Positions 1-64,000 of a stretch of 64,000 nt of DNA are shown here, piece after piece (position 1 is the first letter of the stretch; each line of letters begins with the position of its first letter). The notes beneath the pieces were generated by a model. The model made no database searches and had not been told where the DNA came from. It saw only the letters and a program-made list of their open reading frames with translations. The position numbers and the translations under genes are program-made. The stretch spans positions 248,001 to 312,000 of the forward strand of contig JAHHGX010000091.1 of the NCBI GenBank assembly GCA_019359675.1, in the 5' to 3' direction. The stretch is from Calothrix sp. FI2-JRJ7. GTDB taxonomy: Bacteria; Cyanobacteriota; Cyanobacteriia; Cyanobacteriales; Nostocaceae.

Positions 1-297
1 TTACACAGTATTGGTAAGAGCCAATGGATTTTAGGAGTTGAAATTGCAACCCATGCCCTATCTGCTGTTGGTATATATTGGGGAAGATTTTTACGCTTCA
101 ATAGTTGGGATTTTATCACTCAACCCGATTATTTATTAACGCGCGGAGTCGAAGAACTGTTGGGTAAACAACCTTTGGTGATTATCGCTGTTACCTTCGC
201 AATCTTAACAGGGCTGTACTGGCTAATGAAGCGGGTAAGTTTGGGGTTTGTCAGGCAATCAAGTCGTAGAATGAATATTCACTCGGTAAACAATTAA
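1..297 (+). CDS. DUF1361 family membrane protein, C-terminal part
   Basis: This reading frame is already open at the left edge of the window and ends with TAA at 295-297, giving the last 98 residues of a protein whose start lies outside. The fragment contains GRFLRFNSWD, which I associate with the DUF1361 family of integral membrane proteins, and a hydrophobic stretch near the C-terminus (about residues 62-77) ending in a basic tail. Function is unknown. The family assignment rests on one motif and the membrane-like composition. Confidence 0.65.
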   Translation, partial: LHSIGKSQWILGVEIATHALSAVGIYWGRFLRFNSWDFITQPDYLLTRGVEELLGKQPLVIIAVTFAILTGLYWLMKRVSLGFVRQSSRRMNIHSVNN

Positions 298-305
298 AAC
301 TGTAG

Positions 306-332
306 ATTGGGTGAAGGCTCTGCGTAACCCAA
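306..332. repeat. Short dispersed palindrome, TTGGGT...ACCCAA type
   Basis: Imperfect inverted repeat, ATTGGGTG then AAGGCTCTGCGTA then ACCCAA. A close relative lies at 33620-33646. A second small inverted repeat (GTTGGGTTC / CCACCCAAC) lies near 476-501. The rest of 298-600 has no gene that I can support. Confidence 0.6.
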
Positions 333-600
333 CTAATGGTATATATTTTTACCATAGAGGCACAGAGTCCACAGAGGGTAGAGACACAACTAATACTTCA
401 TGCCATAAAATTTGGGAAGTAGGCGCCAACAGATAACTCTCTCATCTGTGTCCTAATTTTCTAATTATATTTGATGTTGGGTTCCGTTCCTCCACCCAAC
501 CTACTAATTCTCTGGAAAGATGTAAGGAAGGCTTTGTGTGAGGTGAAATAAGTCCAGATATATCTGGATTTAATTGCGTCACAACACAGAGGGAAGTTAC

Positions 601-1773
601 ATGCAAACAATTACTAGAGAAGAAATTAAAGCACTACTTGAACAGTCCAAGCAAAACTCCATATCTATATATATGCCAACACACCCAGCAGGGCCGGAGG
701 TGCGACAAGACCCAATTAGATTTAAAAATTTAATCAAAGAAGCTGAAGCGCGCTTAATTGAGGCAGGTCTAGAAGAACAAGAAGCGAATGCACTTCTTAA
801 AAAAGCTCACGAACTTGATAACGCTGAATTTTGGGAACAATTAGGTGAGCGAGGACTGGCTATTTTTATTTCCACTGATACTTTTCGTTACTATGCGCTG
901 CCGTTAGAGTTTGATGAGTTAGTAGTTGTCACCGACCGCTTTCACGTCAAACCGTTACTCCGTATGTTGAATGGTAACGGGCGTTTTTATATCTTGACGT
1001 TGAGCCAAAAAGAGGTGAAGTTTTTTGAAGCTACACGCTATAGCATTCAACAGGTCGAAATTGAAAATATGCCCAAAAGTCTTGATGAAGCACTCAACTA
1101 TGACGAGGATGCTCAAGATGGGCAGTTCCGCATTGCCACATCAAAAGGTGGAACTGCTAATGCAGCTGTACAACCCGGTTCATTTCATGGTCAAGGAAGT
1201 CCTGACCAAGACAAACATCAAGCCGATATTTTGCAATTTTTCTACCTCATTGACGGCGCCCTGCACGACAAACTTCATGAGGATACGGCGCCTATGGTAT
1301 TAGCAGGGGTTGAATATTTATTACCGTTGTATCGTTCGGCAAGTAGTTACAAATATGTACTTGAGGAAGGTATTACCGGAAACGTCAAAATTGAAAGTCC
1401 CCAGGAATTACACGCACAAGCTTGGACTATCGTCGAGCCTTATTTCCACCAATCGCAACAAGAAGTTTTAGAACGATTCCACGAGTTGTATGGTAGCAAC
1501 AGTGGCAAAGCATCAAACAATATCAAAGAAATTGTATCTGCTGCATATTATCAGCGTATTGATTCTTTGTTAGTTGCAGTTGGAGAGCAGCAATGGGGAT
1601 TATTTGACCCGTCAAGTGAGACAGTTTACTTGCATCCAGAAGAGGAAACTGGTGATGAAGATTTACTAGATTTGGCAGCAGCGCATACCTTATTAAATGG
1701 TGGCACAGTTTACGCGGTTGAACCCCAAGAAGTACCTTACAGCACACCAGTTGCAGCCATTTTTAGATACTAA
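601..1773 (+). CDS. Bacterial archaeo-eukaryotic release factor-like protein (baeRF family)
   Basis: The 390-residue protein begins MQTITREEIKALLEQ. I chose the ATG at 601, preceded by GAGGGAAG, over an in-frame TTG at 574. It looks like the bacterial homologues of archaeo-eukaryotic release factor/Pelota domains (baeRF, probably family 7): an N-terminal segment with SIYMPTHP near residue 25, a central segment with HGQGSPDQDKHQADILQFF around residue 200 before a long helix, and a C-terminal L7Ae-like domain ending in VAAIFRY. The family is predicted to act at ribosomes or in stress responses, but no reaction is established. It stands alone, followed by a MITE and a convergent gene. Confidence 0.7.
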   Translation: MQTITREEIKALLEQSKQNSISIYMPTHPAGPEVRQDPIRFKNLIKEAEARLIEAGLEEQEANALLKKAHELDNAEFWEQLGERGLAIFISTDTFRYYALPLEFDELVVVTDRFHVKPLLRMLNGNGRFYILTLSQKEVKFFEATRYSIQQVEIENMPKSLDEALNYDEDAQDGQFRIATSKGGTANAAVQPGSFHGQGSPDQDKHQADILQFFYLIDGALHDKLHEDTAPMVLAGVEYLLPLYRSASSYKYVLEEGITGNVKIESPQELHAQAWTIVEPYFHQSQQEVLERFHELYGSNSGKASNNIKEIVSAAYYQRIDSLLVAVGEQQWGLFDPSSETVYLHPEEETGDEDLLDLAAAHTLLNGGTVYAVEPQEVPYSTPVAAIFRY

Positions 1774-1795
1774 TAGTTAGGAGTTATGAGTTATA

Positions 1796-1932
1796 CAGCA
1801 GATTGCAGGTTGGTGAGGTACAGTAATTGAAAAATGTCTAAAATGTTAGTAATTAATCAAATTAGGTAGAGTTTCTATTTTACCTATTTATACGACAAAT
1901 ATTGGTGTACCTCATTTACTCGCAATCTGCTG
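1796..1932. mobile_element. 137-bp MITE, copy 1 (TA-flanked, IS630/Tc1-like ends)
   Basis: A 137-bp non-coding element with terminal inverted repeats. The left end CAGCAGATTGC and the right end GCAATCTGCTG match perfectly for 11 bp, and a second matching block (TGAGGTAC) lies at positions 19-26 from each end. It is flanked by TA on both sides (1794-1795 and 1933-1934), as for IS630/Tc1-mariner insertions. I find no difference between this copy and the one at 11639-11775. The flanks both contain GTTATGAGTTA, itself part of a short dispersed repeat. Confidence 0.85.
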
Positions 1933-1958
1933 TAAGTTATGAGTTAACACTTCGCGCC

Positions 1959-4250
1959 TCATAACTCATAGCTTTTTCTTCTTGCCGCTTCTAAAATAAT
2001 TCGCTGTTCTGCACGCGCTATTGCATGGTGAGTTCTTAGTATTGCTTCGGGTTCGACGGAAATTGATGTTATACCCCATTGTACTAATTGGTCGATTATT
2101 TCTGGGTATAATACAGGCGCCTGACCACATATAGAACAAGGTATATTATACGAACGTGCTGTTTCAATTAGTTGTTTAATAGCTCGCATTACGGCAGGAT
2201 GACACTCGTTTAAGTTTCTTAATTGCTGAAGTTCTCTATCGACTCCTAGCAAGAGTTGCGTTAAATCATTTGTACCAATTGCAATTCCTTGCACTCCAGC
2301 TTTTATATACTCTGGCAACATGAATAATACGCTAGGTACTTCTGCCATTATCCACAGTTGGAATTGGGGTACGTGTGTAAGTCCAGATGATTCAACTTTT
2401 TGACGACAAAATATAAATTCTTCGACGCTGCGAACAAACGGTAGAATTAAACGCAGGTTATTGAATCCTGCTTGCTGAACTTGTGCTAAAATACCTAGTT
2501 CAAATTCAAATATTTCTGGATTTTGCACATAGCTCAAGGTTCCACGTTCTCCTAAAGATTGTGATGTTGACGTTGGTTCTAATACGTTGAAGCGTAAATC
2601 AAGTGACCGATAAAAAATGGGTCGAGGTGTAAATGCTTTGGCAAAGCTTATGATTAGCTCGCTCCAACGTGCGTGAAATTCTATTCGTCGTTCTTGATTT
2701 TGTAAAATACTCAAGTTGTGTTCATTTAAAAAATATACAGCCATCAATTCGGAACGCAGCAACCCAACTCCGTCAATGGGTAAGCTTTGAATTTGCTCTA
2801 TTAAATGAGCTTGGCTTAAGTTAACCATTAATTGAGTTGAGGTGGGAATCTGTGTAGAAAAGTCTTGGCTTTGTTTCGATTTGGTTATTTCTGTTAAATC
2901 CTGGTCAGATGATATTGTATTAAATTTGACTTTATTTATCTCCCCATTATCACCATTAATACTTAATTTGTCACCATTTTTTATTAGTTCTGTAGCTTTA
3001 TTCGCGTTGACTAAAGATGGTATTCCAAGCTCACGGGCTAAAATTGCGGCATGAGATGTCAAACCGCCAACTTCTGTTATTATACCTTTACAGTTCCGCA
3101 TTAAAGGTAACCAATCTATACTGATTGAACTCGCAACTAAAATAGTATCTGATGGTAATTTTTGCGGCTTTTCTTGGAAGTTTGTGATTACATACGCTGT
3201 TCCTGTGACTTGACCTGATGCGGCACCTAGCCCTTTAATAACTAGTTGTGAGTTAAAATCTGTATATTCAAGAGGTGTGACCTGCGTTAAATATAGTATT
3301 CCGTTATTTTTCGCTATAGTCCACTTGTAACTAAAGCTTGTACCGAATTGATTTGTTAGTTGGTTAGCCAGTTTTAATAATTCTTGTAACTCGGTTTGAG
3401 AAAGCGCAAATTTTTGTTGTTCTGATAGATCTAATACGCAACTAAATACACAACTTGATTCAGGTTCAATTATAGTATTCGTTTGAGTTGGCAATAATTG
3501 AGAGCAATCTTTAACTTTATATGCTAATATCTTATCGCCTAATGATTTTTCAATAATTACACCATCTGGCTTAATTTTGTAATAATCTCCATTTACTTCT
3601 CCACTATCAATTGCATTTCCTAATCCCCAATTAGCTTGTACTTCCAAACCAGAGGAATTTGCAACTAATAACCCACTCTTTGTTGCGTCCCATAACGGTT
3701 GTACTAATATACCAAAATTAACTTGGCGCAGATCAATTCCTTTTTTGTTACAATACAATAAGCTACGAGCGCGAAATAATTGACTCCATGAGCGCTTTAG
3801 TGCCAAAGCAATTTCCGTGATATTACACCAACAAACTTGTGATTCTAAAAGTTCAGATAAATCTTCTATTTTTGAATTAGTGTAATTTGTTCCAACGGTT
3901 GGGCGAAAAATCAAGCAATTTGCTTGCCATTGACTTGCTGCATCAAATATTACCTTAACCCATGTGGATGCTACATTTGCAATCATTATTTCCTGACGCA
4001 AACTACTAGCTACCTGCTGTAACTGGCGCCAGTTGGTAATATCTAAGTGTAGTTCGGAATAGGGTAAGTCGGTGATAAGAGTTTGTGTATCAAGATTTAA
4101 AAGAAACTCGCGTGTTACATCCGCAGCTACAACAAAACCAGGCGCCACTGGGTAACGAAGTTGCAGCAAGCGACCCAAGTTAAACGCCTTATCACCAACT
4201 TGAGTAAGGTCTTGCTGTTCTATTTGATTAAGCCAATAAAGTCTTTCCAC
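1959..4250 (-). CDS. PEP synthase-like phosphotransferase
   Basis: The 763-residue protein has the layout of phosphoenolpyruvate synthase: an N-terminal ATP-grasp-like region (about 1-330), a swivelling phosphohistidine domain with GGLTSHAAILARELGIPS (His400), and a C-terminal PEP-binding barrel with YRSLDLR (548-554), IGTNDLTQ (658-665) and CSICGQ (Cys708). These are the expected phosphohistidine and acid/base residues. The N-terminal region is eroded: where PpsA has a RSSATxED-type loop this protein has FRPTVGTNY near residue 115. It may have altered nucleotide use, or be a regulatory relative. Co-directional with the small gene upstream (46-bp gap). Confidence 0.7.
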   Translation of the reverse strand: MERLYWLNQIEQQDLTQVGDKAFNLGRLLQLRYPVAPGFVVAADVTREFLLNLDTQTLITDLPYSELHLDITNWRQLQQVASSLRQEIMIANVASTWVKVIFDAASQWQANCLIFRPTVGTNYTNSKIEDLSELLESQVCWCNITEIALALKRSWSQLFRARSLLYCNKKGIDLRQVNFGILVQPLWDATKSGLLVANSSGLEVQANWGLGNAIDSGEVNGDYYKIKPDGVIIEKSLGDKILAYKVKDCSQLLPTQTNTIIEPESSCVFSCVLDLSEQQKFALSQTELQELLKLANQLTNQFGTSFSYKWTIAKNNGILYLTQVTPLEYTDFNSQLVIKGLGAASGQVTGTAYVITNFQEKPQKLPSDTILVASSISIDWLPLMRNCKGIITEVGGLTSHAAILARELGIPSLVNANKATELIKNGDKLSINGDNGEINKVKFNTISSDQDLTEITKSKQSQDFSTQIPTSTQLMVNLSQAHLIEQIQSLPIDGVGLLRSELMAVYFLNEHNLSILQNQERRIEFHARWSELIISFAKAFTPRPIFYRSLDLRFNVLEPTSTSQSLGERGTLSYVQNPEIFEFELGILAQVQQAGFNNLRLILPFVRSVEEFIFCRQKVESSGLTHVPQFQLWIMAEVPSVLFMLPEYIKAGVQGIAIGTNDLTQLLLGVDRELQQLRNLNECHPAVMRAIKQLIETARSYNIPCSICGQAPVLYPEIIDQLVQWGITSISVEPEAILRTHHAIARAEQRIILEAARRKSYEL

Positions 4251-4295
4251 TCAAGTAGTTTGTTTATTGTTGATTACCGTTTGCAGCCTGATCAT

Positions 4296-4709
4296 TTAAT
4301 CGAATAATAAAAGTGCTTTTGTGAATATTTCTTCTCCACTACGAGTTTGAAGTATAGCTTTGACTAATTCTACAAAATTATTGTCTGCTTTATCATCTGC
4401 TTCAATGGTTTTCGTTGCAGCATAAAAGCTAACATCGTCCATTTTTAATTCGTTTGTTACACCTGTTTGTAACTCACGTTTTTTATTATCCCAAGAAAGA
4501 GACTTGGCACGTAATGTAAATTGAAACCATACTATCTCCGAATCCTGAAGCTCAAAGAAAATATCAAAGTAAGGTTCTTCCCCTTGATACCAAATTCGCT
4601 GTATGCCCTCTTGACTAGGTTTTTTCAGGAGTTTCTGCTCGATTTTGTGTAGAGAAGCTCCTAGCGATTCTATTTCATTGCGGCCTAACACTTGATTACT
4701 GTTTTGCAT
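4296..4709 (-). CDS. Hypothetical protein, 137 aa
   Basis: I do not recognise this protein. It is a soluble, mixed alpha/beta-looking 137-residue chain beginning MQNSNQVLGRNEIESLG and ending with KALLLFD, with no signal peptide or membrane segment. It carries WYQGEEPYFDIFFEL around residues 40-54, which looks like paired beta strands. It lies between recF and the PEP-synthase-like gene on the same strand, 113 bp after recF, so it may share a transcript with the latter. The codon use and AT content resemble the neighbours. Confidence 0.6.
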   Translation of the reverse strand: MQNSNQVLGRNEIESLGASLHKIEQKLLKKPSQEGIQRIWYQGEEPYFDIFFELQDSEIVWFQFTLRAKSLSWDNKKRELQTGVTNELKMDDVSFYAATKTIEADDKADNNFVELVKAILQTRSGEEIFTKALLLFD

Positions 4710-4822
4710 CTTGAGATTTTCCGTATGAGTAGCATTTGATTTTATATAAATAATTATTATTTATATGTATGAAAATAATACAAATATAACCATTTACTTA
4801 TTTATATTAAATCAAACAGCAT

Positions 4823-5977
4823 TTATATTGAAGATTGGGTATAAATTTTCCCACTATGAACCGAAAGTATTTGTGATGAATTCAACCACTGTGAATCAAA
4901 AGACCCTAAATGGGTAGTAGTAATCAGAGTTTGAAAACGGTCTTGAATTGCATCAAGCAATTGATTCTGTCTTGACGGGTCAAGTTCTGCTAAAACGTCA
5001 TCGAGTAGCAGTAAAGGAGGTTCCCCAACAACTTCTTCAATTAATTGTAACTCTGCCAACTTAAGCGCTAGAACCAGCGTTCGCTGTTGACCTTGCGAAC
5101 CGTACTGACGAGCAGGTGTTTGATTGATTGTTAATTCTACTTCGTCACGATGAGGCCCGACAAGGGTAGTTCCTTGACGTAGTTCTGGTATTACACGTTG
5201 TTGAATTTTATCTAAAAAGGCTTGCTGAACTTGTTCTGATTGATTTTCAACAGTTTGTACATTTGGAGCATATTTGATTTCTAGAACTTCAGTACTGCCA
5301 CTAATACTAGCGTGCCATTTAGCAGCAATAGGCGCCAAACGTTGTATAGCTCTTTCGCGTCTTCTAATTACCCTAGTCCCTGTTGTAACAAGTTGTGCAT
5401 CCCACACACCCAATTGTTCTGAGTGAGTCGTGCTGAGTAGGGAGTTGGTTGTGTCTTTGCCAGAAGTAGCGGCGATATTTTTTAGAAAAGCGTTTCGTTG
5501 ACGTAGAACTTGGTTATATTGCTGTAATATATAAGCATAAACTGGCTCTAATTGTACTAATAATGTATCAAGCCAGTGGCGCCGACCTTCAGGGCCACCA
5601 CGAACTAATTCTAAATCTAAGCTCGAAAATTCAACGGCGTTAAGAACACCAAGAAAATCGGTTTGGCGCCTAAGATTTTCTCCATTCAAGTTGACAGTAC
5701 GGCGCCCGTTACGACGTAAAGTTAAAGCTAGGTCACTAACACCTGTCTGCCGCTCAAGACTTGCTTTAATTTGAGCAATTTCTTCGCCATCACAAACTAA
5801 TTCCTTATCGCGTGCCATGCGATGGCTTCGCAAAGTCGCTAACAACTCCACAGCTTCCAACAAATTTGATTTACCCTGAGCATTATTACCTAACAAAATA
5901 GTTTTAGGAGCAGTGAAATCAATATACTGCTCCCGATAATTACGAAATGCTCGAAGTTGGATAGATTGCAGAAACAT
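4823..5977 (-). CDS. recF: DNA replication/repair protein RecF
   Basis: RecF binds gapped DNA and, with RecO and RecR, helps load RecA. The 384-residue length is normal. Visible motifs are Walker A GNNAQGKS (residues 30-37), an ABC-type signature region YGSQGQQRT in the C-terminal third, and Walker B LLLLDDVLAELD. The start MFLQSIQLRAFRNY is typical of the family. It lies downstream of the P-type ATPase on the same strand but is separated from it by two palindromic repeats, so co-transcription is uncertain. No dnaA or dnaN is next to it. Confidence 0.95.
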   Translation of the reverse strand: MFLQSIQLRAFRNYREQYIDFTAPKTILLGNNAQGKSNLLEAVELLATLRSHRMARDKELVCDGEEIAQIKASLERQTGVSDLALTLRRNGRRTVNLNGENLRRQTDFLGVLNAVEFSSLDLELVRGGPEGRRHWLDTLLVQLEPVYAYILQQYNQVLRQRNAFLKNIAATSGKDTTNSLLSTTHSEQLGVWDAQLVTTGTRVIRRRERAIQRLAPIAAKWHASISGSTEVLEIKYAPNVQTVENQSEQVQQAFLDKIQQRVIPELRQGTTLVGPHRDEVELTINQTPARQYGSQGQQRTLVLALKLAELQLIEEVVGEPPLLLLDDVLAELDPSRQNQLLDAIQDRFQTLITTTHLGSFDSQWLNSSQILSVHSGKIYTQSSI

Positions 5978-5995
5978 AAAAAATTAATGTAGGTA

Positions 5996-6054
5996 GGTGT
6001 GTGACGCTTTTTATAACTCCGCTTAATTTTAAAATTTTGGTGGCGTCACGCACC
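5996..6054. repeat. GGTGCGTGACGC palindromic repeat, copy 1
   Basis: Inverted-repeat element with arms GGTGTGTGACGC (5996-6007) and GCGTCACGCACC (6043-6054). One of seven relatives in this window; it lies between recF and the P-type ATPase gene. Confidence 0.8.
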
Positions 6055-6075
6055 GGCGCTTCGTTGATAGTTAGT

Positions 6076-6136
6076 GGTGCGTGAAAGCACTTCAATCTTG
6101 CGTTACATTGATTGACTGTAATAGCTTTCACGCACC
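6076..6136. repeat. GGTGCGTGAAAGC palindromic repeat, copy 2
   Basis: Inverted-repeat element with arms GGTGCGTGAAAGC (6076-6088) and GCTTTCACGCACC (6124-6136). It is the AAAGC subtype of the family and sits just past the 3' end of the P-type ATPase gene, where the hairpin could also act as a terminator. Confidence 0.8.
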
Positions 6137-6141
6137 CTACT

Positions 6142-9021
6142 TTAAACGTTTTTCTTGCCAATGAGACGGAAGAAAATTTTCTCAGCTTCAATCCAAACGA
6201 ACATTAGCGCACTAAATCCTACACATACTAACAATTCGGTCTTGCCTAGAACATGGGTACCAAAAAAATCTCGTAGTGGTGGAACGTAGACCAACATTAA
6301 CTGCAAGATTGAGGTTACAACTACTGCTGCTAATACATAAGGATTTGATAGTGGATTAACTTCAATAGTTAAGCGGTTATTAGAACGAATCGCAATGGCA
6401 TGACCCATTTGAGCAAGACACAATGTTGTAAATACCATTGTCTTCCAAGAATTTGGGTCGCCTTGGTAGCCAGATGCATGAGTATATCTATATGCCCATG
6501 CCATCATTGTAATTGTAATAATCGCGAATACTATTCCAATGCGAATTATGTAAGCCCCTAAACCGCGTGCGAATATACTTTCACGTGGGCTAAAGGGTGG
6601 ACGCTTCATTACATCTAGTTCAGGAGGTTCAACAGCTAGTGCTAAAGCTGGCAAACCGTCTGTAACTAAATTCATCCATAAAATTTGTAACGGTGATAAC
6701 GGTACGCCTCCTAAACCAAGTAGCGGTGCCGCTGCTACAGTAATGACTTCACCGATATTACTACCCAAGATGTACTTGATAAATCTACGGATGTTCGTGT
6801 AAACTACACGACCTTCTTTTGTAGCGGCGACGATAGTAGCAAAGTTGTCATCAAGTAAAACCATGTCGCTGGCTTCTTTACTAACGTCAGTACCAGTAAT
6901 ACCCATTGCAATACCGATGTCAGCTTGTTTGAGTGCAGGAGCGTCGTTAACCCCGTCTCCTGTCATTGCTACAAAACGACCACGCCGTTGCAACGCTTGC
7001 ACAATTCGCAATTTGTGTTCAGGCGCCACTCGTGCGTAAATGCTTACCAGGTCTACTTGCTGCTCAAGTTCCTGGTCGCTCATTTTTTGGAGTTCCTGCC
7101 CAATTAAAACTTTGTCGTTACTACCATCAGCAATACCTAAATCTTTAGCTATTGCGCGTGCTGTTAATTGGTGGTCACCTGTAATCATCACAGGACGAAT
7201 ACCAGCTTCGCGAGATTCTTGTACAGCAGCGCGAACTTCTGGACGTGGTGCGTCGAGCATTCCGACTAAACCAAGCCATACTAATCCTTGTTCAGAAGTT
7301 TCATCAGAATTTTCGGGTGGTATTTCAGTTAATGGCTTGTAAGCAAAACCTAGTACACGTAAACCATTACTCGCCATGTTGTCGTTTTGAGCGAGAATTA
7401 CTTTACGTATATCATCAGTTAAAGGGATAGAATGTTTACCATTATCTATTCCATTACAGCGAGCTAATATCAGTTCGGGTGAACCTTTGGTAAACATCAA
7501 ATATTGTTCTTGACGTACCCGGTCTTTTAACACTGGGTCAATACTGTTCGCTAATAAACCTGTATCAACTGGTTCGACTTTAGTAATAACACTCATCCGC
7601 TTGCGTTCGGATGAAAACGGAAATTCCCTGACACGAGGCAGTTTGCTTTCCCACTGGTCTTTTTCTATGCCGCCTTTTCCTGCTAATGTTACTAAGGCGC
7701 CTTCTGTAGGGTCTCCTAAAATTTTCCAGTCACCTTTATCGTTTTGTAAGTCTGAGTCATTACAAACAGCACAAGCGACTAACAAAGCAGAAATTTCTGG
7801 ATTTTGTTCAGGCGAAACGGTTTTTCCATTTAAACTAAACTCACCTTGTGGAGCATAACCATTTCCTGTCACCCCAAATAACTGATTATTGGTGAAGATT
7901 TGCTGCACCACCATTTTATTTTGGGTGAGGGTACCAGTTTTATCAGAACAAATTGTTGTTACTGAGCCAAGGGTTTCTACTGCTGGCAACTTACGAATTA
8001 AAGCTTTTTGCCGAACCATGCGCTGCGTTCCCAACGCTAAGGTAACAGTAATAACGGCGGGTAAACCTTCTGGTACCACAGCGACAGCCATTGATAACGA
8101 AACTTCCACAAGTTCTCTAAACGTGTCTAGCAGTTTGTTTCCAGTTACGCCAGAACTTATAGCTTGAAACATCCCAGCGGCAATTACTAAAGCTACTAGT
8201 ATTAGTGAACCAGTAACGAGTACATTACCCAATTGAGTCATGCGCTGTTGTAATGGGGTCGGTTCGCTTTCGACAGACTGCAACATTTGGGCAATTTTTC
8301 CCAACTCGGTTTTCATTCCCGTGTTGGTAACTAGAATTTTGCCCCGTCCATTTACTACTTCGGTTCCTTGGAAGACTAAATTAATCCTATCGCCCAAAGC
8401 TGTTTCTTCTGGCAGTGTTAAATCTGATCGCTTGTTAACAGCCTCAGCTTCTCCCGTCAGCGCTGACTCTCGAATTTGCAGGTTTGATTGTTCAATTATT
8501 CGCCCGTCTGCTGCTAACTGCACCCCTGCTTCGACTAACATTAAATCACCAGGTACTAAATCCTTACCTGCAATCTCTACTTGTTTGCCGTTGCGGATAA
8601 CGCGAACATTTGGGGAAGATAATTTTTTCAAAGCTGCAAGTGCTTGTTCGGCGCGGCTTTCTTGTACATAACCGAGAATCCCGTTCAAAATAACGATTGC
8701 TAAAATGGCAATTGTATCTTTAAAGGGTAATTCGCCCGGTTTGAGTTCTCCCGCACGCCAAGACAGAAAATCTAGAACCCCGGAAACAAAAGCCACCCCA
8801 ATCAACATCAACAGCATGATGTTTTTGAACTGGTCTATCAAAATTTCCCAGGAACTGCGACCACCAGACTCTTCTAACTCGTTTGATCCATATTTTTGCA
8901 AACGCTGTTGAACTTCTTCCGGCGTTAAGCCCTTGTCTGCGCTTGTTGACAGTTGTTGTATTGCTAATTTCGGTTCTAAACTATGCCATACGGCATTATC
9001 AGGCAGAGAATGAGCAGACAT
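6142..9021 (-). CDS. Cation-transporting P-type ATPase, Ca2+-pump type
   Basis: A 959-residue P2-type ATPase, resembling cyanobacterial PacL-like and SERCA-like calcium pumps. It shows the actuator motif TGEA (189-192), PEGLP in M4 (317-321), the phosphorylation site DKTGTLT with Asp360, the hinge TGDGVNDAP, and [12 protein letters not shown] in M6. PEGLP and NLVTDGLP favour Ca2+, or possibly Mn2+, over Na+/K+ or heavy metals. The N-terminus has a cation-ATPase N-domain ([12 protein letters not shown]) before M1. Expected in the plasma membrane, exporting Ca2+. Start ATG at 9021. The ion specificity is inferred. Confidence 0.9.
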
Positions 9022-9340
9022 CGTATTTAAGTTACGCTCGTATTAAGTTACAAATTTCAATCATAATTTAGACATGGTTAGGAAACCATTGACTAAGCTT
9101 ACACGCTTTGTTGTTATAGATATACATCTATATAACTACTACACAAGTAATACTGTATAGGTGTTATTAACATCTCATAGGCAGGTTTTCCTCATCCCTA
9201 AGTAATATTGACTTTCGATAGAGTAATTTGTAACACATAATTTACCATCATAAGAGTAAATTACTGTCTAAAATTGTGCATGAATGAAATAAGGCAAATA
9301 AGCTTTAGGCAAATCAAAGCGTTGGACAAATAAGTTTACT
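9022..9340. other. Intergenic, divergent promoters expected
   Basis: This gap separates the divergent P-type ATPase and transglutaminase genes, so it should hold both promoters. The only structure I see is a small imperfect palindrome around 9113-9136 (GTTATAGAT...ATCTATATAAC). No coding sequence or RNA gene is supported. Confidence 0.4.
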
Positions 9341-11020
9341 ATGAGTTACGCACTTGATAATTTGAATAATCTAACTACGGGTAAGATGTTTGGGCAACGA
9401 ACAATTAGACCACTTTGTGCAGCCTCGATTTATGGCATCGCCTTCATCAAGGATACACTTATTGCGATTGACCAAAGAAAGGGATTTTTACTAGAAATTA
9501 ACCCTTATACAGATAACACCAAGGTACTTAATCCACACCAGGTGCGTGAATTTACCGGGGTAACAGGCATTAGCCTCTGCGAAGATACGCTATGGGTGGT
9601 GCGAGATAACAGTGTTTATTTATGCAAGCTCGACTCGTTGGGTTTAGAGCATTTCATCACGTTACCTTATCCTGCTGATGGCATAGCTGTATGGGGGTCA
9701 ACCATTTACGTAAGCTGTCAAAAACTCGGTGGAATTCTCATTTTTGACCGTAACACACGCAAGCAGATTACACACTTTTACGCGCCCGGAGTAGGAGTAG
9801 AAAATTTAGCAGTATGTGAAGATACGCTTTGGGTTTGCGACCGTACCGAACAAACCGTTTATGCTCTCGACCGCGCAACAGGAGAAATTCAGTTTAACGT
9901 TCTTACACCGTTTGATTCTCCTACAGGCATAGCTATCCACACAGACGAAAACGGCTCAAGTAATATCTATGTTGCTTATGCATCAGATGAGCCTTACGTG
10001 CGCGATAACCCTAACGCCGACCCAAACTATGAGGTTGCATATCGTGACCGGACGTTTGTTCATAAGTTACAATATCACTACGACCCTCAAAAGCGTGTTG
10101 CTTTATCAAACGGATATTGTATAGAAATGTCTTATGTTGAGGAAGTGGCGCCTCTCGAAGAAATTTATTTGCCTGATTTAGAATGGCATATTGCTTTACC
10201 CAGCGATACCGACCGTCAAAAAGTCGTTAGTGTTGAACCAATTGGGCTACCTTTTAGCGAACAAACCATTGAAGGACAGCGAGTTGCGGTTTTTAAATTT
10301 GACGCTCTTACCCCAGGTGAACGCCATGTTTTGGGTTGGAAGGCAATTGTGGAAGTCCGTGGCATCAAATACCGCATTACTCCGCGTGATGTCGAAAATA
10401 TCCCCGAATTGCCTGAAGAATTCAAAACGCGCTATCTCGTAGACAACGATGACTTGGCAATGGATACGGGTATAGTTATTCGCGCGGCACAAGACGCTGT
10501 TGGTACAGAAACTAATATTTTACGGAAAATGTATAACATCCGTAATTATGTGTACGACCAGCTTTCATACGGTATAAAACCTTATATCGACTCTCCTGAT
10601 GTTGTACTTGAACGTGGTGTAGGTTCGTGTGGTGAGTACGTAGGAGTTTTATTAGCGCTATGTCGCTTGAATGGCATAGCTTGCCGTACAGTTGGACGCT
10701 ATAAATGTCCTGCATTTGCTGAACATCAAAATGTTCCCTTACAACCTGACTTCAATCACGTCTGGTTAGAATTTTATATCCCTGGTTTTGGTTGGTTGCC
10801 AATGGAGTCTAACCCTGATGATTTAGGATATTATAGCGCTCATCCAACCCGGTTTTTCATGGGTTTATGCTGGTACCATATCGAAATCGCTAAGGGTATT
10901 TCATTTGAAAGCTTGTTTAGTAAAGGTGTACGCCTGACAAAAGAAGATATTTCAATCGGTGAGCTAGCTATTAATCACATACGCTTTACGATTCTTGATG
11001 AGTTGCCACCTCAGAAGTAA
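9341..11020 (+). CDS. Beta-propeller plus transglutaminase-like protein
   Basis: A 559-residue protein. Residues about 25-240 contain repeated short blades of the type GIAFIKDTLIAID, GISLCEDTLWVV and NLAVCEDTLWVC, consistent with an NHL/WD-like propeller. Residues about 375-500 form a transglutaminase-like papain-fold core: GVGSCGEYVGV (Cys430), FNHVWLEFY (His473) and ESNPDD (Asp493 or 494), so the Cys-His-Asp triad is intact. Such domains are usually cysteine proteases or amidases rather than true crosslinking enzymes. No signal peptide is visible, suggesting a cytoplasmic location. The substrate is unknown. Confidence 0.75.
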   Translation: MSYALDNLNNLTTGKMFGQRTIRPLCAASIYGIAFIKDTLIAIDQRKGFLLEINPYTDNTKVLNPHQVREFTGVTGISLCEDTLWVVRDNSVYLCKLDSLGLEHFITLPYPADGIAVWGSTIYVSCQKLGGILIFDRNTRKQITHFYAPGVGVENLAVCEDTLWVCDRTEQTVYALDRATGEIQFNVLTPFDSPTGIAIHTDENGSSNIYVAYASDEPYVRDNPNADPNYEVAYRDRTFVHKLQYHYDPQKRVALSNGYCIEMSYVEEVAPLEEIYLPDLEWHIALPSDTDRQKVVSVEPIGLPFSEQTIEGQRVAVFKFDALTPGERHVLGWKAIVEVRGIKYRITPRDVENIPELPEEFKTRYLVDNDDLAMDTGIVIRAAQDAVGTETNILRKMYNIRNYVYDQLSYGIKPYIDSPDVVLERGVGSCGEYVGVLLALCRLNGIACRTVGRYKCPAFAEHQNVPLQPDFNHVWLEFYIPGFGWLPMESNPDDLGYYSAHPTRFFMGLCWYHIEIAKGISFESLFSKGVRLTKEDISIGELAINHIRFTILDELPPQK

Positions 11021-11030
11021 TGGTGCGCTC

Positions 11031-11058
11031 GTAGAGACGCGATTAATCGCGTCTCTAC
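11031..11058. repeat. Perfect 28-bp GTAGAGACGCGATT palindrome
   Basis: GTAGAGACGCGATT followed by its exact reverse complement, 11 bp after the stop of the transglutaminase-like gene. Related palindromes occur at 54520-54545 and inside the RND pump gene (22011-22030), and a degenerate one near 11425-11447. It may also serve as a transcription terminator. Confidence 0.85.
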
Positions 11059-11479
11059 TATTTTTGCAATTGCGTCTCTACAATTACTTTTACAAATAAT
11101 TCATGGTTTTATAGCAAAGCTTTATTCAAGCTTGATTAATCTCAGTATATTCATAGATTACCTTGGAAATTATCACGCACTAAATTTAGTCACTCATATA
11201 AAAACAGTAAGATGCTTAAGTAAAATTATTTAATTAGAATTAGGTAATATTATCGGTGAACAGTAAATACTCTTAAGTAAATTACATCTGTAAATATATG
11301 GAAAATATATGAATATTATTTGTTAAACTAGCGGTAATTGACATTGCATAAGAGCTAAAAATAAAGATAAACATATAAATATTGAATCTTACTTTATATT
11401 TACTATTAAATGACACTCGGCACAAGACGCGACATGTCACGTCTCTACATTCAGCACTATATATTAGCGGTGAAAGCAA
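11059..11479. other. Intergenic, AT-rich
   Basis: An AT-rich gap between the transglutaminase-like gene and the interrupted gene. It contains a degenerate GTAGAGAC-type palindrome (near 11425-11447, with ACATGT at its centre) and no coding sequence that I can support. Confidence 0.4.
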
Positions 11480-12908
11480 GTGAGCAATTTAATAAATCCT
11501 TACTACACAAGCCTTCCAGAAGAGCAAAAGATATATCAACATTTGCTATATCTGGTGCAAGTTGAATCACCAAGTCAGATGCTTGTACGTTTTCAAGCAC
11601 TCTTTATAGATGGTTTTGATTATTCAGAATTAGAGATACAGCAGATTGCAGGTTGGTGAGGTACAGTAATTGAAAAATGTCTAAAATGTTAGTAATTAAT
11701 CAAATTAGGTAGAGTTTCTATTTTACCTATTTATACGACAAATATTGGTGTACCTCATTTACTCGCAATCTGCTGTATTATTGGCTTTAGACCAGATTAC
11801 TACCTGTGAAAAAGCCGAGCAAGAATTTAATTTTTTTCTCAACCGTTGCTGCCATATTTTGATTAATCGCTGGCACATGCAGCCACAAATACATTGTTTT
11901 ATACCCGATTTAATTACATTATTTCAATCTTCACCTTCTCGTCATAAAATTATTAGTATTCGCGAAAAGGCAATTCGGCGCCTACATATATTAGTAAAAA
12001 ATTTTATCCAAAGCGAGCAATATGTAGCTTTGCGCCGATTAACACAAGTAATTTCACACAACCAAACACAGCGCAATGTTCATCAATCCCTAGCAACGTT
12101 AATGCGACGCTACCCATATTTATATGAGCATTGTTTACTAACAGAAGACTCAACAACTGAGCATAAGTGGACTGTTAAAAAAATCAAAGCTGAAGTTCAA
12201 AAAGACTTTGAGCTTGATTTATCGCGTTATGTTACCTGGAAAGTTCGTTGCCATCAAGCTTCACAAATCGATAAAAACAATAATACAAGTAAACTAATTT
12301 TGCCCGTCGATAATCCGACTTTATTAAGTGAAGCAAATTTAAACGCTGCTCTCACACAATTTATGGGTAGAGTTGAGGGTGATTACACTTATCAAGAATT
12401 GGCACAAAGATTTTTAAACTATACTCAAGCTTCTTGTTATGGCGTCTTTAAAGATGACTTGTACGAATATCTTACTTCTGGAATTGATAGAGAATACGGC
12501 AAGCTACAATTTAATCACCGTTTGTATAAACAATTACAAAATACTTTGATAGATGCCGATGACCAAAAAATGAATGAATTCTTATTAGTTCGTACCTGTA
12601 GTCAATTACTAAACTTTTTGGTTGTAGAAAGTGCAACATCACCCCAGCATTTTACTTTTATTGATTTAATTGCCAACCAAGGTACCCTCATTACAACAGG
12701 ATTGTTACTCAAAATTGTGTTGATTTGTCATAAAGTCAAACCTTATTTAACAAAACGGTTTGCAATTTTGTTTAATCATTATGAGTCCGCGACGACAAGC
12801 GGTATCATCTGGCTTGTAGAAACACTCGAACAGTTGAATATTGCCTACAGCATTCATTTTGGAAATGTAGACATTTCATACTTTAATCAACTTAAAACTA
12901 AATACTAG
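11480..12908 (+). pseudogene. Conserved hypothetical gene interrupted by a MITE
   Basis: The reading frame starts at GTG 11480 (an in-frame TGA lies just upstream at 11471), encodes about 53 residues (SNLINPYYTSLPEEQ...), and then runs into the 137-bp element at 11639-11775, which brings a stop. Deleting the element plus one TA copy (11639-11777) joins GAG-ATA directly to TTA-TTG-GCT and restores one open frame of about 430 codons to the TAA at 12906-12908. The C-terminal part (from about 11778) is intact and could be translated from a TTG or GTG inside the element (11745 or 11748). It is a soluble helical protein of unknown function; I do not recognise the family. Confidence 0.85.
11639..11775. 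mobile_element. 137-bp MITE, copy 2, inside a gene
   Basis: Identical, as far as I can read, to the copy at 1796-1932. Its TA flanks are at 11637-11638 and 11776-11777, so the duplication is the dinucleotide expected for IS630/Tc1 elements. It encodes no transposase and must depend on one elsewhere in the genome. Identity of the two copies suggests recent transposition. Confidence 0.88.
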
Positions 12909-12920
12909 TACGACAATATA

Positions 12921-13820
12921 TTATACTATTTTTCTAGGTACGCTAGAGAATTGGCAAATGGAGTTAAACGGACAGAAACGACAGTGATAGCCTGGGTTTG
13001 GTGGGAATATTGTGTTAAAAAACTGTGATTTTTGTTGATATCTTTCGATATCTTGCTGGTGTTTAGTAGCTATACTTGCCAGTTCTTGCTCGATTTTATC
13101 TAATTCGCTCTCAGAAATTACGATTAGCTCAGATTTTTTACCAATTTCTAAATTATAAAACGAAGCTATAGCTTGATACTCAGGGTATAAATATCGTGCT
13201 GCGACTAAATAAACTAACGCTTGTCGGTGATCAAATGGAGATTTCCCTGTCTTAAAGTCTAAAATATGTAGAGTCCGTAGTGATGCGGGTTTATGTTGGG
13301 TATTTATGTCACCTTCTATAAAAACACAGTCCATTGCCGCATATAATCTAAAACGGTAATCTTGTTTTTCTACGGCAATTGGTTTTGGAAAACCTTCATC
13401 ACCGCGCGTCAACTGGATTATTTGCTTATTATGTAGTAAAGGTGAACTATGATAGTTTTTTAAGATTTGCAACACCCGTTGTTGCACTTCTGTAGTTGTA
13501 TAATTTAATCTCAGTAGTTGTGCGACCTTTTCAACGCCATCATCTTGCTTAAGAAGGTGCGGGTTGTGATGAAATTCATATACTCCTTTTTGTGCTAACA
13601 GACCTATACGCTGTGATGGAGTTGCGCTTTTTAATAGAGCTTTTACTTGTGGTTCGTGCTGACGTGCTTTAATAAACCCCCTTCGCATTTGACAATGCAA
13701 ACGTTGCTGTCCTGCTGCTGGGACAACTAATGACCAAAGATGATAGCTTATGAATGGTCGAGGGGTTAACATTGTTCGAGTCGAGTAATAGCTTAATGTA
13801 AAATTTGACACCAACTTCAT
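12921..13820 (-). CDS. PD-(D/E)XK nuclease family protein, RecB/Cas4-like, likely Fe-S
   Basis: A 299-residue protein with the PD-(D/E)XK signature: Asp164 in AAMDCVF and ILDFKTGK (Asp188, Lys190), followed by a Gln-containing helix (DHRQALVYL). The C-terminus has Cys280-X2-Cys283-X5-Cys289. Together with Cys43 near the N-terminus this matches the four-cysteine iron-sulfur pattern of AddB, Cas4 and related RecB-type exonucleases. It is predicted to cut DNA ends. No cas genes or helicase partner are adjacent. It faces the interrupted gene tail to tail, 12 bp away. Confidence 0.78.
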   Translation of the reverse strand: MKLVSNFTLSYYSTRTMLTPRPFISYHLWSLVVPAAGQQRLHCQMRRGFIKARQHEPQVKALLKSATPSQRIGLLAQKGVYEFHHNPHLLKQDDGVEKVAQLLRLNYTTTEVQQRVLQILKNYHSSPLLHNKQIIQLTRGDEGFPKPIAVEKQDYRFRLYAAMDCVFIEGDINTQHKPASLRTLHILDFKTGKSPFDHRQALVYLVAARYLYPEYQAIASFYNLEIGKKSELIVISESELDKIEQELASIATKHQQDIERYQQKSQFFNTIFPPNPGYHCRFCPFNSICQFSSVPRKIV

Positions 13821-14183
13821 AAAAATGAAATTTGGCGCCTCAGCGAAAAAAAATTGCTTTTCTTTATTAAAAACGCTGCTTTCAACAGCTATATTGATAA
13901 AGCCTATACTTAAGGAAAATTAATTTTGGTTATTTGGTATACTACTCAAGCGCAATTTAGCTTAATCAACCAGCAGTAGCGAGCGGAAACAATGTAACAG
14001 CAACAGCCACAACAGTAGTTTGTTTACTATTGTGGCAAATATAAAAGCTATGTTGTATACCAATTGTTGAGTTTTCTATCAGATATGCTTTAACCGCAAT
14101 TAGCCATAATCCTGTTATATGTAGCGTTATACCTTCGACTGACCTAGCTTTAACCTTAATAAAACGCTAAAAAAGTAAACAAA
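13821..14183. other. Intergenic, divergent promoter region
   Basis: This gap lies between the divergent nuclease and LapA-like genes and should contain both promoters. I see no palindromic repeat, RNA gene or credible coding sequence in it. Confidence 0.35.
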
Positions 14184-14456
14184 ATGAAAACTATTGCCAA
14201 CCTACTAACATCTTTACTAATAGCGTTCTGGGTAATTGCGATTGCTATTGTTGCCGTCCAAAACGCTGAACCTGTATCTTTAAGATTTCTGTCTTACCAA
14301 TCGATTCAAATACCTTTCGGGTTACTGTTGGCGTTTAGTACTGGTATTGGTGTTATTAGTATGGCATTTCTAATACCAGTATGGGGTCTTAGTAGTTCTG
14401 TTCGAGGGAATTCGGTCTCTAATGATGACCCGGAGTTTTTTACTGATGAATATTAA
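14184..14456 (+). CDS. LapA-like (DUF1049) small membrane protein
   Basis: A 90-residue protein with two hydrophobic helices (about 5-25 and 44-67) separated by QNAEPVSLRFL, which matches the LapA/DUF1049 pattern (a QN then a V-x-L-x-F strand between two membrane segments). The tail is acidic (DDPEFFTDEY). In other bacteria LapA-type proteins work with LapB in envelope and lipopolysaccharide homeostasis; no LapB is visible here. Start ATG at 14184. Confidence 0.75.
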   Translation: MKTIANLLTSLLIAFWVIAIAIVAVQNAEPVSLRFLSYQSIQIPFGLLLAFSTGIGVISMAFLIPVWGLSSSVRGNSVSNDDPEFFTDEY

Positions 14457-14510
14457 GTGGACAGGTATAAATAGGACGGGCAAGGATGCCCATCCCACTC
14501 ATTGGTGATA

Positions 14511-15629
14511 TTATCGCTGTAAACTGCGTGGGTCTAGAGCGTCGCGTAAACCATCTCCGAGTAAGTTAAATGCGAGTACAGTCAAAATAATTAACAGTGC
14601 GGGTGGTATTATCAACCAAGGCTGTAGCACTATAATCGAAGCATTTGAGGCTAACGACAACATGTTACCCCAAGAGGCATCTGGTTGTTGAATGCCCAAA
14701 CCTATCAAACTTAATACCGATTCTGCCTCAATAAAACTAGGAATTGAAAGAGTGGCTGCAATAATAATGTAAGTCGCTGTTTGAGGTAAAATGTGACGCA
14801 AAATAATGTATATAGGTTTACCTCCCATTGCTCGTGCAGCTTGAACGAATTCGCGCTCTTTAATTGATAATACTTGACCGCGAATTACCCGCGCTAAACC
14901 AGCCCAACGAACAAACGAGGTAATAACGATGATAAGTAAGAAGCGCTCAGTGCTACTTAGTCCGGGAGGTAGTACTGCGGCAAGAGCAATTAATAAATAA
15001 GTTGTGGGAATTGTCATTAGCACTTCAACAAATCGCATAATCGTGCTGTCTGTCCAACCAGCAAAGTAGCCAGAAATACCACCAACTAACATCCCGATAG
15101 GAAAAGAAATCGCAACCCCAACAATTCCTATAAATAAGCTGATACGACCACCGTGCAAAAGACGACTAAATTGGTCGCGACCTTGGTCATCAGTTCCCAA
15201 AAGATTCACCCTTCCGTCACCCGAAGCACCAAATAAGTGCAAGTTGAGAGTGATACCTGGCAGAATATCAACTTCTTGCCATGAAGGTGGTAATGGTAAG
15301 CTTACCTGAAATAGCTTATATTCAGGCCCAGTGGTAAATAGTCGAATCGGCGAGGGTTTTGTGTAATCTACGATAATTTCGCGTTTGCCCGTATTCAAAT
15401 CGGTCTTTCCCTGCGTCGTTGGGTAAACGTGAGGGCCAATAAATTTTCCTCCATCGTGCGTTTGATAATGAATCTTAGTGGGTGGAAGCAATGAACCGTT
15501 TGTTTGTGGTTCATTAGGTTTATAGGGAGCAAAAAAGTCTGCTCCAATTACCGATACATAGAAAATTATCAATAGTATTGCCCCAAACCTTGCCAAAGGG
15601 TTTTTCTTCAAACGTTGCCACCAGTTCAT
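14511..15629 (-). CDS. ABC transporter permease, OppC/DppC type
   Basis: The inner-membrane permease of a peptide/nickel-type ABC importer, 372 residues. It has an N-terminal membrane anchor (about 13-32), a roughly 120-residue external loop, and a BPD_transp_1 core with the EAA loop EFVQAARAMGGKPIYIILRH that docks the ATPase. The TGTDDQGRD-like motif LGTDDQGRDQFSR is typical of OppC. The external insertion is longer than in E. coli OppC. No OppB, ATPase or binding protein is adjacent, so the transporter must be assembled from scattered genes. Substrate unknown. Confidence 0.88.
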   Translation of the reverse strand: MNWWQRLKKNPLARFGAILLIIFYVSVIGADFFAPYKPNEPQTNGSLLPPTKIHYQTHDGGKFIGPHVYPTTQGKTDLNTGKREIIVDYTKPSPIRLFTTGPEYKLFQVSLPLPPSWQEVDILPGITLNLHLFGASGDGRVNLLGTDDQGRDQFSRLLHGGRISLFIGIVGVAISFPIGMLVGGISGYFAGWTDSTIMRFVEVLMTIPTTYLLIALAAVLPPGLSSTERFLLIIVITSFVRWAGLARVIRGQVLSIKEREFVQAARAMGGKPIYIILRHILPQTATYIIIAATLSIPSFIEAESVLSLIGLGIQQPDASWGNMLSLASNASIIVLQPWLIIPPALLIILTVLAFNLLGDGLRDALDPRSLQR

Positions 15630-15732
15630 AGTCAGTTTATGTAAATTGTCAAGTGCTGATAGTTATAAGTTAATTGTTAATCGTCAACGTTGTGGGGCAA
15701 AATGTCAATTGTTAACAAAAGTTAGGTGTTAA

Positions 15733-15783
15733 GAGTTAGGAGTTAGTTTTTGTAACTCATAACTCCTAACTCATAACTCCTAA
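15733..15783. repeat. TTAGGAGTTA / TAACTCCTAA dispersed repeat
   Basis: Inverted and tandem units of GTTAGGAGTTA and TAACTCATAACTCC. The right end covers the stop codon of the HD gene, so the last residues of that protein are partly dictated by the repeat. Similar units flank the MITE at 1796-1932. Confidence 0.6.
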
Positions 15784-16643
15784 CTAACTAAATATAGTTT
15801 TTCTTCAATTTGGCGCTCGTGTTCGACGACAAAGACGTTGGAGTATAGATTGGCTATGATTTGTTTACCCTGTTGGGTTAAAGACAAGTAGCGTAAACCG
15901 TCTTGGATATAAGGAAACACACCGTTCCAGTAGAACTTGGCGTAGTTTTTACGCAAATCCGCAGGTGTTTTATACCCCAATACCTTATTTATTCCTGTTT
16001 CTTCAAATTCGTAAAACAATGAAGTGATTTTATTTAGGTAACGAGGGTCACTCAATTGTCCAATTAAATCAGCAGCACGTACCAACCCCGCAAAACACTG
16101 GGTTCCTTGACTGTCTTCTTTCGCTGGTACTGGGAAGCGAGTTAATTCAATGTTACTTTTGATAACTTCTGAGTCAATAAGTTTATGACCACCGAATCGC
16201 TCATCAATAAACAGTTTCGCTCGGTCTACATGATAAGGTGTCAGACTTGCGTCAGAGGCGCCAGGTGGTAAAGGAATCATTTTTCCTTCTTTGCCTGTAG
16301 AATATAAACCATCAATTTCTTTGTCTTGACGGCATACTCCCTTGACGTAACCAATATCATGACATAATAACGAAATAATACAGTGTAACCAGTCTTCGCT
16401 CGATACTCCTCCCTCACGGATATGCTTACCACGAAGAATCTCTTGCCCAACTAGGGTTACTAAAATAGAATGTTCGACGTTGTGATAAAGAGCATCACTG
16501 TTGGCAATGTTCTCTAACGCCATATTGCCAGCCCAAGCGATAATATCTTGATAATCTGTTTTTAGACAGCCGTAAGTACGTCTATATCCTTCACGAATCT
16601 GCTTTACAAACGCATCAATTAAAATTTCTGTTGTATTAAACAT
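15780..16643 (-). CDS. HD-domain metalloprotein (Npun_R2479-like)
   Basis: A 287-residue HD-superfamily protein. The metal-binding pattern is visible as YHNVEHSILV (His54, His58) and LLCHDIGYVKG (His95, Asp96), with further His residues in TPYHVDRAK. It resembles the cyanobacterial family named after Npun_R2479. Such proteins are usually phosphohydrolases, often acting on nucleotides; the substrate here is not known. No signal or membrane segment. It lies behind the ABC permease promoter on the same strand, with no evident functional link. Confidence 0.75.
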   Translation of the reverse strand: MFNTTEILIDAFVKQIREGYRRTYGCLKTDYQDIIAWAGNMALENIANSDALYHNVEHSILVTLVGQEILRGKHIREGGVSSEDWLHCIISLLCHDIGYVKGVCRQDKEIDGLYSTGKEGKMIPLPPGASDASLTPYHVDRAKLFIDERFGGHKLIDSEVIKSNIELTRFPVPAKEDSQGTQCFAGLVRAADLIGQLSDPRYLNKITSLFYEFEETGINKVLGYKTPADLRKNYAKFYWNGVFPYIQDGLRYLSLTQQGKQIIANLYSNVFVVEHERQIEEKLYLVS

Positions 16644-17317
16644 ATTGGTATGAATCTAGATACTATGTATTAATGGGTTTTCTTAATCAATCTATTGAGA
16701 CATAGTTTGATTAATTAAGGGTTATACAAATTTTTCCCAGATTTTGTTCGCAGCTACCATCACTACTCACTAAATTGCCCGAATCGCTTGCATAGACGAG
16801 AAAAGTTTTTCTGCCCTTACCACAGGATATGCTATGCCTTTAGGTAGATGCAAAGATTTACGATTAATCAGGGATATCTGTTGGACTGAAAGCCGCAAGG
16901 CTTACTACACTATTTGCATACAATACATATTAACTAGTGAATTGAGTTGGTAAAGCAGAAGCTCTGGAGAAACCGGGTTTCTTTGTTTACATCTTGTAAT
17001 CAAAACGACAATTTTGTCTCTTAACCCGGTTTCTTGGCAGGACAGATATAATGGGACAACTTTAAATAATCTATTATGATTATTATTTTTTCACATCAAC
17101 TCGTTATGGTGCGGTGATTTGACGATGATTTGATGGTGATTAAGGCATTGCCAAAGGTGTGACGCGCTTCGCATGACTAAAAATCATGCTATCGGGTGAC
17201 GTATTCTACAGGCAGAAGTCAAATTTGTGCGGCATAGTTAAGATATAGTAATTGTTTGAAAACTTTCTTAAACAAAACTGCGTAAATTCAACTTGGTTAA
17301 TACTGGAGGCATTAATT
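16644..17317. other. Intergenic, promoter region of the efflux genes
   Basis: A long gap between the divergent HD gene and RND operon. It contains an inverted repeat with arms AGAAACCGGGTT (16968-16979) and AACCCGGTTTCT (17023-17034), a short element widespread in such genomes, and a GTGACG...GGTGACG pair near 17158-17201. No gene is supported. Confidence 0.5.
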
Positions 17318-18817
17318 GTGGGGGAAGAAAGTTTTTCTGAGTTGGAAGTGCGGAAGCCAATATCGGTTGATGAAGAAGATTGGCATTCGGAACCACCAAG
17401 ACCAAAGCGGGGATGGTTGACTCCATTGATGCTTGGTTTGGGAATGGGGATAATTATTGCATTAGGAGGGATACGAGCATTTAGCCAGCGTCCGGGTGCT
17501 ATGCCACAAGCCAAACAAGTCGCAGCGTCAACCAGTGTGGCGCCAAGTATGACTGTGACTCTTGCACAAGCTGAAACAACTCGAATTGCTCGTACCTTGC
17601 CAGTAACGGGAAATATTGCCGCACGAGACTTGACGCCAGTATTGCCACAGAGTAATGGTTTACAAGTTAAGCAAGTGTTGGTAGATATTGGTGATTTTGT
17701 AAAAGCAGGTCAAGTCATGGCAGTACTTGATAACTCAGTCATACAAGACCAAATTCGTCAAGCAAGAGCTGATATTGAATCAAAACAAGCTGATGTTTCA
17801 TCAAAACAAGCTGATGTAATATCAAGGCAAGCAGCAGTTGAAGCAGCACAAGCGGCAGTAGCATCAGCACAAGCAGTTGTACAGCAAAGGCAAGCTGATT
17901 TAGGACAAGCACGAGCAAGATTGAACGATGCACAGCGAAATGTTACCCGTAATCAACAACTTTTCGCTCAAGGCGCCATTAGTCGTCAAGCGTTAGACAC
18001 CTTAGAAACTACTTTGGCTACAGCGCGTGAAGCAGTGCGTCAAGCTGAGGCAAATATTCGTAACGCTCAAGCCAACGTTGCCACTGCACAAGCAAACGTC
18101 GGTAGCGCACAAGCAGCAGTTCGCATCGCTGAAGCTGGAACGTCGAGTGCCCAAGCTAGTGTCAGGAGTAATAATGCTAGATTAGAGCAAATCAAAACGC
18201 AGCTAAGTCAGACTGTTGTTCGGGCGCCAGTTTCAGGATACATAGCAGAGAAGCTAGTCGGTGTGGGTGATGTAACAGGAGTTCCACCACAAAGTCAAGT
18301 AGGTACTGTAGTTGGTGGCTCACAAAAGCTATTTTCTATTGTTCAAGACGGCAAATTAGAATTACAAGCGCAAGTCCCAGAGGTTCAGTTATCTCAAGTT
18401 AGAATTGGCGCTTCGGTACAAGTAACTTCAGACCGCGATAACCGAGTTCGTTTAATTGGAACAGTTAGAGAAATTGAGCCAGTGGTAAACCAACAGCGAC
18501 GCGAAGCAACCGTAAGAATAGATTTGCCACCCACAAATTTGCTCAAACCAGGAATGTTCGCGACTGGTGCAATTAACACATCAACATCTATTGGTGTTGC
18601 AGTCCCACAAAAAGCCGTTCAACCACAATCTGATGGCAGCGCGATTGTATTCATGCTAATGGGTGAAGACAAAGTAAAAGCCCAGAAAGTACAAGTGGGA
18701 GAAATACTCAATAATAACCGTATTGAAATTAAAGACGGTTTGAAAGTAGGTGACAAAGTGGTCATCGATGGCGCCGGTTATATCAAAGATGGTGACACAG
18801 TTAGAGTCGCCTCGTAA
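17318..18817 (+). CDS. RND efflux periplasmic adaptor subunit
   Basis: The membrane-fusion protein linking an RND pump to an outer-membrane channel. I start it at GTG 17318 because GGAGG (17305-17309) lies 8 nt upstream, giving 499 residues. It has a basic then hydrophobic anchor at about 39-60, a lipoyl-like half (LPVTGNIAARDL, VKAGQVMAVLD), a long coiled-coil hairpin (about 130-290) rich in repeats such as SKQADV and AQAAVASAQA, the second lipoyl half (VVRAPVSGYIAEK) and beta-barrel/MP domains. The downstream gene is its pump. No TolC-like gene is in the window. Confidence 0.9.
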   Translation: MGEESFSELEVRKPISVDEEDWHSEPPRPKRGWLTPLMLGLGMGIIIALGGIRAFSQRPGAMPQAKQVAASTSVAPSMTVTLAQAETTRIARTLPVTGNIAARDLTPVLPQSNGLQVKQVLVDIGDFVKAGQVMAVLDNSVIQDQIRQARADIESKQADVSSKQADVISRQAAVEAAQAAVASAQAVVQQRQADLGQARARLNDAQRNVTRNQQLFAQGAISRQALDTLETTLATAREAVRQAEANIRNAQANVATAQANVGSAQAAVRIAEAGTSSAQASVRSNNARLEQIKTQLSQTVVRAPVSGYIAEKLVGVGDVTGVPPQSQVGTVVGGSQKLFSIVQDGKLELQAQVPEVQLSQVRIGASVQVTSDRDNRVRLIGTVREIEPVVNQQRREATVRIDLPPTNLLKPGMFATGAINTSTSIGVAVPQKAVQPQSDGSAIVFMLMGEDKVKAQKVQVGEILNNNRIEIKDGLKVGDKVVIDGAGYIKDGDTVRVAS

Positions 18818-18878
18818 GGTGCGTGACGCCACTGGATCACTTGCTTCGTTTAAAAATATATTGTTAGCGTCACGCACC
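18818..18878. repeat. GGTGCGTGACGC palindromic repeat, copy 3, between adaptor and pump
   Basis: Arms GGTGCGTGACGC (18818-18829) and GCGTCACGCACC (18867-18878). It begins directly after the adaptor stop codon and ends 10 bp before the pump ATG, so it fills nearly the whole intercistronic gap and leaves no clear Shine-Dalgarno sequence. Confidence 0.85.
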
Positions 18879-18888
18879 CTACAAATAA

Positions 18889-21800
18889 ATGTCATTTAAT
18901 ATTTCAGCTTGGTCGATTAAAAAACCAGTTCCGACCATAATTTTATTTATAATTTTGACCTTAATCGGTTGGTATTCGTTCACCACTTTGGGAATAGATA
19001 TTAACCCTAATATTGACGTTCCGACTGTTTCGGTGACAGTAACACAACCCGGTGCTGGTCCCGCCGAACTGGAATCACAAGTTACTAAGAAAGTAGAAGA
19101 TGCCGTTGCTTCTTTGGGTAATATCGACGAGTTACGCTCGACAGTCACTGATGGCTCTAGCGTTACAACGATTAATTTTGTTTTGGGTACAAACACTGAC
19201 CGTGCAACAAATGATGTTCGTAACGCAATTGCCCAAATACGACAAAATTTACCCCAAGATGTTAATGACCCAATTGTTAAACGGTTGGAATTTTCTGGTG
19301 GGCCAATTATGACCTACGCGGTAACATCAGAATCTCGTTCAGTCGAAGATTTAAGTAATATAGTTGACCAAACAATTAGCCGTGCGCTTCTGGGTGTTCG
19401 TGGAGTTGCTCAAATTAACCGTGTTGGAGGAGTAGATAGGGAAGTACGTGTAAACTTAGACCTAGAAAGATTACAGTCTTTGGGTATTACTGCTACTCAA
19501 GTAAACGACCAAATTGGAGCGTTCAATATTAATTTACCTGGAGGACGTGCTGAAGTTGGTGGCAGTGAGCAAAGTATTCGTACTCTTGGTAGTGCCGAAA
19601 GTGTCTCTGCTCTAAAGAACTATGAAATTGTCTTGCCTGGGGGAGGAAGTGTACCTTTAGCTTCTTTGGGAAATATAGATGATAGTTTTGGCGATGTTCG
19701 TCAAGCAGCAAAATTAAATAATAAACCCGTTGTCGCTTTTGAAGTGTTGCGAAGTACGGGCAGCGTCATGGTGACTGTTGAAGAAGGAGTTAAGCAAGCA
19801 GTCGTACAACTGCAAAAAACTCTGCCTAAAGATGTCAAACTTGAGCTAATTTTTACGCGCGCTACGTTTGTTAGGCAGTCCTACGAAAGCACCATCGATG
19901 AATTAATTCAAGCGTCAGTACTGGCGGTAATAGTAATTTTATTGTTTTTACGTGATTGGCGTGCGACATTAATTACTGCTGTAGCTTTACCTTTATCGAT
20001 GATACCTACCTTTGCTGTACAGCAAGCGTTAGGTTACACGCTTAACAATATGACATTGTTAGGGTTAGCTTTGGCGGTGGGTAACTTAGTCGATGACGCG
20101 GTAGTAGAAATTGAAAATATGGAACGGCACATGGCGATGGGCAAAACGCCAATGAAAGCTTCCTTCGACTCCTCTGCTGAAGTCGGGTTAGCTGCAATTG
20201 CATCGGGTGCTACAATCATTGCCGTATTTTTACCTGTTGCCTTTATGGGAGGGGTTCCAGGTCAATTTTTCCAACCATTTGGTGTTACTGTTGCCGTTTC
20301 TACTCTTTTTTCTACCTTGGTAGCGCGCATGGTTACTCCTATGATGGGCGCCTATTTACTCAAAGATAAGCACGAAGGTCAAAATGCTGAAGGTAGAGAT
20401 GCAGTTCGTGTCTCTAATTTAAATCGTGGTAAGGGGCGCCGTTTTAAACCTTATGCTTCAGTATTAAAATGGTCTTTGCGCCATCGCATCATTACAATTG
20501 GCATCGCGATTGGATTCTTTATAGCTTCTTTAATGCTTGTACCGCTTATTCCTAAAGGGTTAGTGGATGGTGGAGATATCGGTATTTCTACGGTAAATAT
20601 TGAATTACCACCAGGTTCAACGTTAAGAGATGTTGACAGAGCAAGCACAATAGCAACTAATATTATTCGCCAAAATCCTTTAGTAGAAAGTGTTCTCGCA
20701 ACAGAACAAATAAATACCGCTTCACTAACGGTTAAACTAAAACCTAGAGAACAACGTAATATTTCTCAAATCGAATACGAAAATCAAACACGTCCATTAC
20801 TTGAAAAAGTACCTGGCGCCCGTATTAGTTTTGCCTCGGCAGGTGCCGTTGGTGGACGTAAAGACTTAACTATATTATTACAAAGCGAAAACCCTGAAGC
20901 ATTAAATAGGTCTGCTGTGGCGTTGGAATCACAAATGCGGACAATACCTGGTGTCGTTGAAGTATCTTCAAGTGCTAGTTTAGTTAAACCAGAAATACTT
21001 GTCATTCCAGACCCACAGCGTGCGGCAGATTTGGGAGTCACCGTACAATCAATAGCACGAACAGCATCGTTAGCAACAATTGGTGATAACGAAGCCAACC
21101 TGGCAAAATTTAATTTACCCGACCGTCAAATTCCCATACGTGTACAAATTGACCCCAAAGCTAGGGCAGATATTAATACATTCAAAAATCTTCGTGTACC
21201 TTCTTCAAATGGTGGCACTGTACCGCTACTTTCCGTTGCGAATATTAAATTTGGTAGTGGACCTTCAACAATTAACCGTTTTGACCGTCTGCGTCAAGTC
21301 TCAGTAGAAGCTAACTTAACCGGATTATCATTAGGTGATGCTTTAACCAAAGTTTCTCAGTTGCCAGCGCTGCAAAATTTGCCTGCTGAAGTTATTCAGC
21401 GTAGCTCAGGTGACGCAAAAATCATGCAGGATATTTTTAGCCGCTTTGGTTTAGCTGTACTTTTGGCAATTACCTGTATATACGCGATATTGGTGCTACT
21501 TTACAACAACTTTTTGCATCCTATTACCATCATGGCAGCATTACCATTTTGTTTGGGAGGCGCCTTAATTGGCTTATTAGTATCACAAAAAGCATTGGGT
21601 ATATACGCGCTGATTGGAATTGTATTGTTGTTAGGTATTGTTACTAAGAACTCTATTTTGCTCGTAGACTACACCATTATCAACATGGAAGAAGGAAAAC
21701 CGCAGCGTGCAGCGTTAATTGAAGCTGGGGTATCGCGGTTGCGTCCTATCATGATGACATCATTAGCGAGTATTGCAGGCACAATTCCATTAGCATTAGG

Positions 21801-22068
21801 AATTGGGGCAGGCGCCGAAGTTCGTCAACCAATGGGAGTGGCAATTTTAGGAGGTTTTACAACATCAACGTTGCTAACGCTGCTTGTCGTACCTGTCTTA
21901 TTTAGTTATATAGACGACTTCCAAAGCTGGATTATAAACTTATTCAAATATGGGTTTGGCAAAAAACGGCGCCCTCGTGGAGACGTGAATCGTGGAAACG
22001 TGAATCGTGAAGACGTGATTAATCACGTCTCTACAACAAATGTTGAGGATGAAAAAGTAAAGTATTAA
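18889..22068 (+). CDS. RND efflux pump, AcrB/HAE1-like permease
   Basis: A 1059-residue inner-membrane proton-driven efflux pump. It has twelve expected membrane segments and two large periplasmic loops. The TM4 proton-relay motif is visible as VGNLVDDAVVEIENMERH (adjacent Asp residues). The N-terminus FNISAWSIKKPVPTI is typical. The substrate is probably hydrophobic small molecules, but this is not readable from the sequence. The last 30 or so residues are encoded by 15-bp repeat units and a palindrome, an apparent repeat-derived extension. It follows the adaptor gene; the intervening hairpin may reduce coupling. Confidence 0.92.
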   Translation: MSFNISAWSIKKPVPTIILFIILTLIGWYSFTTLGIDINPNIDVPTVSVTVTQPGAGPAELESQVTKKVEDAVASLGNIDELRSTVTDGSSVTTINFVLGTNTDRATNDVRNAIAQIRQNLPQDVNDPIVKRLEFSGGPIMTYAVTSESRSVEDLSNIVDQTISRALLGVRGVAQINRVGGVDREVRVNLDLERLQSLGITATQVNDQIGAFNINLPGGRAEVGGSEQSIRTLGSAESVSALKNYEIVLPGGGSVPLASLGNIDDSFGDVRQAAKLNNKPVVAFEVLRSTGSVMVTVEEGVKQAVVQLQKTLPKDVKLELIFTRATFVRQSYESTIDELIQASVLAVIVILLFLRDWRATLITAVALPLSMIPTFAVQQALGYTLNNMTLLGLALAVGNLVDDAVVEIENMERHMAMGKTPMKASFDSSAEVGLAAIASGATIIAVFLPVAFMGGVPGQFFQPFGVTVAVSTLFSTLVARMVTPMMGAYLLKDKHEGQNAEGRDAVRVSNLNRGKGRRFKPYASVLKWSLRHRIITIGIAIGFFIASLMLVPLIPKGLVDGGDIGISTVNIELPPGSTLRDVDRASTIATNIIRQNPLVESVLATEQINTASLTVKLKPREQRNISQIEYENQTRPLLEKVPGARISFASAGAVGGRKDLTILLQSENPEALNRSAVALESQMRTIPGVVEVSSSASLVKPEILVIPDPQRAADLGVTVQSIARTASLATIGDNEANLAKFNLPDRQIPIRVQIDPKARADINTFKNLRVPSSNGGTVPLLSVANIKFGSGPSTINRFDRLRQVSVEANLTGLSLGDALTKVSQLPALQNLPAEVIQRSSGDAKIMQDIFSRFGLAVLLAITCIYAILVLLYNNFLHPITIMAALPFCLGGALIGLLVSQKALGIYALIGIVLLLGIVTKNSILLVDYTIINMEEGKPQRAALIEAGVSRLRPIMMTSLASIAGTIPLALGIGAGAEVRQPMGVAILGGFTTSTLLTLLVVPVLFSYIDDFQSWIINLFKYGFGKKRRPRGDVNRGNVNREDVINHVSTTNVEDEKVKY
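21976..22033 (+). repeat. Three 15-bp units and a GTAGAGAC-type palindrome inside the pump gene
   Basis: Units CGTGGAGACGTGAAT, CGTGGAAACGTGAAT and CGTGAAGACGTGATT occupy 21976-22020, and AGACGTGATT with its reverse complement spans 22011-22030. They encode RGDVN, RGNVN, REDVI and NHVST at the pump C-terminus. Confidence 0.85.
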
Positions 22069-23693
22069 GTATCAAACATTGTTCCGCTTAGATTAGCATC
22101 TGCAAAGTTTGTATCTTTTAAATTTGTATCGCGCAAATCGGTGCCACGCAAATCGGCATTCTTCAAATTCGCGTTATTAAGATTGGCGCCACGTAAGCAC
22201 GAACCAGATAAGTTTGCTGCTGTTAAATTGGCGCCACTCAAATTTACATTACTTAAGTACATACCCATTAAATTAACGCCTGTTAAATTAGCGGCGCTTA
22301 AATTATGTGTAAAATCTTGCACATACTTAAGATTAGCTTTGCTAAGATTAGCTGTAGTTAAATTAATATGTGTTAGTTTGACGCGACTCAAATTAGCCCC
22401 ACTTAAAATAACACCAATCATATTTGCTGGAAATTGGCCTTCGGGGTCGCTTAGTTGTGCTTCAGTTAAATCAGCATCACTCAAATTAGCAAATATTAAA
22501 TTAGCACCTTCTAATCTTGCTTTAGTTAAATTAGCACCGCTTAAATTAGCTTCGCGTAAATCTGTTCCACTTAAATCAGCACCAGTTAAATTAGCACCTC
22601 GGAGATTGGCGCCGCTTAAATTAGTGTTACCAAGCTGTACACTAGTTAATAGCGCGTTTTCTAAACAGGCACCAGGAGCTATTAAATAGGCGCCTTTTGT
22701 AGCAGGGTCAAAATTATCAGGGAAAAGAGTAGCTTCGTTATAAACCGCATGTTGGAGATTTGCATCGTCTAAATTTACACCTGCTATATTGGCATCTAGT
22801 AAATTAGCTCGACTTAAACGGGCGCCTTTCATGTCTATATTTTTCAACTCAGCTTTACGTAACGTAGACCAACTTAAATTTGCACCACTTAAATCAATTC
22901 GATTTAGCTTAATTTCGCTAAAATCAACACCGCTTAAATCAGCACAACTAAGATTTGCGCCATCTAACTTTGTACGAGTTAGCTTTGCTCCACTCAAATT
23001 AGCATTGTTGAGATTAGCATGTGTCAGATTGGCGCCATATAAGTTAGTGTTATGCAGGTTGGCATTCTGAAGATTAGCATGGCTAAGGTCTGCATAGCGT
23101 AAATCAATACCGCTAAAATCGGCGCAGTTTAAATTAGCTCGATTTAGTTTGATATTATTTAGCGAATATCCAGTAAATAAGGCACCTTCTAGTTCAACTT
23201 CACAAAAATTACGTTCTCCGTTTTGATAACGATTTAGCAATTCCTCAAGATTGATTTCGGTTCGGTCTTGCGCTACATACATTTGATTAAGTAGCAATAG
23301 CATACGCTCTATCTTAAATTCTTCATCGCTGAGTTTTATAGAAGGTCTTATCGTATTGCCAGTTTGATTACTTTTTGAAACAGAAACAGTATCAATTGCT
23401 TCTAAAAAAATAGCAGTAGTATGTAGCGAAGATTCAGATTTATCAAATTTAGAAAAATCTATATCTGGATTGATATTAGCTTGTTGATACAAAAGATTTT
23501 GTAAATCTGCTACTTCCCACTGTAAACTTTCCACAATTTGAACATCGGGTCGGTTCTCAAATTTATCTATTAAATTATCTAACTCGCGTTTCATCCCTTG
23601 CAAATACTGTCTGAGTAGTACTTGCTGGCGTTCCATTTTTTCTAGCCTAGAAACCAAAGATAAAAATTCTCGTTCAGAGTTAGAAATATTCAT
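22065..23693 (-). CDS. Pentapeptide-repeat protein with N-terminal helical region
   Basis: A 542-residue protein. Residues about 1-160 are helical and charged, with heptad-like SLVSRLEKMERQQVLLRQYL at the start. Residues about 165-540 are dense A(N/D)LxX pentapeptides (ANLSGANLTGADLSG and so on), predicted to form a right-handed quadrilateral beta-helix. A break at about 310-345 (DNFDPATKGAYLIAPGACLEN) is a usual interruption in this family. No signal peptide is seen. Function unknown; pentapeptide proteins range from DNA mimics to scaffolds. Its stop overlaps the stop of the pump gene tail to tail by 3-4 bp. Confidence 0.9.
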   Translation of the reverse strand: MNISNSEREFLSLVSRLEKMERQQVLLRQYLQGMKRELDNLIDKFENRPDVQIVESLQWEVADLQNLLYQQANINPDIDFSKFDKSESSLHTTAIFLEAIDTVSVSKSNQTGNTIRPSIKLSDEEFKIERMLLLLNQMYVAQDRTEINLEELLNRYQNGERNFCEVELEGALFTGYSLNNIKLNRANLNCADFSGIDLRYADLSHANLQNANLHNTNLYGANLTHANLNNANLSGAKLTRTKLDGANLSCADLSGVDFSEIKLNRIDLSGANLSWSTLRKAELKNIDMKGARLSRANLLDANIAGVNLDDANLQHAVYNEATLFPDNFDPATKGAYLIAPGACLENALLTSVQLGNTNLSGANLRGANLTGADLSGTDLREANLSGANLTKARLEGANLIFANLSDADLTEAQLSDPEGQFPANMIGVILSGANLSRVKLTHINLTTANLSKANLKYVQDFTHNLSAANLTGVNLMGMYLSNVNLSGANLTAANLSGSCLRGANLNNANLKNADLRGTDLRDTNLKDTNFADANLSGTMFDT

Positions 23694-23815
23694 CGATTTA
23701 TAAATAAAAGTAGACTGCTAACCTGATAACCTATATGCCATGAGCATAGAAGAATCCGTATACTCGAATCCTATATCTATGTTTCCCAAGATGAGACTGC
23801 CTATAACAGGACACG

Positions 23816-25012
23816 ATGATGCGAACACTTGCGGAAATCAATGAAAAAATCAGTCAACAAAAAGCTGTAGTTTTAACCGCTTCTGAAATCAAAGCAAGAG
23901 TTGCAGAAGTTGGTGTTACTCAAGTGGCTAAAGAAGTTGATGTGATTACAACTGGTACATTTGAGCCAATGGAGTCAAGCGGCGCCATCATAAACTTAGG
24001 ACATACTGACCCACCAATAAAAATTCGGCGTTGTTGGCTTGATGGAGTGCCAGCATATTCTGGTTTTGGTGCTGTTGATTTATATATAGGCGCCAGTTGT
24101 ACAGTAGAAACAAAAGACGGTGAAGAAGCGCGTGTTCGGAAAACAACACCTAAGTTTAAACGTGGTGGTGGGCACGTCATAGAAGATTTGATTGCCGGAA
24201 AACCCATACAATTACGGGCAGAAGGGCAAGTAACCGACTGTTACCCTCGTGCTTCATTTGAAACGACAATTTCGCGCGAAACTATAAATCAGTTTTATTT
24301 ATTTAATCCCAGAAACCTTTATCAAAATTTTATAGTGGGTGTAAATGGGGGAGACAGACCACTATTTACATATCTAGGGCCGTTACAACCCCGGTTAGGA
24401 AATGCTGTATTTTCAAATCCGGGTGCAATATCACCCCTTCTCAACGACCCAAAATTACAACTCGTTGGTATCGGTACAAGGATTTTTCTAGGTGGAGGAG
24501 TTGGTTACGTGACATGGGAAGGTACTCAACATTTTCCTTTACAAAAGCGATTACCTAACGACACTCCTATAGGTCCGGCTGCCACTTTAGCATTGATTGG
24601 CGATGCGAAATCAATGGACGCTCGTTGGGTGCGAGGCTGTTACTTTAAAAACTATGGCCCATCTTTAATGCTGGGTGTAGGGGTTCCTTACCCCGTACTT
24701 AATGAAGAAGTAGTAGCTCGCTGTGCAGTTCAAGACAAAGAACTAGTGGCGCCAATAGTAGATTTTTCAATTCCTCGACGTGTTCGTCCGACATTTGGGT
24801 TAGTAAGTTATGCCCAACTAAAATCAGGACGCATTACCATCGAAGGTAAAAACGTAAGAACCGCCCCCCTTGCAAGTATGTATCTTTCATTACAAGTTGC
24901 AATTGAATTAAAACAATGGATTGAAGAGGGTAAATTTACGCTAACCGAACCTGTGGCTTCAATTTCAATGGAGCGTTCGTTTTTACCACAAGACCGATGG
25001 ACAGAATTTTAA
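23816..25012 (+). CDS. Homocysteine biosynthesis protein (COG1900/DUF39 family)
   Basis: A 398-residue protein with MRTLAEINEKI at the start and SGFGAVDLYIGAS, DCYPRASFETTIS and GTRIFLGGGVGYVTWEGTQH later, which match the family found in methanogens and some cyanobacteria and linked to sulfur transfer to aspartate semialdehyde, forming homocysteine. Its Cys residues near GAVDLYIGASCTVET and VTDCYPR are candidates for sulfur handling. Two ATGs (23816, 23819) are equally possible; ACAGGA lies just upstream. In archaea a ferredoxin partner is often adjacent; none is here. Cytoplasmic. Confidence 0.85.
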   Translation: MMRTLAEINEKISQQKAVVLTASEIKARVAEVGVTQVAKEVDVITTGTFEPMESSGAIINLGHTDPPIKIRRCWLDGVPAYSGFGAVDLYIGASCTVETKDGEEARVRKTTPKFKRGGGHVIEDLIAGKPIQLRAEGQVTDCYPRASFETTISRETINQFYLFNPRNLYQNFIVGVNGGDRPLFTYLGPLQPRLGNAVFSNPGAISPLLNDPKLQLVGIGTRIFLGGGVGYVTWEGTQHFPLQKRLPNDTPIGPAATLALIGDAKSMDARWVRGCYFKNYGPSLMLGVGVPYPVLNEEVVARCAVQDKELVAPIVDFSIPRRVRPTFGLVSYAQLKSGRITIEGKNVRTAPLASMYLSLQVAIELKQWIEEGKFTLTEPVASISMERSFLPQDRWTEF

Positions 25013-25018
25013 ATGTAG

Positions 25019-25078
25019 GGTGCGTGAAAGGTATTATATCCAATCAATGAAACGCAAATTCAAGTGCTTTCACGCACC
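25019..25078. repeat. GGTGCGTGAAAG palindromic repeat, copy 4
   Basis: Arms GGTGCGTGAAAG (25019-25030) and CTTTCACGCACC (25067-25078), directly after the homocysteine biosynthesis gene. AAAG subtype of the family. Confidence 0.8.
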
Positions 25079-25093
25079 ATAAATCGTGAGTAA

Positions 25094-25153
25094 GGTGCGT
25101 GACGCCACCAGATTACTATTTTCGTTTGAAAATTATTAATGGCGTCACACACC
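25094..25153. repeat. GGTGCGTGACGCC palindromic repeat, copy 5
   Basis: Arms GGTGCGTGACGCC (25094-25106) and GGCGTCACACACC (25141-25153). It abuts the end of the convergent gene that follows, so copies 4 and 5 fill the gap between two tail-to-tail genes. Confidence 0.8.
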
Positions 25154-26146
25154 CTACTCTTCTGGTTTTGGACGTTTAACAGGTTTGGGGGTTGGGCGCC
25201 CCGAAGTTATTGTAGGTCTAGGTGCTACTTCCACATCACTACCTTTTTTAATTGGCAGTGGAGTTTCGCCGTTGCTTGGTCTCTTGAATGGCTTTTTAGA
25301 ACCACCTTTATTAAAGCTATTAAAGGGTCTTTTTCCTCCTCCTGGGCCTCCTTTAAATGGTGGGCGCCGTTTTTTGGGCAGGTCGGCAATTGCTTTTCCG
25401 CTTTCGATGGCGAGCAAATCACCTTGGCGTATCACTTCTATATCCCAAAACTTACCTACCGCTCTTGCATCAAGAGTTCCTTTAAGCTTTAGTTTGAAAT
25501 ATTTAGGCTTATCATCCTGCTTGCGGGGAGCTTGCTTGATTTTTATGACCAAATTGCTACCATCTTGCGCTTGGTAAACAACCTCACCACGCACAGAGAA
25601 CTTACCATCTAAAACAGTTGATGAAGATGTAGTAACTTCGGATGATTCATTACTGTGTAAGGATGGTAATCTTTCTGTTTCTTCAATATTATTTGATTTA
25701 GCAAGTTTTTCTGGCTCCCAAACACCAACTATTTGAAGGTGTAGTTGGTCATTTTCTTGGCGAGTGCGTGGGTAAACAACCCATAAATGTTCTTGTTGCA
25801 GGTCGAGATGATTTTTAACCAAACTCATCATCCGCCCAAGGAGAACGGTGTTGATAGAGGTGCCATCTGCGGTAACAAGCGAACCAGTAGTAAATTGTTC
25901 GGCACTACTCACATAGCGACCTCGAATTAGACCGATTGCTCGGTACTGCATCGGTTCGCTAGGTGGTGGAATTGGAGAAAGACGATTCGTGCTTTCATCT
26001 AAAGTAGCTTCGCTATTGTCTGACAAAGTTTCTTTTGCATAAGCATGATTTTGAGTCGGAGTAGCAGATACTTCTAGCTTGGCTGAATCAAGATTTGACG
26101 TAACTGGTAAGATCGGTTCGGATGACGGCATCAGGTCGGAATTCAT
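25154..26146 (-). CDS. Hypothetical protein with basic low-complexity tail
   Basis: I do not recognise a named family. The 330-residue protein has a disordered Ser/Pro/Glu-rich N-terminus (1-65), a folded core beginning YRAIGLIRGRYV (about 67-235) with two beta-rich segments (SVRGEVVYQAQDGSNLVIKI and KYFKLKLKGTLDA), and a very basic Gly/Lys/Pro/Arg tail (about 260-330, for example FKGGPGGGKRPFNSF). The tail suggests nucleic-acid or ribosome binding; this is inference. AGGAG lies upstream of the ATG (26146). No membrane segment. Confidence 0.6.
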   Translation of the reverse strand: MNSDLMPSSEPILPVTSNLDSAKLEVSATPTQNHAYAKETLSDNSEATLDESTNRLSPIPPPSEPMQYRAIGLIRGRYVSSAEQFTTGSLVTADGTSINTVLLGRMMSLVKNHLDLQQEHLWVVYPRTRQENDQLHLQIVGVWEPEKLAKSNNIEETERLPSLHSNESSEVTTSSSTVLDGKFSVRGEVVYQAQDGSNLVIKIKQAPRKQDDKPKYFKLKLKGTLDARAVGKFWDIEVIRQGDLLAIESGKAIADLPKKRRPPFKGGPGGGKRPFNSFNKGGSKKPFKRPSNGETPLPIKKGSDVEVAPRPTITSGRPTPKPVKRPKPEE

Positions 26147-26560
26147 AGAAACTCCTTGCGACGGAGATATATTCCCGCTGTGGGATTAGATTAATCGTAA
26201 ACACAGGAAGAGCGTTTGTGTGGCTTTTGGAAAGTATATTTCTTCCATAAGCACCGTGAAGAGCATACCTTATGTGATACTGAAGACGCGATGCCAGTTA
26301 TTTCAACGAGGAACACCCACATGAAAGATACTGACTCGGGCACGAGATTCATCTCACAAGTTAGGTGTAAAAAGCGCGTCTTTATACTAGTTTCGGAAGC
26401 TTATCACAGTTACAATTCTGACGATTCCTCCTAAAGTTAGCACTCCTAGACTGCTTTGTTTTTTGCTATTTGTTATAAAGTTCACAACATAAACGCGGTA
26501 TTCCGCAAAGTTTTGCAAATTTTTAAATTTTCCTATCACGTTTAATTTAACGGAGGTTTT
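26147..26560. other. Intergenic, divergent promoter region
   Basis: A gap between the divergent basic-tailed hypothetical and TPR genes. A short open frame at 26216-26434 has no credible start or composition. No RNA gene recognised. Confidence 0.4.
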
Positions 26561-27421
26561 GTGGCTAAATCGGAAAATCGCTTAGTAGTTAGGGTTATAC
26601 TCGGATTAGCCGTCTTGGCTTTTATAGGTGTTTCCGTACTCCCCATTATTGACGGATTCAATGCATCGCGTAGTTCTCAGGCTAATAATTCTAGTAATAA
26701 CAAAGGAACGGCGCCTGTTGACCAAAAAACAAAGCTCCAAGATGAGGTACGGGGTTATGAGCTAGTTTTACAAAGAGAACCAGAAAATCAAACTGCGTTA
26801 AAAGCTTTGCTACAAGCACGTTTACAACTCCTAGCTTTGAAGCAGGGAGAAATAAAAGATGTAATTCCACCCCTTGAAAAGCTTGCTAAGTTAAACCCCG
26901 ACCAAACCAGATATGCTGTTTTGCTTGCTCAAGCCAAACAGCAAATGGGTGATCCGGAAGGTGCCGCACAAACTCTGCGCGCAGTTTTAGAGACAAAACC
27001 TGGTGATATGGATGCTTTGCAGTCAATGGTAGCGTTGCAAATGAGTCAAAAACGCCCTGAAGCTGCTATTGGCTTGTTACAAGAAGCTTTGGCTAAAGCA
27101 CCCCAAGCAAACAAAATTCAACCTGCTAGCGTTGATACAATGGCCATCCAAGTCTTAATAGGCAATATCCACGCTTCCGAAAAGCGATATGGAAAAGCTT
27201 TTGAAATTTACGAGCAAGCAATTAAGAGCGACCCCAAAGATTTTCGTCCGGTTTGGGCGAAAGCTCTCGTTCTCAAAGAGCAAGGCAAAATTGACGAAGC
27301 CAAACCTTTGTTTGCCAACGCTGCTGCTTTGGCACCTGCTCAGTATAAAGACGAAATCAATAAAACTGCTACTGAGGCGCCTAAACCGACTGCGGAACCA
27401 ACAGCAATAACTTCACCTTAA
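26561..27421 (+). CDS. Membrane-anchored TPR protein
   Basis: The 286-residue protein starts at GTG 26561 with CGGAGG 5 nt upstream. A membrane anchor (about 9-28, VVRVILGLAVLAFIGVSVL) is followed by a Ser/Asn linker and tetratricopeptide repeats from about 57 to 265 (for example YGKAFEIYEQAIKSDPKDF), ending in a Pro/Thr tail. Such proteins scaffold complex assembly at cyanobacterial membranes; no partner is indicated here. A strong hairpin terminator follows. Confidence 0.8.
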   Translation: MAKSENRLVVRVILGLAVLAFIGVSVLPIIDGFNASRSSQANNSSNNKGTAPVDQKTKLQDEVRGYELVLQREPENQTALKALLQARLQLLALKQGEIKDVIPPLEKLAKLNPDQTRYAVLLAQAKQQMGDPEGAAQTLRAVLETKPGDMDALQSMVALQMSQKRPEAAIGLLQEALAKAPQANKIQPASVDTMAIQVLIGNIHASEKRYGKAFEIYEQAIKSDPKDFRPVWAKALVLKEQGKIDEAKPLFANAAALAPAQYKDEINKTATEAPKPTAEPTAITSP

Positions 27422-27430
27422 AAAGCAGTT

Positions 27431-27466
27431 AGAAACCAGGTTTTTTAAGAAACCTGGTTTCTTTAT
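27431..27466. terminator. Bidirectional hairpin terminator
   Basis: Perfect 12-bp stem AGAAACCAGGTT (27431-27442) with AACCTGGTTTCT (27451-27462) and T-rich sequence on both sides. It lies between the convergent TPR and mnx genes and can serve both. Confidence 0.8.
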
Positions 27467-28084
27467 TTAACTTTTTTCAAATACTGCAATGATTCCAAAC
27501 ACTATAAACAAGAACCCACCGATAAAAGTAAGCTGCCGCTCACTGATGCGTCCACATAGCATTTTGCCGCAGGTAACAGCTATTGCTGCACAAATCGCGT
27601 GCCCTAAAACGGCGCCGGATGTTAAACCAAAGGGGTTATTATCAATTGCGAGTGAGATAGTCGCAAGTTGGGTTCTATCTCCCCACTCCGCAATAAAAGT
27701 TAATAAAAATCCTTCAAGCCAAATCCCCAAAGCATTTTTCTGACCTAGTTGTGCTTCTGCTTTGACGACTGCTTCCTTTGCTTCGGAGAGTACCTGGTCG
27801 CAGTTTGCCACCACAGGCATTTTACTGGCATCGTATATTAGCTTCAACCCAAAGCCCAAAAATAATCCTATTTTTGCATGATAGACAAAACTAGCTGGTA
27901 AAAGCGAAGCAATCTGTCCTAATGCTACAGAAAGTATTGTCATTGCTGCTAACGCTACCGTAACTGCGCTAAATACTAGTCGTCGCGAGTGTTGCATCGC
28001 TAAGTACATTGCAATAAAGAAGGTTTTATCACCTAGTTCCGAAACTGTAATTATAGATAATCCCGCAGTAAAAGCTGTTAGCAC
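27467..28084 (-). CDS. mnx: Manganese exporter Mnx, UPF0016/GDT1 family
   Basis: A 205-residue membrane protein with two copies of the family signature, SELGDKTFF (near residue 15) and AEWGDRTQL (near 130), each followed by hydrophobic helices; six or seven segments are expected. The length fits cyanobacterial Mnx, which moves Mn2+ from cytoplasm to the thylakoid lumen; related proteins in plants and animals carry Mn2+ or Ca2+. The start is GTG (28084) with GGAG 9 nt upstream. The yybP-ykoY riboswitch in its leader supports manganese as the substrate. Confidence 0.85.
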   Translation of the reverse strand: MLTAFTAGLSIITVSELGDKTFFIAMYLAMQHSRRLVFSAVTVALAAMTILSVALGQIASLLPASFVYHAKIGLFLGFGLKLIYDASKMPVVANCDQVLSEAKEAVVKAEAQLGQKNALGIWLEGFLLTFIAEWGDRTQLATISLAIDNNPFGLTSGAVLGHAICAAIAVTCGKMLCGRISERQLTFIGGFLFIVFGIIAVFEKS

Positions 28085-28138
28085 CTAATCAAGCTCCTTT
28101 TAATTATGTTGCGGTGTGGAACTTGATGAATGTAACAA

Positions 28139-28316
28139 AGACCTCACCAAGTTCAACACACGTCTAGGCTGTGTGAACTTAGTGAAGGTCTCGCTCGCAA
28201 AATCTTATTTAGTCTATGCCATCTGAACCAGGTTTATCACCAGCATGTTGATTCAAATGTACTGACTAACTTTTAATTTTTGTATTAAAGCTGTCAGCAG
28301 CTACTCCCCTTCATGT
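28139..28316 (-). promoter_or_regulatory. yybP-ykoY manganese riboswitch with hairpin platform
   Basis: Read on the minus strand, the leader of mnx contains the aptamer signature AAGGGGAGTAGC (core at 28301-28309) and, downstream, GCGAGACC (28187-28194), the two conserved loop sequences of the Mn2+-sensing yybP-ykoY class, with TCAACAT between them. GAGACC starts a long stem (28170-28191 with 28139-28161, a few mismatches). A third segment at 28114-28133 can pair instead with the 28139-28161 strand. Mn2+ binding would be expected to change which hairpin forms and raise exporter expression. Confidence 0.82.
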
Positions 28317-28585
28317 ATAAACAATTATACACATAATTGTGCGAACATGTAAATATATTAGAAAGATTTTAATACTGCTGTCGCTTGAGTGCTGGTTAAA
28401 GGCGCCGAAAACAAGTTACCTTAAATTTGTTGACAGCCAATAGCTTGTAGTAAAACTCTATTTTTAAGTATTAATACTTCTATATATTATATAAAAAAAA
28501 GGCATAAAACTAATTTTAGAGGCGCCATCGTACCTCTACAAATAAGATATATCTATAATAAACCCTTGTATTTACCTATATTTAT

Positions 28586-29179
28586 CTATACTTCAACACA
28601 AAATTTTTGCGACCGATACACCTCGTACATAATTAAACTACCAGCAACAGCAAGATTAAGCGAGTCAAGGGCGCCTGTCATGGGAATGCGAACGAGGTGC
28701 TGACATAATCCGCGCTGTTGCTGCGTAAGTCCTTGACGCTCTTCACCAAGGAAAAGCAACGTTGATTGGTTGTAATTAAACTTGTGTAAATCAACACTTC
28801 CATCTGGTGAGGCGCCTATTGCCGTACAATTCTGATGTTGCAACCAGTGACCAATAGCACAATAACTAGTACGTACAAACTTTTGATTAAATAGTGAACT
28901 CATAGATGCTCGCACAACATCAAGGTCAAAAGGGTCTATTTTATTACCAATGAAAATGAATCCGGCGCCACCAAATGCTTCGGATGTGCGAATTAAAGTT
29001 CCTAAATTCCCTGGAGAGCGCACTGTTTCTAATGCCACCCAGTATGAACCAGCTTGTGGTGAAATTTGTTTCAAATTAGACCATTGTTGCCGAACGATGG
29101 CACCAATACCAGATGCGCGTTCGGTAGATGAAATACGCCTAAACTGTTCGGGTGTAATATTTATAGTCGGGGTACCCAA
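28586..29179 (-). pseudogene. SpoU/TrmH-family RNA methyltransferase lacking its N-terminal domain
   Basis: The 197 readable residues hold the complete SPOUT domain: motif 1 RSPGNLGTLIRTSEAF, motif 2 LLFLGEERQGL and motif 3 RIPMTGALDSLNLAVAGSL, which together bind S-adenosylmethionine and form the knot. Homologues have about 75-95 further residues (an L30e-like RNA-binding domain) before SSTERASGIGAIVRQQW. Here the frame begins at a TTG (29179) with no ATG upstream before stops, and homology ends exactly where a restriction-enzyme fragment begins. Probably a truncated gene; residual expression is possible. Confidence 0.7.
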
Positions 29180-29182
29180 ACG

Positions 29183-29305
29183 GCGCCTTATAAATTTAAA
29201 ACAGAAGTTTCTGTAGAAATTGAAGTAATTGGAGATAACGACGAAATTTTGCGTGGACGAATTGATGCCCTAGTTTTACAAGCAAAATTGTGGATTGTTC
29301 TTGTG
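29183..29305 (+). pseudogene. Fragment of a type I restriction HsdR-like N-terminal domain
   Basis: Translation of this stretch gives YKFKTEVSVEIEVIGDNDE and then ILRGRIDALVLQAKLWIVLV, matching the core of HsdR_N-type nuclease domains (pattern RGRIDxLVLxxxLWVxVIE). The fragment is cut at a GGCGCC site on the left and passes into a GATGGGC...GCCCCGTCCC repeat on the right, losing the catalytic Glu-x-Lys. It is a relic with no start codon. Confidence 0.65.
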
Positions 29306-29339
29306 GGATGGGCTTCAAGAATGCCCCGTCCCTTAAATG

Positions 29340-29834
29340 TCAACAAGTTTCAGATTGTTCACAGGCGCCAATACTAACCCAGTTACTCGTACCATCTTCC
29401 CAAAATTCCTTTTTCCATATAGGAGCATTATGTTTAAGGGTATCGATAGCATAGCGACACGCTTCAAACGCTTCGCTTCGATGAGGACAACCGACTGCAA
29501 CTAAAACGCTAATTTCTCCAATCGAAAGGCGCCCGATTCGATGATGGATAACTACACGGTTAACGTCTGGCCAGCGAGCGCGAATTTGATTGGCAATTTG
29601 GTAAAAAACTTGCATAGCCATCGGTTCATACGCTTGATATTCTAGACATATCACGGGTTTACCGTCGGTAGAGCAGCGAACTGTACCGCTCATTGTCACA
29701 ATGGCGCCGTTTTTCGAGTCTGAAGCAAGTTCGTAAATTTCTGTAACAGATAGCGGAGCAAAGCTAATTGCAAAACTATCTTCTTGATGCGGCTTTTTTG
29801 ACAAAGCAGGAGAGAATGTCACGCCTGAGTTCAT
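29340..29834 (-). CDS. moaE: Molybdopterin synthase catalytic subunit MoaE
   Basis: MoaE is the large subunit of molybdopterin synthase, which puts two sulfurs from MoaD thiocarboxylate onto precursor Z. The 164-residue protein has VVIHHRIGRLSIGE, VGCPHRSEAFEACRYAID and LKHNAPIWKKEFWEDG, with the conserved lysines of the active site (KKE). The first 25 or so residues are an extra N-terminal segment relative to the family. No moaD is adjacent. Start ATG at 29834. Confidence 0.93.
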   Translation of the reverse strand: MNSGVTFSPALSKKPHQEDSFAISFAPLSVTEIYELASDSKNGAIVTMSGTVRCSTDGKPVICLEYQAYEPMAMQVFYQIANQIRARWPDVNRVVIHHRIGRLSIGEISVLVAVGCPHRSEAFEACRYAIDTLKHNAPIWKKEFWEDGTSNWVSIGACEQSETC

Positions 29835-30396
29835 TTAAATCTATATAAATTGTAACGAGGATTACTTATCCATTTTACTCAATTATTAAGCGCTCCCAAG
29901 TAGTTGATACACGTAAATCAAGCTGTAAACATAGGATTTTTATAAGCTAGATTATATAGAAAAACTTAAATATATACATAAAAATACATATTTTTTTTAT
30001 AACTTCAGTGAATATACGTATATTAGAAAACAAAATAGTCATCCTCCTTAAGGCATATTACTATAGTAGGGTAACAAAATAGCTTTGTAACCCTATCTAG
30101 TAATTCATGGCATTTAGCTTGGATTGCTAGTTAACTCGGTTGCTGCGTGGTGCGAAACGTATAAGGTGGCTAGGAGGCAAATACCAAACATTGAATAAGC
30201 TTTTTACGTAAGTACCATTTTTGACGACGCGGCGCCTTGAAGTGGCTGGACATAAAGTGGCTTGACATATTGCACAACCCGTAAACTCCTGTTCCGTGAA
30301 TTTGACGCACGTATTTATCGAGCAAGACTACTGTGAGTAATCACGTTTAGGCTTGACCGAAACACTGTAATTGGTTTTATAGCTAGGGTTATTTAG
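29835..30396. other. Intergenic, with hairpin and tandem 15-bp repeat
   Basis: The gap between moaE and the first histidine kinase. It holds a hairpin at about 30067-30094 (AGGGTAACAAA / TTTGTAACCCT) and, at 30240-30269, two tandem 15-bp units (AAGTGGCTGGACATA and AAGTGGCTTGACATA) roughly 130 bp before the kinase start. No gene seen. Confidence 0.55.
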
Positions 30397-33300
30397 ATGA
30401 ATTCTGTAGTATTGAATAAAGAGAGCGCTCGGCTTTTGACCCTGAGACAATACCAAATTCTTGATACGTCACCAGAAGAGGCGTTTGACGATTTGGCAGT
30501 GTTGGCTGCACAAATTTGTGACACTCCGATTGCGTTGATTAATTTAATTGATGCCGACCGCCAATGGTTTAAAGCAAAAGTTGGCATTGATTTGACTGAG
30601 ACGCCTCGTCAATTTGGGTTTTGCCCTGTTTGCATGGAAGCTGGCGATGTTTTAATTATTCCTGATACATTAGCTTCAGAAAAATTTGCTACTTTCCCTG
30701 TTGTAATTGCTGAACCGTATGTGCGATTTTATGCGGGTGTACCGCTGAAAACACCGCAGGGTTTGACGTTAGGAACACTTTGTGTGGTTGATACAAAGCC
30801 CAAACAAATAACACAAAAGCAGGTCGATAGTTTAAAGTCTCTAGCTCGTTTAGTAATGCGGCAGTTAGAGGTTCGCACAAATATTAATCAGTTAGTTGCT
30901 ATTCAAAGCGATTATAAACAAGCTAGAGAAGCGCTTCATCAAAGCGAGCATATTCTCAGTAGTTTTTTCAATAGCGCTGCGATGATGATGGGTGTTGTCG
31001 AGATATACGATAATGATATTAAATTAATTTCTGGAAATGTTGCTAGTGCCAACTTTTTGAAAGTACTTCCTCAAGAACTACAAAATTGTCGCGCTAGTCA
31101 AATAGGCATTTCGCAAGAATACATTAATAAATGGATAGGATATTATCGCGAAGCAGAGCGAATCAAGGCGCCTGTTAGATTTGAATATATCCACGAAAGT
31201 TCAGGTAATGTCAAAATTTTCAATGTTACAGTAACGGCAATAGATGCTTACAGTGATGATAGAAGTATAAATAAAGATAAAGATAAAAATAAAAAATTTG
31301 CTTATATAATAGAAGATATTACCGAACGTAAACAAGCCGAAGAACGGTTAAAATTACTTGAGCTTGACCGTACAGCCACTAACCGTATTAAAAATATATT
31401 TGAAAGTATCACAGATGGTTTTTTTGCTTTAGATAATAACTCGTGCTTTTCTTATCTGAATAAACAAGCCGAACCATTATTACAGCGTCAGCGCGAAGAG
31501 TTACTAGGTCATTATATTTGGGAAGCTTTCCCTGATGCTGTCAACTCAAAATTTTATCATCAGTATCACCGCGCTGTTGCAGAACGAGTTAGCGTTGAAT
31601 TTGAAGAATTTTATCCACCTTTAAATAGTTGGTTTGCAGTTCATGCTTATCCTTCTACTGATGGCTTATCAGTATATTTTCAAGATATTACAAAACGCAA
31701 ACAAGCAGAGGAAGAACTAAATTGCCAACAAGCTATTATGCGCTCAATAAATAGCCTTTCTCCTTTAGGCTACTATGTTGTAAATAAATGTTCGGGTCAA
31801 GTTTTCTTTCTTAACAATCGTTTTTGCGAAATTTGGGGCATTGAACACTTAGAACAAAAAATTGAGCATTGCCAATTAAAAAATAAAGATATTATAACTG
31901 AGTGTTTAAAACTTGTTGTAAATGTTCCTGCTTTTGTCGAAGCTGATAAATTAATACATAATCAAAATAATTCGAGTGTCAGCGAAGATGAAATTTTATT
32001 GAAAGACGGACGAGTTATTCGCAGGGTTTCAACGCGATTTCGTCAAGAGGACGACTGTTGCTCTGGTAGATTGTATATATTTGAGGATATTACCGAGCGT
32101 AAACGTACTGAACAACAAATGCGTTATGGCGCCGCATTACTTGACGTTACTTCTGATGCAATTATTTTACGCGACTTATCGAATAAAATATTATTATGGA
32201 ATAAAAGTGCTGAGAAGCTCTACGGCTGGCAAGCAGAAGAAGTTATTAATAACAATGCTAACGATGTATTACCCTGTGTAAAATCACTGCAATATAAAGA
32301 TATATATTATACAGTTTTAAAGAAGGGCTGTTGGCAAGGAGAATTAGTCAAGCTAACAAAATCAGGTCAAGAAATTATTGTTGATAGTTGCTGGACACTT
32401 GTACTTGATGAACATCGAGAGCCTAAATCTATTTTAACTGTTGATACTGATATTACACAGAAAAAACAACTTGAAGCGCAATTTTTACGCGCGCAACGTG
32501 TTGAAAGTATTGGAACTCTTGCAAGTGGGATAGCACATGATTTAAATAACGTGCTTTCGCCAATTCTTATGTCTGCTCAATTATTGAATAATAAATCTAA
32601 CAATCCGCGAGATTCACAAATTTTGTCAATTATTGAAAATAATGCAAAACGCGGCGCCGACTTAGTAAAACAAGTACTATCGTTTGCGCGCGGAATCGAA
32701 GGTGAACATACAAAAATTCAACTTCAAGATTTAATTAAAGAAATCAAGCAAATTGTAGAACAAACGTTTCCAAAATCAATAGATTTTTACACTGATATTA
32801 AGTCAAATTTACAAGTTATTAGCGGAGATAATACTCAATTGCATCAAGTTTTAATTAATTTATGCTTAAATGCTCGTGATGCAATGCCAGACGGTGGAAG
32901 GTTGACATTAAGTGCTGAAAATATTCTTATCGATGAAAATTTTCAAAGTATGCACATTGATGCAAAGGTTGGGCAATATGTTTTACTAACGCTTACAGAT
33001 ACAGGCATTGGAATTGATAGACAAAACCTAGACCGAATATTCGAGCCATTTTTTACAACCAAAGACTTTGGCAAAGGTACTGGACTAGGTTTATCAACTG
33101 TTATGGGTATAATTAAAGGTCACGGAGGTTTTGTTAACGTTTCTAGTACTGTTGGCAAAGGTACGCAATTTAAAGTTTATTTACCTGCTATTAATAGCGA
33201 AATTAGTTTAAATAACTCATATACAAAAATTCCTTGTGGGAATGGTGAACTTATTTTAGTTGTTGATGATGAACCATCGATTAGAGAAATTACCAAAACC

Positions 33301-33612
33301 TCACTAGAAAGTTATAACTATGAAGTTATGACGGCAAGTGATGGTATTGAAGCTGTAGCTATTTTTGATCAATACAAAAATAAAATTAAAGCTGCAATCA
33401 TTGATATGATGATGCCGAATATGGATGGTTCAACTACCATAAGTACTTTACTTCGTATGAATCCCTTACTTCCCATTGTTGCCGTTAGTGGGTTAGCAAC
33501 TAGTGAGCAAGTTAATATCGATAAAAATTCGCAAATATTTGCTTTTCTTCCTAAACCATATACTGCCCAAGAATTACTTAGCTGTGTATATAAAGTTTTG
33601 TATTCATTTTAA
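30397..33612 (+). CDS. Hybrid histidine kinase: GAF, multiple PAS, HisKA, HATPase, REC
   Basis: A 1071-residue soluble sensor. The N-terminal GAF (about 20-165; CDTPIALINLIDADRQWFK) is followed by four PAS-like segments (about 185-310, 330-440, 445-575 and 580-700), each ending in an ITERKQAE-type linker. The kinase core has the H-box ASGIAHDLNNVL (His near 713), N-box NLCLNARDAMPDGG and G-boxes DTGIGI and GKGTGLGLST. A receiver at about 945-1068 has VVDDEPS, IDMMMPNMDG and FLPKPY. No membrane segments, so the signal is cytoplasmic. The last PAS-HisKA-HATPase-REC part closely resembles that of the kinase at 37436-39325. Confidence 0.92.
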   Translation: MNSVVLNKESARLLTLRQYQILDTSPEEAFDDLAVLAAQICDTPIALINLIDADRQWFKAKVGIDLTETPRQFGFCPVCMEAGDVLIIPDTLASEKFATFPVVIAEPYVRFYAGVPLKTPQGLTLGTLCVVDTKPKQITQKQVDSLKSLARLVMRQLEVRTNINQLVAIQSDYKQAREALHQSEHILSSFFNSAAMMMGVVEIYDNDIKLISGNVASANFLKVLPQELQNCRASQIGISQEYINKWIGYYREAERIKAPVRFEYIHESSGNVKIFNVTVTAIDAYSDDRSINKDKDKNKKFAYIIEDITERKQAEERLKLLELDRTATNRIKNIFESITDGFFALDNNSCFSYLNKQAEPLLQRQREELLGHYIWEAFPDAVNSKFYHQYHRAVAERVSVEFEEFYPPLNSWFAVHAYPSTDGLSVYFQDITKRKQAEEELNCQQAIMRSINSLSPLGYYVVNKCSGQVFFLNNRFCEIWGIEHLEQKIEHCQLKNKDIITECLKLVVNVPAFVEADKLIHNQNNSSVSEDEILLKDGRVIRRVSTRFRQEDDCCSGRLYIFEDITERKRTEQQMRYGAALLDVTSDAIILRDLSNKILLWNKSAEKLYGWQAEEVINNNANDVLPCVKSLQYKDIYYTVLKKGCWQGELVKLTKSGQEIIVDSCWTLVLDEHREPKSILTVDTDITQKKQLEAQFLRAQRVESIGTLASGIAHDLNNVLSPILMSAQLLNNKSNNPRDSQILSIIENNAKRGADLVKQVLSFARGIEGEHTKIQLQDLIKEIKQIVEQTFPKSIDFYTDIKSNLQVISGDNTQLHQVLINLCLNARDAMPDGGRLTLSAENILIDENFQSMHIDAKVGQYVLLTLTDTGIGIDRQNLDRIFEPFFTTKDFGKGTGLGLSTVMGIIKGHGGFVNVSSTVGKGTQFKVYLPAINSEISLNNSYTKIPCGNGELILVVDDEPSIREITKTSLESYNYEVMTASDGIEAVAIFDQYKNKIKAAIIDMMMPNMDGSTTISTLLRMNPLLPIVAVSGLATSEQVNIDKNSQIFAFLPKPYTAQELLSCVYKVLYSF

Positions 33613-33619
33613 TATGTAA

Positions 33620-33646
33620 ATTGGGTGTAGGCTTTGCGTAACCCAA
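33620..33646. repeat. Short dispersed palindrome, TTGGGT...ACCCAA type
   Basis: ATTGGGTGTAGGCTTTGCG followed by TAACCCAA; a near copy of 306-332. It lies just after the hybrid kinase gene. The rest of 33613-33904 is very AT-rich and without genes. Confidence 0.6.
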
Positions 33647-33904
33647 CCAATTGTATAAAATTTTATGAAGTTTTATAAATACATAGAGCTATTACAAAGC
33701 TAATGATAAAAAAAACTAATTATTTTTCAGATATAAACTTATATAAAAATGCTAAAAATATAGTCCAACAATTAAAACATTACCAAACTCTAATTAAATA
33801 TTATGTTACGATATTTTACAATAAAAACTATTTAATAAAAAAATACTATTAAAATTTAAGTAATTAAAAATTATGAATTACTAATAAATAAATCTTGCTT
33901 TAAA

Positions 33905-36820
33905 ATGAATAATTTAATTTTAGTTGTAGACGATGACGCATTGACTCGAATGCAATTGCGCGAGTTACTTGAATACTCTGGATATCAAATTATAGAAGCC
34001 TGTAGTGGGTCTGAAGCACTGGTGCTATATCAAGAGCGACAGCCAGACATGGTATTACTTGATGCTTTAATGGGGGAAATGGATGGTTTTACTTGCTGCG
34101 CTCAGTTACGGTCATTTCCCCAAGCCGAAAATCTTCCAATTTTAATGGTTACAGGACTTGCCGACCAAATTTCGGTTGAAAATGCCTTCTCAGCAGGTGC
34201 CACAGATTACGTTACAAAACCAATTCACTGGCAAGTGTTGCGTCAGCGGGTTCGTCGTTTGCTCGAAGCCAAGCACACAATGGAAAAATTGAAAGAGCAA
34301 ACAGAGTACGCATTACGACGTGAAGCGCAGTTAGTCATAGCTTTAAGATCTGCCCAAATGGGCACCTGGGATTGGAATATAATTACTGGTACAGTTACTT
34401 GGTCGGATGATAAAGAATCTTTATTTGGATTAAATAAAGGCACATTTGCTGGTACTTATGAAGGTTTTATGCGTTGCGTCCATCATAAAGACAGAAATTT
34501 AGTTACTGATGCAGTCAAACGCGCGATTGAAGAAGGGGCAGAATATAATATAGAATTTAGAATTTTGTTACCTGATAACACAACTCGCTGGATGGCAAGC
34601 AAAGGTGTAGTATTTCGCGACGAAAAAGGCGCCGCAGTGGGAATGTCTGGAGTTGATATGGACATTACCAAGCGTAAACAATCAGAAGAAGCACTAGAAA
34701 TATATGCTAACCGTCAAGCAATCCTAGCTGAGTTGAGCCAATTAGCGCTGGCAGGTTCTAGTTTAAATACGTTAATGCAACGAGCAGTAGTCGTCATTGC
34801 CCAAAGTTTAGAAGTTGAGTATTCTAAAATACTGGAATTGTGTGTTGATAAAAATAATTTTTTATTACGTTCTGGAGTTGGATGGCGCGAAGGTTTAATA
34901 GGGAAAGCAAAAGTCAATACTGGACATTCCTCGCAAGCTGGATTTACTTTAAGTTCTACTGAACCAGTTATTGTCAATGATTTTGCAAGTGAAACACGAT
35001 TTAGTAAATCACAATTGTTAGCAGAACATGATGTTGTTAGCGGTGTCAGTGTTGTTATTTATTGTCAAGAACGACCTTTTGGTATTTTAGGCGCCCACTC
35101 AAAGTCACCGAGAAACTATAACCGCGATGAAGTTTACTTTTTACAAGCAGTAGCCAACGTTTTAGCAACAGCGATTGAACGCAAGTTAGCCGAAACACGG
35201 TTACAGCAAAGTGAGGAAAGATTTCAAATACTCGCGCAAGCAACAAATGACGCTGTATGGGATTGGGATTTAATAACTAACCGCGTATGGTGGAATGAAA
35301 GTGTTACTACGCTTTTTGGATATTCAACGTCGGATGCGAGTTCGACATCAACTTGGTGGCGCGAACGCATTCACCCCGATGATAGATGGCGGATTGTCGT
35401 CGATATGGAAGCTGTTATTCATAGCGGAAAACAAGTTTGGTCAAACGAGTATCGCTTTCGACGCGCTGATAATTCGTATGCGTATATTTTAGACCGAGGT
35501 TATGTTGTAAGAATTGGAGGCACCGCAGTTAGGATGATTGGCGCCATGATGGATATTTCCGAGCGTAAACGGGTTCAAGAAGAATTACAGCGTCAGAATT
35601 TACGTTCTCAATTATTTGCTGATTTTACTCTAAAAGTTCGTCAATCGCTGCAAATCGACGAAATCTTATCGACTAGCGTTATTGAAGTCCAAAAAGTACT
35701 TAACGCTGACCGTGTATTAATTTTGCGGTTGCGGTCAAATGGTGCGGTGACGGCAGTTCAAGAAGCTGTTGTTCCTGGTTTTCCTGTAATGTTAGGGCGA
35801 GAGATTTTTGACCCTTGCTTTAGTGAAAATTATATTCAGAAATATCGCCAAGGACACATTTCCTCGCTGGCTGATATTGAGAATGGTAATATTCAAGCTT
35901 GCCACGTCGAATTTTTGCAACAATTTGCCGTCAAAGCAAACCTTGTTGTGCCGATTTTACTTCAAAATCAACTGTGGGGATTGTTAATTGCTCATCAATG
36001 TGGGCATCCCCGTTGTTGGACGACATGGGAAATTGAGCTGTTGCGTCAACTTGCCGACCAAATTGGCATTGCTCTGGCTCAAGCAAAACTTTTAGAGAAA
36101 GAAACATTACAGCGTCAAGAACTTACCCGCTCCAACGAAGAACTTCAACAATTTGCCTTTATTGCTTCTCACGATTTACAAGAACCACTACGAAAGATTA
36201 AAGCATTTGGAGACCGACTCAAAAGTACATGTAATGAGAATCTTTCTGTTCAAGGACGTGATTATCTTGAACGAATGCAAAATGCCGCTGGACGTATGCA
36301 GGCATTAATTGAAGATTTATTAGCATTGTCGCGTGTAACAACGCGCGCTCAACCGTTTGTACCTGTTGACTTGTCGCAAATCGCTTATGAAGTATTATCT
36401 GACTTGGAGGAAACTATTGCACAAGCTTCTGGACGCATTGAGTTAGGGGATTTACCAACAATTAACGCCGACCCACTTCAAATGCGACAACTATTACAAA
36501 ACTTAATTGGGAATGCTCTGAAATTTCATCGTCCGAAACTTGCACCAATTGTAAATATTTATAGCGAGATAATCACCCAAAAAAATATACATATGTACCA
36601 ACTTGTAGTTCAAGATAACGGTATTGGGTTTGATGAAAAATATTGCGACCGTATTTTTCAAGTTTTCCAACGATTACATGGGCGTAGTGAATATGACGGG
36701 ACTGGTATTGGGTTAGCTATCTGCCGCAAAATTGTTGAGCGACACCAGGGAAGCATTATCGCCAAAAGTCAACCTGGACAGGGTGCAAAATTTATCGTGA
36801 TGTTACCGATAAGTAAGTAA
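33905..36820 (+). CDS. Histidine kinase: REC, PAS, GAF, PAS, GAF, HisKA, HATPase
   Basis: A 971-residue protein that begins with a receiver (VVDDDALTRMQ, LLDALMGEMDG, TKPIHW), then PAS (about 140-260), GAF (275-420), PAS (430-555) and a second GAF (570-730; the type found in phytochrome-like proteins, but no bilin-binding Cys-His pair is evident). The kinase core has FAFIASHDLQEPLRKIKAF (His near 754) and DGTGIGLAICRKIVERH, like bacteriophytochrome kinases. It ends without a receiver. The CheY-like protein encoded next is the natural phosphoacceptor candidate. Confidence 0.9.
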   Translation: MNNLILVVDDDALTRMQLRELLEYSGYQIIEACSGSEALVLYQERQPDMVLLDALMGEMDGFTCCAQLRSFPQAENLPILMVTGLADQISVENAFSAGATDYVTKPIHWQVLRQRVRRLLEAKHTMEKLKEQTEYALRREAQLVIALRSAQMGTWDWNIITGTVTWSDDKESLFGLNKGTFAGTYEGFMRCVHHKDRNLVTDAVKRAIEEGAEYNIEFRILLPDNTTRWMASKGVVFRDEKGAAVGMSGVDMDITKRKQSEEALEIYANRQAILAELSQLALAGSSLNTLMQRAVVVIAQSLEVEYSKILELCVDKNNFLLRSGVGWREGLIGKAKVNTGHSSQAGFTLSSTEPVIVNDFASETRFSKSQLLAEHDVVSGVSVVIYCQERPFGILGAHSKSPRNYNRDEVYFLQAVANVLATAIERKLAETRLQQSEERFQILAQATNDAVWDWDLITNRVWWNESVTTLFGYSTSDASSTSTWWRERIHPDDRWRIVVDMEAVIHSGKQVWSNEYRFRRADNSYAYILDRGYVVRIGGTAVRMIGAMMDISERKRVQEELQRQNLRSQLFADFTLKVRQSLQIDEILSTSVIEVQKVLNADRVLILRLRSNGAVTAVQEAVVPGFPVMLGREIFDPCFSENYIQKYRQGHISSLADIENGNIQACHVEFLQQFAVKANLVVPILLQNQLWGLLIAHQCGHPRCWTTWEIELLRQLADQIGIALAQAKLLEKETLQRQELTRSNEELQQFAFIASHDLQEPLRKIKAFGDRLKSTCNENLSVQGRDYLERMQNAAGRMQALIEDLLALSRVTTRAQPFVPVDLSQIAYEVLSDLEETIAQASGRIELGDLPTINADPLQMRQLLQNLIGNALKFHRPKLAPIVNIYSEIITQKNIHMYQLVVQDNGIGFDEKYCDRIFQVFQRLHGRSEYDGTGIGLAICRKIVERHQGSIIAKSQPGQGAKFIVMLPISK

Positions 36821-36974
36821 AGAGGGTTTTTAGTCTTCAATTACCAATTTTCAAGTTTGAGAAGGATTATGATACCTTCATAGTGTCAGAGAAAATATAT
36901 ATTATTGTCACATTTTATATTGAGATTTAATACTAAACCAATACTATTGTTAGGAAAAAAGGAGAAAATGCATA

Positions 36975-37421
36975 GTGATAGGTCGGCAGACAACTGTAAA
37001 CATTCTATTAGCAGATGACGATGAAGACGATTGCATGTTAGCGCGCGAGGCATTGGCAGAAAGTCGATTGTCAAGCGAATTGTACGTAGTAAGAGACGGT
37101 GAGGAGTTAATGGATTATTTGTATCATCGCGGTCGGTATGTATCTTTGAGCAGTTCACCTCGTCCTGGATTGATTTTACTTGATTTAAATATGCCCAAAA
37201 AGGACGGTCGTGAAGCGCTTAAGGAAATTAAGAATGACCCGGAGTTACGAAAAATCCCTGTAATTGTACTGACGACTTCCAAAGCACCAGAAGATATATA
37301 TCGTACATACGAATTAGGTGCAAATTCGTTCATCATTAAACCGATGAATTTTGCAGCTTTAGTTGAAGTGATGCAAACAATTGGAAAGTACTGGTTTGAA
37401 ATTGTAGAACTACCGTTTTAA
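36975..37421 (+). CDS. Rcp1-like response regulator, receiver only
   Basis: A 148-residue single receiver domain with the acidic cluster LADDDEDD (about 13-19), phosphoacceptor Asp70 in LILLDLNMPKKDG, LTTSKAPED, and the conserved Lys in FIIKPMN. The extended form with YLYHRGRY after the second strand is typical of Rcp1, the partner of cyanobacterial phytochrome-like kinases. I use GTG 36975; AAGGAG lies about 10 nt upstream. It sits between two kinases and 14 bp before the next, implying one operon. Confidence 0.88.
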   Translation: MIGRQTTVNILLADDDEDDCMLAREALAESRLSSELYVVRDGEELMDYLYHRGRYVSLSSSPRPGLILLDLNMPKKDGREALKEIKNDPELRKIPVIVLTTSKAPEDIYRTYELGANSFIIKPMNFAALVEVMQTIGKYWFEIVELPF

Positions 37422-37435
37422 ACGGGGAGGAAACC

Positions 37436-39325
37436 ATGAAAAATAGCCCCATCCAGGTGCTTCTTATCGATGACGATGAAGATGATTACATCTTAACTCG
37501 TGATTGGTTTTCTGAATTTCAGGTGGCTGGGTGCAAATTAGAATGGGTCAGCAGTTATGAAGCTGGACTCGTGGAAATTGCCAAACATCAGCACGATGTT
37601 TATCTTGTTGATTATCGTTTAGGTGAAGGTAATGGCTTAGAGTTATTACGTGTTGCTGTAGCTTCGGGTACAACGGCGCCTATGATTTTACTGACAGGTC
37701 AAGGCGAACGTGATATTGATATTGAAGCGATGCAAGCTGGTGCCGCTGATTATTTAGAAAAAAGTCAACTTAATGCAGCATTACTCGAGCGTTCGATTCG
37801 CTACGCATTAGAACGTAAGCGTGCGGAACGTAAAATTCGTGAACAAGCAGCGTTACTTAATGTTGCCACCGATGCCATTTTTGTTTGTAATTTAAAAAAT
37901 CAAATACTTTTTTGGAATAAAGCCGCAGAACGTTTGTACGGCTGGAAAGAGGAAGAAGCGATAGGTAAACAGACAATACAGCTTTGGCAAGAAAAGAACT
38001 TGTCGCAATTACAATCAGCTTTTAATATCCTGCTCAGAAATGGCGCTTGGGAAGGCGAGTTAAAACAAACTACAAAATCAGGTAATATCATTATTGTTGA
38101 AAGTCGTTGGACACTAGTACCAGAATTTGATAATAAAGCACAAGCTGTTCTTGTGGTAAATACTGATATAACGCAAAAAAAACAGTTAGAAGCCCAGTTT
38201 TTTCGCGCACAACGTTTAGAAAGTATTGGAACTTTAGCAAGCGGTATTGCACATGACCTTAACAACGTGTTAGCGCCGATTTTGATGACAGCACAACTTT
38301 TAGAGTCGCAGTTGCGCGACGAACGCAGTCAGCGACTTTTACCAATACTAATATCTAACGCCAAACGCGGCGCCAATTTGGTGAAGCAAGTACTATCATT
38401 TACACGTGGTATTGAGGGTGAGCGTGCATTGACACAAATCAAGCACCTGCTTACTGAAATTCAACAAATTATTAAAGAAACATTTCCAAAATCGATTCAA
38501 GTATCTATAAATATCCATCCGGAATTATGGACTGTTATAGGTAATGCGACTCAACTCCACCAAGTTTTGATGAACCTTTGCGTCAATGCACGTGATGCAA
38601 TGCCACAGGGAGGAAAACTAGAAATATCCGCTGAAAATATTTTTATTGATGAAAATTTTGCCAATATGAATATTGAAGCGAAAGTTGGTAATTATATATT
38701 AGTATCAATCACAGATACAGGTGTTGGCATACCCTCAGATATAGTAGACCGTATATTTGAACCATTCTTTACAACCAAAGAGCTTGGTAAAGGTACAGGA
38801 CTAGGACTTTCTACTGTTTTAGGAATAGTCAAAAGTCATGGGGGATTTATAAACGTCACCAGTGATGTTAACAGAGGTAGTAAATTTCAAGTTTATTTAC
38901 CTGCACAGCAAACTCCCGAAACCATAGAAGATAGTGAAACAGAATTACCACAAGGTAACGGTGAGTTAATACTGGTTGTCGATGATGAAGATTCAATCCG
39001 CAATGTCACCAAAACATCGCTAGAAACTTACAATTACAAAATCATAACAGCTTGCGACGGTATTGAAGCAATAGCTTTATACGCTGAACACCGGGATAAA
39101 ATCGAAATTGTGCTGACAGATATGATTATGCCCGCAATGGATGGACTAACAACTATTAGGACACTACAAAAAATTAACCCCGCCGTCAAAATTATTGCAG
39201 TCAGCGGACTTATCTCCAGCGATAAAATAAACAGTGCAACAGAAATAGGTGTCAAAGCCTTCCTATCGAAACCCTACACTGCCAAACAACTTTTACAAAC
39301 AATAGGCGCCGTTAAAAGTACCTGA
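37436..39325 (+). CDS. Hybrid histidine kinase: REC, PAS, HisKA, HATPase, REC
   Basis: A 629-residue protein. The N-terminal receiver (LLIDDDEDDYIL, LVDYRLGEGNG, LLTGQGERD) is followed by PAS (about 140-260), the HisKA H-box ASGIAHDLNNVL (His near 272), HATPase (375-490; GKGTGLGLST) and a C-terminal receiver (VVDDEDSIRN, LTDMIMPAMDG, FLSKPY). GGGGAGG precedes the ATG. The PAS-to-REC part is a close paralogue of the C-terminus of the kinase at 30397-33612, so one probably arose by duplication. Translationally close to the Rcp1-like gene (14 bp) and the NTF2-like gene (10 bp). Confidence 0.9.
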   Translation: MKNSPIQVLLIDDDEDDYILTRDWFSEFQVAGCKLEWVSSYEAGLVEIAKHQHDVYLVDYRLGEGNGLELLRVAVASGTTAPMILLTGQGERDIDIEAMQAGAADYLEKSQLNAALLERSIRYALERKRAERKIREQAALLNVATDAIFVCNLKNQILFWNKAAERLYGWKEEEAIGKQTIQLWQEKNLSQLQSAFNILLRNGAWEGELKQTTKSGNIIIVESRWTLVPEFDNKAQAVLVVNTDITQKKQLEAQFFRAQRLESIGTLASGIAHDLNNVLAPILMTAQLLESQLRDERSQRLLPILISNAKRGANLVKQVLSFTRGIEGERALTQIKHLLTEIQQIIKETFPKSIQVSINIHPELWTVIGNATQLHQVLMNLCVNARDAMPQGGKLEISAENIFIDENFANMNIEAKVGNYILVSITDTGVGIPSDIVDRIFEPFFTTKELGKGTGLGLSTVLGIVKSHGGFINVTSDVNRGSKFQVYLPAQQTPETIEDSETELPQGNGELILVVDDEDSIRNVTKTSLETYNYKIITACDGIEAIALYAEHRDKIEIVLTDMIMPAMDGLTTIRTLQKINPAVKIIAVSGLISSDKINSATEIGVKAFLSKPYTAKQLLQTIGAVKST

Positions 39326-39335
39326 CTAACAAATT

Positions 39336-39716
39336 ATGAAAACAGAACTCTTAGAAACCAACAACGCCTTCTATCGTGCCTTTGAAAAAAAAGACATCGA
39401 AGCAATGAGCAGCGTTTGGTCGCAAGGTACTGCCAGTATTTGTGTTCATCCAGGGTGGGACGCTTTACGTGGCTGGAAAGATATTCATGACTCTTGGCAA
39501 AGAATCTTCAAAAACACCGCGTATGTTGAAATCAACCAAGAAATAATTTCTATCGAAGTGCGTGAAAATATAGCCTATATCATCTTGGTCGAAAATGTTA
39601 TGCAATTTGCAGCCAATCGCAAAATAGAAGCGAAATCGCTTGCTACTAATATTTTTGAACTGCTTGGTGGCAAGTGGTATTTGGTACACCACCACGCAAG
39701 TCCAATTATGGGGTGA
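39336..39716 (+). CDS. NTF2-like (SnoaL-type) protein
   Basis: A 126-residue single-domain protein of the NTF2-like fold, beginning with the helix LLETNNAFYRAFEKKDIEAM and followed by WSQGTASICVHPGWDALRGWKDI and strands ending WYLVHHHASPI. Such proteins bind small ligands or act as minor enzymes; His residues in the final strand line the pocket. It is 10 bp after the hybrid kinase gene, so it is likely co-transcribed and might be an accessory to the signalling proteins; that is a guess from position. Confidence 0.8.
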   Translation: MKTELLETNNAFYRAFEKKDIEAMSSVWSQGTASICVHPGWDALRGWKDIHDSWQRIFKNTAYVEINQEIISIEVRENIAYIILVENVMQFAANRKIEAKSLATNIFELLGGKWYLVHHHASPIMG

Positions 39717-39720
39717 GAAC

Positions 39721-39906
39721 CTAATCTTGGTTTGTTTGTCTTTCTGGCACTTTTGGCACCCAACCTGCGGGACGCTTCGAGTTATACCAACCAATTGAGC
39801 CAAGAATCGTAGCTGCTAAAAATCCTCCTATACCCACAAAAGTCAAAATCGCCTGGAGATGCGAGTTATAAGATGCCTTGTCTATAGCCACTAGAAAAAA
39901 ATTCAT
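39721..39906 (-). CDS. psb35: Photosystem II Psb35-like small membrane protein
   Basis: A 61-residue protein with one membrane helix (ILTFVGIGGFLAATILGSIG) followed by WYNSKRPAGW, the hallmark of the cyanobacterial family named Psb35, which associates with CP47 and photosystem II assembly. I start at the ATG at 39906, which has GAGGG close upstream, rather than the in-frame ATG at 39918. It lies tail to tail with the NTF2-like gene (4-bp gap). The name is from memory of the family and is moderately sure. Confidence 0.65.
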   Translation of the reverse strand: MNFFLVAIDKASYNSHLQAILTFVGIGGFLAATILGSIGWYNSKRPAGWVPKVPERQTNQD

Positions 39907-39921
39907 ATTGACCCTCATAAA

Positions 39922-39967
39922 GTTTGTTAACAGTATATTAATATTTATTAATATACTGTTAACAAAC
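39922..39967. promoter_or_regulatory. 46-bp near-perfect palindrome
   Basis: Arms of 22 bp (39922-39943 and 39946-39967, GTTTGTTAACAGTATATTAA... and its exact reverse complement) separated by TT. It lies 24 bp after the pyrR stop and just before the psb35 start. It could terminate pyrR transcription or be an operator for psb35; it lacks a GC-rich stem and a T-run. Confidence 0.75.
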
Positions 39968-39990
39968 TCATCAATATATTAGCGACAGCC

Positions 39991-40533
39991 TCAGCAACTG
40001 ATAAGTTCAACTGCATCGCGGCCATCAAAGTCATTCAAGTAAACTTTAACAATTTCTTCTTTCGCAGTAGGCAGCTGCTTACCAATAAAGTCAGGATGAA
40101 TCGGGACTTCTCTATGACCTCGGTCAACTAGCACAGCCAAACGAATTACTTCTGGTCTACCATATTCGTTAACAGCATTTAAAGCTGCTCGGATAGTTCT
40201 GCCTTTAAAAATAACGTCATCAACAAGAACAACTGTTTTATCTGTTAAGTCATAAGGAATATCGGTTTTTGCTGGAGTTCGTAGACCAATTTGGTCGAGG
40301 TCATCTCGATAAAACGTGATATCTAACGCTCCAACTGGAACTGAAATGCCTTCCATTGCTTCGATTTGACGCGCGAGTAATTCAGCGAGTGGTACCCCTC
40401 TTGTAAAAATACCTAGAAGCACCAACTGCGATAAATCACGAGTTCTTTCAATAATTTGCGAAGCTAGACGGTTCACAGTGCGACGAATTTCTTCAGGTGA
40501 AAGTATGGAGACTACTTTCGCAGACAGATTCAT
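39991..40533 (-). CDS. pyrR: PyrR, uracil phosphoribosyltransferase/pyr regulator
   Basis: A 180-residue PyrR. It has the PRPP-binding motif [18 protein letters not shown], the N-terminal [32 protein letters not shown] and DITFYRDDL. In firmicutes PyrR binds pyr mRNA; in cyanobacteria it may act mainly as UPRT. No pyrimidine biosynthesis genes adjoin it. It is 39 bp downstream of cobD on the same strand, so it could share its transcript. Confidence 0.93.
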
Positions 40534-40572
40534 ATAGTTAGTTTCCCTAATTCTTAAGCTTTATATTTATGA

Positions 40573-41580
40573 TTACCTGTTTGTCACCAAAAAGCCTATA
40601 GAGGTAGCTACCCCCAACCATATTAAAAACGAATATCTCGTTAGTTGTAGCGAATCTCGGATTGAAGATGGTTCAATTCGGTGAATGTTATCTCCTAGTA
40701 AGGGTTTATGTTTAATTATTCCTCGGTAAGAGTTGGCGCCACCGACTTGCACTCCTAGTATGGCAGCATAAGCGCATTCACTCCACCCAGAGTTGGGACT
40801 GGGGTCTAACACTGCATCACGACAACAAATATTCCATACATATAAAGGTTTAAAAGAGATTAAAGCTAAAGTTATTACAGTCAAACGACAAGGTACCCAA
40901 GTTAAAACATCTTCAGTTCGTGCGCTAAACCAACCTAAATATGTGTAGGGGTGCTGTTTATAACCTACCATTGAATCAAGAGTACTACTAGCTTTATATG
41001 CCAATGCTAAAGATACAGGTTCAAATATTGGTATATAGGCACTAATAAATATTCCCAGAATTGCATAAAATAAAGGCGCCATAACAGCGTCGGTTGCGTT
41101 TTCGGTAACAGTTTCTAAAACAGCACGTAATATTTCTGATTTAGAGAGATTTTCAGTGTCGCGTCCCACAAATTGGCTAAGGTTTAGACGTGCAGTCGCA
41201 ATATCTTTTAAAATTAATGGCTCCAAGACAGTTTCAGCAGCGTTTCTTAAACTTTTTGCGGCAAAACAACTAGCAAGTAGAATGCATTTGGTAATAATTC
41301 CGAAGTTAGGATGTATCCATAAAGTCGCTTTTATCAATATAGTGCTGATGGCGCCAGTACCAAATATTAAAAGAATAGCAAGGAGAATACCAGCGATTTG
41401 TTGTGTTAATGTATTCTTACATAAGAATAAAGCGATATTAGTAAAACGAGAAATTACCCACCCCATTACTTGGACTGGATGAAGCCAATTAATAGGGTCC
41501 CCAATTAAATAGTCTAAGAGTGCTGCAATCAGCAACACAATAACGTTAGTTATTAGTAATTTATCTGTAATTGTTACCAT
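40573..41580 (-). CDS. cobD: Cobalamin biosynthesis protein CobD/CbiB
   Basis: Adenosylcobinamide-phosphate synthase, which attaches the aminopropanol arm to adenosylcobyric acid. The 335-residue membrane protein has DYLIGDPINWLHPVQVMG near the start, ETVTENATDAVMAPLFY, YKASSTLDSMVGYK, ARTEDVLTWVPCRLT and DPSPNSGWSECAYAAILG, all typical. Several hydrophobic segments are present. No cobalamin riboswitch was recognised upstream; the 24 bp to the rrf2-like gene suggests read-through from it. Confidence 0.95.
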   Translation of the reverse strand: MVTITDKLLITNVIVLLIAALLDYLIGDPINWLHPVQVMGWVISRFTNIALFLCKNTLTQQIAGILLAILLIFGTGAISTILIKATLWIHPNFGIITKCILLASCFAAKSLRNAAETVLEPLILKDIATARLNLSQFVGRDTENLSKSEILRAVLETVTENATDAVMAPLFYAILGIFISAYIPIFEPVSLALAYKASSTLDSMVGYKQHPYTYLGWFSARTEDVLTWVPCRLTVITLALISFKPLYVWNICCRDAVLDPSPNSGWSECAYAAILGVQVGGANSYRGIIKHKPLLGDNIHRIEPSSIRDSLQLTRYSFLIWLGVATSIGFLVTNR

Positions 41581-41604
41581 TGACTATCGACTATTGACAA
41601 GTAA

Positions 41605-42048
41605 CTAAACAATAAAACTAGCTTCTTCACCAAGAGATGCTTGCCAACTGCGGGCATCGTAATAAAGGTCAGCTAAAGTGATACTATATAAAGCTTCTTT
41701 AAGTTTTTGATTTAGCCGTTGCCAGAGAGTTAACGTTACCCAGTCAAGAGCTTGGTCGGGTTCGGCTTGTTGTTGTGGTAGATGGGTAATTTTTTCACCT
41801 ACTGCCTCTAAAATTTCTCCTATTGATATTTGTGCGGGTGGTTTGGCTAACTGGTATCCACCTACGGCGCCACGAATTGATTTTACCAGTCCTGCACGCC
41901 GCATTTCGATTAGTAATTTTTCTAAATAGGGGGCAGGAATATGTTGACGAGATGCAATTACTTTAACAGATGCGCTCTTCGTAGGTCGAAGCATACTCAA
42001 ATCGAGTAATGCTTTAACACTGTAATGTCCGCGAGTGGTCAGTTTCAT
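41605..42048 (-). CDS. Rrf2 family transcriptional regulator without cysteines
   Basis: A 147-residue winged-helix regulator of the Rrf2 family: MKLTTRGHYSVKALLDL, APYLEKLLIEMRRAGLVKS and GAVGGYQLAKPP are the typical HTH and wing sequences. The three cysteines that bind an Fe-S cluster in IscR or NsrR are absent; there is no Cys in the whole protein. It is therefore probably not an iron-sulfur sensor. Upstream of cobD with 24 bp between, it may regulate that gene group or itself. Confidence 0.9.
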   Translation of the reverse strand: MKLTTRGHYSVKALLDLSMLRPTKSASVKVIASRQHIPAPYLEKLLIEMRRAGLVKSIRGAVGGYQLAKPPAQISIGEILEAVGEKITHLPQQQAEPDQALDWVTLTLWQRLNQKLKEALYSITLADLYYDARSWQASLGEEASFIV

Positions 42049-42757
42049 AGGAAAACACTTGTGCTATTTGTTTTAATCGTATTTATGTTTTGTTATAGCG
42101 TGTTACATTTGCGGTAAGATAATTTTTATGCCAAGAGTAAGAAGACAAATTTTTTAGCTTTACTTCAGGAATCTTAAACAAGCTCGTACCGAAACGCGCA
42201 AAAGTTGACGAGATTAGTTACATACTTAACCCATATACCAATAATAGATGCAACTCAACAGTGGTTGAGGGATACCTTTTTATACGTCAATCAAAGATGA
42301 TAGTGTAGCAAATGAACCATAAATCTACAAACTACATCTATATATGTAGGGATTTTGGAAAATAGAAGACGCGCAACTGCTGTAGACAACGGCGCCACTT
42401 ATGTGCAAAATTTACTAGGTCGCGTTACGGACTTTTATCTACGATATTTAACTAGATGATTCAAAATTCATTACAAAACTTGACACTGTTGTAGGAATAA
42501 GCAGAAAGACACAAAAACAGCTTGTGGGTGGATACTATAAATAAAATTGTTTTGATGTGACGTTCGTTGGACTTTGGTTTCGGTTCCTCAGAGAAAGTTC
42601 GACGATAAGGCTAATATTGCTTTTCTCAACCACGTAATTATGTAATATACTTAGCTAGGCTGATATAAAAATAAAAAGTTCTACTCGTTTAGAGCAAATT
42701 GTCAGCTAAAATAAAAACGATTCGACCTTTTGAACCATTCATTTTTGTTTTACGTTG
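42049..42757. other. Long intergenic region before cyAbrB
   Basis: About 700 bp between the divergent rrf2-like and cyAbrB genes. I see no credible ORF, tRNA or strong hairpin. It should hold two promoters; its length would allow several regulator sites or a small RNA, but none is recognisable. Confidence 0.4.
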
Positions 42758-43171
42758 ATGGCTAAACAGAAAAAAATTGAACCCCTCGTCGGCGAAGATT
42801 TGCTCACCAAAGTCAAAGAACTCGAAAATCTGAGCAAAGACGAAAAAGCTAAACGTTGTGGATACTACACCGTTACCAAAAACGGCATCGAGCGCGTCAA
42901 TATGATGAAGTTCTTGAATGCCTTAATTGATGCAGAAGGCATTCAATTAGATAGTTCACCTAGTGCAAATGGACGCGGTGGACGCAGCGCTAGCTATCGG
43001 ATTAGCGTGCAGTCAAACGGTAACTTGCTTATCGGTTCGGCTTATACCAAACAAATGGGTCTCCAAGCAGGAGATGAGTTCATCATCACGTTAGGTAAAA
43101 AGCACATCAGACTCCGACAAGTAGACTCAGAGGAACGTGAAGAAAGTGAAGCAATGGAAGCTACAGCTTAA
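42758..43171 (+). CDS. cyAbrB family transcriptional regulator
   Basis: A 137-residue cyanobacterial AbrB-like DNA-binding protein. The N-terminal GEDLLTKVKELENLSKDEKAKRCGYYTV and the C-terminal SYRISVQSNG...IGSAYTKQMGLQAGDEF form the family. The C-terminal swapped-hairpin domain binds DNA. The presence of GRGGRSASYRISVQ favours the cyAbrB2 (CalB) branch over cyAbrB1, tentatively. Such regulators act on carbon/nitrogen balance and heterocyst or hydrogenase genes. ATG at 42758 is chosen over the immediately preceding TTG. Confidence 0.88.
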   Translation: MAKQKKIEPLVGEDLLTKVKELENLSKDEKAKRCGYYTVTKNGIERVNMMKFLNALIDAEGIQLDSSPSANGRGGRSASYRISVQSNGNLLIGSAYTKQMGLQAGDEFIITLGKKHIRLRQVDSEEREESEAMEATA

Positions 43172-43432
43172 ATAGCTTCAACTCAAGTTGTTTATTAGTC
43201 ATTAGTTATTAGTCAGCACATTCGAGCGCTTATTACTCAATGCCTGTTTTTATGGGCGTTATGAAATAAGAAAGCTCTTTGTGTGCGCGCAAACTATATA
43301 CGTAATATAGGGCGCTGCTCTGCTTGGGAGGGGGCTATTTTATGCTGCAAACGTTTGATAGCGCGCTTTTACGTGAATTCGCGCGCTTAAACTAGCACAA
43401 CCAATATGCGTACATAAGCCATTGACTAATGG

Positions 43433-45346
43433 CTATTGGCTAACAAGACACTCTTCAACATCAGTTTTGGAGGGTAACGGTAAGTAATGACTTAAAGCTT
43501 TGCGCGTTGCTGCTAAATTGCAGGTCAATGCAACTTGTTCGCGTTCGAGTAAACCTAAAATCTGTTCATGATTATTTCGCGCTACTACTGGTAACTGATG
43601 TAAACCTCTTAATGCCATTCGGTCTAATGCCTCGGTTAAAGGTTCATCGCTGTAAGCATACAGAATATCAGTAGTAGATATTTCTTTCAAGCTCAGATTC
43701 GACAAATTGTGTTGTATTTGAGTGGCTAAATCCGAATTTTTTTGATAATTTGCAAGCGTGCGGTTGATATCTTCGAGAGTAACTATACCCACTAGTTGTT
43801 CTTGGTCATCAATCACTAATGCACTATGAGTACGAGCGTGCCACATCGACAAAGCTGCTTCTAAAACTTTCATTGTAGAAGGCAGCTTTTTTGGATTGGC
43901 ATACATTGCATCAATAACTAAGATTTCTTGCAACATTTCTGCTTGCTCATCTTTTAGCTCTGATAACCCAATCCGCTGCAAATTGGAGTTAGAGTTTTCG
44001 TTAGGCAACATTTGTTCTACTAACCAAAAGCTCAACCCAACTGCTGCCATTAATGGCAAAACAATTCGGTAGTCACGAGTTAATTCAAATAGCAGTAAAA
44101 TTGATGTTAAAGGCGCCCGAACACTGGCAGCGAGTACAGCAGCCATACCGACCATTGCATATGCAGGAGGTGCCGCCATATAAATAGCAATATTGGGTGC
44201 AAGCAAAGCGATAATTTTTGCGTATGCAGCGCCGAATGATGCTCCTAAAAACATTGCTGGGGCAAATAAACCACCCACAAAACCACTGCCAGCAGACACA
44301 GCCGTCATTAGCATTTTTAATACTAGCAAGCCAAGCAAAAGCTGAATCGATAAATGCACATCTTGAAGCATCGCTTGTACTGTTCCATAACCAATTCCCA
44401 ATATTTGGGGAAATTCTAGTGCTACTGCACCAACGATGGCGCCACCAATAATTGGATGAACTGGTTTTGGAATACGACCTAGCCAGTTTAAATAAGGTAC
44501 TTTTCCGTCAAAACAGGCTTTTGCAAATCGAATTGCTTGGGTATACGATAGCGAGACTAAACTTGCTCCCAAGCCTAAACCTATATATAAAGGCAATTCT
44601 AAAGGGCTACGAACTTGATAAGCTGGTAATTCAAAAGCAGGCTGTGAACCTAAACCAATTTGAGCTATAAGTGCCGCTAGTACCGCAGCCAATAGTACAA
44701 CACTCACAGCTGAAGTCGCGAACGATGTTGCACCCAATACAACTTCTAACGCAAAAAAGACTCCAGCAATAGGGGCATTAAATCCTGCTGCTAAACCAGC
44801 AGCAGCTCCCGCAGCTAATAGCAAGCGCAAGCGTTCCTGTGAGACTTGTAGCACCTGCGACAGTAAAACACCAAAATTGGCACCAATTTCCACACTCGGT
44901 CCTTCAGGGCCAAGCGAGGCGCCGCTACCCAAAGAAACAGCAGCAGCGAGCATTTTTGTAACAGGTCGGAGTTTTTGTTTTAAACCCCCAGCTCTAGAAG
45001 CAGCAATTAGCGAAGATAAACTCGGGCCAAAATCTTGAGTGCGCCAGCGCATTAAACTGACAATCAAACCGCCTATAATTGGAACACTCCAAAGAGTCCA
45101 TGCACCCCAAGTACCTACTAGCCCCATAAAATCTTCTAATAGTAGGTGATGAATAATCTGAATAGAGTAATGGAAAGTAACAATACCCATACCAGTACCA
45201 CCACCGATTAGCAGACCTAAAAGTAATATCAGTGTTTCGGGTGATAATTGAAACCGATTGAGCAAATGTGTTAGATGTTGTGTAGAAGGAGTAGACACAG
45301 GTTGGTCTGCCACCTTCTTTTCAAACGTGGGAGGCAGGAGAGTCAT
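43433..45346 (-). CDS. ClC-family chloride channel/transporter with two CBS domains
   Basis: A 637-residue ClC protein. The transport domain (about 35-440) shows GSGASLGPEGPSVEIG with the gating Glu148, GFNAPIAGVFFALEVVL, and GSGFVGGLFAPAMFLG. The C-terminus (about 480-630) has a pair of CBS domains that usually sense adenine nucleotides. At the position of the internal proton glutamate (second Glu of EcClC IIEE) there is Val202 after Glu201, as in channel-type ClCs. So it may conduct chloride passively rather than exchange it for H+; exceptions exist. Confidence 0.9.
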   Translation of the reverse strand: MTLLPPTFEKKVADQPVSTPSTQHLTHLLNRFQLSPETLILLLGLLIGGGTGMGIVTFHYSIQIIHHLLLEDFMGLVGTWGAWTLWSVPIIGGLIVSLMRWRTQDFGPSLSSLIAASRAGGLKQKLRPVTKMLAAAVSLGSGASLGPEGPSVEIGANFGVLLSQVLQVSQERLRLLLAAGAAAGLAAGFNAPIAGVFFALEVVLGATSFATSAVSVVLLAAVLAALIAQIGLGSQPAFELPAYQVRSPLELPLYIGLGLGASLVSLSYTQAIRFAKACFDGKVPYLNWLGRIPKPVHPIIGGAIVGAVALEFPQILGIGYGTVQAMLQDVHLSIQLLLGLLVLKMLMTAVSAGSGFVGGLFAPAMFLGASFGAAYAKIIALLAPNIAIYMAAPPAYAMVGMAAVLAASVRAPLTSILLLFELTRDYRIVLPLMAAVGLSFWLVEQMLPNENSNSNLQRIGLSELKDEQAEMLQEILVIDAMYANPKKLPSTMKVLEAALSMWHARTHSALVIDDQEQLVGIVTLEDINRTLANYQKNSDLATQIQHNLSNLSLKEISTTDILYAYSDEPLTEALDRMALRGLHQLPVVARNNHEQILGLLEREQVALTCNLAATRKALSHYLPLPSKTDVEECLVSQ

Positions 45347-45692
45347 GGATAAATGAACTTAAATCTAATAAAAAAATTAAAATATATGTCTTACTCAATA
45401 TTGTCGTGCATTCCACACCAACCAGACAAGCTGTATTTACTCAAAACACAATGTTCTGCCGATTTTTTAATTAAATGGTCACGCACGTGCCTATTTGCCC
45501 TTGAAAAGGGTGAAAGTGAGCTAGCATTATGAATGTCATCTCCGCTTCTTGCATAAAACAATGAATCATAATTGATGCATGGGCGTAATTAGTGGAGTTA
45601 GACCATAGGGACGATCTAAAATTGGGATTAACTCGGAAATCAAGATAACTAAGTTGTAATTAGCGAATAAGTGGACTTGACGGATTAAGTAG
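45347..45692. other. Intergenic, divergent promoter region
   Basis: Between divergent ClC and zinc-ribbon genes. A small hairpin (CCCTTGAAAAGGG) lies near 45500. No coding sequence or RNA gene recognised. Confidence 0.35.
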
Positions 45693-46070
45693 ATGAATAC
45701 ACACACTTTTGACAATCATTACCTGACCTGCCCAATTTGCCAAAAGAATGCTACGCCAAAACCTGTTAAATCTTGCGTCGGATTATTTAGTTGTCCGTAT
45801 TGCCAAGAACGGTTAGTTGTTTCGCAAAGCGGACATTATGTCCGTGATCCTTTTATATTGAGGCAAATTATTGTAAGTAGCGCTTTACGCCGTCAAAGCC
45901 GTCCACTGGCTCGTATTCTTCGTGATTTTATGCTACTGCGCCCAATGTTAGCTTTGGCTGTTGGGGGAGCAATTGTGTTTGGCATGATTGCCGCAACGCA
46001 GCAAAATACTAGTTATGAGCAAAACTTATACAAAATTGAAAATACTGATAAATTTATTGATAAACAGTAA
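45693..46070 (+). CDS. Zinc-ribbon small membrane protein, hypothetical
   Basis: A 125-residue protein. CPIC (residues 13-16) and CPYC (34-37) form a probable zinc ribbon, followed by a basic stretch (RRQSRPLARILRDF) and one membrane helix (about 83-103, LRPMLALAVGGAIVFGMI). Function unknown. It is flanked by long gaps, and converges on the glycosyltransferase gene. The start ATG at 45693 follows GACGGATTAAG, a weak ribosome site. Confidence 0.65.
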   Translation: MNTHTFDNHYLTCPICQKNATPKPVKSCVGLFSCPYCQERLVVSQSGHYVRDPFILRQIIVSSALRRQSRPLARILRDFMLLRPMLALAVGGAIVFGMIAATQQNTSYEQNLYKIENTDKFIDKQ

Positions 46071-46167
46071 ATTATGAACTTTACGGATAGTCATTAATCT
46101 AATAATAAACTATCCGAACTTATTATTTTTGAATTGATAATTGATTTTATCTAGCAATGACGCAATA

Positions 46168-47799
46168 TTAAATTCTACTAGTACTTTTTGTAATTAGTAG
46201 AAATACTTGATTGCCTGCTTCAGTGCGCGCAACAATTTCTGCTGCATCTAGCTTGAGTTTTGCTCTGTCAGATTCTTCAAGTAAAACGTATCGTTGTCCT
46301 TTTTGGCGCCAATATTGCTCAATCAGATTTGGCTGACTAGTGGCAGGTATAACCCTATTACTGTAAAAATCGAGTGATGGACGATGGTAAGGTGAAAAAC
46401 TGTAAATTTTGCCTGTGGGATTTGCGCGTTGAATCATTTGGGCAACTGGTTTAACTGGATAGTTTTCGTTGAGTTCCCACACCCAGTAATTTGATTTTAC
46501 AAATAGCAGCAGCGAAATATAAGTTCCCCAAAGTAATACCTTTAAAAATTGTGCGTCACCTCTCTCTGTTAAAATGGCGCCTAATGCCATAGTACCTGCG
46601 ACTGCGGCAAATATTAATTGTAAGTCGGGGTGTACTGGTTTTGCAAAGCTGTAATAAATACTGCCTCCAGTTGCAGCAACAGCAAGAATACCTAAACCTG
46701 TTACCCAAAGACGTGGATAGGATGAGAATAAAGGTGTACTTTCAATTTCAGCAGCCTTGGCGCCGAGAGCAAGCGCTAAACTTGGATAAATAGGAAAAAC
46801 GTACCAAGGTAGCTTTGTAGTCATTATAGAAATAGCAACTAAATATAAGCAACTCCATACAAGTACTAGTTTTGCCCAACTGAGGTTACGATTTTGCCAA
46901 GTCAAGCGAAAACTTGCGAATAAGAATAATAACCAAGGATGAGTATATTTAACAATTTCTAATGGATAATACCAAATTGGTTGTGAGTGTCCTTCTACAG
47001 GTTCCCAAATGCGACTTAGCGACTGGTCAACCATACCAACGTTAGTAAAAGTGTTGCCGTAGTGAAGCCATTGAGCAGCGTACCATAACCCTACAGGTAA
47101 ACAGCCAATTATAATGGCCACCCACATATAAACGCTGGTTATTAGTCGGGGAGTGTCCCAAAATAGAAAGGCAAACGCAATTGCTGCAAATAAAACTCCT
47201 AGTATTCCCTTAGTTAGACAAATTAGTCCCAACCCAATGCCAACTCCAAGACAATAGCGAAGATTACGACGTGAACGCAGCAAACACAACATCATCACCA
47301 TAAAGAAGCATACCGAGGCGCCGTCTAACATCGCTAAACGTCCATGTCGCAATACAGGTAGCATCGTAACGTAAAATAAAGCGCTGTAAATAGCGGCTGT
47401 ACGTTGATGAAATATTTCGCGCCCAATAAAATACAGTAATGGCACTGAAACAGCGGTTAAAACTGCACCAGGCAAACGTGCCGTCCACTCATGCACTCCC
47501 CACAACGAATAGCAACTAGCAATAAGTATATGCATCAAAGGCGGTTTATTATGATACGGTACACCTCCTAAAGTTGGATAAAGCCAACGTAATGAATTAA
47601 ATGGCGCCTCAGATATTTCACGCGCAACTTGTGCTACCGTACCCTCGTCCCAGTCCCGTAACGGCAAGTCACCCAAATCAATAGTAAAAATGATTACTGC
47701 TGCTAATAGCAACAAAATTACCCATATCGCGTCTGGTCGTTTTGAAACCGTGCGGTACTTTTTCTCTAGACGACCCCAAATGAAGTTACCTTCTTGCAT
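46168..47799 (-). CDS. Glycosyltransferase family 39-type membrane protein
   Basis: A 543-residue integral membrane protein of the ArnT/PMT type that transfers sugars from a polyprenyl-phosphate carrier. The signature LRDWDEGTVAQVAREI (about 48-63) holds the catalytic Asp-Glu motif in the first periplasmic loop, and WLYPTLGGVPYHNKPPL follows, typical of the family. Ten or more hydrophobic segments are predicted and a C-terminal soluble part begins near 440. The acceptor is unknown. It is a single gene with no envelope cluster around it. Confidence 0.85.
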   Translation of the reverse strand: MQEGNFIWGRLEKKYRTVSKRPDAIWVILLLLAAVIIFTIDLGDLPLRDWDEGTVAQVAREISEAPFNSLRWLYPTLGGVPYHNKPPLMHILIASCYSLWGVHEWTARLPGAVLTAVSVPLLYFIGREIFHQRTAAIYSALFYVTMLPVLRHGRLAMLDGASVCFFMVMMLCLLRSRRNLRYCLGVGIGLGLICLTKGILGVLFAAIAFAFLFWDTPRLITSVYMWVAIIIGCLPVGLWYAAQWLHYGNTFTNVGMVDQSLSRIWEPVEGHSQPIWYYPLEIVKYTHPWLLFLFASFRLTWQNRNLSWAKLVLVWSCLYLVAISIMTTKLPWYVFPIYPSLALALGAKAAEIESTPLFSSYPRLWVTGLGILAVAATGGSIYYSFAKPVHPDLQLIFAAVAGTMALGAILTERGDAQFLKVLLWGTYISLLLFVKSNYWVWELNENYPVKPVAQMIQRANPTGKIYSFSPYHRPSLDFYSNRVIPATSQPNLIEQYWRQKGQRYVLLEESDRAKLKLDAAEIVARTEAGNQVFLLITKSTSRI

Positions 47800-48130
47800 A
47801 GTGTAGGATATTTATTTTGCATGAGAATTTAGTGATTTACAACAGACGGTTTAATACAAGAGTTGGTTGCCACCCTCGCAACCAGCGTTGTGGATTGCCA
47901 AACTTTAATTTATCTCAACTTTGATTGATTGGGAAAACGCGCTTTGACAATCTGTGAATTTTCTTTTAAATTCGTGTCACGTTCTAAGAGCTTAAAAATA
48001 ATCATTAAAAGGAGTAGGATAATTTTATATTATTTAATCGTCATATGGTGATATTACACTAATTTTAACGTAAAGTTTCGTAAAATGTAGGGTGGCTTCG
48101 CCCTGCTTACCAATGAGGAGTGAAAAATAT
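47800..48130. other. Intergenic, divergent promoter region
   Basis: Between divergent glycosyltransferase and membrane protein genes. It has a hairpin near 47871-47889 (GGTTGCCACCCTCGCAACC) and a GTAGGGTGGCTTCGCCCTG repeat near 48087-48105. No gene supported. Confidence 0.4.
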
Positions 48131-49681
48131 ATGAATTTACCATTTATCTTAGATGTCTCAATAGGGCTAATATTTATATATTTGATATTAAGTTTATTGG
48201 CATCAGAAATTCAAGAGTTACTTGCAACAGTTTTTCAATGGCGTGCTGAACATTTAAGAAAATCAATCGAGGTATTATTAACGGGTAATGCCCAAGATGC
48301 AGAGCAAGCACGAATTTTAGACCTTGCCAATCAAATTTATGCGAATCCGTTAATAAAAAGTATTAATCAACAAGCAAAAGGCGCCCTTGTTAATATACCA
48401 CGTCGTTTTACTTGGACAGTAGCAAGTGCTTTCCGTTCATTGACAAATACCCAATCTGACAAGAAACAAACTGTATTTAATAACGAACAAGTTGGTGATA
48501 GTAGGCATAGTGGGCCATCATATATTCCTTCAGACGTATTTGCAACGAGTTTAATTGAAACATTAGAAATTCCAACTATTGAACAGTCACTTTCAAGTAC
48601 GCGGTTAGACAATTTTAAAAATCAGCGTTTAGCGGAAATTGAGAATGTAATTTTTAAATTACAAGAACAAGTAGGAGAAAACGAAGAAAACGAAGATTTT
48701 TTTAATTTTTTGTATCAAAGTTATTCAGAAATACAAGCTGATTTTGAGCAGGTTGTTTGGAATTTTCAGCAAAATAAATTTGACTTGAATAATAGTATTG
48801 GTAGCATGATTGCTAGTTTTGATAGATTTATTGAGTCATTAAAACTAAATTCACCCCTCCCTCAAGAAAGATTATCAAACCCATTGCAGCAATTGCAATT
48901 TTTAAAAAATAATTCAATGCCATCGGTTGAAAATACAATTTCACGAACAGGTTTAAAACCAAATGTTCGAGAAATAGCTCAAGCAATTAAACGTGGAACT
49001 GATGTATATCAGGAATTGACTTCAGCGCTTCAAGACAAAGATAATCAGGTATTGCAAAGAGTAGAGAAGATAATTGATAGATTACCTCCATCAATAGGTG
49101 ATAATATTAAAGATTTAGCAGAACGCGCAGAGCTTAATATTAATAATACTCAACAAGGCGTTAATGCATTACGTCAAGAAATAGAACACAATTTTGATAA
49201 CTCGATGGAACGTGCGTCAGGTGTATACAAGCGTAACGCGAAAGGTGTAGCTTTATTAATTGGTTTAATTATTGCAGCAGCGACTAATGCAGATGCTTTT
49301 TACATGATAAGTCGATTGTCAAAAGATTCGGCATTGCGCGACACTATTACACAAAATGCTGGACAAATTGTCTTACAAAATCGTAATCAGTTAGGATACG
49401 TTGATATTAATACATTACGAAGTCAAACCGACGAGGCATTAAATCAAATCGCTTTACCTATCGGTTGGGGTGACGCAAACTTAGAAAGACAACTTTCGTG
49501 GACAAGTAAACAGCGTAGACCATTTCCCATATGGAGAATTATTACTTTAATACCTGGTTGGATAATTAGTGGAATTGCAATTGCAATGGGGGCGCCGTTC
49601 TGGTTTGATTTATTGGGTAAAGTAGTTAACGTCAGAAATACTGGTAGACAGCCAGCCTCAACGGTGAAAACTGAAGAATAA
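48131..49681 (+). CDS. Uncharacterised membrane protein, GAPFWFDLL family
   Basis: I start at ATG 48131 (MNLPFILDVSIGL) with GAGGAG upstream, giving 516 residues. The N-terminal helix (SIGLIFIYLILSLLASEIQELL) is followed by a large soluble, coiled-coil-rich region (about 40-370), a second helix (VALLIGLIIAAATNADAFYMI) and a last helical segment with GWIISGIAIAMGAPFWFDLLG. This pattern recurs in widespread unnamed membrane proteins in several phyla. No enzymatic motif is visible. It converges on the TIR-TPR gene; no operonic link. Confidence 0.75.
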   Translation: MNLPFILDVSIGLIFIYLILSLLASEIQELLATVFQWRAEHLRKSIEVLLTGNAQDAEQARILDLANQIYANPLIKSINQQAKGALVNIPRRFTWTVASAFRSLTNTQSDKKQTVFNNEQVGDSRHSGPSYIPSDVFATSLIETLEIPTIEQSLSSTRLDNFKNQRLAEIENVIFKLQEQVGENEENEDFFNFLYQSYSEIQADFEQVVWNFQQNKFDLNNSIGSMIASFDRFIESLKLNSPLPQERLSNPLQQLQFLKNNSMPSVENTISRTGLKPNVREIAQAIKRGTDVYQELTSALQDKDNQVLQRVEKIIDRLPPSIGDNIKDLAERAELNINNTQQGVNALRQEIEHNFDNSMERASGVYKRNAKGVALLIGLIIAAATNADAFYMISRLSKDSALRDTITQNAGQIVLQNRNQLGYVDINTLRSQTDEALNQIALPIGWGDANLERQLSWTSKQRRPFPIWRIITLIPGWIISGIAIAMGAPFWFDLLGKVVNVRNTGRQPASTVKTEE

Positions 49682-49755
49682 AATAAGGGTAGGGTGGGCC
49701 CTTAAGATATACTTAATGTTATTTATATAACTATATGTACATGCGTTACCAGTCT

Positions 49756-51075
49756 TTACTTTGGTAAACATGTCTGAAGATTATTTAGCCTTTCAATAGT
49801 TTGTTTGGTTTCATTTTTTTTACCAAGCTGTGTGTATATGTCTACCGCACGTTGATAATCTTGGATAGCATTTTGCTTATTGCCTGAAGCACAATTTATG
49901 ACTGCGCGGTTTACATGGGCAACAGCGGACTTAGAAGATATACTAATTGCTTTTGTATAATCGGCAATAGCAGCTTGGTAATTTTTAAGGTAAGAGTGAG
50001 CGTTGCCACGTTCAATATAGGCATCTATATTTTGCGTGTCTAACTTAATAGCACTAGTATAAATATTAACTGAGTCTTGATAGGCGCCTTGTTCAAACTT
50101 AGTTTGTGCCTGTGTTAATAATTTTTCAGATGACTTGGCGTTAGATGCTCTAATAAAAATTACCACTGTTGCAGCGGTAAAAACTAAAAGCCAGATTAAA
50201 GTAGTTTGACCTACATACTTATAGCTTCTTGTCCATCCAGCTAAAATCTTTGAAGCTTTAGCTGTGAGAGTTTTTTGTTCAAACAAAGCAATATCATTTG
50301 GTTGTAAACATAAAAATTCCTGAAGAGACTGTAACTTTTGACGGTCTTGTTCTGTAATACCTTTTTTACTACGTTTAAAATAATCTAATTCTTTTTTATA
50401 CTGTATTAATTTTTGCTTGTATTCGCATTGAGCTTGAGCAGTTACTTCCTGCTGTACTAAGTCGGCATCTTGATTTTTTATACCCAAGTAATTCTTTATA
50501 TCGTTTAAATTATTTAAAGCTTTGGCTCGTAGTGGATATTCTTGAACGATTGCGGCGCCGTAACTATATCTATATTCTTGTAAACGCTGCTGATATTTTT
50601 TTATTTCTACTACAGTTGCTTCAATTCCTTGGGATATATCAGCTAAAGCAGCATCAGGATTTTGCCAACTATTGACAGGCATACCATTTTTTGGTAAAGG
50701 AGCAATATTACCCAATAGCTTCTGCCATCCCTGAACTTGATATAAAAGTATAGGTATAGCAATAACCTCACCAAGAAAATGCTTTTCTTGTAATTTGGCG
50801 ATTTCACTATTCCAGTCAATTCGATTTTGAATCAAACCCAAAAAATCCGAACTAATCAGTAATACGATTACATCAGCAGTTTGCAAATGATAAGAATTAT
50901 CGTAATCTTTATATGTGTTTTCACTGTGGTGCTGATACCAAACCATTACAACATCCAATTCTTCCAACATCATCAAGTGTTTTTCTAATACCTGCCTTAA
51001 TTGCTCATCTTGATAAGAATGAGAATAAGCGAAAAAAATCTTGATAGGTTTAGCCGACTCTGGTAGTAAAAACAT
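49756..51075 (-). CDS. TIR-domain protein with membrane segment and TPR repeats
   Basis: A 439-residue protein. Residues 8-155 form a TIR domain: IKIFFAYSHSYQDEQL, ADVIVLLISSDFLG and DWNSEIAKLQEKHF (Glu91 at the place of the catalytic glutamate in TIR NADases). Then come two roughly 60-residue helical repeats (EYPLRAKALNNLNDIKNYLG, with NQDADLVQQEV after it; LQPNDIALFEQ later) seen in other cyanobacterial signalling proteins, a membrane helix (291-310) and TPRs (about 316-435). It may sense something on the TPR side and signal or cleave NAD on the other. No known defence operon surrounds it. Confidence 0.8.
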   Translation of the reverse strand: MFLLPESAKPIKIFFAYSHSYQDEQLRQVLEKHLMMLEELDVVMVWYQHHSENTYKDYDNSYHLQTADVIVLLISSDFLGLIQNRIDWNSEIAKLQEKHFLGEVIAIPILLYQVQGWQKLLGNIAPLPKNGMPVNSWQNPDAALADISQGIEATVVEIKKYQQRLQEYRYSYGAAIVQEYPLRAKALNNLNDIKNYLGIKNQDADLVQQEVTAQAQCEYKQKLIQYKKELDYFKRSKKGITEQDRQKLQSLQEFLCLQPNDIALFEQKTLTAKASKILAGWTRSYKYVGQTTLIWLLVFTAATVVIFIRASNAKSSEKLLTQAQTKFEQGAYQDSVNIYTSAIKLDTQNIDAYIERGNAHSYLKNYQAAIADYTKAISISSKSAVAHVNRAVINCASGNKQNAIQDYQRAVDIYTQLGKKNETKQTIERLNNLQTCLPK

Positions 51076-51399
51076 AACTATAAATACAAGTAGAACTTCA
51101 CCCAGGCAAAGTAAATCATCCAGCTACTAACTGTATGATTTCAGCTATATACTGCTACTCGACATTTAGCAAAAACCCTAATTTAAAGCAATAGGGAAAG
51201 TAGCCATTAATACTTGAAATCTGAAAAAATTAATACAACTTATATTTGATAATGTAATGGTGCCAAATATTTAGAAGTCAACACACAGTAGTTAATAATG
51301 GCGCCTAGCTTATACTTAAATCAACAAGTTATATTATTAACATCAAAATTGTATAAGTTATATCAAAATTACCTTGTATTATAAAAAATTAACTCATTA
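51076..51399. other. Intergenic, AT-rich
   Basis: Between co-directional GAF-LuxR and TIR-TPR genes. AT-rich with one GGCGCC at 51301; no gene or strong hairpin seen. Confidence 0.35.
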
Positions 51400-52089
51400 T
51401 TAGCTAGCTTTGGACGGTAAAATCTCTTGTAACCTAGCGACCATTTCTGCACGCGCACTGACTTGAAGCTTACGAAACATTCGCTTTAATGCTTGTTTAA
51501 CAGAGTTTTGTGTAATCCAAAGTTTTTCTCCAATTTCGGCATTTGTTAAACCGCGTGCTACTAGTTCGGCAATTTCTAATTCACGTGGAGTTAAGAGACT
51601 CGAAGCAGTAATATTAGAAGATGGTTTAGTTGCTCGTAGTGATGCAAGTTTTGCTGATAAATGTAGGCATAACGCACTTAAATCAGCTAAATCATTTGCT
51701 GTAAAAGCGGGGTTTCCTTTAGCACGTGCTAAATTTAATGTTCCCACAAGGCGCCCATCAGCAACAATCGGACCACTCATAACATGGGCGTGGTCATCGC
51801 GCGAACAAAATTGTTTCCAGTCACCGTGTGGTAGTATTAATTGTTCATGTGCTGGTGCGTGACGTTCGACAACATATTTACCAACAGGATTTCCCCGCAA
51901 GCAAACTTCAGGAATGTCGGGAAAACCTTGAGAATTTACTTTTACTTCGAGTTGCTCATCTAAAAGATAAATACCCCAGCGTTGTACATCAAAATGTTCG
52001 CCGACCGTTTCCATGACAGCAAGTTGGAGTTGTTGTTCGGTTTGGGCGCCAGCTATTGCATCAAATACGGTGTGGAGGGAATTTGGCAT
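51400..52089 (-). CDS. GAF-domain LuxR-type transcriptional regulator
   Basis: A 229-residue regulator. The GAF-like N-terminus (about 8-150; WGIYLLDEQLEV, MSGPIVADGRLVGTLNLAR) is joined to a LuxR/NarL helix-turn-helix (about 165-225; LTPRELEIAELVARGLTNAEIGEKL, SVKQALKRMFRKLQV). No receiver domain is present, so its activity would respond to a ligand or redox state through GAF (several Cys and His residues lie around CSRDDHAHVMSG). Divergent from the DUF3386 gene across 108 bp, it may regulate it. Confidence 0.88.
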   Translation of the reverse strand: MPNSLHTVFDAIAGAQTEQQLQLAVMETVGEHFDVQRWGIYLLDEQLEVKVNSQGFPDIPEVCLRGNPVGKYVVERHAPAHEQLILPHGDWKQFCSRDDHAHVMSGPIVADGRLVGTLNLARAKGNPAFTANDLADLSALCLHLSAKLASLRATKPSSNITASSLLTPRELEIAELVARGLTNAEIGEKLWITQNSVKQALKRMFRKLQVSARAEMVARLQEILPSKAS

Positions 52090-52197
52090 AAGTGTACCCA
52101 GTTGGGGTCTAGGCGGACTGACTCGATTACTTCTATCCTAATAAATAACAGAAGCAAGTCGAAAACTAACATATATAACAGTCTATAGGAGAAGTAT

Positions 52198-52851
52198 ATG
52201 ACAGCTACACAAGTATCAGCCAGAGAGCTTTTCCGCGCTGCCTACGAAAACCGTTACACCTGGGACAAAGATTTTCCTGGTTACACAGCTGATATTACCT
52301 ATAAGTATGACGGTAAAGATTATACAGGTAAAGTTACTATCGGCGCCAATATGAAGGCGGAAGTGTTGGGTGTCGAAGACGAAGAGGCACAAAAAGCAAT
52401 TCACGGTCAAGCATGGGAAATTGCTGTTCACCGCGTCCGTCGTACCTTTGAACAAACCCACGGTGAAAATACCTTTACATATGGCACCACAGATTCTGAT
52501 GGTGCAGTAGAACTATTAATGGGTGGTAAAGCAACAGGTGACAAATACAAAGTTCGTAACAACGAAGTTAGCTTAGTTCACCGTCACATTCACAATGTAG
52601 TTGTCACCATCAACACCTTCAGCAGCCATGATACAGGTGAAGGATACCTTTCCCACACCTACGACTCGATATACCATGACCCTCAAACAGGCGAACAAAA
52701 AGGTGGCAAGAGCTTTTTTGTAGATGAATATGAAAAAGTAGGCAAATACTTTATTCTCAACCGTCGCGAAATTACTACCGATGTTGATGGTAAACCCTCA
52801 GTTCAAGAATTCATCTTCTCCAACATCAAATTATTAGAACCTGCTGCTTAA
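52198..52851 (+). CDS. DUF3386 protein
   Basis: A 217-residue protein of the cyanobacterial/plant-type DUF3386 family, beginning SARELFRAAYENRYTWDKDF with repeated beta strands (YKYDGKDYTGKVTIGA, VSLVHRHIHNVVVTINTFS). There is no signal peptide. Function unknown; homologues are widespread in phototrophs. TAGGAG lies 7 nt upstream of the ATG. It shares a 108-bp divergent promoter region with the GAF-LuxR gene and is followed by a good terminator. Confidence 0.88.
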   Translation: MTATQVSARELFRAAYENRYTWDKDFPGYTADITYKYDGKDYTGKVTIGANMKAEVLGVEDEEAQKAIHGQAWEIAVHRVRRTFEQTHGENTFTYGTTDSDGAVELLMGGKATGDKYKVRNNEVSLVHRHIHNVVVTINTFSSHDTGEGYLSHTYDSIYHDPQTGEQKGGKSFFVDEYEKVGKYFILNRREITTDVDGKPSVQEFIFSNIKLLEPAA

Positions 52852-52920
52852 GTTTTAACTATCTTGTGGAACTATCTTGTGGAACGGCTGTCCCCAGCCG
52901 TCTCATAAGACAATAAGCAT

Positions 52921-52962
52921 AAAATCCCGATTTCTTCAAGAAGCCGGGATTTTTCTTTTTTT
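52921..52962 (+). terminator. Rho-independent terminator
   Basis: Stem AAAATCCCG (52921-52929) with CGGGATTTT (52945-52953), extended inward by TTCTT/AAGAA, followed by a T-rich run to about 52962. It lies 70 bp after the DUF3386 gene. A smaller ACGGCTG/CAGCCGT hairpin precedes it near 52881-52901. Confidence 0.8.
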
Positions 52963-53081
52963 CCGTAATGTAATTAATTTAGGTTGAAGTCTATTAAGAT
53001 TAGTAGCTTTAATTTGTATATTATTGTAACAGGCAGGGATGCCTGTTTCACAAAAATGTTCCACAAGATTGAATAAATTAT

Positions 53082-54050
53082 ATGCTTAAAATTATAATAT
53101 TAGTTATACTATGCATCGTAGGATTTTTATCACTTTTAAACTATTTTGCTTGGTCTTATCCTCTAGAACTATTAGCACACTTTAGGGTTCAATATTTTGT
53201 TGCAGCGTTAATTATTACTGGAATACTATTAATTTTACAGCAAAAACGTATTATAAAAAACAAAGCTATTATTTTTATTGCTGTAGCAATTGTTAGTTTA
53301 AATTTTGTTGAAATACTACCTTGGTATCTACCCAACTCGCAAAAAGTTAATAGCAACGCAACTTCTCAAATTAAAATAGAAAGTTTTAACGTCAACATCC
53401 AAAATCAAGAATATACTACTGCTATCGATGTAGTTCGCAAAGATAAACCTGATGTTGCTTTATTTATCGAAATTCACGGCACCTGGTTTAATAACTTAAA
53501 AATAGGTTTAAAAGATATTTTTCCTTACTCGTTCCGTAGTCCTGGTGGTGGACTAACTGTTTTTAGCCGTATACCACTTGAAGACTCGCGTGGTGTTAAC
53601 TTAGATGAAGCAGGTTATCATTTAATAACAAACTTTAACGTAAATGGAAAAACTATCCATTTTATTGGCACACATCCAATGGTACCAATTAAACCCAAAA
53701 CTTTTCATCGTCGTAACCGTCAACTAGCTGCTTTAGAAAAATACATTAATCAACAGCAGAAGCCTGTAATCATTGCAGGTGATTTTAATTTAAGCCCTTG
53801 GTCGCCATATTACAGAAAATTTATTAAAAAAACAAACTTACACAATACACGTTTAGGTTTTGGTATCTTACCAAGCTGGCCTCGTCCAGCTACGCATGTC
53901 AAAATACCTAAATGGTTGATACCTTTAGTCAATATTCCTATTGACCATTGTTTAGTGAGTAAAGACTTTGGGGTGGTAAATACCCGCATTAGTCAAAATG
54001 GGAACTCAGACCATGCAGCAATAGTAGTAGATTTGGTATTGCGTTCTTAG
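53082..54050 (+). CDS. Endonuclease/exonuclease/phosphatase-family membrane protein
   Basis: A 322-residue protein with three N-terminal membrane helices (about 2-20, 35-52 and 60-80) and a periplasmic or cytoplasmic EEP domain from about 95. EEP motifs are SFNVNIQN, FIEIHGTW (catalytic Glu), GTHPM, AGDFNLSPWS and NSDHAAIVV. EEP members hydrolyse phosphodiesters or phospholipid headgroups; with this membrane topology it probably acts outside the cytoplasm. The substrate is unknown. Confidence 0.85.
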   Translation: MLKIIILVILCIVGFLSLLNYFAWSYPLELLAHFRVQYFVAALIITGILLILQQKRIIKNKAIIFIAVAIVSLNFVEILPWYLPNSQKVNSNATSQIKIESFNVNIQNQEYTTAIDVVRKDKPDVALFIEIHGTWFNNLKIGLKDIFPYSFRSPGGGLTVFSRIPLEDSRGVNLDEAGYHLITNFNVNGKTIHFIGTHPMVPIKPKTFHRRNRQLAALEKYINQQQKPVIIAGDFNLSPWSPYYRKFIKKTNLHNTRLGFGILPSWPRPATHVKIPKWLIPLVNIPIDHCLVSKDFGVVNTRISQNGNSDHAAIVVDLVLRS

Positions 54051-54054
54051 ATTT

Positions 54055-54447
54055 TTACGATTCTTTCAGCTTGTGAATATTTGCTTCCCAATTTTTTCCA
54101 TCAAAGGGTATTATTTCAAAGTTGTTAATCACGTCTCCATCTAGACAGCGCGCGTTTACGTCTATACAATCTGGGTGGCTTCGGGGTATGTAAAATGAGT
54201 GGATACCGCAGTTGCTGCAAAATTTATGCTTCGCTGTTCGTGTATTAAATATATATGTTTGTAATTTTTCTTTTCCTTGTAGTAATGTAAATTTATCTTT
54301 TGTAACAATTAGATGTAGAAAGCCTTTTTTACTGCAAATTGAACAGTTACATTCGTCTAGTTTGTGGTTGTCTACTGTGACTTGGAAGCGGACGGCGCCG
54401 CAATGACATCCACCTTGGTATGTTATTGTTTGGTTGGTTGTTAACAT
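54055..54447 (-). CDS. GFA-family (glutathione-dependent formaldehyde-activating-like) protein
   Basis: A 130-residue beta-rich zinc protein. Cysteines are in GGCHCGAVRF, CNCSICSKKG and FCSNCGIHSFY, the normal two-zinc pattern of the GFA/CENP-V family. Enzymatic activity with glutathione adducts was described for one member only, and most are uncharacterised. It converges on the EEP gene with a 4-bp gap. No other formaldehyde genes nearby. Confidence 0.9.
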   Translation of the reverse strand: MLTTNQTITYQGGCHCGAVRFQVTVDNHKLDECNCSICSKKGFLHLIVTKDKFTLLQGKEKLQTYIFNTRTAKHKFCSNCGIHSFYIPRSHPDCIDVNARCLDGDVINNFEIIPFDGKNWEANIHKLKES

Positions 54448-54519
54448 GATGATTTAAGAGGATTGAACTACAAAGGCACTAATACCGTTTCTCGATGAAG
54501 ATGCGCTTTATCCCTGACT

Positions 54520-54545
54520 GTAGAGATTGACATGTCAATCTCTAC
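54520..54545. repeat. Perfect 26-bp GTAGAGATTGACA palindrome
   Basis: GTAGAGATTGACA followed by its exact reverse complement TGTCAATCTCTAC, between the divergent GFA and GH1 genes. Member of the GTAGAGA palindrome group also at 11031-11058. Confidence 0.85.
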
Positions 54546-54633
54546 GGGATTTATTTGGCGCAACTTTATGCAGAATTGGTATAAGGACACAAAGGAAGAA
54601 AGAAAAGAGAGTTTTTAAGTTATTTTACTATTT

Positions 54634-56007
54634 ATGAGTATTTATAAGTTTCCAGATGATTTTTGTTGGGGTGTGGCTACTGCTTCTTATCAAATTGAAG
54701 GTGCTGCTGAAGAGGATGGGCGCCAAGCTAGTGTGTGGGATACTTTTAGTGCTACTCCTGGTAAGGTGCTGAATGGTGATACTGGTAAGGTTGCTTGTGA
54801 CCATTATCATCGGTTTGAAGACGATGTTAAATTAATGGCTTCTTTGGGTGTTAAAGATTACAGGTTTAGTATCGCGTGGCCGCGAGTTGTTCCTGATGGT
54901 AGGGGACAGGTTAACGAGGCTGGTGCTGATTTTTACAAGCGTTTAGTTGATTGTTTGCTTAAATATGGTATTACGCCACATGCTACTTTGTTTCATTGGG
55001 ACAGTCCCCAAGCTTTGGAAGATAAATATGGTTCTTGGCGCCATCGTCAAATGGCTTATGATTTTGCTGATTATGTGACGGCAGTGGTAACTAGGTTAGG
55101 TGATAAAGTTACTAATTGGATGACTATAAATGAAATTTCCTGCTTTACTCATATGGGTTACGATGTGGAGCAAGAACCACCCCATGCACCTGGTACTCGT
55201 GTAAGTAGTAATAAAGAAGTATGGCAAACTTCGCATCACGCAATTCTTGCACATGGGTTGGCATGTCAAGCTATCCGCGCGGCAACTCCTGTATCTTGCA
55301 AAGTCGCGCTGGTAGATAATATGGCTGTGACTGTACCTATTAGCGAGTCACCAGCAAATATCGAAGCTGCAAAAAAAGCTTTATATACCTCAATGCAAAA
55401 TGGCGGAATTATTTTTCCTGTACTAACAGGCGCCTACAGTTCCACAATGTTGGAAGAACTGGGTGAGATGGCGCCTGATATTCGACCAGGTGATTTAGAA
55501 ATTATTCAACAACCGCTTGATGCTGTTGGGTTAAATATCTACACGGGTGGGTATGTACGCGCAACAGATAATAATCGCGGTTATGATTTTTTACCATTGC
55601 CTCAAGGTTATCCAAGAATGTATATGCCTTGGTTGAATATTTTACCTGAAAGCATTTATTGGGGTGTTCGGCATATTAGCGAAACGTTAGGACATCCCAA
55701 TTTACCTGTGTTTATTACCGAAAACGGTTGCGCTGCACAAGATGAAGTTAAAGCAGCAGGTGAAATTATTGACGTTGACCGCATTATGTACTTACGACAA
55801 TATTTGAAAGCAGCACATCGTGCAGTGAATGAAGGTTATCCACTAAAAGGGTATTTTTTATGGAGTTTTATGGATAACTTTGAATGGGCTTGGGGTTATG
55901 GGCGCCGTTTTGGTATTACATATATAGATTATGCTACACAAAAACGCATTCCCAAAGCGAGTTTTGACTGGTATAAAGAATGTATTCGTCAAAACAGCGT
56001 AGCGTAG
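54634..56007 (+). CDS. Beta-glucosidase, glycoside hydrolase family 1
   Basis: A 457-residue GH1 enzyme hydrolysing beta-glucosides (or related glycosides) by retention. It shows FCWGVATASYQIEGA, FSIAWPRVVP, the acid/base motif TINEI (Glu167; usually T-F/L-N-E-P) and the nucleophile ITENG (Glu363). No signal peptide, so cytoplasmic. The TINEIS in place of TxNEP, with the usual Pro replaced by Ile, is uncommon. A methyltransferase gene follows after 25 bp containing a GGCGCC site. Confidence 0.93.
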   Translation: MSIYKFPDDFCWGVATASYQIEGAAEEDGRQASVWDTFSATPGKVLNGDTGKVACDHYHRFEDDVKLMASLGVKDYRFSIAWPRVVPDGRGQVNEAGADFYKRLVDCLLKYGITPHATLFHWDSPQALEDKYGSWRHRQMAYDFADYVTAVVTRLGDKVTNWMTINEISCFTHMGYDVEQEPPHAPGTRVSSNKEVWQTSHHAILAHGLACQAIRAATPVSCKVALVDNMAVTVPISESPANIEAAKKALYTSMQNGGIIFPVLTGAYSSTMLEELGEMAPDIRPGDLEIIQQPLDAVGLNIYTGGYVRATDNNRGYDFLPLPQGYPRMYMPWLNILPESIYWGVRHISETLGHPNLPVFITENGCAAQDEVKAAGEIIDVDRIMYLRQYLKAAHRAVNEGYPLKGYFLWSFMDNFEWAWGYGRRFGITYIDYATQKRIPKASFDWYKECIRQNSVA

Positions 56008-56032
56008 GCGCCAATATTTAACGAATTAACTT

Positions 56033-56710
56033 ATGAAATTAAACGAAGTAGTACCTTGGGGTAGAACATTAGAAGAATACAAGCTAATGTTCAATCTATC
56101 TTTATCAGATTTAAAAACTAAAATTCTCGGATGTGGTGATGGACCCGCTAGCTTCAATGCCGAAATGACGCAGCTAGGATATTCAGTTGTATCTATTGAC
56201 CCAGTGTATGAATTTTCTGCTGAACAAATCAAACAGCGAGTACAAGAAATCTACGAACCAGTAATTTCTCAAGTTAAACAAAATTCCAATCGTTTCGTTT
56301 GGAAAAACTTCTGTGATGCCGATGAACTCGGTAAAGTTCGTCTTGCCACAATGGAAAAGTTTTTAACAGATTATGAAGTAGGTAAAGCAGCAGGACGTTA
56401 CCTGTATCAATCTTTACCAAGTTTAAAACTAGCTGATAATCAGTTTGAATTATGCTTATGTTCTCATTTACTTTTTTTGTACTCGGAACAGCTATCGCTT
56501 GATTTTCACATTGCTTCGATTTTTGAACTTTTAAGAATATCTTCAGAAGTTCGCATTTTTCCCTTACTAACGCTAGATTGTCAACTATCACCTTATCTTG
56601 AGCCAGTGATTCAAGAGTTATCGAGTAAAGGTATTAATGTCAAGCTTAAAACTGTAGATTATGAGTTTCAAAAAGGTGGTAATCAAATGTTGAGAATTCG
56701 TCATAATTAA
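56033..56710 (+). CDS. SAM-dependent methyltransferase-like protein
   Basis: A 225-residue protein. ILGCGDGPASFNAEM (about 32-46) is a class I methyltransferase motif I, and YSVVSIDPVYEFSAEQI matches motif II with Asp. LADNQFELCLCSHLLFLY resembles motif IV. The middle insertion is long. The substrate is unknown. It is close behind GH1 (25 bp) and could be co-transcribed. Confidence 0.8.
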   Translation: MKLNEVVPWGRTLEEYKLMFNLSLSDLKTKILGCGDGPASFNAEMTQLGYSVVSIDPVYEFSAEQIKQRVQEIYEPVISQVKQNSNRFVWKNFCDADELGKVRLATMEKFLTDYEVGKAAGRYLYQSLPSLKLADNQFELCLCSHLLFLYSEQLSLDFHIASIFELLRISSEVRIFPLLTLDCQLSPYLEPVIQELSSKGINVKLKTVDYEFQKGGNQMLRIRHN

Positions 56711-56715
56711 AAGCT

Positions 56716-56774
56716 GGTGCGTGACGCTACAAGTCTTATAATTACGTTGAAATTTTTTCATAGCGTCACGCACC
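56716..56774. repeat. GGTGCGTGACGC palindromic repeat, copy 6
   Basis: Arms GGTGCGTGACGC (56716-56727) and GCGTCACGCACC (56763-56774). It separates the convergent methyltransferase and lnt genes and likely forms a terminator-like hairpin. Confidence 0.8.
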
Positions 56775-56795
56775 CTACGTTCTTTATATGCTTTT

Positions 56796-58373
56796 TTAAT
56801 TTGGTTTGCGCTCATTCTTATAGGAGATTTTTATGTTGATAATCAATACTAGTATGCTTAGGATTGTTAGTAGGGGTGTTAACCAGTCACCCCAGCGTGT
56901 GTATAATGTTTGGGTTTGGCGCCTATAAATTGTTTCTGCGTGTGTTTCGTAGGTGTTGTGTCCAGATATCCATAGGGTTTTTCCGTGAGGATCGACGAAG
57001 GCTGATAAGCCAGTATTGGTTGCACGCGCTGCCCATCTGTCGGTTTCTATTGCGCGCATTGTATCTAATGCATGATGCTGCATTTGCATTGCTTGACTAT
57101 ATGGGTCGTTATTCGATGCGGTAATAATAAATTCTCCACCTGAAAATGCTTGGCGCCGAAATTGACCTGGAAAGGCAGATTCATAACAAATGCCAGCAAT
57201 TACACGCCCAAAGGGTGTATCAAATATTTGATTTCTTGAACCTGGTACTTGACGTGCTGTAACTGGTGATAGGCGCCTAATTAATTTACCAAGTATTTCT
57301 TCAAACGGTACATATTCGCCTAAAGGTACTAACTTAGACTTTTCAAAGTGACTATAAATTTTACCGTCTTTTGTAAAGGTAAATAAACTATTTGCATAGG
57401 TGTTACTATTCGGACGTTCTGCAAAACCACCAATCCACGCAACAACTCCTTTTTGTTTCACTGCTGCAACTAAAGAGCTATCAAGTATATCGCGCGAAAA
57501 AAATGGTAATGCTCCTTCTGGAGTTAAGACTGCATCTACACCTTGGTCTACTAGTTTTAAATATCCAGTAGTGTAGCCTTCAATTGCGCGACGTAATCCA
57601 TAATAATCAAATTTAATGCGGTTGGGAATATTTCCTTGGACAATTCCTATTTTTATCGCTGCTTCCTGTGGTTTGACTAACGGCTGATTGTATAAGTTAA
57701 AACCTATTAAATGTAGAATGATAAATAAACTTAAAGGTATAAAATAATATTTATTATATTTACTACTGTTTCTTGTTTTTATCCAAACTTCAGCTATTAA
57801 GCCGTTGATAGCAACAATTGAAGCAGTAACAGCACTGGCACCACTATACTGACCCAAATGTAAAATTACTAAATTATGGGGACTTTGAGTGTATGAAAGT
57901 GAACTCCACCATAATGGCCCATTAGCCCAAATATGTTCGAGAATACACCAAAGGGTAGTACCGATAAGAACACGCAATGTTGGGGTTAGAAAAGGTGTTT
58001 CTAATTTCTGACTAATCCAAAAAAAAGAAGTTACCCAACTCATTGCAAGCAGTATTCCCCAAAGCGTCACAAAAGTCCAGGCAAAAAGCGCAATAGCTAT
58101 ACTCGATAACCAAGGGACTCCCATCCAAGTTAAAGGATGAAGTCCTGTTATCCATGAAAGTGTGGCACCATAATAACCTAAACCCCAGGTGCCTGCTAGT
58201 TGTAATCTAAATAATTTTGGTTTGTACGCTGGGTTAAATATTAATACCCATAGTGGAGCTAGGGCAAACCAAGCTAAAAACCAACCGTTGAATGGTGCAA
58301 CAGTTAACCCCATTAGTACTCCACTCAATAGGGCAATAATCAGTGGTGAGTAAAAATTATTTGATTTACTCAT
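56796..58373 (-). CDS. lnt: Apolipoprotein N-acyltransferase
   Basis: Lnt adds the third acyl chain to the N-terminal Cys of lipoproteins in the inner membrane. The 525-residue protein has an N-terminal set of about six membrane helices, a nitrilase-like domain (about 240-490) with catalytic Glu286 (LTPEGAL), Lys345 (FEKSKLVPLGEYVP) and Cys396 (AGICYES), and a final membrane helix. Length and triad are normal. Start ATG at 58373. It is 37 bp downstream of the gyrA-type gene on the same strand, so co-transcription is possible. Confidence 0.95.
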   Translation of the reverse strand: MSKSNNFYSPLIIALLSGVLMGLTVAPFNGWFLAWFALAPLWVLIFNPAYKPKLFRLQLAGTWGLGYYGATLSWITGLHPLTWMGVPWLSSIAIALFAWTFVTLWGILLAMSWVTSFFWISQKLETPFLTPTLRVLIGTTLWCILEHIWANGPLWWSSLSYTQSPHNLVILHLGQYSGASAVTASIVAINGLIAEVWIKTRNSSKYNKYYFIPLSLFIILHLIGFNLYNQPLVKPQEAAIKIGIVQGNIPNRIKFDYYGLRRAIEGYTTGYLKLVDQGVDAVLTPEGALPFFSRDILDSSLVAAVKQKGVVAWIGGFAERPNSNTYANSLFTFTKDGKIYSHFEKSKLVPLGEYVPFEEILGKLIRRLSPVTARQVPGSRNQIFDTPFGRVIAGICYESAFPGQFRRQAFSGGEFIITASNNDPYSQAMQMQHHALDTMRAIETDRWAARATNTGLSAFVDPHGKTLWISGHNTYETHAETIYRRQTQTLYTRWGDWLTPLLTILSILVLIINIKISYKNERKPN

Positions 58374-58410
58374 AAATTTTTACTCACCTTTTTAGTGTTT
58401 AATTCCTTGG

Positions 58411-61050
58411 CTACTCAACTTCGGCACCTTCAGCACCTTCAGCAACTTCAGCAACTTCAGTACCTTCAGCGTCGGGTGGGACAATTGCTACCCCAGTGAT
58501 AGCATCGTCTTCATCGAGACGTTGAACACGCACACCTGTAGCTGAACGCGATTGAATCGAAATTGCGTTTGTTGCCTGTCGAATGATGATACCGCGATTT
58601 GTTACCATCATGATTTCGTCGTCGTTGTTGACGATGTGCAACGTTGCAAGTTGGTCTTTGGTTTTGCGGTTCTTAAATTTAGTCGCCATTAATCCTTGAC
58701 CTGCACGGTTTTGCAGACGGAATTGAGCAACAGGAACACGCTTGCCATATCCTCCGATTGTAATTACCAGTACCCAAGGTCCAACCGAAGCGGTTTCACT
58801 AACTTCACTTGTTTCCTCAGTTTCGGTATCAACTTCGATATTATCTGCATTATCTGGCGCCTCAATTTCTTCTGTCTCAACTTCGCTAGCTGCGGCAAAA
58901 GTTTCGAGAATGGCGGCTGGTAAAATATCCATGCCAACAAGCTCATCACCTTTTTTGAGTTTCATCGATTTGACACCGCGAGTTGCTCTACCCAAGGGAC
59001 GAAGTTGGTCGTGGGTACATCGGAAGTGAATTGCCATTCCATGACGCGAACCAACAAGCACGCTATCTTCTACTTTCGCACGACGTACCCAACGTAATTG
59101 GTCGCCTTCTTCTAAGGAGATAGCAATCAAACCGTTGGAACGAATATTACTAAATGCTTCCAGTGCAGTTTTCTTGATATTTCCGCCTTTGGTAAGCATG
59201 ACAAGATATTCTTCGCTGCTAAATTCATCGACTGGTACGATAGAAGTAATTTTTTCTTCTCTAGGAATTGGCAGCATTTGCACGATGGGAGTACCTCGAC
59301 TGGTACGTGAACCCACAGGTATTTGGTACGCTCTCAAACAATACACAACACCTCTATCGCTGAAGAACAACACGCTGTCATGATCGCAACAGGTGAGAAA
59401 ATGCTCAACGGTATCGTCATCTTTGACTTTTGCAGCTGCTTTACCGCGCGTTGCTCGATGTTGCGCTTCAAAAGTGTTGACTGGCATCCGCTTAATATAA
59501 CCTTGTTTGGTTAGTAAGATGATAGCTTTCTCGTTAGCGATTAAGTCTGTATCTCCTAAATCGCCTTCAGCGTGAGTAATTAATGTGCGACGTGGTGTTG
59601 CAAATCTTTCTCTTAAAGAAGTAACTTCACTCTCAATAATTTCGAGTATGCGCTCACGTTTTGCCAGAATATCTTGTAAATCAGCAATTTGAACTTGCAA
59701 ATCCTCGTGTTCGTTACGAATTTTATCTGCTTCAAGTGCTGTTAACCGTCGCAATTGCATTTGCAAGATTGCGTCTGCTTGTCCTTCCGAAAGTCCATAA
59801 GTTGTAATTAATTCGCCTTTCGCTGTTGGTGCGTCGGCAGCATGACGAATTGTGCTGATAATTTGGTCTAGATGTGACAGCGCAATCAGCAAACCTTGTA
59901 AAATATGGTCGCGTTCAGAGGCTTTTCGCAGTTCGTATTGCGTTCGACGAGTAATCGCTTCGATGCGGAAATCGAGGAATACTTGTAAGAACTGCCCGAT
60001 TGTCAGTATTTGCGGTTCGCCATTTACTAACGCCAACATATTGGCGCCGAAGTTGGCTTGTATAGGGGTTTGCTTATACAAGTTGTTGAGAACTACGCGG
60101 GGATAAGCATCGCGTTTAAGTTCAATAACAATCCGCATTCCGTCACGGTCACTTTCATCGCGAATATCGGCGATTCCCTCTATCCGTTTATCGTTCACCA
60201 ACTCGGCAATCTTTTCAATCAAAGCTGCTTTGTTGGTTTGATATGGTAACTCAGTGACAATTATTGCTTCCCTATCTGGGCGCCCACGATGTTCGATTGT
60301 TTCGATATTCGCAACACCGCGCATCGTTATTGACCCGCGTCCAGTCATGTAGGCATCTCGAATTCCAGAGGTGCCGAGAATAGTGGCGCCTGTTGGGAAA
60401 TCGGGGCCGTGAATATACTGCATCAACTGGGCATTAGTAATTTCTGGGTTATGTATCATTGCCACTAACCCATCAATTAATTCTCCCAAATTGTGCGGCG
60501 GAATATTCGTCGCCATCCCAACGGCAATACCCGACGAGCCATTTAGTAACAACTGTGGTATACGCGCTGGTAAAACCGTTGGTTCTTGCTGCGAACCATC
60601 GAAATTACTTGCAAAATCTACAGTTTCCGACTCGATATCTTGCAACAGTGCATTAGTGGTCAGCGCTTGCAAACGAGATTCGGTGTATCGCATTGCCGCT
60701 GGTGGGTCATTATCCACCGAACCGAAGTTACCATGTCCTTCGATTAAAGGTGAGCGCATCGAAAAATCCTGCGCCATCCGCACTAACGCATCATATACTG
60801 CCGTATCGCCGTGTGGGTGATACTTACCCAATACTTCCCCAACTACACGCGCGCATTTACGAAAAGGTCGGTCGTGCGTTAAACCCAACTCATGCATAGC
60901 GTAGAGGATACGACGATGCACAGGTTTCAGACCATCCCTGGCATCTGGCAGCGCCCTACCCACGATGACACTCATTGCATACTCCAGGTAAGACCTGGAC
61001 ATTTCATTCCGTAGGTCTGTTGGGATAATCCTCTCCTGAGAGAATGTCAT
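58411..61050 (-). CDS. gyrA: DNA gyrase subunit A-type topoisomerase
   Basis: The 879-residue subunit A of a type IIA topoisomerase. The catalytic Tyr122 is in [10 protein letters not shown], and [13 protein letters not shown] and [21 protein letters not shown] are typical. The C-terminal beta-pinwheel begins with [12 protein letters not shown], a divergent form of the GyrA box (QRRGGKG), seen in cyanobacterial homologues. ParC is thus not fully excluded. The last 20 residues come from six 9-bp DNA repeats. Start ATG at 61050. Confidence 0.9.
58420..58473. repeat. Six tandem 9-bp units at the 3' end of the gyrA-type gene
   Basis: Units TTCGGCACC, TTCAGCACC, TTCAGCAAC (twice), TTCAGTACC and TTCAGCGTC on the plus strand, encoding an acidic GAE/VAE-rich tail (for example [15 protein letters not shown]). 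Confidence 0.8.
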
Positions 61051-61564
61051 AGCCTAAATAACTCCAAAAATCGCTGTTTTTAGCCTTGATAGCCGGAAAA
61101 AAGCCAAATTATTCCAAAATTTTCTTGAATAATAGCTATATTTGTATACAATTCTATCATAGAATGACATTTTTTTTGCCGCTAGAGTACCTGATTCAAA
61201 TATAAAAAATACTGAATAGAAAATTAAAAATTAAAAACTTTTTTCATAATTGAGCCAAACTACAATATAGCAAATTTTTTCCGATTATGCATATCTTTTG
61301 TTAATCTTACTTAATACAAAATTTAAGTAATAATAATTATAAAAATTGATGCTAATTTTAATATGATTTTATGCGAATATAATGTATGTTGGTTAATTGC
61401 AATTAGATTAAGATATATGAGTATCAAAGCAATTTGAATTTAAATAAAAATAAAAAAGTATAGTGATATTTTCAAATAATAACAAACAAAATAAGCCCTA
61501 AGATAGTGTGCATATAAGGATTGCAGAAAATAAGATGTAAACAAACTAGTTTTGGGTAAAAATC
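61051..61564. other. AT-rich intergenic region
   Basis: A very AT-rich gap of about 510 bp between the divergent gyrA-type gene and a small hypothetical gene. Short runs of A/T but no RNA gene, hairpin or ORF that I can support. Confidence 0.4.
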
Positions 61565-61768
61565 ATGAGTGAAAAGAAAGCGTCTAAAAAAGAAGAAAAT
61601 TCATCTGCGGAAAGTAGTTCAGAACAGCTACGTCCAGAATTATTAGATATGATTAAACATCCTCCAAGAATTGATGATGCAATGCGCGATTTACCCGTCG
61701 AAGAGCGTGTAAGTAACCCAGCAATGGCGCCTGAAATGCTTGACGACCGACCCCAAGACTTAGGATAA
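61565..61768 (+). CDS. Small charged hypothetical protein
   Basis: A 67-residue hydrophilic, probably disordered protein: a Lys/Glu/Ser-rich start (SEKKASKKEENSSAESSS), a middle RPELLDMIKHPPRIDD and a tail with Pro and Met. It has no known domain. It is followed after 15 bp by a GGTGCGTGA repeat. A good Met start is present, but Shine-Dalgarno signal is weak. Confidence 0.5.
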   Translation: MSEKKASKKEENSSAESSSEQLRPELLDMIKHPPRIDDAMRDLPVEERVSNPAMAPEMLDDRPQDLG

Positions 61769-61783
61769 GAGGCGCTCCGGTAG

Positions 61784-61842
61784 GGTGCGTGATGCTATAA
61801 CAATCGTAAACTAAAACTAATGAACTAGTAGCGTCACGCACC
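61784..61842. repeat. GGTGCGTGATGCT palindromic repeat, copy 7
   Basis: Arms GGTGCGTGATGC (61784-61795) and GCGTCACGCACC (61831-61842), one mismatch. It sits between the small hypothetical and the histone-deacetylase-like gene. Confidence 0.75.
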
Positions 61843-61917
61843 TTACGAGGCCTCATAACTCACAACTTACTTCCCCTTTTCCTTTAAAATTTCAAAATCG
61901 CTACTATTGCTCGTGCT

Positions 61918-62832
61918 ATGCTGCCAGTTATCTACTCTGACGAGTTTCTCGAACACAAGACAGGAAGGGGACATCCAGAAAGACCCGAACGTTTAAGTGC
62001 TATTACTGCTGCACTACGTGAAGGTAATATCGCTTCCCAAATCGAATGGCGCCTGCCAACACCTACAAGTGGACGTTCTTTAGTACCATTAATCGAACAA
62101 ACGCACGACTCTAGTTATATTCAAAAAGTTCAAGAAATTTGCTTGGCTGGTGGTGATTGCCTAGATTTTGAAACAACAATTTCACCTCAAACCTATGATG
62201 TAGCGTTATTAGCTGTAAGCGCGTGGTTAGATGGAGTAGATATTGTTTTAGAAACGGGTAAACCCGCTTTTGTTCTGGCACGTCCACCTGGACACCATGC
62301 TGAACGCGAGACAGGGATGGGGTTTTGTGTATTTTCTAACGCCGCAATCGCAGCAGCTTATGCTCTCGAAAAACCTGGTGTTAACCGTGTCGCAATTCTT
62401 GATTGGGATGTTCATCACGGCAATGGCACTCAAGCAATAGTTGAAACCAATCCACAAATAGCTTATTGTTCACTACATCAATATCCGTGTTATCCCGGTA
62501 CTGGCAGACATACAGAACGTGGTTTTTACCGCAATGTGTTGAATCTACCGTTTCCACCAGGTAGCGATATTAACCTTTATCAGCCAGCCTTTGAAAAAAT
62601 GGTAATACCCTTCTTATCTGGTTTTGAGCCAGATTTACTCATTGTCAGCGCTGGGTATGATGCAAACGCTGATGACCCATTGGCAAATATAAACCTTCAA
62701 CCACAAGACTATGGATTATTCACCGACCATTGCTTACAGATAACGCGTAAAATTTTGTTTGGTTTAGAAGGGGGTTACGATTTACATACGCTTTCCCAAT
62801 CTGTAGTCGCAACAATTGAGAAGTGCTTGTAA
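61918..62832 (+). CDS. Histone deacetylase-family hydrolase
   Basis: A 304-residue zinc-dependent deacetylase of the arginase/HDAC fold (class II-like). It has GRGHPERPERL near the start, ARPPGHHAE (tandem His), ILDWDVHHGNGTQAI (zinc Asp-His), SAGYDANADDPL (zinc Asp) and LEGGYDL. In bacteria such enzymes act on acetylated polyamines or acetyl-lysine proteins (acetoin utilisation type). Substrate unknown. It is a single-gene unit. Confidence 0.93.
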   Translation: MLPVIYSDEFLEHKTGRGHPERPERLSAITAALREGNIASQIEWRLPTPTSGRSLVPLIEQTHDSSYIQKVQEICLAGGDCLDFETTISPQTYDVALLAVSAWLDGVDIVLETGKPAFVLARPPGHHAERETGMGFCVFSNAAIAAAYALEKPGVNRVAILDWDVHHGNGTQAIVETNPQIAYCSLHQYPCYPGTGRHTERGFYRNVLNLPFPPGSDINLYQPAFEKMVIPFLSGFEPDLLIVSAGYDANADDPLANINLQPQDYGLFTDHCLQITRKILFGLEGGYDLHTLSQSVVATIEKCL

Positions 62833-62838
62833 TAATTT

Positions 62839-62908
62839 GCAACGGATACAACGGATGGTTTATTTTAGTAGAACAAACCATCCGTTACATCTGCTCATAA
62901 TCCGTTGC
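62839..62908. terminator. Nested double hairpin between convergent genes
   Basis: Outer arms GCAACGGAT (62839-62847) and ATCCGTTGC (62900-62908) enclose inner arms AACGGATGGTTT (62850-62861) and AAACCATCCGTT (62875-62886). It lies between the convergent HDAC-like and amidase genes and could terminate both. Confidence 0.7.
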
Positions 62909-62912
62909 CACT

Positions 62913-63854
62913 TTAACCAATAAGCTTTTGCCAACTAGCAGGCCCAATTATTCCATCAGCAAATAAACCATTTTGCCTTTGGAACCTTTTTACTGCTTCT
63001 TCGCTTCCAGACCCGTATACTCCATCTATCTCAACATTCATGCGGTGCTGCAAGTAGCGAATTACGGGTCCACCAGCATGGTTGAGTCGAATAATTCGCT
63101 TTGCTAAAATCTGATTAATAGCTTTCCAGGTTGTTTCACCTGCAACTCCAGTAACTTGAAGTCCCACGATGCGTTGAAATTTTTCTAGGGCAACTTTTGT
63201 TTGTACATCAATAGTACCGTCTTCGATTAATGCTTTTCCATTTTGGTCGGTAATTTTGAGTCGGTTCAAAGCGCGCTGTATTCGTAACACCGATACATCA
63301 ATATTGTCTTCTTCGTCGGGTAAGGTATTGACGTTTTCAGAAGGCAGTCGCCCAGTTAAACCTTTAACGATAGCATTGGCTAACGCTTCCGGATTATACA
63401 AAGCCATATCTTTTTTTGAATCTATAAAACAGCCTTCTACCAGTATTCGAGTCATGTTTGTGTTTCTCAACACAAATAAATGCGAGCCATTTTTAACACC
63501 ACGATTGAAAAAACCTATTTTTACTATTTCGTTTAATACTGCTTTCGCTACTTTTCGACTTTGTTCTCCAATCGCAAACACCTCTGTACCGTTTGCCTGT
63601 TGGTTAAAAGCATTAAAATGAATCGATACAAATGTTTCAACTCTTGCGGAATTGGCTCTATCACACCTTTGTGACAGTGATTCTCTTACTGTGCCGGTTC
63701 TTTGCGGTCTGCATTCGATTACTTCGTGTCCCAATGCTCTTAACTTGGATATTACCCGATTCCCTACATCTACAGTTAAATTATCCTCAAATTTGATACC
63801 ACGGGCGCCTGTGTCAGGGGGACAATTATGACCGATATCAATTCCGAATTTCAT
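62913..63854 (-). CDS. N-acetylmuramoyl-L-alanine amidase with two peptidoglycan-binding domains
   Basis: A 313-residue protein: Amidase_3-type catalytic domain (about 1-175) with zinc ligands in GIDIGHN, FEDNL (Glu) and VSIHFNAF, and catalytic VEGCFID (Glu), then two PG_binding_1 domains (about 190-255 and 265-312; each ending in motifs such as GVAGETTWKAI and GIIGPASWQKLIG). No signal peptide is visible, so it resembles a cytoplasmic amidase or endolysin-like protein exported by another route. Start ATG 63854. Confidence 0.88.
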   Translation of the reverse strand: MKFGIDIGHNCPPDTGARGIKFEDNLTVDVGNRVISKLRALGHEVIECRPQRTGTVRESLSQRCDRANSARVETFVSIHFNAFNQQANGTEVFAIGEQSRKVAKAVLNEIVKIGFFNRGVKNGSHLFVLRNTNMTRILVEGCFIDSKKDMALYNPEALANAIVKGLTGRLPSENVNTLPDEEDNIDVSVLRIQRALNRLKITDQNGKALIEDGTIDVQTKVALEKFQRIVGLQVTGVAGETTWKAINQILAKRIIRLNHAGGPVIRYLQHRMNVEIDGVYGSGSEEAVKRFQRQNGLFADGIIGPASWQKLIG

Positions 63855-64000
63855 GGTAAATGCCTCAATCAGCGATAATGTTGTTTTGTCAGTTGAAGTT
63901 GAATATAGGTAATTAATTACACTTTCGCTAAAAAATAATGTATACTTTTTAGTTTCCAGACCCCAATATACATCAATAACTATCTTATGTAGAAGTACTT

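Follow-up and report, generated by a model that had tools for sequence, protein, structure and literature searches.

HIP1 (GCGATCGC) is an abundant short repeat of cyanobacteria, and its function and origin are unsettled in the literature on highly iterated palindromes (HIPs). The 64,000-nucleotide stretch of Calothrix sp. FI2-JRJ7 DNA analyzed here (the window) lacks HIP1 and is rich in GGCGCC, which raises the question of how widely one palindrome has replaced the other and what generates and preserves it. A genus that exchanged HIP1 for another palindrome, with one methyltransferase lost and another kept, amounts to a natural experiment. The phenomenon is already known, because Elhai (2015; PMC4390886) described GGCGCC as an alternate HIP in a congener, Calothrix PCC 7103, where HIP1 and the m5C CGATCG methyltransferase are lost, GATC and CGATCG are depleted, and GRCGYC-type methyltransferases are present. 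In that study, which drew on one genome and 19 kb of another strain, a GATC-specific nuclease was proposed as the cause of HIP1 loss, and exceptional HIPs were considered sporadic rather than features of clades.

GGCGCC in place of HIP1

The original prediction was made by eye and put the window at roughly 90 GGCGCC sites, with about four expected by chance at a GC content of about 39%. Counting bore this out: at a measured GC content of 39.2%, there are 97 copies versus 3.6 expected from base composition or 5.7 from a second-order Markov model (~27-fold and 17-fold excess, respectively), and GGCGCC has the highest z-score among 6-mers on the (+) strand. As also anticipated, the sites occur in genes and spacers alike; rough gene calls placed 87 of them in coding sequence, where they occupy all three frames (48/20/19), and 10 outside genes, i.e., ~1,619 per Mb in genes and 974 per Mb outside. 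The expected absence of HIP1 and scarcity of GATC were likewise found, with no copy of HIP1 or CGATCG in the window and 15 copies of GATC versus 227 (zero-order) or 156 (maximal-order Markov) expected. Genome-wide, the counts of GGCGCC were not near expectation and the HIP1 frequency was not normal: the 8.66-Mb genome of this strain (G000) contains 14,889 GGCGCC sites (1,719 per Mb), eight copies of the reversed control CCGCGG, and 31 copies of HIP1. These counts agree with the proposal that GGCGCC stands in for HIP1 throughout the genome, as Elhai (2015) found for PCC 7103.

Table 1. Positions of the repeat and of the candidate methyltransferase gene
Feature	Coordinates	Strand	Remarks
GGCGCC set	1..64000	.	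97 of the 14,889 genomic copies, located in both genes and spacers
First GGCGCC in the window	422..427	.	Example unit, palindrome
Last GGCGCC in the window	63804..63809	.	Example unit
Orphan C5-methyltransferase	G000:C79:135478-136428		PF00145, E 6.9e-66

GGCGCC is the alternate HIP of one Calothrix-like genus, and its exchange for HIP1 is clade-wide. All seven genus genomes searched, among them PCC 7103 (G005), carry between 7,475 and 20,380 copies (1,150 to 1,719 per Mb), compared with 0 to 1,053 in the remaining 210 of 217 family genomes. In the regions read of these seven genomes, GGCGCC is ~27-fold over-represented and GATC is depleted (430 versus 3,420 expected). HIP1 numbers 31 to 163 copies in the genus versus 1,117 to 7,721 in 18 of the 18 other family genera examined. 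What is new relative to Elhai (2015) is that the exchange is present in every genus genome searched, when formerly one strain was known, and this contradicts the statement there that exceptional HIPs do not occur in clades. The seven congeners represent a single evolutionary event rather than seven.

An alternate HIP in the sense of Elhai (2015) is a GC-rich palindrome far above other hexamers, with HIP1 near-absent, and both features are found here at a density that falls within the ~1,000 to 2,000 per Mb given there. The GATC depletion of PCC 7103 recurs, a methyltransferase predicted for the palindrome is present in 7/7 genomes, and, in parallel with the reported loss of the m5C CGATCG enzyme, a DmtC-like protein is unmatched in 7/7; the present case differs in that all seven congeners share GGCGCC and in a mutational footprint that points to the central C. 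HIP1, with its DmtC-type CGATCG methyltransferase, is likewise a GC-rich palindrome linked to an orphan C5-methyltransferase and is similar in density (from hundreds up to ~2,000 per Mb), but it differs in sequence, and both HIP1 and the DmtC-like enzyme are absent or nearly so in the genus.

High counts also occur elsewhere in the order. In G032, G377, G252, G327, and G399, they are merely 0.9 to 2.1 times the base-composition expectation (~1.6 in G032), as calculated from the whole-genome count and the GC content of the stretches read, and in G273 (6.5 times expectation) and G346 other motifs are enriched. This check covered 20 to 75 kb per genome and left out G025 and several genomes of family f2 with ~700 to 1,200 sites.

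Methyltransferases of the genus

An orphan GGCGCC methylase had been predicted to lie elsewhere in the genome. An orphan C5-methyltransferase gene was indeed located (Table 1), and a whole-genome search recovered it intact in 7/7 genus genomes; the enzyme is predicted to be of GRCGYC type rather than strictly GGCGCC-specific. No match above 40% identity was detected in 34/34 other relatives, apart from a C-terminal fragment in G009. The GGCGCC-rich state matches the presence of this gene in 41 of 41 genomes examined, a tally in which G032 (2,493 sites) and G025 (1,106 sites) are scored as not GGCGCC-rich.

Homology, the nuclease partner of its relatives, and a target-domain motif together place the enzyme, as a prediction from sequence, in the GRCGYC (BsaHI/HindVP) family. 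Neely and Roberts (2008; PMC2413257) reported the central C as the base of GRCGYC that M.BsaHI methylates and described a conserved Arg eleven residues and a Gly/Ala nine residues before the TL motif. With these counts taken as intervening residues, and the marks taken from the description (the BsaHI sequence itself lying outside the alignment), 12 of 12 aligned sequences had, counting from the T of TI, R at −12 and G/A at −10. Among the GRCGYC-type enzymes of the genus, one orthologue is common to all seven genomes and the rest are sporadic. More broadly, 64 of 98 PF00145 matches were clustered, with second pieces of split matches, fragments, and some intact enzymes (G004:C77, G001:C41, and G002:C1:1160653) set aside, and two C5-methyltransferase clusters among these 64 were present in all seven genomes. 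The second (L060:3282-4391), which at a guess from Elhai's text might be DmtD (rCCGGy), also occurs in HIP1-rich siblings, in most of them at 67 to 74% identity, and for that reason was dropped as a candidate.

Relatives of the enzyme were compared through 80 loci kept out of 409, from which records of the window's own genome may be missing; one comparison took in 41 of these 80 plus six other genus proteins. An RE_HindVP stretch of at least 150 aa was present in 53 of the 73 non-genus loci among the 80, and a match of any length in 60, versus none of the seven genus loci. In both G000 and G001, the gene has SLH-domain genes and a RuBisCO-like gene as neighbors, with no nuclease, and PF09519 was unmatched genome-wide in all seven genus genomes, whereas it was recovered in 3/3 control genomes with loci known to carry it. 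Since no RE_HindVP nuclease adjoins it in the genus, the methyltransferase is an orphan rather than part of a complete restriction-modification system. Although it shares the target-domain marks of BsaHI/HindVP-type systems and its own relatives adjoin RE_HindVP, it differs from such systems in its missing partner; in addition, GGCGCC is enriched in the genus, not avoided.

GGCGCC is avoided around the 73 non-genus loci among the 80 (17 versus 128 expected), but siblings without the orphan methyltransferase avoid it too (1 versus 20 expected), so this avoidance says little about specificity. Fifteen cyanobacterial loci were nuclease-negative, five of them with short RE_HindVP matches of 52 to 130 aa. 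At 10 cyanobacterial loci of HIP1-keeping relatives without a nuclease match, one of which (L231) has hardly any upstream flank, there was no gain of GGCGCC (1 versus 14.9 expected), indicating that the methyltransferase alone is not sufficient.

The second correlate concerns an enzyme of the HIP1 system. A DmtC-like C5-methyltransferase was matched in none of the seven genus genomes at E <= 1e-60 and in 33 of 34 non-genus genomes; the sole exception, G031, is HIP1-poor as well, so that presence or absence of the enzyme fits the HIP1 state of all 41 genomes. We infer that the DmtC-like protein is DmtC. As the 33 matches span 43 to 100% identity and include two that are partial (G018 and G023) and one with a stop (G016), not every match need be DmtC.

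Decay and conservation of GGCGCC sites

We scored decay at sites with a clear majority state in two regions (five species and four species, respectively). The central position had undergone C-to-T (or G-to-A) change at 57 of 176 GGCGCC sites compared with 369 of 2,877 other CpGs (p 1e-10), and central transversions were found at none of the 176. Changes at the outer bases were rarer than in GC-only hexamers (32 of 704 versus 61 of 796 positions; p 0.013). Among nine one-off classes, GGTGCC/GGCACC alone exceeds its level in siblings (O/E of 1.24 in the genus versus 0.61). A central C-to-T excess is expected of GG(m5C)GCC and points indirectly to the central C, the same base that M.BsaHI methylates.

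Recent singleton changes, scored among four or five species at ~93 to 96% identity, comprised 63 losses and 7 gains of GGCGCC, compared with 117 to 98 in the GC-only control, and 45 of the 63 losses were central C-to-T or G-to-A changes; with such an imbalance, active creation of GGCGCC is not visible now. Polarizing against G003/G001 gave 49 losses among 118 ancestral sites and one gain, although merely 20 one-off opportunities are too few to judge gains; stem polarity gave 2 and 1.

GGCGCC is retained more often than GC-only hexamers in 10 of 11 within-genus comparisons. The conserved fraction is 0.50 to 0.60 versus 0.21 to 0.24 at ~80% identity and 0.68 to 0.85 versus 0.38 to 0.39 at ~85% identity, with hardly any excess between G000 and G006 (0.77 versus 0.76). 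Replacement by GGTGCC/GGCACC affected 56 of 720, 12 of 183, and 8 of 121 sites, a fraction that stays flat at 6.6 to 7.8% from ~93% to ~80% identity. Sibling DNA could be aligned to that of the genus over ~1 to 6 kb only.

Origin and persistence of the palindrome

The explanation that we consider best, and on balance probable, is that the orphan methyltransferase supplies G-m5C, a methyl-directed bias builds GGCGCC, and deamination removes sites. The GRCGYC-family enzyme would derive from a restriction-modification system stripped of its nuclease, would methylate the central cytosine to give GG-m5C-GCC, and would supply the G-m5C marks in place of DmtC. After HIP1 loss, methyl-directed repair or an equivalent bias would convert near-miss sequences into GGCGCC, as in Elhai's model, and the same bias would resist change at the outer bases; deamination of m5C to T would be the main route of loss. 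We favor such a repair bias for the origin and persistence of the sites despite the 63 losses and 7 gains among recent changes. That imbalance counts against it, as does the finding that nuclease-free relatives with HIP1 gain no GGCGCC, and predicted GRCGYC acceptance sits badly with the depletion of GGCGTC, GACGCC, and GACGTC in the genus (15, 19, and 13 versus 86, 87, and 133 expected). We know of no nickase that reads G-m5C. More tentatively, the genus may have rewired a methylation mark: DmtC and HIP1 were lost, a nuclease-free methyltransferase took over, and a repair bias reading G-m5C rebuilt the palindrome. If so, a HIP would arise as a by-product of the orphan C5-methyltransferase that happens to supply G-m5C; it would persist over clade-level time and decay mainly via m5C deamination. 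Either way, a single conserved gene is singled out, and its predicted methylated base is testable.

The excess conservation over GC-only hexamers in all but one of the 11 comparisons, and a GGTGCC/GGCACC fraction that is flat with divergence, as if such losses were short-lived, would also suit selection for a function of GGCGCC itself, for instance as the binding site of a protein involved in nucleoid structure, recombination, or uptake, with methylation merely an accompaniment. We regard this as unlikely, given the negligible excess between G000 and G006, spacing that is near random, the use of all codon frames, and the lack of any positional signal; the match with methyltransferase presence and DmtC-like loss would, moreover, have to be coincidence, and no GGCGCC-binding protein is known to us. 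Somewhat less likely again is a relic, i.e., a single expansion in the genus ancestor that is now just decaying by m5C deamination. The predominance of singleton losses, most of them central transitions, is what a relic would show, whereas GGTGCC/GGCACC replacements hold steady without accumulating, densities are still high in all seven genomes, and outer bases change less than the control.

Very-short-patch (Vsr-type) T:G repair could make GGCGCC from GGTGCC, and the orphan methyltransferase is of the C5 type that Vsr often accompanies, but GGTGCC/GGCACC is raised rather than depleted in the genus, and this route seems very improbable. An origin of the count in base composition, a mobile repeat, or Gly-Ala codon use is hardly credible: although 48 of the 87 sites in coding sequence fall in frame as GGC GCC, the excess in the window is far beyond both composition and second-order Markov expectation, enrichment extends to every frame and to noncoding stretches, the reversed control is nearly absent from the genome, and seven congeners are alike where 210 other family genomes are not.

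Returning to the favored repair bias, saturation near 1 kb in Elhai's model predicts regular spacing, whereas spacing is near random, with a CV of 0.97 over 1,595 gaps. The only deficit is in gaps shorter than 50 bp (59 versus ~123 expected), which partly reflects hexamer length, and in one of 13 regions spacing is about two SD more regular (CV of 0.82).

GGCGCC in place of HIP1 across the genus

We found that GGCGCC occurs 97 times in the window, compared with 3.6 copies expected from base composition and 5.7 from a second-order Markov model, and 14,889 times in the whole genome (an 8.66-Mb assembly in 91 contigs), where the reversed control CCGCGG occurs 8 times and HIP1, the usual cyanobacterial palindrome GCGATCGC, 31 times. 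The iteration is real and genome-wide. Specifically, motif counts in the window, located at G000:C91:248001-312000, gave no copy of GCGATCGC or CGATCG and 15 copies of GATC (227 expected), and rough gene calls placed 87 GGCGCC sites in genes (frames 48/20/19) and 10 outside them. These counts bear out the original prediction of roughly 90 GGCGCC sites through genes and spacers where about four would arise by chance, with GCGATCGC absent and GATC scarce. Several palindromes, among them TTCGAA, TGCGCA and CTGCAG, have zero copies in the window; GATC and GGCC are strongly depleted in the window and in the genus regions (430 GATC versus 3,420 expected and 209 GGCC versus 1,449 across the latter), beyond the level in HIP1-rich siblings.

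Among 217 genomes of the family, GGCGCC sites numbered 7,475 to 20,380 in all seven genus members, i.e., the window's genome, Dulcicalothrix desertica PCC 7102, Calothrix PCC 7103, PCC 7716, NIES-4105, HK-06 and the MAG C42_A2020_038, and 0 to 1,053 in the other 210, the highest of which (G108) has a control count of 1,270. HIP1 ranged from 31 to 163 in the genus and from 1,117 to 7,721 in all 18 other family genera examined. The most diverged congener, the MAG, shows the lowest GGCGCC density of the genus (1,150 per Mb), its highest HIP1 density (23 per Mb) and, in the region read, the most GATC (97 in 80 kb; 16–50 in the other deoC regions). Plasmid1 of NIES-4105 carries 29 GGCGCC in 20.9 kb, a density close to that of the chromosome.

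This kind of feature, an alternate HIP, is already known. The consulted parts of Elhai 2015 (PMC4390886) describe GGCGCC in this role in Calothrix PCC 7103, as well as over 19 kb of sequence from Calothrix D253. They report that two methyltransferases of predicted GRCGYC specificity are present, that a gene for a CGATCG methyltransferase is damaged and that GATC is strongly depleted, and they propose G-m5C-directed mismatch repair as the creator of HIPs; a literature search for GGCGCC and Calothrix returned no further paper. The following goes further than the literature consulted: the trait spans the clade, the orphan methyltransferase is conserved, a DmtC-like enzyme is reciprocally absent, and the sites carry a deamination footprint.

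A missing DmtC-like enzyme and an orphan methyltransferase

The swap of GGCGCC for HIP1 extends over all seven genus genomes; these lack a DmtC-like enzyme and carry an orphan methyltransferase of the GRCGYC type. As the DmtC-like query we used a 429-aa C5-methyltransferase of a sibling (G017), which almost all HIP1-rich genomes carry and which we infer on that ground to be DmtC-like, the label coming from the consulted text of Elhai rather than from a DmtC sequence. At E ≤ 1e-60, it matched none of the seven genus genomes and 33 of 34 non-genus genomes (identity 43 to 100%; two matches partial, one with a stop). The sole non-genus genome without a match, G031, has 134 HIP1 in 3.7 Mb. HIP1 status matches DmtC-like presence in 41/41 genomes, which are not 41 independent events because the genus represents one. 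G031 represents a second HIP1-poor lineage lacking this enzyme, and GGCGCC there (343; control 367) shows no evident rise.

Clustering 64 of 98 PF00145 C5-methyltransferase entries, which besides the seven genus genomes include G032, yielded two clusters found in all seven. A 370-aa enzyme was rejected as the GGCGCC methyltransferase, since HIP1-rich siblings carry it too (most at 67–74% identity) and its cluster does not track GGCGCC. In the other cluster, the form 1a is intact in 7/7 genus genomes (81–100% identity), while the 34 non-genus relatives yielded only distant enzymes (≤40% identity) and, in G009, a C-terminal fragment with a stop (68% identity). HK-06 has an intact copy (83% identical) plus two pieces (92 and 97%) on two other contigs, at their ends. 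In the tree, the genus copies of 1a form one clade (100/99), apart from sporadic paralogues (~58–61% identity) in the window's genome, PCC 7716, NIES-4105, PCC 7103 and HK-06. In the window's genome and the MAG, 1a neighbors a RuBisCO-like gene and SLH-domain genes, with no nuclease among the neighbors.

Location of the candidate methyltransferase
Feature	Length	Coordinates
1a, C5-methyltransferase	~319 aa	G000:C79:135478-136428

We kept 80 of 409 loci with relatives of 1a from several phyla, 73 of them outside the genus. RE_HindVP (PF09519), the nuclease partner of GRCGYC methyltransferases, matched over at least 150 aa at 53 of these 73 loci and over any length at 60; it was found at none of the seven genus loci and nowhere in the seven genus genomes, with positive controls (genomes whose loci carry RE_HindVP) matched 3/3. 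Across the 73 loci, GGCGCC, GGCGTC, GACGCC and GACGTC total 53 versus 379 expected, as GRCGYC restriction would predict, and nuclease-bearing cyanobacterial loci hold 0 GGCGTC and 1 GACGCC versus 35 each expected. This reading is weakened because an open scan of degenerate palindromes ranked broader patterns, e.g., NGRYCN, as more depleted, and because HIP1-rich siblings without the genus enzyme (family f1, 260 kb) also avoid GGCGCC (1 versus 20 expected), an avoidance therefore general in the family, and GACGTC (5 versus 40); their avoidance of GGCGTC (18) and GACGCC (9; 28 each expected) is milder. All 12 aligned sequences retain the target-domain marks published for the GRCGYC group. Judged by homology, the nuclease partners of its relatives and these marks, 1a is best read as an orphan of the GRCGYC family. 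An orphan methylase had been predicted elsewhere in this genome and a candidate is present, but the strict GGCGCC specificity attached to it is not indicated.

Orphan status alone is not enough for GGCGCC gain. Ten cyanobacterial loci of the methyltransferase family with no nuclease match in the stretch keep HIP1 (854 per Mb) and show no GGCGCC rise (1 versus 14.9 expected); the genome of one (L181) has no PF09519 match genome-wide. These loci fit the idea, given in the consulted part of Elhai, that HIP1 loss opens the way.

Site decay and a proposed repair-bias model

We compared syntenic genus regions of up to 80 kb (21 kb for the MAG's second region). GGCGCC is conserved at 0.77–0.90 versus 0.62–0.76 for GC-only hexamers at ~93% identity (with almost no excess for HK-06, 0.77 versus 0.76), 0.68–0.85 versus 0.38–0.39 at ~85%, and 0.50–0.60 versus 0.21–0.24 at ~80%. 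GGTGCC/GGCACC make up 76 of 128 pairwise one-off differences, which are not independent because every pair includes the window's genome. They also account for 45 of the 63 singleton losses seen in alignments of four or five species, in which only 7 singleton gains appear. Central C-to-T/G-to-A changes affect 57/176 GGCGCC sites versus 369/2,877 other CpGs and 29/189 other NGCGCN, central transversions 0/176 versus 169/2,877 other CpGs, and outer-base changes 32/704 positions versus 61/796 in the control. Of nine one-off classes, only GGTGCC/GGCACC is commoner in the genus than in siblings (ratio 2.04; others 0.37–0.66). The central excess is what 5-methylcytosine deamination at the third base would predict, indirectly supporting m5C at the central base of GGCGCC, and the footprint agrees with M.BsaHI, which methylates the central C of GRCGYC (Neely and Roberts 2008, PMC2413257). 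The GGTGCC/GGCACC share of aligned sites is flat with divergence (56/720, 12/183 and 8/121); therefore, such losses look short-lived, through reversion or purging.

We infer methyl-directed repair bias as the driving force: after Elhai's G-m5C model, it would generate GGCGCC sites and, in a second step, favor only G-m5C on both strands. Genus depletion of GGCGTC (15), GACGCC (19) and GACGTC (13; 86, 87 and 133 expected, respectively) fits that second step, as weak evidence because siblings are also GACGTC depleted. Near-random spacing (CV 0.97 over 1,595 gaps) and few visible recent gains count against repair bias.

Other iterated palindromes in the order

In an evenly drawn order-level sample of 388 genomes, we examined stretches from seven genomes whose GGCGCC counts were high; the others reach up to ~1,200 GGCGCC sites. 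Relative to base-composition expectation (whole-genome counts, GC of the stretches read), G032, G377, G252, G327 and G399 stand at 0.9–2.1x and G273 at 6.5x (9,489 sites; control 2,450), with a different, RGCGCY-like enrichment. G273, which shares genus g26 with G031, belongs to another family (GC 54%; HIP1 1 in 75 kb); AGCGCC/GGCGCT and GGCGCC are strongly enriched, AGCGCT by subtraction is not, and the top 8-mer is CGGCGCCG. This may be a further alternate HIP; RGCGCY as a string is absent from the text of Elhai 2015. In G346, RCCGGY (ACCGGC/GCCGGT) is enriched and HIP1 is at 0 in 40 kb, resembling Oscillatoria PCC 10802 as reported in the consulted part of Elhai.
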